Below, piece by piece: positions 1-25,068 of a DNA stretch of 25,068 nt. Source of the DNA: a virus; the IMG/VR virus record IMGVR_UViG_3300025435_000084, positions 1 through 25,068 of that record, one strand, 5' to 3'. Every line of letters begins with the position of its first letter. Positions within the stretch are counted from its first letter, which is position 1. The position numbers were made by a program, and so were the translations under genes. The notes below the pieces were generated by a model. It did no database searches. It was not told where the DNA came from and saw only the letters and a list, made by a program, of their open reading frames with translations.

Positions 1-3000
1 CCAGGCGAAGGAGAATATGGATCAGTACCAACTTTACCCAAAAGACACTCTGATAGCCTCTATGGAAAATATGGAGAAGGTCAAACCCCCAATGATGCCA
101 TTCTAGGGCTTCATATGGATGGGAAAGCTCTTGATATACAAACTCCCGATCAACTTTGGGATTACATTAAAAGCCAATCTGACACAACGCTACGGGCTGA
201 AAAAGAAGAAGCTCAACAAGATTCTGAACTTAAAAAGCTAGAAGATGCTCAAAAAGAAATAGAGGCCGCTAAAGACAATCCAGATAAACTAGCCGAAATT
301 GAAGCACAAGTATTGCGAGATCATTTTGAATACTTGCGTAGGCGTAATCGTGGAGAAGGTGCATATACCGAGCTTCCTCGCATTATTTATGATGCCGCAA
401 TCAAGGTTGGAGATTCCATAAGGAAAGGAGCAACTTCTTTTAAGGATTGGTCTAACAAAATGATCTCCAGACTTGGAGAAGGTGTTCGTGACTTCCTCAA
501 AGACATCTGGGCTGGCGTTCGGGACAACTGGAACAAAGATATTGGCGGTGGATCTGATACAGGCGGTCGTTCCCGTGAACAGGCACAGCGTGAAGCTGAA
601 GCTAAATACGGCCCTAAAGCTCCTACTGATAGAGAATCATTTGCAAAGAAAGCCGCTGATGCTCTCCTAAAGGGTCGTGGTACTCCTATTACAGAAGAGG
701 AGATGCAGAACATCCTGTCTAGGAAGTTCCCTGGCATTACCTCCCGTGAGGCATCTGATCTTTATGCTAGTGCTACAGGAACGCCAAAGCCTCCTGCACC
801 TTATGCTGGTATTGCCGCCGAACCATCTGGAGAGAAAATTTCTCTGAAGAATGAAAATGCAGATGCAGAAACAAAAGCTCTTGGTCTTCCAGAACTTACT
901 CAACAAGACGAGCAAGAGATGAATGCCGCAATGGATCGTGCTAAAGCCACAAGTGCAGAAGATCCAATGGCAGGGCAAAGATTGGCAGAATCTCTTATTG
1001 CAGATCCTAGAAGGTCATTAACAGGAGATGAATCGGCTTTGCTTTTGAAGCATAAGACTGATTTATTTAATAGCCTTAACAAAATGGCAGAAGGGCTTAC
1101 AGAAGGAAGTCCAGAACAGAGATTTGAAAAGGGTCTTGCTTATGATAATGCAAGCAAGGCTTACCATGATCTTCTTCAAGCAATCAAAGACAGAGGAAGT
1201 GAGTGGGGAAGAGAAGGCCGCTGGAGGCAAGCATTGCTTCACCAAGATTACACATTTGCTACTCAAGAAAGGCTTGCTACTGCCGCAAAGAGAAAGCCCC
1301 TTACTTCAAATGAGAAAACAAAACTTGCTGAAGAAACAAAGCGTCTTACTGAAATTGATAAAGAGATAGCAGAGACACAAGAAAAAGAGGCAAACAAACA
1401 AGAGCAGAAAAAAGCAGAACAAGAAATTAAGAATGCTCCTCAAGTTGATCCTTATATTCAAAGCATAGTTGATCGTGTTAGAAAAAATGTTTCTAGTGCC
1501 GCTGATGCCGCAAGGGAGAGAATTAGACAAAGGAGAGCAGAGGGAAGGCTTTTTACTGGAGTAGATCCAACTGATATTGCTGATTATGCAATTATCGGTG
1601 CTGATCATCTTCTTGAAGGAACAACAAGATTTGCTGATTGGTCTTCAAAAATGATTGGTGAATTTGGAGAAAAGATTCGTCCTTATTTAGATGATATATT
1701 TAAGAAATCCAAAGAGTTTAATGAGAAACAGATTGATAAAGAATCCAAGGGTTCTAAATCAGTAAATAAGCGTGTTTCCAAAGCCGCATCTCCAGAAGAA
1801 AGGATTCGCAAAGGTCAAGAAACAAGGGCTAGAAATAGGCTTGAGCAATTAAAACAGGAAGAAGAACGCCAAAAGAAAGGTGATTTTAGCAAGCCTGTAA
1901 AGAAAGCTCCTATTGAGCCATCAGAGGAAACCAAAAGACTCCGCATTGAAGCTCAAAAGATCAAAGATCGCATTGACAAGCGTAGGGCTGATTTTGAAAA
2001 GGCAAATAGACCAGCAGTTAATAAAGTTCTTGATGCAATATCTGCATTGAATCGTTTTAACATTTTGAGTCATGTTACGGTTCTTGAGCATTTGGCTGGA
2101 GCCGCTGTCGAGAATATTGTTACACGACCAGTATCTTCTACTCTTTCTCAACTTTTCCGTTTCAACAAAACACTTGATGCCATTAGAAGGAAAGCTGTTT
2201 ACGAAGGTGGATTAAGTGCAAAGTCAGAACTCAAGGGAGTTTTTGGAATAGCGACATCAGCAAAAGATATTTGGAATAAGTTGCTAAAAGGCAAAACAGA
2301 TATTGATTGGCTATATGGAGGAAAAAATAACTATGCTCCTTCTTTTGTTAGGGCTGTTGAGAATATTCACGGAGCAATGAAAGAGCCTGTTCGACAAGGT
2401 ATCTTCTCTCGTTCTCTACAATTACGCATAGATGCCGCTGAAAAAATGGGGCTAGATCCTACTAATGATGAAGTTCTTTATCAAATCCTAGCATCTGAAG
2501 CTGTTAATGATGCAAACATGGATATTTTCATGGGAGATAATTTTATCACCCGTGGAATTAGAGGTCTTATGCGAGGATTTGAAGCAAACAAACAATCGCC
2601 TCGCCTCGGAAAGTTTGTATCTGCGTTAATGGATATTGCCATGCCAGTTATGAATGTTCCGACAAATATCGCTATTAGGAAAATGCGATTAGCTGGTGGA
2701 TTAATTGGTGAATTTCCTACTCGATTAGCAATTGCCGCAAAAGAAGGCAAGCTGGCAAACGGAGCAGAGGCTTTAACTACTCAAGAGGCAGAGCAAATAA
2801 TGAGAGCATTCAAATATGGGACTCTTGGTATTGCAATTGGTGCTTATGCTTGGACTCACTCAAATCAATTTGGTGGCATCATAAACAATGTTGGCCCTAA
2901 TGCCCCAGAAAACAAGGATCTCAAAAAGGGAGAAATGGAACTTGGGGGAATAAAGATTGCTCGTCCTTTAGGTCACGGCCCTGTTGCCACATATATGAAC

Positions 3001-3459
3001 ATGGTTGCTGATGCACGAAGGATGTATGATAAATCTGTTCGCAATAACCCAAACAGCAAGTGGAGTAGTCTTTCAGAGCCAGCTTTCTTTAGTATGTTTG
3101 TATCTGGACTAGGAAGTATGCCTCCAGCACAAGCCGCTACAAGATTCTTCTCCCCATTCACAACTGCTGGTCAGAAAGTTGGTCAAACTCTCCGTGATAT
3201 GCTTATACCTGGAGCAGTTCAAGATGTAGCCGCAAAGATGGATACAAAGTCACAACCAAAGGATTTCATTGACATGATTGAGGCAGAGCCAATCAAGCGT
3301 TCTCCAAAAACATTAGAACAGGAAATCATGAAGGGAATACCTGGATTAAGACAAAAATTGCCAATGTCAAAACCAAGGGGTAGCCATGCAGGATCATCAT
3401 CTTCAAATATACTTGGAGGATCTGTCGGTGGTCGTAGAAAGTCTGGTGACATACTATAA
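1..3459 (+). CDS. Very large polyvalent virion-type protein (5' end outside window)
   Basis: The frame is open from base 1, so the gene begins upstream; the first in-window ATG is at 115 and is probably internal. At least 1152 residues are visible. Numbered from that ATG, the protein is Lys/Glu/Ala-rich with probable coiled coils (about 25-70, 400-440, 590-650). It contains a duplicated module: FKDWSNKM near residue 109 and FADWSSKM near 506, each followed by a similar G-E-x-x-R/K-x-x-L-x-D-I stretch. The C-terminal 450 residues hold hydrophobic segments and end in a Gly/Ser-rich tail. This architecture is typical of giant phage proteins carried in virions or ejected with DNA, but no enzymatic motif is recognised. 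All Ala-Ala pairs are GCC-GCN. Function is inferred from size, composition and position only. Confidence 0.75.
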   Translation, partial: PGEGEYGSVPTLPKRHSDSLYGKYGEGQTPNDAILGLHMDGKALDIQTPDQLWDYIKSQSDTTLRAEKEEAQQDSELKKLEDAQKEIEAAKDNPDKLAEIEAQVLRDHFEYLRRRNRGEGAYTELPRIIYDAAIKVGDSIRKGATSFKDWSNKMISRLGEGVRDFLKDIWAGVRDNWNKDIGGGSDTGGRSREQAQREAEAKYGPKAPTDRESFAKKAADALLKGRGTPITEEEMQNILSRKFPGITSREASDLYASATGTPKPPAPYAGIAAEPSGEKISLKNENADAETKALGLPELTQQDEQEMNAAMDRAKATSAEDPMAGQRLAESLIADPRRSLTGDESALLLKHKTDLFNSLNKMAEGLTEGSPEQRFEKGLAYDNASKAYHDLLQAIKDRGSEWGREGRWRQALLHQDYTFATQERLATAAKRKPLTSNEKTKLAEETKRLTEIDKEIAETQEKEANKQEQKKAEQEIKNAPQVDPYIQSIVDRVRKNVSSAADAARERIRQRRAEGRLFTGVDPTDIADYAIIGADHLLEGTTRFADWSSKMIGEFGEKIRPYLDDIFKKSKEFNEKQIDKESKGSKSVNKRVSKAASPEERIRKGQETRARNRLEQLKQEEERQKKGDFSKPVKKAPIEPSEETKRLRIEAQKIKDRIDKRRADFEKANRPAVNKVLDAISALNRFNILSHVTVLEHLAGAAVENIVTRPVSSTLSQLFRFNKTLDAIRRKAVYEGGLSAKSELKGVFGIATSAKDIWNKLLKGKTDIDWLYGGKNNYAPSFVRAVENIHGAMKEPVRQGIFSRSLQLRIDAAEKMGLDPTNDEVLYQILASEAVNDANMDIFMGDNFITRGIRGLMRGFEANKQSPRLGKFVSALMDIAMPVMNVPTNIAIRKMRLAGGLIGEFPTRLAIAAKEGKLANGAEALTTQEAEQIMRAFKYGTLGIAIGAYAWTHSNQFGGIINNVGPNAPENKDLKKGEMELGGIKIARPLGHGPVATYMNMVADARRMYDKSVRNNPNSKWSSLSEPAFFSMFVSGLGSMPPAQAATRFFSPFTTAGQKVGQTLRDMLIPGAVQDVAAKMDTKSQPKDFIDMIEAEPIKRSPKTLEQEIMKGIPGLRQKLPMSKPRGSHAGSSSSNILGGSVGGRRKSGDIL

Positions 3460-3472
3460 ATTCCACTTGCCA

Positions 3473-3493
3473 ACTTTCCCTAAATCGGAAAGT
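3473..3493 (+). terminator. Weak hairpin after the large virion gene
   Basis: A 7-bp perfect stem (ACTTTCC / GGAAAGT) with a 7-nt loop lies 14 nt after the stop of the large gene. It is followed by CTGTAGTTTC rather than a clean T tract, so it is at best a weak terminator or an mRNA-end hairpin. Confidence 0.3.
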
Positions 3494-3517
3494 CTGTAGT
3501 TTCACTTCAGCAACCAC

Positions 3518-4150
3518 ATGAAAAAGTATAAGCGTGGAGACAAGCGAGAAGACGGCATGATCTTTTGGCAGTATGATTCACCAAATAAAGAAAGGTGGCT
3601 TACTGAAGAAAAGTACAAAGAAGTAAAAGATAGAGTTTCTATGTATTCCATGAAATACAGAGAAAAGCATTCAGAAAAAGCCAAACAAACTACCAAGGAT
3701 TGGTATTATAAAAACAGAGAATATGCTATTGCATATAACTCTACCCAAAAATCAGAACGGAGAAAATCTGATGTTATTTATAGATTGAAATGCAATTTAA
3801 GTAGATCAATAAACAGGTCTATTAAAAATATGGGTTATCCAAAGAACTCCAGATCCATCAAAGTTCTTGGATGCGATTGGAATACATTCAAGAATCATAT
3901 TGAATCCTTTTTCAAGAAGGGAATGACATGGGATAATTATGGAGAATGGCACATAGATCATGCAATTCCATTGCGTGTTGCCAAGACAGAAAACCAAATC
4001 AAAAGTCTAAATCATCATACCAACTTGCGACCCTTGTGGTCTAAAGAGAACTTGTCCAAAAACGACAATATAACTTTTGAAGCATTGTTGTGGACATTTT
4101 GCAGAAAACTGAATATCAAAGATTACTACAGCAACCACCAATATGTCTAA
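3518..4150 (+). CDS. HNH endonuclease (free-standing, homing type)
   Basis: The 210-residue protein has a C-terminal HNH nuclease signature. Residues 145-148 read HIDH, then H167, N169 and the segment NLRPLW, then N178 and a Lys-rich end, matching the H-x-D-H ... H-x-N-L-x-P-L ... N pattern of phage HNH homing-type endonucleases. The N-terminal part is basic and probably binds DNA. The ATG follows immediately after CAGCAACCAC, a leader shared with the next gene, and the 3' end overlaps that gene by 8 nt. The gene lies between virion-type genes, as expected for a selfish endonuclease insertion. It would nick or cut DNA at a target in related genomes; specificity is unknown. Confidence 0.85.
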   Translation: MKKYKRGDKREDGMIFWQYDSPNKERWLTEEKYKEVKDRVSMYSMKYREKHSEKAKQTTKDWYYKNREYAIAYNSTQKSERRKSDVIYRLKCNLSRSINRSIKNMGYPKNSRSIKVLGCDWNTFKNHIESFFKKGMTWDNYGEWHIDHAIPLRVAKTENQIKSLNHHTNLRPLWSKENLSKNDNITFEALLWTFCRKLNIKDYYSNHQYV

Positions 4151-4532
4151 AAAGTACATCCTACCGCCTTCCCTTAAATACCCTTTCGAGGAATCCGAGT
4201 TCCCTGGTGATCTCAACCTCCGTGAAATCCGTGAGCAGGGAGAGAAGAACAAACTCCCAGAAGTCAGCTTCTACCAAGCTATCGTCATCGCCCTGCTAGA
4301 GCAGAGGAATTACTTTGTCGTAGAGACGCTACGATATGCCAAGAAGTACGGACAACTACCACAAGAAGATGGAAACGAACCAGCAATTAACGAATCTAAT
4401 TCCCCCGAATCCGAGGGAATTAAAGCAGAAGCGGAAGTACCAGAAACGCCGCAACTCAAAGTCCTCCCAAAGCCAGAGGAAGAGCCAACCAAGCGATTCA
4501 CCAAGACATATGGAGAAGAAGAGCAATCCTAA
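4143..4532 (+). CDS. Hypothetical protein, acidic C-terminal half
   Basis: The 129-residue protein has a folded-looking N-terminal half (to about residue 70, with aromatic residues and a predicted helix around YQAIVIALLEQRNYF). A Pro/Glu-rich, probably disordered acidic tail follows. The start is preceded by CAGCAACCACCAAT, so the leader lies inside the end of the HNH gene. It overlaps the next small gene by 23 nt. No family is recognised; position suggests an accessory or assembly role with the neighbouring + strand genes. Confidence 0.7.
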   Translation: MSKKYILPPSLKYPFEESEFPGDLNLREIREQGEKNKLPEVSFYQAIVIALLEQRNYFVVETLRYAKKYGQLPQEDGNEPAINESNSPESEGIKAEAEVPETPQLKVLPKPEEEPTKRFTKTYGEEEQS

Positions 4533-4695
4533 TGATGCTTGGCTTGCAATCCTTTCGGGGCTTGCGGCAAGTGGCGAGCTATCTCCAGAGACGCTTGGTA
4601 CAAAGGGTGGAGTTGATCGGGTTAAGGTTCTCGCTACTCATGCCGCTGGTCTAGCCAAAGTCTTTCATGCCGAGTTCGTGAAAGCCAATGCCTAG
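4510..4695 (+). CDS. Small hypothetical protein (61 aa)
   Basis: I chose the ATG at 4510. The frame is open further upstream, but that part is a Ser/Lys/Gln-rich shadow of the preceding gene. The 61-residue product has a compact Ala/Leu-rich helical pattern (AWLAILSGLAASGELS, then THAAGLAKVFHAEFV). Its stop overlaps the start of the glycosyltransferase by 8 nt, indicating translational coupling. Function unknown. Confidence 0.65.
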   Translation: MEKKSNPNDAWLAILSGLAASGELSPETLGTKGGVDRVKVLATHAAGLAKVFHAEFVKANA

Positions 4696-6211
4696 TGTTC
4701 ATGTCAATACAGGACGCTATGGCGACATCATAGCCTTCCTTCCTGTTCTTCTAAATGAGTATAAAGAAACTGGCATAAATCCTCGTCTGGTAATTGCCAA
4801 AGAGTATGCGGACATTCTTGATGGTGTTAGCTATGTTGATCCTCTTGTATGGGATGGAGCGTTTGAGGATGTATCTGGATCAATCCAATTTGCGAAACAA
4901 TTCACAGATGATGTCAAAACCTCTCAAGTGGTTGGCATCTCCGATGTAATCGTTAGCCAAGTCTATGGCAATAGCCATGCCCCCAAGATTGTCTGCGATT
5001 CTTTCCTCAAGGATGCTTGGAAGCTGGCAGATAAGCTAGATCTCTGGCCTAGTCAGCCGCCCTTGGTATTTGATAGGAGGGATAAGAAAAGAGAACAAAC
5101 TCTTACCAAGGGTCTTGGTAAAGATAAGCCTTGGCTTGTGGTAAGCACAGGAGGGGTGTCATCTCCTTTCCCTTACAGCGATCTGCTATGGGAAATCCTT
5201 AATCATTCCCTGCCAGAGTTTCATATCGTTGACCTAGCCAAGATAAAGGCTGAACGGATGTATGATCTGCTTGGAATCATGGATCATTCTAATACAGCGG
5301 CAATGATATTGACTGATAGTGGCCCCCTACACCTCTCATATGCCTCTACAAAGCCTGTTCATGCTCTAGTGGCAGATTCTCCTAACCTATGGCATGGCAC
5401 AGCATGGCGGCCATCCTATGCGTCCTATACACGCTACAAGAATTTCCCAAGAGAAATAACTAGGATCTTGGATCTGATCCGTAACCCTCCCGTAAAGCCA
5501 AAGTATCCCAATATCATCCATGTTTATCAGCGTACTCCTTGGGAAAGTGGCGAGGAGAAGCGTAGGAATGCGGTAGCAAAGAAGACATGGGATAAGATCG
5601 GTTGGGTTGATCTAGGGTTGGATGACTCCTGTTTTGTAAGAAACTCATCCAATGTCATACCTAATGAGAAGAAGAATATCCCTATGATTAAGGATATGAT
5701 CCGAATGGCTTGTATTGGTAGAGAGGATCGTGATGTGATCGTGCTAACCAATACGGATACTTGTGTTGCATCTAACATAGTTGAGCGGCTTGTTGGCAAT
5801 ATGCCAGCGTATGCATATCGCTATGACTTCAATAAAATAGATGGGCCTATTCCAGATGATGAGATTATCTATGGAACCAAGTATGCAGGGTGTGATCTCT
5901 TTGCTTTTAGAGTTGGTTACTGGCGTAGAAACCATCACCTATTTCCAGACATGGTTCTTGGGAGGGAATCATGGGATAGGATCATGCGAGAGTTGTTTAA
6001 GTTATCCCAAGGGAGAGAGCTTTATAGTGCAATCTACCATGAGAAACATGATTCCTTTTGGGAGAGTGCTGTAAATATCAATAGTGATCCCTCTAATTTG
6101 AGGAACAGAATGCTTGCTAGGAAATGGCTCCAAGAGCGGAATATGCCACTAGAGGAGTTGGAATCAAGGAACTACGAGGGAAAGTTTAAGAAGATAACAA
6201 AGAAGCGTTAA
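4688..6211 (+). CDS. Two-domain glycosyltransferase (GT9-like plus GT-A-like)
   Basis: The 507-residue protein has an N-terminal half resembling GT9/ADP-heptose transferase-type GT-B enzymes. GRYGDIIAFLPVL at 9-21 matches the N-terminal GD-x(4)-P loop, and TDSGPLHLSYASTKPVHALV at 209-228 matches the nucleotide-sugar motif of that family. The C-terminal half (about 275-507) begins a new alpha/beta domain with DVIVLTNTDTCV at 349-360, whose TDT could be the metal-binding D-x-D-like motif of a GT-A fold. The likely role is transferring sugar to a virion protein, DNA or host surface glycan; substrate unknown. It ends in a 4-bp overlap with the convergent methyltransferase gene (shared TTAA). Confidence 0.7.
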   Translation: MPSVHVNTGRYGDIIAFLPVLLNEYKETGINPRLVIAKEYADILDGVSYVDPLVWDGAFEDVSGSIQFAKQFTDDVKTSQVVGISDVIVSQVYGNSHAPKIVCDSFLKDAWKLADKLDLWPSQPPLVFDRRDKKREQTLTKGLGKDKPWLVVSTGGVSSPFPYSDLLWEILNHSLPEFHIVDLAKIKAERMYDLLGIMDHSNTAAMILTDSGPLHLSYASTKPVHALVADSPNLWHGTAWRPSYASYTRYKNFPREITRILDLIRNPPVKPKYPNIIHVYQRTPWESGEEKRRNAVAKKTWDKIGWVDLGLDDSCFVRNSSNVIPNEKKNIPMIKDMIRMACIGREDRDVIVLTNTDTCVASNIVERLVGNMPAYAYRYDFNKIDGPIPDDEIIYGTKYAGCDLFAFRVGYWRRNHHLFPDMVLGRESWDRIMRELFKLSQGRELYSAIYHEKHDSFWESAVNINSDPSNLRNRMLARKWLQERNMPLEELESRNYEGKFKKITKKR

Positions 6212-6798
6212 AAACATCCCCATTGTTTAGCCATTGCTTTGGCTATCCCTGGATAAGTTTTTGATCGCTCTTTCCATCTTGTGGGTGATGGCCCTAATTT
6301 GTTTTGACCGCTTGCTGTCTGATTTTCCCATCTGCCAGATTTTGGCAATTCAATAATATCGGTTGAAAGAAGGGGCGGCATATTCTTTAACCACAAACAG
6401 GTTTTCTTGCTTTCTGGATGTCCATGCTCCCAAGGGTGAATAATGCAATCTGGTTTTCTTATTCTAGTAGAGATTACGCCCACGGGATTTTCTATTGCTA
6501 TTCTATGGATTGGAGCATCCATTAACATTTTCACAAATTGAAGAGCATTTTCTGTAAGTTGTGGATCTCTTAATCCTCGTTTTGTCCAATGCATTCCAGA
6601 TACACAAAGATATGTGCAGGGTGGAAAAGCAATCATCATATCCCATCCATCATTTATGATGTCTTTTATGTCGCCTTGGTAATGTTTGCCTGGAACATCT
6701 GTTGGCAATAAATCACAAGATGTTGCGTCCCATCCTTGATCCTTGAATGCATCTCTTACACGACCAGAGTATTCACAAGCTACTAAAAGTCTCTTCAT
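6208..6798 (-). CDS. Phage DNA cytosine (C5)-methyltransferase-like protein
   Basis: The 196-residue protein matches a compact methyltransferase family common in phages. It has an N-terminal SAM-binding-like LLVACEYSGRVRDAF, the catalytic FPPCTYL (the Pro-Cys of motif IV in C5-cytosine methyltransferases) near residues 58-64, and IENPVGVISTRIRKP near 100-115, equivalent to the ENV motif VI. It ends KERSKTYPGIAKAMAKQWG, conserved in these phage proteins. A good SD, AAGGAG, precedes the ATG. It would methylate cytosine in a short DNA site; target unknown. The region depleted in GCWGC and CCGG makes a link to restriction evasion tempting, but this is inference. Confidence 0.8.
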   Translation of the reverse strand: MKRLLVACEYSGRVRDAFKDQGWDATSCDLLPTDVPGKHYQGDIKDIINDGWDMMIAFPPCTYLCVSGMHWTKRGLRDPQLTENALQFVKMLMDAPIHRIAIENPVGVISTRIRKPDCIIHPWEHGHPESKKTCLWLKNMPPLLSTDIIELPKSGRWENQTASGQNKLGPSPTRWKERSKTYPGIAKAMAKQWGCF

Positions 6799-6799
6799 C

Positions 6800-7006
6800 T
6801 TACTCTCCTTCTTTATCCTCTGGAACTATAACGCATGGCGTTATACGATATTCTGGAACTTGTGGTTGGGGATAGATCGTATAATACGCTCCTGCATCTC
6901 GACCATCTGTTGCTGATAGGTTGGCAACATAGATCGTCTGCATTGGTATTGGCTGGATAGGAGCGAATAAAGATCCTGCTGTTACAAGTGGAATTAATGG
7001 GTTCAT
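6800..7006 (-). CDS. Small hypothetical protein (68 aa)
   Basis: A 68-residue protein with a hydrophobic Pro-rich N-terminus (PLIPLVTAGSLFAPIQPIP) and an acidic C-terminus. The N-terminus could be a weak signal or membrane-associated segment but lacks a Lys/Arg start. The ATG follows AATAAGCAACAAC, one of the C/A-rich leaders. It ends 1 nt before the methyltransferase start, whose SD lies inside this gene. Unrecognised. Confidence 0.55.
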   Translation of the reverse strand: MNPLIPLVTAGSLFAPIQPIPMQTIYVANLSATDGRDAGAYYTIYPQPQVPEYRITPCVIVPEDKEGE

Positions 7007-7017
7007 GTTGTTGCTTA

Positions 7018-7227
7018 TTATAGTTCTGATAGTGCTTTTAGAAGTTTGTCTCTTTCTGCTTTGGTTTTTGCATGTTCCTCCCTTTCAATGCACAAACTTG
7101 ATCTAATTATTCCTTTTTGAATATCTTCGCCAGTTCCGCAATACCATACAAAAGCCTTTCCAGTTGCTTGAATGAATGATTGCGGAGCCGCATTGCAGTA
7201 ATCACAACTATGATGAATTTCTTTCAT
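7018..7227 (-). CDS. Small Cys-containing hypothetical protein
   Basis: A 69-residue protein starting with HHSCDYCNAAP, a C-x2-C knuckle, with further Cys at about 30 and 46 and a charged C-terminal helix. It may bind zinc through the His/Cys-rich N-terminus. The start overlaps the upstream gene's stop as ATGA. Unrecognised. Confidence 0.65.
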   Translation of the reverse strand: MKEIHHSCDYCNAAPQSFIQATGKAFVWYCGTGEDIQKGIIRSSLCIEREEHAKTKAERDKLLKALSEL

Positions 7228-7514
7228 AGTTTGTTTTTGTGGTTTACGCTACTCATGTGCCAATTGCCTCGCTCAATATCACATTCATAGGCTCGTAGGA
7301 ATCCCGTTCCTCCGAATCCCTGTTTCAGCCTGTGCTTGATAGCGGCATCACATTTTGATTCAGAAGAGAAAGCTGATTTGCCACAGGCACAAGTCTTGGG
7401 CTTATCACGGCCTTTGATTAGCCCCATCTCTAGGGCTTCTTGCTTGTTAATAGGAGGTAGGTCTGGAGTATCCATGCCTAGTTCATTAAGTATGTTGTCT
7501 ATTGCTGATCTCAT
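7224..7514 (-). CDS. Zinc-ribbon-like phage protein
   Basis: I chose the ATG at 7514 (96 aa) because it forms an ATGA overlap with the upstream stop; an ATG at 7547 would add 11 residues inside that gene. The C-terminal half reads CACGKSAFSSESKC ... FLRAYECDIERGNWHMSS. This resembles small phage proteins in which C-x-C-G-K and Y-x-C-x(n)-W-H motifs build a zinc ribbon. Those proteins are of unknown function, often near replication genes. Confidence 0.7.
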   Translation of the reverse strand: MRSAIDNILNELGMDTPDLPPINKQEALEMGLIKGRDKPKTCACGKSAFSSESKCDAAIKHRLKQGFGGTGFLRAYECDIERGNWHMSSVNHKNKL

Positions 7515-7696
7515 ATTCTTTTGAATCCTTTGTCGCTGTAATGCCAATCTACTTGTTCAAAGTATTCGCACTTGTCCTGTCCTTCTTCTGGCTTGAAGTC
7601 AGAATAGTATTGGTACTCTGATGCAGGGGCTAGATACCTCCAGCATTGCATATGCGATGGGCAATTTGTGTTTTGGCATTTAGATATGTCTGTCAT
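7511..7696 (-). CDS. Small Cys-rich protein (61 aa)
   Basis: A 61-residue protein with four Cys (CQNTNCPSHMQCWRY and DKCEYF) arranged as a likely metal-binding knuckle, plus many Tyr/Trp. It overlaps both neighbours by 4 nt (ATGA), so it belongs to a translationally coupled operon. Similar small C-x(4)-C-x(4)-C proteins are widespread in phages without known function. Confidence 0.65.
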   Translation of the reverse strand: MTDISKCQNTNCPSHMQCWRYLAPASEYQYYSDFKPEEGQDKCEYFEQVDWHYSDKGFKRI

Positions 7697-7974
7697 TGGT
7701 TGATTTCTTTCTTTAGATCGCTCAAATCTTTACATGACTTCCTTGCATCTGCTGGTGTATCCCAATCCATGATGCGATTAGCAATGTCTATGGCCCTAGT
7801 AAGTTGACCTTCAATCTTCTTACAAAGATCATGGCAAGCCGCTGTATCTTCCCAATGAGGGTTTTCAATCCAATTATGGCGTAATGCCTCTCCAAACTTA
7901 TCTGATCTTGGAGTATCTGATTTAGATGTCTCCACAAGGAAGTCACCTACAAGTTGTTTGATTTCCTCACTCAT
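7693..7974 (-). CDS. Hypothetical helical protein (93 aa)
   Basis: A 93-residue, mostly helical protein: HWEDTAACHDLCKKIEGQLTRAIDIANRIM in the middle and a charged helix at the C-terminus. It overlaps the next gene by 4 nt. No catalytic motif is visible and no family is recognised. Confidence 0.6.
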   Translation of the reverse strand: MSEEIKQLVGDFLVETSKSDTPRSDKFGEALRHNWIENPHWEDTAACHDLCKKIEGQLTRAIDIANRIMDWDTPADARKSCKDLSDLKKEINQ

Positions 7975-8116
7975 CTAGTGCGGCTATTATTGCCTCGCTG
8001 ATCTTTAGAGTCTTGCCTAAAGAGTTAAGAATCTGGATCTCTGATAGAACCGATTCAAGATAGGCTATACGCTTCTCTAGGCGTTCGATAATGTCTTCTT
8101 CGCTCATGTCGTTCAT
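7967..8116 (-). CDS. Short coiled-coil protein (49 aa)
   Basis: I chose the ATG at 8116 because it overlaps the upstream stop as ATGA; the longer frame up to 8209 lies inside the neighbouring gene. The product is an acidic coiled coil (EEDIIERLEKRIAYLESVLSE) followed by a second helix. It could be an oligomerising accessory protein; nothing more can be said. Confidence 0.6.
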   Translation of the reverse strand: MNDMSEEDIIERLEKRIAYLESVLSEIQILNSLGKTLKISEAIIAALDE

Positions 8117-8505
8117 AGTGATTTTAGGTATGCTTGCTGGATGTAGGTTGGATCTTCTCTGAATTGCGTGGCTAGGATACAGGGAGGATAGCCTTCTTGG
8201 GCTTTCCATGCCTTGTAGTGATCGTAGTCAACTTTTCTTGTAGGTGTAATTAACTTTGGTTTGGGCTTTACAGGCTCCAAGGGTTTCTCAACCTTGTTTA
8301 GCCAGTTAATTATGAATCTCTTGGTCTTCTGACGGCGAGGATTAATGGATAGCCAAGCGTCAATACGCTTCATCTCTGTGGCTAGATCGACCCAAGGATA
8401 AAGATCCTTGAGAGATTCCATCCACTCTTGATCGGTTGGCTTGGTCTTGGTTGCCTTAAATGGGCGACCACAACAGGGACAGATGTCGGGTTCAGAACTG
8501 CTCAT
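8113..8505 (-). CDS. Replication-associated-type protein with N-terminal zinc knuckle
   Basis: The ATG at 8505 is chosen for its SD (AAGGA, about 9 nt upstream), giving 130 residues. It opens with CPCCGRPFK, a C-x2-C knuckle. The middle (YPWVDLATEMKRIDAWLSINPRRQKTKRFIINWLNK) matches a phage pattern in which PW-x-L-x-x-E is followed by WL-x(n)-NP-x-x-x-K-T and an NWL helix, seen in proteins related to replication-initiator or helicase-loader C-termini. The family link is from memory of the pattern; a role in replication is inference. Confidence 0.6.
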   Translation of the reverse strand: MSSSEPDICPCCGRPFKATKTKPTDQEWMESLKDLYPWVDLATEMKRIDAWLSINPRRQKTKRFIINWLNKVEKPLEPVKPKPKLITPTRKVDYDHYKAWKAQEGYPPCILATQFREDPTYIQQAYLKSL

Positions 8506-8833
8506 ATGACCATTCCTTTTTTTTGTATTGGACTCCCACAAAGGAAAACCAAGGATGGTTCTCGGCGGCTACCTTAATCTTTACTCTGCCAGTTGATTGC
8601 CAAAATCCTTTAACTTCATGGAACTCTATTGTTCCATCGGCATTAATGATAAAGAAGTCGGGAAGGTAGCTTGTCAACTTGGCTAGTTTTAGATTGATAG
8701 CCTCAAATCCGTAGTGGTGGATCTCTCCTGCTTGTTTGCGTTGTTCGAGAAGAGCGGCATAAGCTTGTTCTGTCTTGTTCATCGTACCAACAACTCGCCT
8801 GGTCGTGTTTGCCTTTGCTTTGAATTTTCTCAT
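8492..8833 (-). CDS. PD-(D/E)XK nuclease, DUF1064-like
   Basis: From the ATG at 8833 the protein has 113 residues (an in-frame ATG at 8851 is also possible). MNKTEQAYAALLE is followed by YLPDFFI (D59) and EFHEVKG (E73-x-K75), the PD ... E-x-K active site of a small phage nuclease family related to Holliday-junction resolvases. KIKVAAENHPWFSFV afterwards is typical of the family. It likely cleaves branched DNA during replication or recombination, consistent with its place in the operon. Confidence 0.8.
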   Translation of the reverse strand: MRKFKAKANTTRRVVGTMNKTEQAYAALLEQRKQAGEIHHYGFEAINLKLAKLTSYLPDFFIINADGTIEFHEVKGFWQSTGRVKIKVAAENHPWFSFVGVQYKKKEWSYEQF

Positions 8834-8838
8834 ATTAT

Positions 8839-9033
8839 TTATCCCTGCCAAACTATTTCTTGTTTTGACTTTTGATATTGTTTGATCTTTTTAATCTCTA
8901 GCTCCGCATGATGGAATGTATCCATATAAGTAGGGCTTTTAATTGGGCGATGAGTTAGCCAGAAGCATAACCACTTTTTTTGGATAAAATACTGATTGCA
9001 TCTTGTTTTTATGATTCTAAATTGTGATCTCAT
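8839..9033 (-). CDS. Small hypothetical protein (64 aa)
   Basis: A 64-residue basic protein: RIIKTRCNQYFIQKKWLCFWL then a helix HAELEIKKIKQYQK. The strand-rich start and C-terminal helix with Ala-Glu resemble small phage proteins of the type R-I-x(n)-Y-x-V-Q-x(n)-W, function unknown. It overlaps the upstream stop by 4 nt (ATGA). Confidence 0.6.
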   Translation of the reverse strand: MRSQFRIIKTRCNQYFIQKKWLCFWLTHRPIKSPTYMDTFHHAELEIKKIKQYQKSKQEIVWQG

Positions 9034-9926
9034 TTAGGTTCTTTGCATTTTCTGCAATAGGATTCGTGGTGGTAATGAGTTTCGGCTTTTAGCTTCTGGA
9101 TCTCGTCTCTGATTTCTTGAATTTCTACAGACATTTCATTTATGCACATTGATATTCGGAACCATTGATGATCATCTTTAAGCGGCATCTCCTCCTGCTT
9201 TGGGGCATTATTGGGGCATAACGGGCGGCGGGTGCGAATTTTTGTTATGTCGCATTTCTCTCCGATCCATCCGTGAGGAACTTTGATCCACTCGCCTAAT
9301 GAGGTTGGGTTGTATTCATCGTATGCCCCGATCACCTCGTCATAGCCCAACTCTCGCCAAGCGGGAGCGGGTTCAGGGCATATAGTCTCGTAAGGATGAA
9401 GCGTGTGCTTGGAATGGGGTTGTCCACAATTCTTGCACACCCTCTTTGTTACTGGTTCGGTGCTTTCGATCTTTCCGAAGCCTCCGTACCACTCGTCCAT
9501 CGTTGCCCCGTCTTGGGTTTCCTCTGACGCGGGGGCGAGTTGGTTCACTTCCTTGCATAGATCAGCAAAGTCGTTAGCGGCTTTCAAACGATCCTCAAAA
9601 TGCCAGTCGCAATAATCTTCGCTGTTAATGAAAGCCAGCTTCCGTAGGGTTCTTGCAATCTCAATAGCTCGGTTCAGAAGCTCCCTGAGCCTTGCGACCT
9701 CGTTGTCTAGTACGTTTCTATCCTCGATCATGGTGTCTCTTGATTCAGTCATGTTTTCTAGCAGTCTACAGAACCTTGCGACCTCGGCTTCTAATTTGAG
9801 ATTCATCTCTCCAACTGGTTCACACGCATAGCATGACCCTTGGCATCCTCGTTTAAGGCGATCAATTTCCTCACGGAGCCTTGCGACCTCGTTGTTGGTT
9901 TCTTTGCTCGTTGTCATATTTACCAT
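9030..9926 (-). CDS. Coiled-coil protein with heptad-phased EVARLR repeats and zinc knuckles
   Basis: The 298-residue protein has three copies of an EVAR-L/F motif within its first 85 residues. They are encoded by a 13-bp repeat CCTTGCGACCTCG (+ strand) at 9690, 9774 and 9879, spaced 28 and 35 codons apart, both multiples of 7, which fits a coiled coil. A Cys cluster (CQGSCYACEP) lies near 28-37, a second knuckle (CKNCGQPHSKH) is central, and CRKCKEPK ends the protein. It may be a structural adaptor or zinc-binding protein; no enzyme motif is seen. The start could be 9926 or 9917. Confidence 0.65.
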   Translation of the reverse strand: MVNMTTSKETNNEVARLREEIDRLKRGCQGSCYACEPVGEMNLKLEAEVARFCRLLENMTESRDTMIEDRNVLDNEVARLRELLNRAIEIARTLRKLAFINSEDYCDWHFEDRLKAANDFADLCKEVNQLAPASEETQDGATMDEWYGGFGKIESTEPVTKRVCKNCGQPHSKHTLHPYETICPEPAPAWRELGYDEVIGAYDEYNPTSLGEWIKVPHGWIGEKCDITKIRTRRPLCPNNAPKQEEMPLKDDHQWFRISMCINEMSVEIQEIRDEIQKLKAETHYHHESYCRKCKEPK

Positions 9927-10447
9927 GATATGTCCTCCATGTTTTCCAAATCCTCTACCCGATTAAAGATAGTGCTTGGGTGTTTTAGATACTTATGTGG
10001 TGTCATCCAGCAATCTCGCTGGCCTTCACTACTCCTAAAGAACTCGTCTCTCCTTGTTTCGTGACCATATAGCCAGCCAACAATAAGAGCCTTGTTTCCA
10101 TTAGTCATTACCTTCACATACTTTCTATCTGGACTATCATCATCTCTCGTAATGAGGGTTAGATTCTGATCAGATGTCCTAACTTCAATATCCTCAAAGC
10201 AATCGGGTATGCCATGAAAGGTATTGACCTGTGGAATGAAAAACCGATCAGCAAACTTGGCAAAGGCAATCTCTCCTATCGCTCCTATGATGGAATGATT
10301 AAGGATTCCTAACTTATTACGCTTCATGGTATAGGTGTGATTCCTCTTATCCAAAGATGAGCAAGTCACTTGGAGTAAGGCAGAATTAACAGCGGCATGA
10401 AATTCAGTTGGAGATAGATGAATCTCTACTGGATTTATGTCACTCAT
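9920..10447 (-). CDS. PD-(D/E)XK-like nuclease-fold protein
   Basis: The 175-residue protein contains IGAIGEIAFAKF (E59), then FEDIEVRTS (D86, E88, R90), then a D-rich turn and a hydrophobic strand ALIVGWLYGHE. This is the E ... D-x-E-x-R/K layout of PD-(D/E)XK proteins, with Arg in place of the usual Lys. Similar proteins with G-E ... E-V-R-x-S and G-W-I are common in phages. It may be a nuclease or a degenerate nuclease-fold DNA-binding protein. It overlaps its upstream neighbour by 8 nt. Confidence 0.6.
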   Translation of the reverse strand: MSDINPVEIHLSPTEFHAAVNSALLQVTCSSLDKRNHTYTMKRNKLGILNHSIIGAIGEIAFAKFADRFFIPQVNTFHGIPDCFEDIEVRTSDQNLTLITRDDDSPDRKYVKVMTNGNKALIVGWLYGHETRRDEFFRSSEGQRDCWMTPHKYLKHPSTIFNRVEDLENMEDISW

Positions 10448-10664
10448 TAAATCTAGGAAAGTTAATCGTTCCTACTTCTGTTATGTTGTGACTCTTTTTA
10501 TTAGAAACAACTTCTAAAAATGGCTTGGTTTTCTTAACAGATTTTACTCCTGCCATGAATGCCTCCATGACCCGATCCTCGATAGAAGGGATTCGATTCC
10601 CTTCCATGAGTAAACGGATATGTTCAGTCTCAAGGTATTTATATGCTTCTTCTGGGTATTTCAT
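10440..10664 (-). CDS. Small hypothetical protein (74 aa)
   Basis: A 74-residue protein with an amphipathic helical N-terminal half (YPEEAYKYLETEHIRLLMEG and EDRVMEAFMAGVKSV) and a basic C-terminal tail. It has an ATGA junction upstream and an 8-nt overlap downstream. Unrecognised; likely co-translated with the nuclease-fold protein. Confidence 0.6.
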   Translation of the reverse strand: MKYPEEAYKYLETEHIRLLMEGNRIPSIEDRVMEAFMAGVKSVKKTKPFLEVVSNKKSHNITEVGTINFPRFNE

Positions 10665-10918
10665 TTTACAAGTCCTGTTTCGTAAGCAAGTTTATCCATC
10701 TGTGACGAGAAGATATAAGAGAACTTATACCCATCTACTATTCCATTTTCATTTTTAGCGTTCTGCTCTGCATAGGCTTCAGCTTCTTTGATTAGCTTGT
10801 TACGCTTGCGGATGTAATCGCAATTATGCCATTCGGGAATGCGGCTATACTCATTTCCTTTAGAGTCTTTAATCTCTTGGCAAGAGCAATAGGCAAGGAT
10901 GCCTTTAACTGGTTTCAT
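10661..10918 (-). CDS. Small hypothetical protein (85 aa)
   Basis: An 85-residue protein with CSCQEIKDSKGNEYSRIPEWHNCDYI near the start. The Cys/His residues (C11, C13, H31, C33) could bind a metal. A charged helix rich in Ala, Glu, Lys and Asn follows. The ATG is preceded by CAGCAACCAC with a 1-nt gap, one of the cleanest copies of this leader motif. Confidence 0.6.
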   Translation of the reverse strand: MKPVKGILAYCSCQEIKDSKGNEYSRIPEWHNCDYIRKRNKLIKEAEAYAEQNAKNENGIVDGYKFSYIFSSQMDKLAYETGLVK

Positions 10919-10942
10919 GGTGGTTGCTGTGGTTGCTAAAGG

Positions 10943-11305
10943 TTAGAAAGGAATCGGCCCATCATCTAGATCGTCTCCACCCCAAGTATCCTGTGGCTTC
11001 GGTGCTGGCTTCTCCCTGTTCTGGAATGCCTTTGCTGGCTTGATCTTGTCTCCCCATCCAGATTGAGTGCTTCCTGCCTCATCCTTGACCTTGTAGTTGC
11101 CAATGATCTCGGATTTTACTCCTGCGTCACGCTGTTCCTTGCTCAAGCTATGCTTAACTGATCCATCGTTATCGTATTGATCTTTGCCATCACGATTGGG
11201 CCAGCAGATTAGGTTGAGGAAAACGGCTTTACTGCCATCCTTTTTTGTTACTTCCTTGAGGAGTGACTTGTCAATTTTGGTTACATCTATGCTTAATGTG
11301 AACAT
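10943..11305 (-). CDS. Single-stranded DNA-binding protein (SSB-like)
   Basis: The 120-residue protein starts with a strand-rich domain (LSIDVTKIDKS and AVFLNLICWP) and ends, after a Pro/Lys linker, in the acidic tail DDLDDGPIPF. A C-terminal D-x-x-D-D-x-P-x-P-F tip is the hallmark by which SSB proteins contact replication and repair partners. It sits directly downstream of the exonuclease and ERF genes, completing a recombination set. The ATG follows a C/A-only leader (ACCACCAACC...). Fold assignment rests on the tail, size and context. Confidence 0.75.
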   Translation of the reverse strand: MFTLSIDVTKIDKSLLKEVTKKDGSKAVFLNLICWPNRDGKDQYDNDGSVKHSLSKEQRDAGVKSEIIGNYKVKDEAGSTQSGWGDKIKPAKAFQNREKPAPKPQDTWGGDDLDDGPIPF

Positions 11306-11326
11306 GGTTTTGTTTGGTTGGTGGTT

Positions 11327-11542
11327 TTACTGCGGTTGATATGGTGTATGTTTATCTTCTTCGTTAATGAATCCCTCTCCCACTAGATAACGGAAAAGGT
11401 TTTGGAGTTCTTGCGGCGTGAGCGAGCCATTATCCACGGGATAAGCGAAATAGTTGCCAGGGTAATACATGACAACAAACTCACGCCCCTTAAACTTAAT
11501 CCATAATGCTCTTGCATCTTCGGGGTATTCATTAGCGGTCAC
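11327..11542 (-). CDS. Small hypothetical protein with GTG start (71 aa)
   Basis: The frame is open far upstream, but that portion is a shadow of the nuclease gene. The protein-like part (RALWIKFKGREFVVMYYPGNYFAYP) begins just after the nuclease stop. No in-frame ATG is suitably placed; a GTG at 11542 gives 71 residues and an 11-nt overlap with the nuclease. It looks like a compact beta-sheet protein with a helical C-terminus (TPQELQNLFRYLVGEGF). Start uncertain; unrecognised. Confidence 0.5.
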   Translation of the reverse strand: MTANEYPEDARALWIKFKGREFVVMYYPGNYFAYPVDNGSLTPQELQNLFRYLVGEGFINEEDKHTPYQPQ

Positions 11543-12602
11543 GGGAGATTGAGGGTTCCGATTCTTTTGTCTCAATGATCCAGCCGAGGATCTCGTCAAG
11601 TGCGGCTTTAGCATCCTTTCCCTTGATTCCCTTTGCTTTTGCGTATGCTTTCTCCAATGACGATACGCTAATCTTTGCACAATCCATGATAGAATCATGT
11701 GAAAGTACGCCAGACAATGCAGATATAGCGGCATTGGTATCTGTGACATTACGAATTGTACGCCCTTTTGAGAGTGATAATCCAGCAATTTGAGATCCTG
11801 CCATGAGCCGTGACTTGAGTTCCTTTCGGATCTCATCAATGAAATCCTCCACAATGAGAGCCTTCGCATCCAGAGATGCTAATTCCTCATTAGATAGAGT
11901 AGATACGGCTACGCTAGAGGCTACCTGTAGGGTGGTTGTAGCGGCTTGAGCATTTCCATAAGCGTCTGGACATATGCCTTTAGCACGACACCATTTACAA
12001 GCATCTGGAGAAGGGTTTCTTGGAGCATTAGGGAATGATGAAGCATGAACGATGCCAACAATCTCCTTCTTTGCGGCGGCAAGTTCCTCCTCGTTGTATT
12101 CAGCAATGGTTGTCCCTCCTGCAAGGGGTTGGATAATGCTTACAAGGATGGTTTTGAGTTCGGGGAATGCGTTTTTTACCAAGACGGCATAAGCCTTCAG
12201 TTGGGTATTCTCACTCGCTTTACTCTGTGCTGTCCTTCCTGTTTTGTAGTCGCTGACGATTGCTGTCTCTTCACCAAAGAAGTCAATGCGGTCGATAGCT
12301 CCAGAGAATAGATCATCGTACCAAAATCGCTCCTCTACAACGCTCTTGGTTATTGACCCTAGATCCAGTTGTCGGATCATGTCGGAGTATTCGCTCAAGC
12401 ATCTAGTGGCGATCTCTTGGCCCTCTTCGGATAGTTCCTCAAAAGGTTTCTGATCGGCTAGGACGGCATGAATATCCGTACCTAGCTTCATGTATTGATT
12501 CTCTTCCTGTTGGGGAAGTGTCTGCTCCAAGTTCCAAGAACCTGGGCATAGTGCAAGTCGGCTGAATCCGCTTGCCGATGGCTTTCCGTTGCGTTCGTCC
12601 AT
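11532..12602 (-). CDS. PD-(D/E)XK exonuclease, Cas4/RecB type with probable Fe-S cluster
   Basis: The ATG at 12602 is preceded by GGAGG 9 nt upstream, giving 356 residues. PSASGFSRLALCPGSW opens the protein. GTDIHA supplies H45, GAIDRID supplies D104, VSDYKTGR supplies D118 and K120, and Q134 follows: the RecB-like nuclease motifs. Cysteines C20 and C202-x2-C205-x5-C211 form the one-plus-three pattern that binds an Fe-S cluster in AddB and Cas4. It likely resects double-stranded ends to make ssDNA for the ERF protein encoded two genes upstream. Similar phage proteins are often grouped as DUF2800. Confidence 0.85.
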   Translation of the reverse strand: MDERNGKPSASGFSRLALCPGSWNLEQTLPQQEENQYMKLGTDIHAVLADQKPFEELSEEGQEIATRCLSEYSDMIRQLDLGSITKSVVEERFWYDDLFSGAIDRIDFFGEETAIVSDYKTGRTAQSKASENTQLKAYAVLVKNAFPELKTILVSIIQPLAGGTTIAEYNEEELAAAKKEIVGIVHASSFPNAPRNPSPDACKWCRAKGICPDAYGNAQAATTTLQVASSVAVSTLSNEELASLDAKALIVEDFIDEIRKELKSRLMAGSQIAGLSLSKGRTIRNVTDTNAAISALSGVLSHDSIMDCAKISVSSLEKAYAKAKGIKGKDAKAALDEILGWIIETKESEPSISRDR

Positions 12603-12603
12603 A

Positions 12604-12804
12604 TTATTCAACCCTCCAAACACGGGTTCCTCCATTTTCGAATTTGCTAGTAAATTTGAATCCTGTTCTTGCATGTGCACATTGAATTGAAGCGGTTAAA
12701 TTTGGTTTTGGAGCAAAAAAAGAATCTCCTATATTCATTAAATCAAAAGGGTATTTTGTTCTTTTTAATTCTGGAATAGGTATTCCTTTATCTATTTTAA
12801 TCAT
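12604..12804 (-). CDS. Small conserved phage protein, DUF7303-like
   Basis: The 66-residue protein follows a pattern seen in many phage genomes: KGIPIPELKRTKYPFDLMNIGDSFFAP, basic residues, then a final GGTRVWRVE. It is normally a single compact domain of unknown function found near replication/recombination genes, as here between ERF and the exonuclease. The family name is recalled from the motif (YPF ... M-x-x-G-D-S-F-F ... R-V-W-R) and not verified. Confidence 0.7.
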   Translation of the reverse strand: MIKIDKGIPIPELKRTKYPFDLMNIGDSFFAPKPNLTASIQCAHARTGFKFTSKFENGGTRVWRVE

Positions 12805-12805
12805 A

Positions 12806-13450
12806 TTAAAGAATTGGCTTGAATGCCTTTACATCGTCCCATTTCTCAATGAGTCGGTTCATTACTGGTTCGGATAGCTCCCAAATCCTTACGCTACGAT
12901 CCTTGACTGCCTTCTTTGCGATAAGAAACTCCATGATATGCTCTGGAGAAATCTTGTCGGTATCCATCATGCTTTGGAGCATATCCATTACAGATTGGGG
13001 AAGCTCCTTCACCTCCTGCTTTTTAACTACTGGCTTCTCAACTTTAACTGGCGGCTTGGAAGCAATCTCCCCATCGTCGTCATCGTCGGCGGTGATTCCT
13101 AGAATGGAACTAATGGCATAGCGTTTGGCATAGGTCAAAGCTGATCCTACTCCCTGTGCTGATTGATCTTTAAGCGGCAATAGAAGGGTGCTTTCCCTTG
13201 TCTCGCCAGACTTGTGAATGATCCTTGTGACAACTCCAGCCTTCCCATCTTCAAAGAGGGGTTCCTGTGAGATTCCAAGGCCGTTAGATGCCATGATAGG
13301 ACGAACATCGTCCAGAATAGCGTCTAGTGATGCGTAGCGGTTCTTAAAATGCGGATTGACTGCATTCTTGGCTACGTTGCGGAGTTCCCCAAGTGCTTTA
13401 ACAAATGAGGCGTTGAGTTGACTAGCGGTGTTGTTTTCGTTTATGTTCAT
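12806..13450 (-). CDS. erf: ERF-family single-strand annealing recombinase
   Basis: From the ATG at 13450 the protein has 214 residues. NPHFKNRYASLDAILDDVRP at 32-51 and QGVGSALTYAKRYAISSILGI at 99-119 followed by ADDDDDGE are the two signature regions of ERF proteins. The C-terminal 85 residues form a Lys/Pro linker and a helical domain. It anneals complementary ssDNA during phage recombination and genome circularisation. CAGCAACCAC precedes the ATG by 13 nt. A strong terminator hairpin lies just upstream with no room for an ordinary promoter, so expression may depend on readthrough. Confidence 0.9.
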   Translation of the reverse strand: MNINENNTASQLNASFVKALGELRNVAKNAVNPHFKNRYASLDAILDDVRPIMASNGLGISQEPLFEDGKAGVVTRIIHKSGETRESTLLLPLKDQSAQGVGSALTYAKRYAISSILGITADDDDDGEIASKPPVKVEKPVVKKQEVKELPQSVMDMLQSMMDTDKISPEHIMEFLIAKKAVKDRSVRIWELSEPVMNRLIEKWDDVKAFKPIL

Positions 13451-13477
13451 GTTGGTTCCTAGCGTGGTTGCTGAACT

Positions 13478-13517
13478 AAAAAGTGGCGTAGGAGTTTGTT
13501 CATGGCTCCTACGCCAC
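13478..13517 (-). terminator. Strong rho-independent terminator between the tiny-gene block and ERF
   Basis: A perfect 12-bp stem (GTGGCGTAGGAG 13483-13494 / CTCCTACGCCAC 13506-13517) with an 11-nt loop is followed, in the minus direction, by TTTTT. It begins 8 nt after the stop of the Lys-rich gene. The ERF ATG is only 27 nt beyond the T run. Confidence 0.85.
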
Positions 13518-13524
13518 ATTTGTT

Positions 13525-13725
13525 TTAGTATCCTTTCTTCATGCCCTTTTTAGGCATGGATTTCTTGGTTTCCATCTTCTTGCCCTTCATGGGCTTGCCT
13601 TTGGCCTCTGCCATGACTTTCTTTGCGGTGGTCTTTTTCATTTGCGTTGTTTCAATTAGGGTGTGATTTTTTTGTGGCTTGGTCTGCAACTTTGTGCGGA
13701 TCAGATTTTTGATTGCGTCGAGCAT
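13525..13725 (-). CDS. Small Lys-rich basic protein
   Basis: From a TAATG junction at 13725 the protein has 66 residues. The C-terminal half is almost entirely Lys, Met, Gly, Ala and Thr (for example KGKPMKGKKMETKKSMPKK), resembling the Lys-rich tails of histone H1-like proteins. A shorter version could begin at an internal ATG near 13641. It may coat or compact DNA or bind RNA; this is inference from charge. The terminator hairpin begins 8 nt after its stop. Confidence 0.6.
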   Translation of the reverse strand: MLDAIKNLIRTKLQTKPQKNHTLIETTQMKKTTAKKVMAEAKGKPMKGKKMETKKSMPKKGMKKGY

Positions 13726-13883
13726 TAGGAAGCGGATGTTTCAGTCTCGGCGGCGGCGGCATCCTGCTTGTTGCCTCCCGTGACGAGTGCGTGTACTTGC
13801 TGAAGAAGCTCAAGGTCAATGGTTCCGAGTGCGGAAGCGATCTCTTGGGCTGTTTGGTTCAATGTGACTAGGTTCGTTGACAT
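13725..13883 (-). CDS. Small hypothetical protein (52 aa)
   Basis: I prefer the ATG at 13883, which follows a C/A-only leader (AACAACAACCAACAAACACC), over the upstream ATG at 13922 that overlaps the next gene. The product reads MSTNLVTLNQTAQEIASALG ... LQQVHALVTGG and ends Ala/Glu/Thr-rich. It has two short amphipathic helices. Unrecognised. Confidence 0.55.
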   Translation of the reverse strand: MSTNLVTLNQTAQEIASALGTIDLELLQQVHALVTGGNKQDAAAAETETSAS

Positions 13884-13906
13884 GGTGTTTGTTGGTTGTT
13901 GTTTTG

Positions 13907-14167
13907 TTACTTGCATCCCCAAGCCCTTAATGACTTGTTGATGCGAGAATTTGGATCTTTAGCGGTTTTGGAACTGGTTAGCTTTGAACGCATCCCTTTC
14001 ATCCTGGAACAGAATGACTTCTTTCTGGCGGCATCCTTTTCGGTTTTAGGGTGAGGTGCTGGCGGCTTTAGATGACCTCCAGTTGCCTTGTTATAGGATG
14101 CTCTTCCCTTGGCGTTGAGTCCTCCCTTGGGGTTTTTACCCTCCTTCCGTGTCCATGCTTCAGACAT
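13907..14167 (-). CDS. Basic phage protein, DUF6321-like
   Basis: The 86-residue protein begins AWTRKEGKNPKGGLNAKGRA and continues with ARKKSFCSRMKGM and a C-terminal TAKDPNSRINKSLRAWGC. These blocks are the ones conserved in a small phage family I recall as DUF6321 (W-T-R-x-E-G-K-N-P-x-G-G-L-N ... K-S-F-C-x-R-M ... L-x-x-W-x-C). Function is unknown; the strongly basic composition suggests nucleic-acid or virion binding. It starts 1 nt from the stop of the gene upstream. Confidence 0.75.
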   Translation of the reverse strand: MSEAWTRKEGKNPKGGLNAKGRASYNKATGGHLKPPAPHPKTEKDAARKKSFCSRMKGMRSKLTSSKTAKDPNSRINKSLRAWGCK

Positions 14168-14168
14168 A

Positions 14169-14315
14169 TTATTTTTTCTTTGCGGTTTTGGCTGATTTAC
14201 GGAAAGCGGCGGCGGTAGGTGCTCCCTTGCTACCTGGCTTTCTCATGTGTTCTCCAGAGCCAGCGGCGATTCTAGCTCTCTTCTTTGCGATATTGGCGTA
14301 TAGTCCTTGTTTCAT
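14169..14315 (-). CDS. Small basic conserved phage protein (48 aa)
   Basis: A 48-residue gene with a TAATG junction at 14315. The protein reads MKQGLYANIAKKRARIAAGS, then EHMRKPGSKGAPT and a Lys/Ala-rich tail ending KKK. This pattern (G-L-Y-x-N-I ... R-I-A-x-G-S-G-E-x-M-R-x-P-G-x-x-G-A-P-T) recurs in phage genomes next to DUF6321-like genes, as here. Function unknown; highly basic. Confidence 0.8.
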   Translation of the reverse strand: MKQGLYANIAKKRARIAAGSGEHMRKPGSKGAPTAAAFRKSAKTAKKK

Positions 14316-14500
14316 TATGCGGCGGCGGCAAAGTGGCGTTCGACGATCATTACCATGTATTGTGACATGGATCGGCGTTCCATAGAAGCGGCTTCTTTCA
14401 CTTTCTGCTTTAGTTCAAGTGGGAAGTAGAGTCCAAGGAAAGCATGGGTTTTCTCGGCGGCGGCGATGTCTGTTGTGGTTGGTTCGGTTGGTGTTGTCAT
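14315..14500 (-). CDS. Ribbon-helix-helix (Arc/CopG-like) DNA-binding protein
   Basis: A 61-residue protein with a Thr/Pro-rich start, then FLGLYFPLELKQKVKEAASM (strand plus helix A) and ERRSMSQYMVMIVERHF (helix B), the ribbon-helix-helix layout of small phage repressors. It ends in four Ala. It may regulate the surrounding small-gene operon, in which case palindromic operators would be expected upstream of 17179 or elsewhere; none is assigned with confidence. Confidence 0.65.
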   Translation of the reverse strand: MTTPTEPTTTDIAAAEKTHAFLGLYFPLELKQKVKEAASMERRSMSQYMVMIVERHFAAAA

Positions 14501-14552
14501 GGTTGTTAAAGTTGGGAAGTGATGATTGCATCTGCTGAAAGCGGATACAAGG

Positions 14553-14702
14553 TTATTTTCTAAAAAGTTTGTGCTTGAGTTTCGGTACGGATAATAGATG
14601 GCCCTGCTTGTCTAGGTGCTTTAGGAAGCTATACCAGCATAGCATTTCCTTGTGGCCTATAGAGTCGTGAGCTAGGTATCGGTGGAGAGAGATAGGTTTC
14701 AT
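14553..14702 (-). CDS. Small hypothetical protein (49 aa)
   Basis: The start at 14702 overlaps the stop of the upstream gene as ATGA, and the frame runs to TAA at 14553. The product reads MKPISLHRYLAHDSIGHKEM, then LCWYSFLKHLDKQGHLL and a basic end. It is His/Lys-rich and probably helical. Unrecognised, but the coupled junction supports it being real. Confidence 0.55.
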   Translation of the reverse strand: MKPISLHRYLAHDSIGHKEMLCWYSFLKHLDKQGHLLSVPKLKHKLFRK

Positions 14703-14899
14703 GAAAAGTATTCAATGCAGTATTCAATATCCACTTCCGTTCCACATTCGGGACATTCGTAGGGTTCTACTTCGGCGGGATCACCCTGGATAGCATCTTC
14801 CATCCTTCCGTTCATGTTTCTGTCTGGAGTCGGCGGTGTGTAGTCAACCTCAAACTCGCATTCGCATTCTTCGTTTTTACAGGTATAGTCGTGTTGCAT
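14699..14899 (-). CDS. Zinc-ribbon protein (66 aa)
   Basis: A 66-residue acidic protein with YTCKNEECECEFE at the N-terminus and YECPECGTEV towards the C-terminus, together a probable four-Cys zinc ribbon. The ATG is preceded by CAGCAACCAATAACTAAACCA, close to the recurrent leader. Function unknown; such proteins often contact polymerase or nucleic acid. Confidence 0.7.
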   Translation of the reverse strand: MQHDYTCKNEECECEFEVDYTPPTPDRNMNGRMEDAIQGDPAEVEPYECPECGTEVDIEYCIEYFS

Positions 14900-14903
14900 T
14901 GGT

Positions 14904-15101
14904 TTAGTTATTGGTTGCTGTTTGCTGGCTGTTTTCTTTGCGTTTCAATTCCTGCAAGTCAAGATTGGCATTAAGGATTTTAACCTCTAGTTCTAGGATA
15001 CGGATCTGATCGGCGATTGAGTCAAGGCGGCGGTTTGTTTCATTTCCTGGTCTGTAATTCAGACAAAGGTCTGCTATGTGTTCTAAATCATCGTTTTCCA
15101 T
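14904..15101 (-). CDS. Small coiled-coil protein (65 aa)
   Basis: A 65-residue acidic protein. The segment RLDSIADQIRILELEVKILN followed by ANLDLQELKRK has heptad hydrophobics typical of a coiled coil; the tail is Gln/Thr/Asn-rich. The start at 15101 lies 13 nt after the upstream gene's stop. Unrecognised. Confidence 0.55.
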   Translation of the reverse strand: MENDDLEHIADLCLNYRPGNETNRRLDSIADQIRILELEVKILNANLDLQELKRKENSQQTATNN

Positions 15102-15114
15102 GTCGTCGGCGTTG

Positions 15115-15351
15115 TTATTGGTTAATGTTGAATATGGAATCTAGTCGGGTGTGTGTTTTAGATTGAGCGGCGGCGGTATCGTTTGCAAGAGATTTCAGCT
15201 TCTTTTTTATCACAAGTAGTTCGGCGGCGATTTCTCTGGCCCTGGCGGTGCTGATCTCTATGGTTGGATTGTTGAAGCGTTCCGAGCCTTTTATCAGAGT
15301 ATAGAAGAGCGGTTCTATGCTGGTAATGAGTCGGTGCGTATCAGTAATCAA
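15115..15351 (-). CDS. Small helical protein with non-ATG start
   Basis: The frame has no ATG. TTG at 15351 gives 78 residues (ITDTHRLITSIEPLFYTLIKG...). Seven codons upstream, an ATT at 15372 lies 2 nt after the stop of the preceding gene, which would give an N-terminus INTAAADLITDTHRL. The rest is helical with Ala/Lys-rich segments. The true start is unclear; ATT initiation would be rare. Unrecognised. Confidence 0.5.
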   Translation of the reverse strand: MITDTHRLITSIEPLFYTLIKGSERFNNPTIEISTARAREIAAELLVIKKKLKSLANDTAAAQSKTHTRLDSIFNINQ

Positions 15352-15374
15352 GTCGGCGGCGGCGGTGTTAATGG

Positions 15375-15551
15375 TTAAGGTTTTTTAGGTGTTGGTGTTG
15401 GTTTCATTAGGGCATCTTGGAGCCAAGAGAAGCCTGTGTTATTGGTCGGCGGCGGCGGTTCTGCTGGTAGCTTTTCCCCTGCTAGGTTGAAGGGCATATC
15501 TGTCTCGGAAATGAGTTGGAACTGATCCTGGGGGCGTGGTTTTCTTTTCAT
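15375..15551 (-). CDS. Small Pro-rich protein (58 aa)
   Basis: I chose the ATG at 15551 (MKRKPRPQDQFQLISETDMP); the longer frame to 15638 overlaps another gene. The protein has a basic start, a run AEPPPPTN and a Pro/Lys tail (MKPTPTPKKP), so it is probably flexible. The four-proline run corresponds to a GGCGGCGGCGG stretch on the + strand. Unrecognised. Confidence 0.55.
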   Translation of the reverse strand: MKRKPRPQDQFQLISETDMPFNLAGEKLPAEPPPPTNNTGFSWLQDALMKPTPTPKKP

Positions 15552-15567
15552 GGTTCGGCGTTGGCGG

Positions 15568-15711
15568 TTAAGATTCGTAAGCGGCAAGGTAGTTCCGTAA
15601 GAAGTCGGGGAGATTGTTACCCGTGAAGAGTGCGGCAATCTCTTGGGCTTGTCTTTCGGTTATGTAATAGCCTAAAAAGGCGGCTTCTAATGTGATGTTA
15701 TATATATTCAT
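15568..15711 (-). CDS. Small hypothetical protein (47 aa) with strong SD
   Basis: The ATG at 15711 is preceded by AAGGAG at a 6-nt spacing. The product reads MNIYNITLEAAFLGYYITER, then QAQEIAALFTGNNLP and a short end. Two amphipathic helices are likely. Both Ala-Ala pairs before residue 30 are GCC-GCN. Unrecognised; support comes from the ribosome site and tight packing. Confidence 0.65.
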   Translation of the reverse strand: MNIYNITLEAAFLGYYITERQAQEIAALFTGNNLPDFLRNYLAAYES

Positions 15712-15722
15712 TTATTTCTCCT

Positions 15723-15947
15723 TTATTGTATGGTTTTCAGTTGTGAGTTTATTTTTTCAATCTGTCCGTTGATCGTGTCGAGTTGGCAGAGAATCCTTGT
15801 GATGATGTCGTCTAGCGTTTCCTGCGGCTCCATGGGTTCAAAAAATGAGTCTTCATGGTAGGTGTGGGTGTCATCTCCTGGGCAATTATCTTTTGGGATA
15901 ATGTGGAATTTCTTTTCATATCCGCAATTTTTGCAGAGCGTGTCCAT
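15723..15947 (-). CDS. Small His/Cys protein with C-terminal coiled coil
   Basis: Starting at the ATG at 15947 (74 aa; a 13-residue longer Asn/His-rich version could start at 15986), the protein begins MDTLCKNCGYEKKFHIIPKD, a C-x2-C plus His and later Cys set that may bind zinc. It ends with a heptad helix (LDDIITRILCQLDTINGQIE). The leader before both ATGs is C/A-only (AACAACCACAACAACC). Confidence 0.6.
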   Translation of the reverse strand: MDTLCKNCGYEKKFHIIPKDNCPGDDTHTYHEDSFFEPMEPQETLDDIITRILCQLDTINGQIEKINSQLKTIQ

Positions 15948-15990
15948 GTTGTTTAAATGGTTGTTGTGGTTGTTTTGGTTGTTCATAGTT

Positions 15991-16182
15991 TCAGCAGTTT
16001 GGCATGGGGTGAAGTGTTCCGTTGCTCCATTCGATTACCTGGCAAGGGTGATAGGCTAGGAAGTGCCGCATTTTTTGGGCTACCTTGTTCCTGCATCGGT
16101 GCTGATGATCGCTCAAGAGCAAGCGAGGGTTGGTCACTCTATTGTAGATGCTGGCGGCTTTCTGTGCTGTTTTTAGGGTCAT
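15991..16182 (-). CDS. Small basic hypothetical protein (63 aa)
   Basis: A 63-residue basic protein: TAQKAASIYNRVTNPRLLLS followed by DHQHRCRNKVAQKMRHFLAY and a C-terminal CQVIEWSNG. It starts 4 nt after the stop of the small membrane protein. His/Arg-rich, possibly nucleic-acid binding. Unrecognised. Confidence 0.5.
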   Translation of the reverse strand: MTLKTAQKAASIYNRVTNPRLLLSDHQHRCRNKVAQKMRHFLAYHPCQVIEWSNGTLHPMPNC

Positions 16183-16186
16183 ATTT

Positions 16187-16330
16187 TTATGAGTTGAAGA
16201 TTAAGGCTGTTAAGATTAGGACAAGGAAAGCAAGCACTAGGCAAAGGCCAAGAAACTGCGTGACCTGGCGTTCGTGCTTCTCTTGGCGATACTCGACAAG
16301 GGCTGGTGATGGTGAGGTGAAGTTTTCCAT
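16187..16330 (-). CDS. Small single-pass membrane protein (47 aa)
   Basis: This gene reads MENFTSPSPALVEYRQEKHE, then a 23-residue hydrophobic segment (FLGLCLVLAFLVLILTALIF) and a two-residue end. It is therefore a single transmembrane helix with a polar, charged N-terminal part. It starts 2 nt after the stop of the upstream gene. Size and topology would fit a holin-like, superinfection-exclusion or membrane-targeting protein, but nothing decides between them. Confidence 0.75.
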   Translation of the reverse strand: MENFTSPSPALVEYRQEKHERQVTQFLGLCLVLAFLVLILTALIFNS

Positions 16331-16332
16331 AG

Positions 16333-16521
16333 TTATTGCTCCTCAAATCCGTCGAACCATACACGCCCGATTCCTACCTCTTGGGCCGTTTCATCTGAAC
16401 AAGTGCGAGAAGATGTCTCGGGATTTTGGCAATGCTCTTTTGCTTCTGCAAGCGTCAGCCCCGTGGCAATCACTTCACGATCTCCGTCAAAGAATCCTCT
16501 GATGATTTTATATGTGCTCAT
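16333..16521 (-). CDS. Small conserved phage protein (62 aa)
   Basis: The ATG at 16521 has AAGGAG 8-9 nt upstream. The product begins MSTYKIIRGFFDGDREVIAT and contains GLTLAEAKEHCQNPETSSRT and VWFDGFEE. A G-L-T-L-x-E-A-x-x-H-C-x-D/N-P-x-T-S-S-x-T pattern ending in W-F-D-G-x-E is very widespread in phage genomes as a small protein of unknown function. Confidence 0.8.
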   Translation of the reverse strand: MSTYKIIRGFFDGDREVIATGLTLAEAKEHCQNPETSSRTCSDETAQEVGIGRVWFDGFEEQ

Positions 16522-16540
16522 ATTTTTTTCTCCTTTTTGA

Positions 16541-16933
16541 TTAAATGTCTTCTTCTGTAAATCCTGCAATGCTCATTGCATCCCAGAACATAGCTTCACA
16601 AGCTCCGTTATCTTTGGAATCACTACAAGGTTTTCCAGTCTTTGCGCTAATCTCATTAGCAACGGCTCCGTTGCCATTAAGCAGTTCTCTTGTATTGGTG
16701 AGTGTAGAAAGGAAACAAGGGCCAAGGAAGTAATCTTCGGAGAGTTTGCTTCCCATGATTGCTTCATGTGCTTTGGCGTAGCGAATGAGAGAATCCAATA
16801 TGACGATCAACGGCTCTGTGCCATTCATTCCCAAAGAATGTGTCTTGTGTGCATTTGTGCGCTCTGGAACCTTTGCGAATGCTTCGCAAGTCTCGGGCTG
16901 ATATTCGTAGTTGTGTGCGGTATATGTTTTCAT
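16541..16933 (-). CDS. Hypothetical protein (130 aa)
   Basis: A 130-residue protein with an AAGGAG ribosome site. Features include MNGTEPLIVILDSLIRYAKA, an aromatic loop (YFLGPCFLS) and a Cys-containing C-terminal helix (CEAMFWDAMSIAGFTEEDI). Probably an alpha-helical cytoplasmic protein. Unrecognised. Confidence 0.65.
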   Translation of the reverse strand: MKTYTAHNYEYQPETCEAFAKVPERTNAHKTHSLGMNGTEPLIVILDSLIRYAKAHEAIMGSKLSEDYFLGPCFLSTLTNTRELLNGNGAVANEISAKTGKPCSDSKDNGACEAMFWDAMSIAGFTEEDI

Positions 16934-16966
16934 TCTGTGTGCTCCTTTTTTGGGTTGGGTTGGGGT

Positions 16967-17179
16967 TTACATGGATTTTGCAAGTAACTCGTGGGCTTTA
17001 ATTGTCCAGAAGTTGCCAGCGATTTTTTTGGTGAGTTGTGGGGAACAGTTCTTAATATGCTTCGCCCATTGTCCGACTCCCATAAAGGTCGCAGGATTTC
17101 CCTTCCATACTCGGAGATGTCTTTCCGTCATTTTGAAGTATTCACGGGCTAAGAGTTCTGCTTTTTCGGTGTTGTTCAT
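16967..17179 (-). CDS. Hypothetical protein, first gene of the leftward operon
   Basis: A 70-residue basic helical protein (NNTEKAELLAREYFKMTERH and KKIAGNFWTIKAHELLAKSM). It is the promoter-proximal gene of the block running left from 17179. Its leader is C/A-only apart from two G (ACCAACCAACCAACACCAAC...). Unrecognised. Confidence 0.55.
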   Translation of the reverse strand: MNNTEKAELLAREYFKMTERHLRVWKGNPATFMGVGQWAKHIKNCSPQLTKKIAGNFWTIKAHELLAKSM

Positions 17180-17541
17180 GGCGTGCGTGGTGTTGGTGTT
17201 GGTTGGTTGGTGTCGTTATGACAAGGGAGACTCTATGCAATTCTTTCAACCTTTGCAACATCTTTTTACAAGAAAGTGAAAGATTCTTTCATCCAGTATC
17301 CATGCACCTCCGAGCGTAACAGACTGCAAGACATCATCAATCTTCTATCACTTGCAAGACATAGCAAGAGAAAGAAAACATCCAAGAATGATCAGAATAG
17401 AATTGACAGAATCACCCTTCACCTGCTTAAAATTACTTATCCGACAAGGATCTCGATCCCTCTACTTCTTTCCCTAGGCCATCCAGTAATTTATCCGACC
17501 AGTTGACAAGGTGGATCTCCCTAGGTAAAAACCATCTTCCC
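17180..17541 (+). other. Divergent intergenic region (about 360 bp)
   Basis: This gap separates the leftward early block from the rightward small terminase. It holds the C/A-rich leader of the leftward operon and a good + promoter at its right end. A second TTGACA at 17403 has only a TAAAAT 19 nt away. An open frame at 17276-17506 (+) lacks protein-like composition. The leftward promoter must lie here too, but no convincing pair of boxes was found for it. Confidence 0.6.
17503..17531 (+). promoter_or_regulatory. Promoter for the small terminase, nearly leaderless
   Basis: A perfect -35 TTGACA (17503-17508) is followed by a 17-nt spacer and TAAAAA (17526-17531). The terminase ATG at 17542 is 10 nt after the -10 box, so the mRNA would have only about 0-5 nt of leader. 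No SD fits in that space. Confidence 0.65.
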
Positions 17542-18093
17542 ATGAGCAAGCCATTAAATACCAGACAACGCAAGTTCGTTGAGTTCTACGCACTAAAAGG
17601 TTTATCCATCGCCGAATCTGTTAGAAGAGCAGGATACAGCATCGCTTCGGGTAAAATAGAAGATGCAAGCTCTTATGGATGCAAACTTCTGAGACAGGAC
17701 AGGGTTAAAGCCTATCTTGCCAAGTTAAAGGAGAAGCAGTTCAAAGAAGATGCTCTCTCATTCGCTGAAAAGCGGGCTTTCCTGGCGCGAGCCGTCCGAG
17801 CTGATGCGAGCAAAGCTGATCCTGATTTAGTGCAGGAAGTGAGAGAGGAAGTCGATCAGATGGGGAATGTTAAGCGTGTAGTTAAGTTGGTTAATAAGTT
17901 GGACGCTTTACGAGAGGATAATGCCATGTCAGGTGATCGGTTCTCGGATAGGCAACCGCAAGCGAGTAATCCTTTCTTGTTCCTTGTGACGGCTTTCAAG
18001 GAGCAAGTCGATGCCTTACAGCAGGTCGAGCGAGTAGCGTTGCCAGCACCAGCACCATCGACGATCAGCATAGATGCCGAGCTGGTCGAGTAA
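17542..18093 (+). CDS. terS: Terminase small subunit
   Basis: From the ATG at 17542 the protein has 183 residues. The N-terminus PLNTRQRKFVEFYALKGLSI followed by AESVRRAGYS is the helix-turn-helix of the Terminase_2 type small subunits that recognise phage DNA for packaging. A CKLLRQDRVKAYLAKLKEKQ helix and a charged central oligomerisation region follow, then a Pro/Ala-rich acidic tail. It would work with the large terminase encoded 6 kb away on the opposite strand. Confidence 0.85.
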   Translation: MSKPLNTRQRKFVEFYALKGLSIAESVRRAGYSIASGKIEDASSYGCKLLRQDRVKAYLAKLKEKQFKEDALSFAEKRAFLARAVRADASKADPDLVQEVREEVDQMGNVKRVVKLVNKLDALREDNAMSGDRFSDRQPQASNPFLFLVTAFKEQVDALQQVERVALPAPAPSTISIDAELVE

Positions 18094-18163
18094 GCCAGCC
18101 TTGCCAAGCTCCAGGGAAAGGCTAGTCCCTTCATGGTAGGATCTCCCACAAGGAATCTCTTAC

Positions 18164-18175
18164 GGGTGGCCACCC
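18164..18175. repeat. Perfect 12-bp palindrome GGGTGGCCACCC
   Basis: GGGTGG/CCACCC is a perfect dyad in the 217-bp gap between the small terminase and the next gene, followed by a further CTCCCACC. It could be a protein-binding site (packaging or operator); with no spacer it cannot form a stable RNA hairpin. The rest of this gap holds a TTGACT at 18274 without a clear -10 box. Confidence 0.4.
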
Positions 18176-18310
18176 TCCCACCATCACATTTTATGGCGAT
18201 GCGTATATGCGACATGGGCCAACCAAAAAAAATCCAGTATGGGAACTTTCCCTATTAAAAGATCATTTTAGCCTTGACTGTATGATGGTTGATGGGATAG
18301 GAATGTATTA

Positions 18311-18523
18311 ATGACGATGAGATACCCAGAGAGTGACTTTACTAGGCCGAGTATTATGTTGTTGAGGTCGCTTGTGCATGAGTTGGGGGAGGGGGTGAGT
18401 AAGGAGCCTGGTGGGTATGGAGGGTTGAAGATGGAGAGGAAGAGGTTGGGAGATATTTTGAAAGAACATATAGATGATCCTAGACTTTCTGATTGGGATA
18501 GGGATATGATTAAGGGACTATGA
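18311..18523 (+). CDS. Small hypothetical protein (70 aa), G/T-rich codon use
   Basis: A 70-residue protein with SIMLLRSLVHELGEGVSKEP and a charged C-terminal helix ending DWDRDMIKGL. Codons favour G in the third position (GAG, AAG, AGG, TTG, GTG) and C is scarce on the coding strand, unlike the first gene of the window. It joins the next gene through an ATGA overlap. Unrecognised. Confidence 0.65.
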   Translation: MTMRYPESDFTRPSIMLLRSLVHELGEGVSKEPGGYGGLKMERKRLGDILKEHIDDPRLSDWDRDMIKGL

Positions 18524-18882
18524 GTGAAGGAGAATTTTTGATTACATTGTTGAATGCGGCTACGATTGGTCATGTGTTGCATTTGCAGAGTCGGAGTTAT
18601 GCAGAGCATAAGGCGTTGAATAAGTTTTATAGTGAGTTGCCAGACTTGGTTGATAGTGTGATTGAGGCATGGCAGGGAAGGCATCAAGAGTTGGTGCAGT
18701 ATCCAGATCAGATGGTTGAGGTGAGTGAGCATAAGGATTCTTTGGAGTATTTGATGTTCTTGAAGATACTTGTTGAGGAGGATCGTTATGTGTTGGGAGA
18801 GGAGAGTGAGATTCAAAACTTGGTGGATAATGTTGCGGCATTGATTGATTCTACTATTTACAAGCTGACGTTCCTCAAGTAA
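18520..18882 (+). CDS. Four-helix phage protein, DUF5856-like
   Basis: The 120-residue protein is all-helical. FLITLLNAATIGHVLHLQSR, SYAEHKALNKFYSELPDLVD and SVIEAWQGR match a phage family (recalled as DUF5856) with the pattern H-x-x-H-x-x-x-x-S-x-x-x-H-x-A-L-x-x-F-Y ... D-x-x-x-E-x-x-Q-G. The family looks like a ferritin/Dps-type helical bundle, and the His/Glu positions could bind metal, but its function is unknown. Leu is almost always TTG and Glu GAG, as in the preceding gene. Confidence 0.65.
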   Translation: MSEGEFLITLLNAATIGHVLHLQSRSYAEHKALNKFYSELPDLVDSVIEAWQGRHQELVQYPDQMVEVSEHKDSLEYLMFLKILVEEDRYVLGEESEIQNLVDNVAALIDSTIYKLTFLK

Positions 18883-18989
18883 GATTTTCTTAATAGAACC
18901 AATTAAGCCTCTCAAAGATGCTCAAACAAATTGGTCATTATTTGCCCCACTCCCTCTCCGTGATTGAAAGGTTGCGTGAAGGTCAAGGC

Positions 18990-19100
18990 AAGGCAATCCC
19001 GTAGGCCATAACTGATGGACGCATCAGAACGGGTAAATTTACATAATTATACCCCTCACGCCTCTGCCTGTGAGCAAGCGCACCAGAGGGGTTCTTATTT
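18990..19100 (+). ncRNA. Candidate structured RNA with competing helices
   Basis: A two-part hairpin (CCCGT 18998-19002 with ACGGG 19029-19033, enclosing CTGATG-GACG-CATCAG at 19012-19027) is followed by a terminator. Within the terminator region CTCAC/GTGAG, CCTCTG/CAGAGG and ACCCCTC/GAGGGGT overlap and cannot all form. This resembles a small RNA or attenuator. No clear promoter was found, so it may instead be the 3' end of the upstream mRNA. Confidence 0.35.
19051..19100 (+). terminator. Rho-independent terminator after the small-terminase operon
   Basis: A stem of ACCCCTC (19051-19057) and GAGGGGT (19086-19092) is followed by TCTTATTT. The T run is on the + side, so it would end transcripts from the 17.5-18.9 kb operon or a local small RNA. 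Confidence 0.65.
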
Positions 19101-19107
19101 ATAAAGA

Positions 19108-19134
19108 ACTACTAAAACGTTTACAATTAGTAGT
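19108..19134. repeat. 27-nt dyad, copy 1 (inverted copy at 23867-23893)
   Basis: ACTACTAA and TTAGTAGT flank an 11-nt centre. Its reverse complement matches the element at 23867-23893 at 22 of 27 positions, including an uninterrupted CTACTAATTGTAAA. It could be an operator for a dimeric repressor or a replication/packaging site. Confidence 0.5.
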
Positions 19135-19311
19135 TGGATTAACCTCATGGGGGATTATCCCAGCATCCGCTAATCAAACTATGCTACACTTCCAGACTGC
19201 ACGATAAACAAGACGAGTGTAGTAGAACGAAGATATGTCTGTAAACTGCTACATCTGTCCTTTTCAGAAGGATAAGTTATTGAAAAAGCGTCCTTTTATA
19301 AAGCCTTTGAT

Positions 19312-19385
19312 TGGCTACGGGACATGGGATCGAACCATGACTAGGAGAGTCAAAGTCTCCTGTGCTACCTTTACACCATCCCGTA
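19312..19385 (-). tRNA. tRNA-Gln (anticodon UUG), CCA encoded
   Basis: Read on the minus strand it folds as a full cloverleaf: acceptor TACGGGA/TCCCGTA, D arm GTGT-loop-GCAC containing GG, anticodon stem GGAGA/TCTCC with loop CTTTGAC (anticodon TTG), T arm CATGG/CCATG with loop TTCGATC, discriminator G and encoded CCA. It would read CAA. Its 5' end directly abuts the stop codon of the small gene upstream, so it is probably processed from that mRNA. Confidence 0.93.
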
Positions 19386-19607
19386 TTAATGTTTGCGAGG
19401 ACGGCCCCTGTCCCTTGGGACATTGACCCTTTCCCGCCATGCTACACGCCCGTAAATCGTTTTGATTGCTATCTCCTCTGGCATATCAAGGATCTGGGAT
19501 TTAAGGCGTTTCTGGTGTTCTTGATCTAGTTTACCAACCAAGACTCCATACTCTTCTCCCTGCCATGCTTTGTGCAAGGCTTCTTTTAGAATTTCTTGTT
19601 GATTCAT
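19386..19607 (-). CDS. Small protein with AT-hook-like C-terminus
   Basis: A 73-residue protein: NQQEILKEALHKAWQGEEYG then a charged helical middle and a C-terminal RDRGRPRKH. RGRP flanked by Arg/Lys is the core of an AT-hook, which binds the minor groove of AT-rich DNA. The gene stops exactly where the tRNA begins, and no SD precedes its ATG. Function beyond possible DNA binding is unknown. Confidence 0.6.
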   Translation of the reverse strand: MNQQEILKEALHKAWQGEEYGVLVGKLDQEHQKRLKSQILDMPEEIAIKTIYGRVAWRERVNVPRDRGRPRKH

Positions 19608-19625
19608 TTATTTTACAAAAAAGTG

Positions 19626-19653
19626 TTGACTGGCTGAAAAAAATCGCTAGAAG
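19626..19653 (+). promoter_or_regulatory. Candidate promoter for the small zinc-finger gene
   Basis: TTGACT (19626-19631), a 16-nt spacer and TAGAAG (19648-19653) lie 9 nt before the ATG at 19663. The geometry resembles the small-terminase and deiminase promoters. However AAGGGG at 19651-19656 could equally be a Shine-Dalgarno site, so this one is ambiguous. Confidence 0.4.
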
Positions 19654-19662
19654 GGGTGATGT

Positions 19663-19863
19663 ATGAATAACCTATTCAATACAACTACTACTCTTGAGAA
19701 AGAGTGCAATGAGTGCGGTGGAACGGGCCGTGATTGGTATGATGACGGCATGGGTGAACCATGCTGGAAATGCCAGGGAACGGGTCACATTGCCACTAAT
19801 GAAGGGAAAGCTATCCTTCAGCTTATTGCCCATAATCAAGGTAGCCTGTTGCAATTTGCTTAA
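19663..19863 (+). CDS. Small DnaJ-type zinc-finger protein (66 aa)
   Basis: A 66-residue protein with CNECGGTGRDWYDDGMGEPC followed by WKCQGTGHI: two C-x2-C-x-G-x-G units, one half of the DnaJ central zinc finger. Phages often encode such short proteins. The stop shares the bases TTAA with the stop of the convergent metallopeptidase-like gene. Confidence 0.75.
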   Translation: MNNLFNTTTTLEKECNECGGTGRDWYDDGMGEPCWKCQGTGHIATNEGKAILQLIAHNQGSLLQFA

Positions 19864-20231
19864 CGCTTCTTTTTGAGGGCTATTAAAAAGCCTTCAACTA
19901 GATACCCGATGAGGTAAGCCAACGCCTCGTCACAGGATTCTTTTTCTTTTACACCACATCTTTCTAGGATATGGGTAGCCACATGGACACATTCGTGAGT
20001 TAGGTTTGCGATCCACTCTGGTGTTAGACTCCATTTGGAAAGAAATATAATCGGAGGGCATGAGCATACTGTACAACCATCTGCTGTATCTAATGGCTCA
20101 ACAAGTTTTGTAGATCCTGTAGGAAATTTTGTCTCAAGCCATTTCTCTGCCTGTTCTCTATTTACAGGCCAAACAATCCAACAGCCCGATCTCCAGACTT
20201 TAGCCTCAAGATAAAACTCGTTGATCTTCAC
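19860..20231 (-). CDS. Putative HExxH metallopeptidase-like protein
   Basis: The 123-residue protein has LTHECVHVATHIL at 77-89, containing the zinc-binding HECVH, and DEALAYLIGYLV at 101-112, whose Glu102 could be the third ligand. Small phage proteins with H-E-x-x-H and E-A-x-A-Y-L are common and usually of unknown substrate. CTVCSCPP near 53-60 adds possible metal ligands. It is the last gene of the operon that starts at 22829. Confidence 0.7.
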   Translation of the reverse strand: MKINEFYLEAKVWRSGCWIVWPVNREQAEKWLETKFPTGSTKLVEPLDTADGCTVCSCPPIIFLSKWSLTPEWIANLTHECVHVATHILERCGVKEKESCDEALAYLIGYLVEGFLIALKKKR

Positions 20232-20500
20232 AGTAAGAAGTAATGAGGTTTTTCTATCCTTCTGCCATTTTCATAAATTATGAAATCTTGTTTCTCACAA
20301 ATGTTGTTGGCAATTGCCTTTCTTAACCAAGAAAGTGTTTGGCTTTTACCAAGCTCAAGCATCTTTTCTATATCTTCCCTAGTTTTCCATCCTTCTGGGA
20401 TTTCCATTTGATTATCTATAAGTGCGTTTTTCCAACGCATTGCTTCATCTACAGAAGCAATAAGATCAGCTTCGGATGGGTCGAGTTTCTTTTGGCTCAT
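20228..20500 (-). CDS. Winged-helix-like small protein (90 aa)
   Basis: A 90-residue protein. GWKTREDIEKMLELGKSQTL and SWLRKAIANNICEKQ look like the helices of a winged helix-turn-helix, followed by FIIYENGRRIEKPHYFLL as a wing. It probably binds DNA, possibly as a regulator. It overlaps the phosphoesterase gene by 35 nt and the metallopeptidase-like gene by 4 nt. Confidence 0.6.
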   Translation of the reverse strand: MSQKKLDPSEADLIASVDEAMRWKNALIDNQMEIPEGWKTREDIEKMLELGKSQTLSWLRKAIANNICEKQDFIIYENGRRIEKPHYFLL

Positions 20501-21269
20501 ACTGGATTAGTTTGGTTGCTGGTAGTTCGCCTTCTTCACATCCACGCCAATCGAGGATGCCGATGCCAGGGCGACAAATGGCATCTCCTACAACTTTATG
20601 TGCATATCTGGTTAGCAACTGCCAAGCAGGAGTAACCATAAATATGCCAGCACCATCATTAAAGATTCCTCCCGTGTGTCGATGGCCTCGTAGATAAATC
20701 CGTGGAACCCTATGACCAACACGGGAGTAATTCTGTCGGGCATTGCCCATAGTAATGCTCATTGCTCCAGCTTCAAGATATGCTCTAGAACTGGTAGGCA
20801 TATGGTGAGCCATATCTATAAGCGTACCATTGATTTCAATGAGGGCTTTGTCGCCACACCATTTTCCGTTAATCTTGGTAGCAATATATTCTTCCCAATT
20901 CTTAACATGGCACTCTGTGCCAGCCGTTAAGTAAGTTACAGCAGAGGCACTAGAAAGGGGCTTAATAGCCTCTATAGCGGCATTTGAATGATCTAGGCAG
21001 TCTTGTGCAACAACTTCTTTTGTTCCATGATGAATGCCCTCTATCAAATCACCATTGAGGAACAGAGCAAATGGATCTTTTCCAAAATGTTTTATGCCTT
21101 TCTCAACTGCATCTTGCCAACATTGCCAAAGCCATTGCTGATGGAGATTTTTTCCTAACCCAATTTTGTTTCCTGTCTTTGTTTCAAATCCATCGGGCCA
21201 CAAACCAACTGATGATCCGCAATGCAAATCGGAAACAACAATTGCTCCGACAATAGGTTTATTAGTCAT
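20466..21269 (-). CDS. Calcineurin-like metallophosphoesterase
   Basis: The 267-residue protein carries the family's metal-binding motifs: SDLHCG (D14, H16), NGDLIEG (D74), GTECH at 117-121 in the place of GNH(D/E), an H at 155-156, and RGHRH at 195-198 for G-H-x-H. It would hydrolyse phosphodiesters or phosphomonoesters; phage members are variously nucleases or nucleotide phosphatases. The GTECH variant lacks the usual Asn. It overlaps its upstream neighbour by 8 nt. Confidence 0.85.
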   Translation of the reverse strand: MTNKPIVGAIVVSDLHCGSSVGLWPDGFETKTGNKIGLGKNLHQQWLWQCWQDAVEKGIKHFGKDPFALFLNGDLIEGIHHGTKEVVAQDCLDHSNAAIEAIKPLSSASAVTYLTAGTECHVKNWEEYIATKINGKWCGDKALIEINGTLIDMAHHMPTSSRAYLEAGAMSITMGNARQNYSRVGHRVPRIYLRGHRHTGGIFNDGAGIFMVTPAWQLLTRYAHKVVGDAICRPGIGILDWRGCEEGELPATKLIQYEPKETRPIRS

Positions 21270-21666
21270 TGGATTGGTTTGGGAGACTTTGAGGAGGTCG
21301 ATCCGAAACCAAGTTCTCTAATAGAGTTGAAGCATCTCGTAAAGAGACTTCTTCATCTCTCATCATTTTTGCAAGAAGATGACATAGCTTTACTCGCTCG
21401 GTCAAATGATGGAGATAGCTGATTAGATCAAGCTGTTCATCTTTAAGATTCTGTGCATACCACCCTGCACCAGCAGTCCAGAATTGAGTCTTATGCTCTT
21501 CACTTCCCTTGATATATTTATCAAATCCAGCAGAAGTTGCTTTAGACCAAATATCAAAAGCATCTTGTTCTGGAGTCATATCATTTAGCTCTAGGCTTTC
21601 GTTTTGTTTTTGCTCTGGGTTTTTGAATAGACCCATAACTAACTCTAGCAGGTCGTAGATTCGCAT
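21262..21666 (-). CDS. Hypothetical helical protein (134 aa)
   Basis: A 134-residue protein with a polar linker, then DIWSKATSAGFDKYIKGSEE and LKDEQLDLISYLHHLTER. The second segment (D-E-x-x-D-L-I-x-Y-L) resembles the metal-binding helix of MazG-like pyrophosphohydrolases or helical phage proteins, but not enough to assign. A leader resembling CAGCAACCAC precedes the ATG. The start could also be the ATG at residue 11. Confidence 0.6.
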   Translation of the reverse strand: MRIYDLLELVMGLFKNPEQKQNESLELNDMTPEQDAFDIWSKATSAGFDKYIKGSEEHKTQFWTAGAGWYAQNLKDEQLDLISYLHHLTERVKLCHLLAKMMRDEEVSLRDASTLLENLVSDRPPQSLPNQSND

Positions 21667-21699
21667 ATGGTTTTGCTGATGTTGTGGTTGCTATTTTGT

Positions 21700-21870
21700 T
21701 CATAGGCTGTTGAGAAATCGTTGCCATAATCTTATGGGTTTGATACAGCCCGCTACATTGCATATGTGGCAAGGATGTACATGGCAAGCACTTAATTCTC
21801 TACCACATTCTGGGCATAACCTATTCAACCAACAGATAAATCCAACGAATATTCTCCAATACCTTTTCAT
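21700..21870 (-). CDS. Small Cys/His-rich protein (56 aa)
   Basis: The ATG at 21870 overlaps the upstream stop as ATGA. The product begins MKRYWRIFVGFICWLNRLCP, a hydrophobic possibly membrane-inserting start, then has CPECGRELSACHVHPCHICN, a dense zinc-ligand cluster. It may be a membrane-anchored zinc-ribbon protein. Unrecognised. Confidence 0.6.
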   Translation of the reverse strand: MKRYWRIFVGFICWLNRLCPECGRELSACHVHPCHICNVAGCIKPIRLWQRFLNSL

Positions 21871-22829
21871 CAGAAAGTGATATGCATCACTTGGCATGAA
21901 CAATCTGCACCATTCTTATCTGCTTCATCAATATCGGCAAAGATTACAGAGTTGTTAAACTTGTCCATCGTCGTGAGTATCCACTCCATACTCTTGCGAT
22001 AGTTTTCAAACTCTGGTTGGAACATTCCAGAAATAACGATGTTTTTGTCAGGTATTCTTATCAAATTGGTAGCTCCTGTTGCTTCCATCTCTTTAGGAAC
22101 AACAATTATATTGGCTAATTTCTCAAGCCGCTTGAAGGATTCTGAATCAATACCAGAGCGGCAAACCAAGAAGTTATCTTTATCAATGACATGGATTACA
22201 CAATCCAGATGATACAAATCATCACTCACCATCTTCATGGGGATAATCTCTACACCAGCTTTCTTTGAGATCCATTCCTGTGCCTTCCAATCAGAGAATT
22301 TTCCGTGACCGCCAAAGTAGATATTGTCTTTCCAATGCTTTGTCTCTGCTTCTCCCTCCCATGAATGTGGAGGTTGGAGAACAGTATATCCCATCTTCTC
22401 AAAGAACCTACGACCTGGCTCCTCCTCAATCTGCCTTCCATCAGCACTCATCTTGGCGATGAAGATAAAAGGATCTACAGACAATCCAAGGTTGGCGACA
22501 AAATGCTGATCCTGTGCTCCAGGTGTAGGAGGAAGCTCAATTACCTTAACTCCAAGAGCAGTAATTAGTCTCTTGATTCTTGTGTACTGACGCATGGCCC
22601 TTTCAGTATCAATCTTCTGTCCCTTCATAAACTTGTTGTTTGGGATAGCCGTCGACAAGTATTTAGGAGGACACATCAAAAAGCTAGGTTTCCGTTTATA
22701 CTGACCGCCTCCATATGGAGTAGAATCAGAACTTCCTAAGAGTTTAGAAACAGAAGAGTCTACTTTTCCATGTATCACAGAGGGAATTATAGAACCACCT
22801 TTGAAGTCTTGGGGAGAAAACCTAGCCAT
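21870..22829 (-). CDS. Arginine deiminase / DDAH / amidinotransferase superfamily enzyme
   Basis: From the ATG at 22829 the protein has 319 residues. It shows the order of motifs of the guanidino-group-modifying superfamily: FLMCPPKYL at 50-58, PGAQDQHFVAN at 103-113, WEGEAE at 157-162 and DNIYFGGHGKFSD at 168-180, YHLDCVIHV at 206-214 (H207 and D209, as HLD in deiminases), GATNLIRIP at 252-260, and GADCSC at 307-312 with C310 the likely nucleophile. It would hydrolyse or transfer a guanidino group of arginine or a derivative; the exact substrate cannot be read. A TTG at 22868 is an unlikely alternative start because it lies in the -35 box. This is a surprising metabolic gene for a phage. Confidence 0.8.
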   Translation of the reverse strand: MARFSPQDFKGGSIIPSVIHGKVDSSVSKLLGSSDSTPYGGGQYKRKPSFLMCPPKYLSTAIPNNKFMKGQKIDTERAMRQYTRIKRLITALGVKVIELPPTPGAQDQHFVANLGLSVDPFIFIAKMSADGRQIEEEPGRRFFEKMGYTVLQPPHSWEGEAETKHWKDNIYFGGHGKFSDWKAQEWISKKAGVEIIPMKMVSDDLYHLDCVIHVIDKDNFLVCRSGIDSESFKRLEKLANIIVVPKEMEATGATNLIRIPDKNIVISGMFQPEFENYRKSMEWILTTMDKFNNSVIFADIDEADKNGADCSCQVMHITF

Positions 22830-22839
22830 AAGTGTTAAA

Positions 22840-22868
22840 AGTATGACGCTGTTTAAGAGTTGCGTCAA
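22840..22868 (-). promoter_or_regulatory. Promoter of the deiminase operon, nearly leaderless
   Basis: On the minus strand TTGACG (22863-22868), 17 nt, and CATACT (22840-22845). The ATG at 22829 is 10 nt after the -10 box, the same distance as at the small terminase. No SD is present between them. Confidence 0.7.
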
Positions 22869-22879
22869 TTCTAACTTGC

Positions 22880-22925
22880 TGTTATAAAAAACAAAGCTGG
22901 TGAGAATGGCGTTCTCAACCAGCTT
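22880..22925 (-). terminator. Rho-independent terminator (minus direction)
   Basis: AAGCTGGTGAGAA (22894-22906) pairs with TTCTC plus ACCAGCTT (22912-22925) with one bulged A, a 13-bp stem with a 5-nt loop. On the minus strand it is followed by TGTTTTTTATA. It would stop leftward readthrough just upstream of the deiminase promoter. Confidence 0.75.
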
Positions 22926-22948
22926 TTAACCTCAACCATAATGTGTCT

Positions 22949-23440
22949 ATGAATGAAGCTGATGTAAATGTATTCCATTGTGACAATGGATCGCAAGCTC
23001 AATGCTTGCACAAAAAATTGTTGATCAAGTTTTGGAAATATTTCCTTGAAGATAAATCTGTCAAAGGGCCAAACAAAATCAAAAGGGAAGCATTGAGGGG
23101 CAATTTCAATGGTGGTCTAAAAAGCAAAGAGGAAAGACTAAATGTTTTAATTGACTATGCAAAAATCGTTATTGGATGGAAAACTGATCCATCGAAAAAA
23201 CGAACACAATTTAATCAGATTAAAAAAACACTTCACAGAGTAGAGTTAAAAATAAACATCAAATGTTTTGTTTGCCTTGAACCAGCACATTGCCGACATC
23301 ACATAATACAACTCCAAAACGGGGGATTGAACCAGAAGAAAAATGTCGTCAGCCTTTGTAACGGATGCCATGCCGAAATACATCCATGGCTAAAAACTCT
23401 AACAAACCCCCCTACCCCCCAGAAAAGATTTGCTAGATAA
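22949..23440 (+). CDS. HNH endonuclease with zinc ribbon
   Basis: From the ATG at 22949 (a GTG at 22943 is also in frame) the protein has 163 residues. CFVC at 106-109, CRHHIIQLQNGG with H117-H118, N132 in KKNVVSLC, and CNGCHAEIH at 137-145 form a classic HNH/McrA-type nuclease with two zinc-binding Cys pairs. The N-terminal 100 residues are basic and may contact DNA. It stands alone between two terminators. Likely a homing or restriction-like endonuclease; the target is unknown. Confidence 0.88.
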   Translation: MNEADVNVFHCDNGSQAQCLHKKLLIKFWKYFLEDKSVKGPNKIKREALRGNFNGGLKSKEERLNVLIDYAKIVIGWKTDPSKKRTQFNQIKKTLHRVELKINIKCFVCLEPAHCRHHIIQLQNGGLNQKKNVVSLCNGCHAEIHPWLKTLTNPPTPQKRFAR

Positions 23441-23577
23441 AAATCACTACCCTCTGCTTTTGCTGAAGGCAGTACATTTTTACCCAACCATCGGGTAAGG
23501 AGTTTTGATTCTCCAAAGCCGTTGTTGTTGGGTCATGTGGTACGAATTCACACCCACCCTCACTTGCTGTAACGGAC
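23441..23577 (+). other. Hairpin-rich 3' region of the HNH transcript
   Basis: This spacer holds TACCC-aaccatc-GGGTA (23481-23497), GGAG-ttttgatt-CTCC (23499-23514), and TGTG/CACA with flanking TGGG/CCCA near 23529-23555. Parts resemble a tRNA (a TACGAAT loop), but no cloverleaf can be closed. No gene is seen. Confidence 0.4.
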
Positions 23578-23626
23578 AAGCCCCGCCGAGTGGTGAAGCA
23601 CTACAGCGGGGCTTTTCTTTTTGTTT
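23578..23626 (+). terminator. Strong rho-independent terminator after the HNH gene
   Basis: AAGCCCCGC (23578-23586) pairs with GCGGGGCTT (23606-23614), with an inner AGTG/CACT stem, followed by TTCTTTTTGTTTT. The T run is on the + side. Confidence 0.88.
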
Positions 23627-23677
23627 TAGGAAAGTGTTACCAGAATGCTTCACCATTCAGATGCGGTGAATATGTTA

Positions 23678-23706
23678 TTGACTAATCCATGCGTCAACAA
23701 TAAATT
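23678..23706 (+). promoter_or_regulatory. Promoter for the candidate RNA at 23.7 kb
   Basis: TTGACT (23678-23683), 17 nt, TAAATT (23701-23706). Expected transcription start is around 23712-23714, which coincides with the first base of a stem (GGAGCT). No start codon follows at the spacing seen for the coding promoters. Confidence 0.5.
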
Positions 23707-23712
23707 TTCTTT

Positions 23713-23866
23713 GGAGCTTAAGGGATACCGCAGCTCCTATACCCTCGACCGCCTTCTCCCCTTGAGTCGCAGAAACAAGGAGGATCGGCACTTGGGTTTC
23801 TTCAAAGGTTCCTCGCCCCTGAAAAATCTCCAATGGGGATTTCCTGCGAGATAGGGGGCGAGGTCA
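23713..23866 (+). ncRNA. Candidate structured noncoding RNA
   Basis: Directly after the promoter the sequence forms GGAGCT (23713-23718) / AGCTCC (23732-23737). Then there are two alternative central helices (CCTTG/CAAGG, or AGAAAC/GTTTCT). A strong 3' stem follows, CCTCGCCCC (23811-23819) / GGGGCGAGG (23855-23863), enclosing AAATCTCC-aat-GGGGATTT (23824-23842). No T run follows, so the 3' end is unclear. The only GCWGC site in the window (23730-23734) overlaps the 5' stem. An overlapping frame (23645-23854, 69 aa) lacks protein-like features. It fits no RNA family I recognise. Confidence 0.45.
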
Positions 23867-23893
23867 TCTACTAATTGTAAATGAATTAGTACT
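23867..23893. repeat. 27-nt dyad, copy 2
   Basis: TACTAATT (23869-23876) and AATTAGTA (23884-23891) flank GTAAATG. It is the inverted partner of the element at 19108-19134 (22 of 27 positions identical). It lies 17 nt beyond the end of the terminase gene, directly after the structured RNA. Confidence 0.5.
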
Positions 23894-23910
23894 TGATTGT
23901 ATATATGAAC

Positions 23911-25068
23911 CTAAAATCCATCTTCATCACAACTGCTTCCACCATATCCCCAATCATCTTGATCCTCTACTTCTTTTCCAACTCCATTTTTAGAATACAC
24001 AAGTTTTTCTTCCCAATCCCTAATCTCTAGGATGTCCAAGGATTCTTGCTCTTCTTCAAAAGTAAATTCCAATCCTGCCTTGCGTAGCATTTCAACGGCA
24101 TAGGTCAAAGAATCAGCCAAATCGGGTGATTTCTTGATGCGTTGCTTCATATCCAGTTTTTTCTCCACAGCAACTTTTCTGCCCTTGTGGAAATAAAGCC
24201 TACTGCAAAGTTCGTTTACCAATGCGGTATGTTTTTCCACATTAATGCCAAGCAAACTTTGCGTTGACATAGCCGTATGCACCTGGAACCAAGACTCCGT
24301 AACACGCCGATCATACGCTTCCTTGGCAGTACGCTTATCCAAGCTACTGATTTTCCTCTCCGTAGGCATACCCATAGAGGAAATAGGGTGAATAAACATA
24401 GCTTCTGGATGGAATTTGCCCCATTCAATGATTATTGCCCGTAGCATCTTGCCGCCATCACCAGAAATATCCAATCCAAAGTCCCTTGGGTGGACTCCAT
24501 ACTCTACGCAATCCTTTACCAATTGCATTGCAATGGATTCTTCAAAGACATCACCCACAGAGGAGTTATATTCTCTTGTGCCAAGGTAGAATCCAACCCT
24601 ACGACCAGTATCATTTGGCCCATATCGGCAAAAAGTAGCCGCACATCTATCTCCTCCAGCCGTAAATGCAGGGTCAAATCCACAAACTACCTTTGTTCTG
24701 TCACTCCAAGTAGGTTCCCAAGCTATATCACAGGCTTGGATGAACTGTTTTGAGAAGATGGTTAGTTCTACAGAGGAATCGGGCCACCAACCATAGACAT
24801 TTCGCCAATATTCTAGGGCATTTTTATTGCCATAGCATCGTTTTAGGGTATTTGCTTCGCCTTGGATGGTCAAAAACCTATCAAATGGGGGAACTTCAGC
24901 GTTTGGTAGTTTGAAATTAGGACTATCTTCTCCCGAAAGGTGCAAAGCAACCCCTGTTCTAGTAGTCCATTTATGGGTATAGCGGTTTACTGCATCCCAT
25001 TCCAAGGGATCGTCTGGCTGGCACAACTCTGTATGGGGATTATTGGCAGTATTTGATGGGTTTGCCAT
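23911..25068 (-). CDS. terL: Terminase large subunit, C-terminal part (5' end outside window)
   Basis: The visible 385 residues are cut by the right edge; the Met at the edge is very probably internal because the N-terminal ATPase (Walker A and B) is absent and full proteins are usually 500-650 residues. What remains is the region after the ATPase plus the RNase H-like nuclease: GFDPAFTAGGDR (D132), GLDISGDGG (D200) and SPDLADSLTYAVEML (D319) supply the metal-binding acidic residues. It translocates DNA into the prohead and cuts concatemers together with the small subunit. Confidence 0.9.
   Translation of the reverse strand: MANPSNTANNPHTELCQPDDPLEWDAVNRYTHKWTTRTGVALHLSGEDSPNFKLPNAEVPPFDRFLTIQGEANTLKRCYGNKNALEYWRNVYGWWPDSSVELTIFSKQFIQACDIAWEPTWSDRTKVVCGFDPAFTAGGDRCAATFCRYGPNDTGRRVGFYLGTREYNSSVGDVFEESIAMQLVKDCVEYGVHPRDFGLDISGDGGKMLRAIIIEWGKFHPEAMFIHPISSMGMPTERKISSLDKRTAKEAYDRRVTESWFQVHTAMSTQSLLGINVEKHTALVNELCSRLYFHKGRKVAVEKKLDMKQRIKKSPDLADSLTYAVEMLRKAGLEFTFEEEQESLDILEIRDWEEKLVYSKNGVGKEVEDQDDWGYGGSSCDEDGF

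Follow-up and report, generated by a model that had tools for sequence, protein, structure and literature searches.

Elimination of restriction sites from phage genomes has been surveyed by Rusinov et al. 2018, who found it at the sites of orthodox Type II systems and more often in dsDNA phages that are not temperate; of the pairs of Type II site and genome, 7.1% showed elimination, and the comparison of lifestyles gave 7.5% of cases (PMC6286503). On the bacterial side, genomes of the Bacteroides fragilis group are depleted in lineage-specific methylation motifs, including TCAGG/CCTGA, which was termed Type IIS (PMC10333322). The DNA analysed here, hereafter the window, is a stretch of 25,068 bases that makes up the whole IMG/VR record IMGVR_UViG_3300025435_000084. 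It resembles the phages of the survey in that short, mostly palindromic Type II sites are nearly eliminated; no signs of lysogeny were seen among the scanned genes. Unlike what the survey figures (PMC6286503) would suggest, a single genome has almost lost eight words or more, an asymmetric word is also depleted, and relatives have different sets of missing words. This asymmetric word is TCAGG/CCTGA, as in the Bacteroides fragilis group (PMC10333322), but those are bacterial genomes, whereas here it is lost from a phage genome, and far more strongly (9 sites against 82 in a synonymous shuffle of the genes of the longer contig described below). Restriction-site avoidance is already known; what is unusual is how many words a single genome avoids and how fast the combinations turn over within a clade.

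The full-length window is matched at 99.96%, in reverse orientation, by positions 25414-50481 of G001, an IMG/VR contig of 55 kb whose two ends overlap each other imperfectly, and two related contigs, G003 and G004, have ends that are identical over 126 and 120 bases, respectively. Based on these overlapping and identical ends, the genomes are estimated to be about 51-54 kb long. A scan covering part of the gene set of the window and G001 identified packaging genes and a dsDNA terminase, with no integrase among the genes scanned, and the gene content includes the large and small terminase subunits, a RecB-like exonuclease, an Erf-like annealing protein, a GH108 endolysin, a short DNA methyltransferase and a tRNA-Gln. 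The source is an uncultured dsDNA phage from freshwater, probably non-temperate, and no close terminase was found among cultured phages.

The window contains one GCAGC and no GCTGC, exactly as counted by eye in a preliminary description of this DNA, whereas Markov models of order 0, 1, 2 and 3 predict 31, 47, 36 and 33 GCWGC sites, respectively. Permutation of synonymous codons across the G001 genes, which preserves all proteins and the codon usage, yields 89.6 +/- 5.7 GCWGC sites against the single one observed (z -15.6), and the deficit extends to each of the three reading frames, with 0, 0 and 1 sites observed for 70, 8.5 and 10.8 expected. Both calculations had been proposed as checks in the preliminary description, which had also named normal counts in the rest of the genome as an argument against avoidance; the whole 55 kb of G001 holds two GCWGC sites, and its 30.3 kb outside the window hold one of these, for about 68 expected from an order-2 Markov model. 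The sister word GCSGC is in excess, both in the window (77 sites observed, 21-54 expected from the Markov models) and in the G001 genes (113 observed, 34 from the synonymous shuffle). The near-absence of GCWGC is therefore confirmed as real and strong, and no such depletion was found in unrelated phage contigs (observed/expected 1.08; avoided in 1 of 39).

When 928 symmetric motifs were screened in the window, GCWGC ranked fourth, behind CTNAG (4 sites observed, at least 54 expected), CCGG (0 observed, 40 expected) and GCGC (4 observed, 45 expected), and was followed by ACGT, CGCG, ACNGT, RCATGY, CASTG and GGWCC. Across G001, observed/expected is below 0.1 for at least eight short words, z is below -12 for GCWGC and CTNAG alike in the synonymous shuffle, and 40 of the 512 strand-collapsed classes of 5-mers lie under the lowest value reached by any class in 200 synonymous shuffles, many of these 40 containing depleted short words such as CTNAG, CCGG and GCGC. 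The loss follows exact word borders: GCWGC is down and GCSGC up, CASTG is down and CAWTG up, and GGWCC is down while GGSCC is normal. These borders of loss are those of restriction enzymes. GATC, GANTC, CTAG and TCNGA have normal frequencies. As for ACNGT, sites in the frame fixed by Thr-Val are as numerous as expected (31 and 31), whereas the other two frames have 8 sites for 45 expected, a pattern that fits, as expected, with protein sequence outranking site loss.

Among the 5-mers of the G001 genes, the asymmetric CCTGA/TCAGG comes second in depletion. A Type III system acting on this word was considered and dropped, since the sites that are left show no orientation bias (6 in one orientation and 5 in the other). 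Depletion of CCTGA, together with its switching among relatives (see below), points to a restriction system that would be Type IIS-like. Another asymmetric word, CCCAG/CTGGG, is depleted in the relatives G004 (14 sites for 68 expected), G006, G012, G014 and G016, and is not among the words listed as depleted for G001. The features discussed here are listed in Table 1.

Table 1. Positions of features in the window, with remarks on their extent or use
Feature	Position	Strand	Remark
Near-absent words: GCWGC, CTNAG, CCGG, GCGC, CGCG, CASTG, GGWCC, RCATGY; strongly depleted words: ACGT, ACNGT, CCTGA	1..25068		whole window
Largest gene, 3' part	1..3459	+	full gene 2263 codons, G001 47023-53814 (-)
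507-codon gene, putative protein	4688..6211	+	marker of the methyltransferase slot in relatives
Short DNA methyltransferase (phrog_757)	6208..6798	-	slot with other methyltransferase families in relatives
Remaining CCTGA/TCAGG sites (n=6)	9373, 9684, 17821, 17929, 22048, 23818		all within 9373..23822
abiF RNA motif (Rfam RF03085)	18899..18935	+	
Second abiF RNA motif	19052..19092	+	weaker match
Amidinotransferase-like gene	21870..22868	-	
Sole GCWGC of the window (GCAGC)	23730..23734	+	
Terminase large subunit, C-terminal 385 codons	23911..25068	-	query for relatives, tree marker

Relatives of this terminase are encoded in 120 IMG/VR stretches, of which 80 were fetched, and a tree was made of 76 terminase segments. 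On this tree, GGWCC is avoided in all 72 classifiable loci and RCATGY in all 60, while GCWGC is avoided in 57 loci and normal in 15, with at least seven changes of state. Repeated switching between avoided and normal was also found for CTNAG (62 loci avoided, 5 normal), CCWGG (43 and 13), CCGG (44 and 13), GCGC (22 and 34), ACGT (15 and 43) and CCTGA (13 and 55), and such switches sometimes separate contigs that are as much as about 94% identical. GATC, GANTC, TCNGA and CTAG are avoided in no relative on the tree.

In aligned genes of the relative G008 and of G001, G008 has 30 GCWGC sites, all of which are absent from G001, in 17 cases through changes that leave the amino acids intact, and the same alignment keeps 34 of 75 GATC and 27 of 63 GANTC sites; of 51 CTNAG sites compared between G003 and G001, one is kept. 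At closer range, L025 and L019, with 93.7% identity over 8.9 kb, have in common not one of the 10 GCWGC sites or the 6 GCGC sites of L025, but 31 of 34 GATC and 32 of 34 CATG sites, and L052 and L046, at 94.6% identity, share one of 8 CCWGG sites. Most GCWGC sites of the L025 lineage look like new gains when up to 23 relatives are compared (for instance, GCTGCTGC against GCTGTTGC in nearly all others), which would make avoidance the earlier state there; in the L024-L027 lineage, GCWGC avoidance is thus probably the older state and has recently been relaxed.

Taken together, loss at the DNA level, the exact W/S border and the absence of the effect in relatives with the same codon usage make restriction-site avoidance by far the best explanation. 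The words are rare both against composition and against synonymous shuffles, the loss is confined to the exact word in all three pairs (GCWGC/GCSGC, CASTG/CAWTG and GGWCC/GGSCC), and codon usage or codon pairs are insufficient, given that all frames are hit and relatives of equal usage differ. We infer that restriction enzymes of the hosts are the selective agent and that, very probably, the genome has lost, under selection, the sites cut by several orthodox Type II systems and one Type IIS-like system of the bacteria it infects. Incoming phage DNA without the site would escape cutting on entry, and new sites born by mutation would be eliminated by selection, mostly with the protein unchanged, for example when GCC or GCG replaces GCA or GCT ahead of another Ala codon; sites would drift back once a lineage stops meeting the enzyme or gains other protection. 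The selecting Type II enzymes would have been met in different hosts or host populations, and because the missing words imply around ten restriction systems, a high number for one host species, several hosts or strains must be assumed.

The combinations of missing words probably record the cutting enzymes met by each lineage. Related phages that lose and regain sites in different combinations constitute a natural experiment, and the group permits estimates of the rate at which phages adapt to restriction systems; missing words could also reveal the restriction repertoire, perhaps even the identity, of hosts that were never cultured, and the quick relaxation of avoidance bears on the balance between site loss and other means of protection, such as self-methylation. 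A more far-reaching proposal, which we offer tentatively and consider rather doubtful as a whole, is that within one genus-like group of uncultured phages the missing-word set of each lineage records which restriction systems its own hosts carry, that these sets change within about 5% sequence divergence, and that site loss alternates with a protective methyltransferase in a dedicated slot.

This slot, beside the 507-codon gene, was examined in the relatives G003, G008, G006, G010, G011, G014 and G016, and across relatives it is occupied by four unrelated methyltransferase families (phrog_757, PF01555/phrog_67, phrog_24333 and phrog_8156). Methyltransferase genes lie at 43142-44080 of G003 and at 27325-27978 of G008. 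The variety in the slot speaks for a reading in which avoidance follows self-protection, sites being lost where no methyltransferase is present and kept where a protective one is encoded, in the slot or elsewhere. G003, with an N6/N4 enzyme in the slot, has near-normal CTNAG and GCGC, and G010, with a long C5 enzyme, has near-normal counts of GCWGC, CCGG and CCWGG; this link between the type of methyltransferase and the relaxed words is suggestive in a set where too few contigs span the slot, and the variety of families in the slot suggests that some lineages may protect sites by methylation instead of losing them. The G010 enzyme (12238-13893 of that contig, minus strand) has 551 codons, and a long additional segment separates its catalytic part from its C-terminal part. 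However, G011 has a C5 enzyme and avoids GCWGC nonetheless, most phrog_8156 proteins of the slot may not act on DNA, and neither similarity to solved structures nor NCBIfam gave a prediction of methyltransferase specificity. Restriction would, moreover, still be required as the driving force, and as the account of the whole pattern self-protection appears unlikely.

Mobile elements often carry restriction systems. It is conceivable that the enzymes selecting for site avoidance were encoded by plasmids or rival phages sharing the cell and not by chromosomal host systems, which would agree with the different avoidance sets of closely related phages from one type of habitat, but no scanned gene of the window or G001 resembles a sequence-specific Type II restriction enzyme, and we regard this origin as improbable.

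The preliminary description had attributed the scarcity of GCWGC to long exposure to a host system of the BbvI/TseI type. Restriction-site avoidance as such stands, whereas the single system and the long exposure across the clade do not. GCWGC is among the most depleted words, and its methylation is known in freshwater Chloroflexi, by M.AbaBS3I (PMC6329791), and in Microcystis panniformis (PMC4730716), indicating that this modification exists among freshwater bacteria, although nothing ties these organisms to this phage and no restriction system is listed along with the M.AbaBS3I gene. One system is insufficient for a genome in which at least nine further words are depleted, since it gives no account of CTNAG, CCGG, GCGC, GGWCC, CASTG, CCTGA and others, and exposure that was long in the whole clade is contradicted by the seven or more changes of GCWGC state and by the recent relaxation in one lineage; that a single long-acting GCWGC system accounts for the finding is thus very improbable. 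The symmetric TseI (GCWGC) and the asymmetric BbvI (GCAGC) are inseparable by sequence, because they recognise the same set of duplex sites. A search of bacterial genomes with terminase and exonuclease profiles returned no relatives; no host, and hence no GCWGC system or other matching restriction enzyme, was found. For the exonuclease, the best coverage came from an Akkermansia phage, at 28% identity, and host hints of this kind were not used, given that tRNA genes and distant phage matches point in different directions.

A bias of codon pairs, amino acids or base composition, or a general avoidance of palindromes, could in principle deplete words without any restriction enzyme, and some palindromes are indeed mildly low everywhere. 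In unrelated phage contigs, observed/expected is low for RCATGY (0.23), GGWCC (0.43), CASTG (0.56) and ACGT (0.58), which makes these four words weaker evidence for a clade-specific pressure, and part of their depletion may be general among phages. Against such a bias, sites are lost from all three frames, the deficits of GCWGC and CTNAG persist after synonymous shuffling, a non-palindromic word (CCTGA) is lost and GATC, GANTC, CTAG and TCNGA are not. As pointed out in the preliminary description, GCC opens each of the 14 Ala-Ala pairs of the largest gene, whose usual Ala codons are nevertheless GCA and GCT (98 of 122: 50 GCA, 48 GCT, 22 GCC and 2 GCG), and the rule extends to G001, where all 94 Ala-Ala pairs start with GCC or GCG and none with GCW. 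In G008 and G017, GCW comes first in 27 of 45 and 21 of 30 such pairs, respectively, while the GCW share of Ala codons is 73-78% in all three genomes alike. Since GCW before GC is not shunned by these relatives, whose Ala codon usage is the same, a codon-pair or compositional cause is ruled out for GCWGC by this within-clade comparison, and for the finding as a whole it is scarcely credible.

Restriction sites frequently carry cytosine methylation, and some GCWGC replacements are C-to-T (GCTGC against GTTGC or GCTGT, for example), but removal of sites by methyl-cytosine decay instead of cutting has next to no plausibility and was dropped, because sites are most often replaced through the central base (GCCGC, GCGGC), beyond the reach of deamination, with GCGGC as the GCWGC neighbour most in excess (164 observed, 41 expected) and several C-to-T differences being site gains in L025, not losses.

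Apart from the depleted words, one portion of the largest gene has a weak match to an antirestriction family that is DarB-like, with no Pfam match. The amidinotransferase-like gene belongs to the dimethylargininase/arginine dihydrolase family and is kept in many relatives, and its nearest homologues, in Campylobacter and Bacteroides phages, are distant (about 26% identity). Both abiF RNA motifs, scoring 43.2 bits (family cut-off 37) and 25.4 bits, lie in non-coding DNA that is flanked by a DUF5856 gene and the tRNA-Gln. An abiF RNA match of 35.5 bits is present in G003, with nothing recognisable 41-78 bases downstream, and no AbiF (Abi_2) protein was found in the window phage, G003 or G004. 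In C. difficile, the AbiF toxin is neutralised by an RNA with two abiF motifs (PMC12373285), and by analogy the phage abiF RNA could be a decoy against AbiF of the host.
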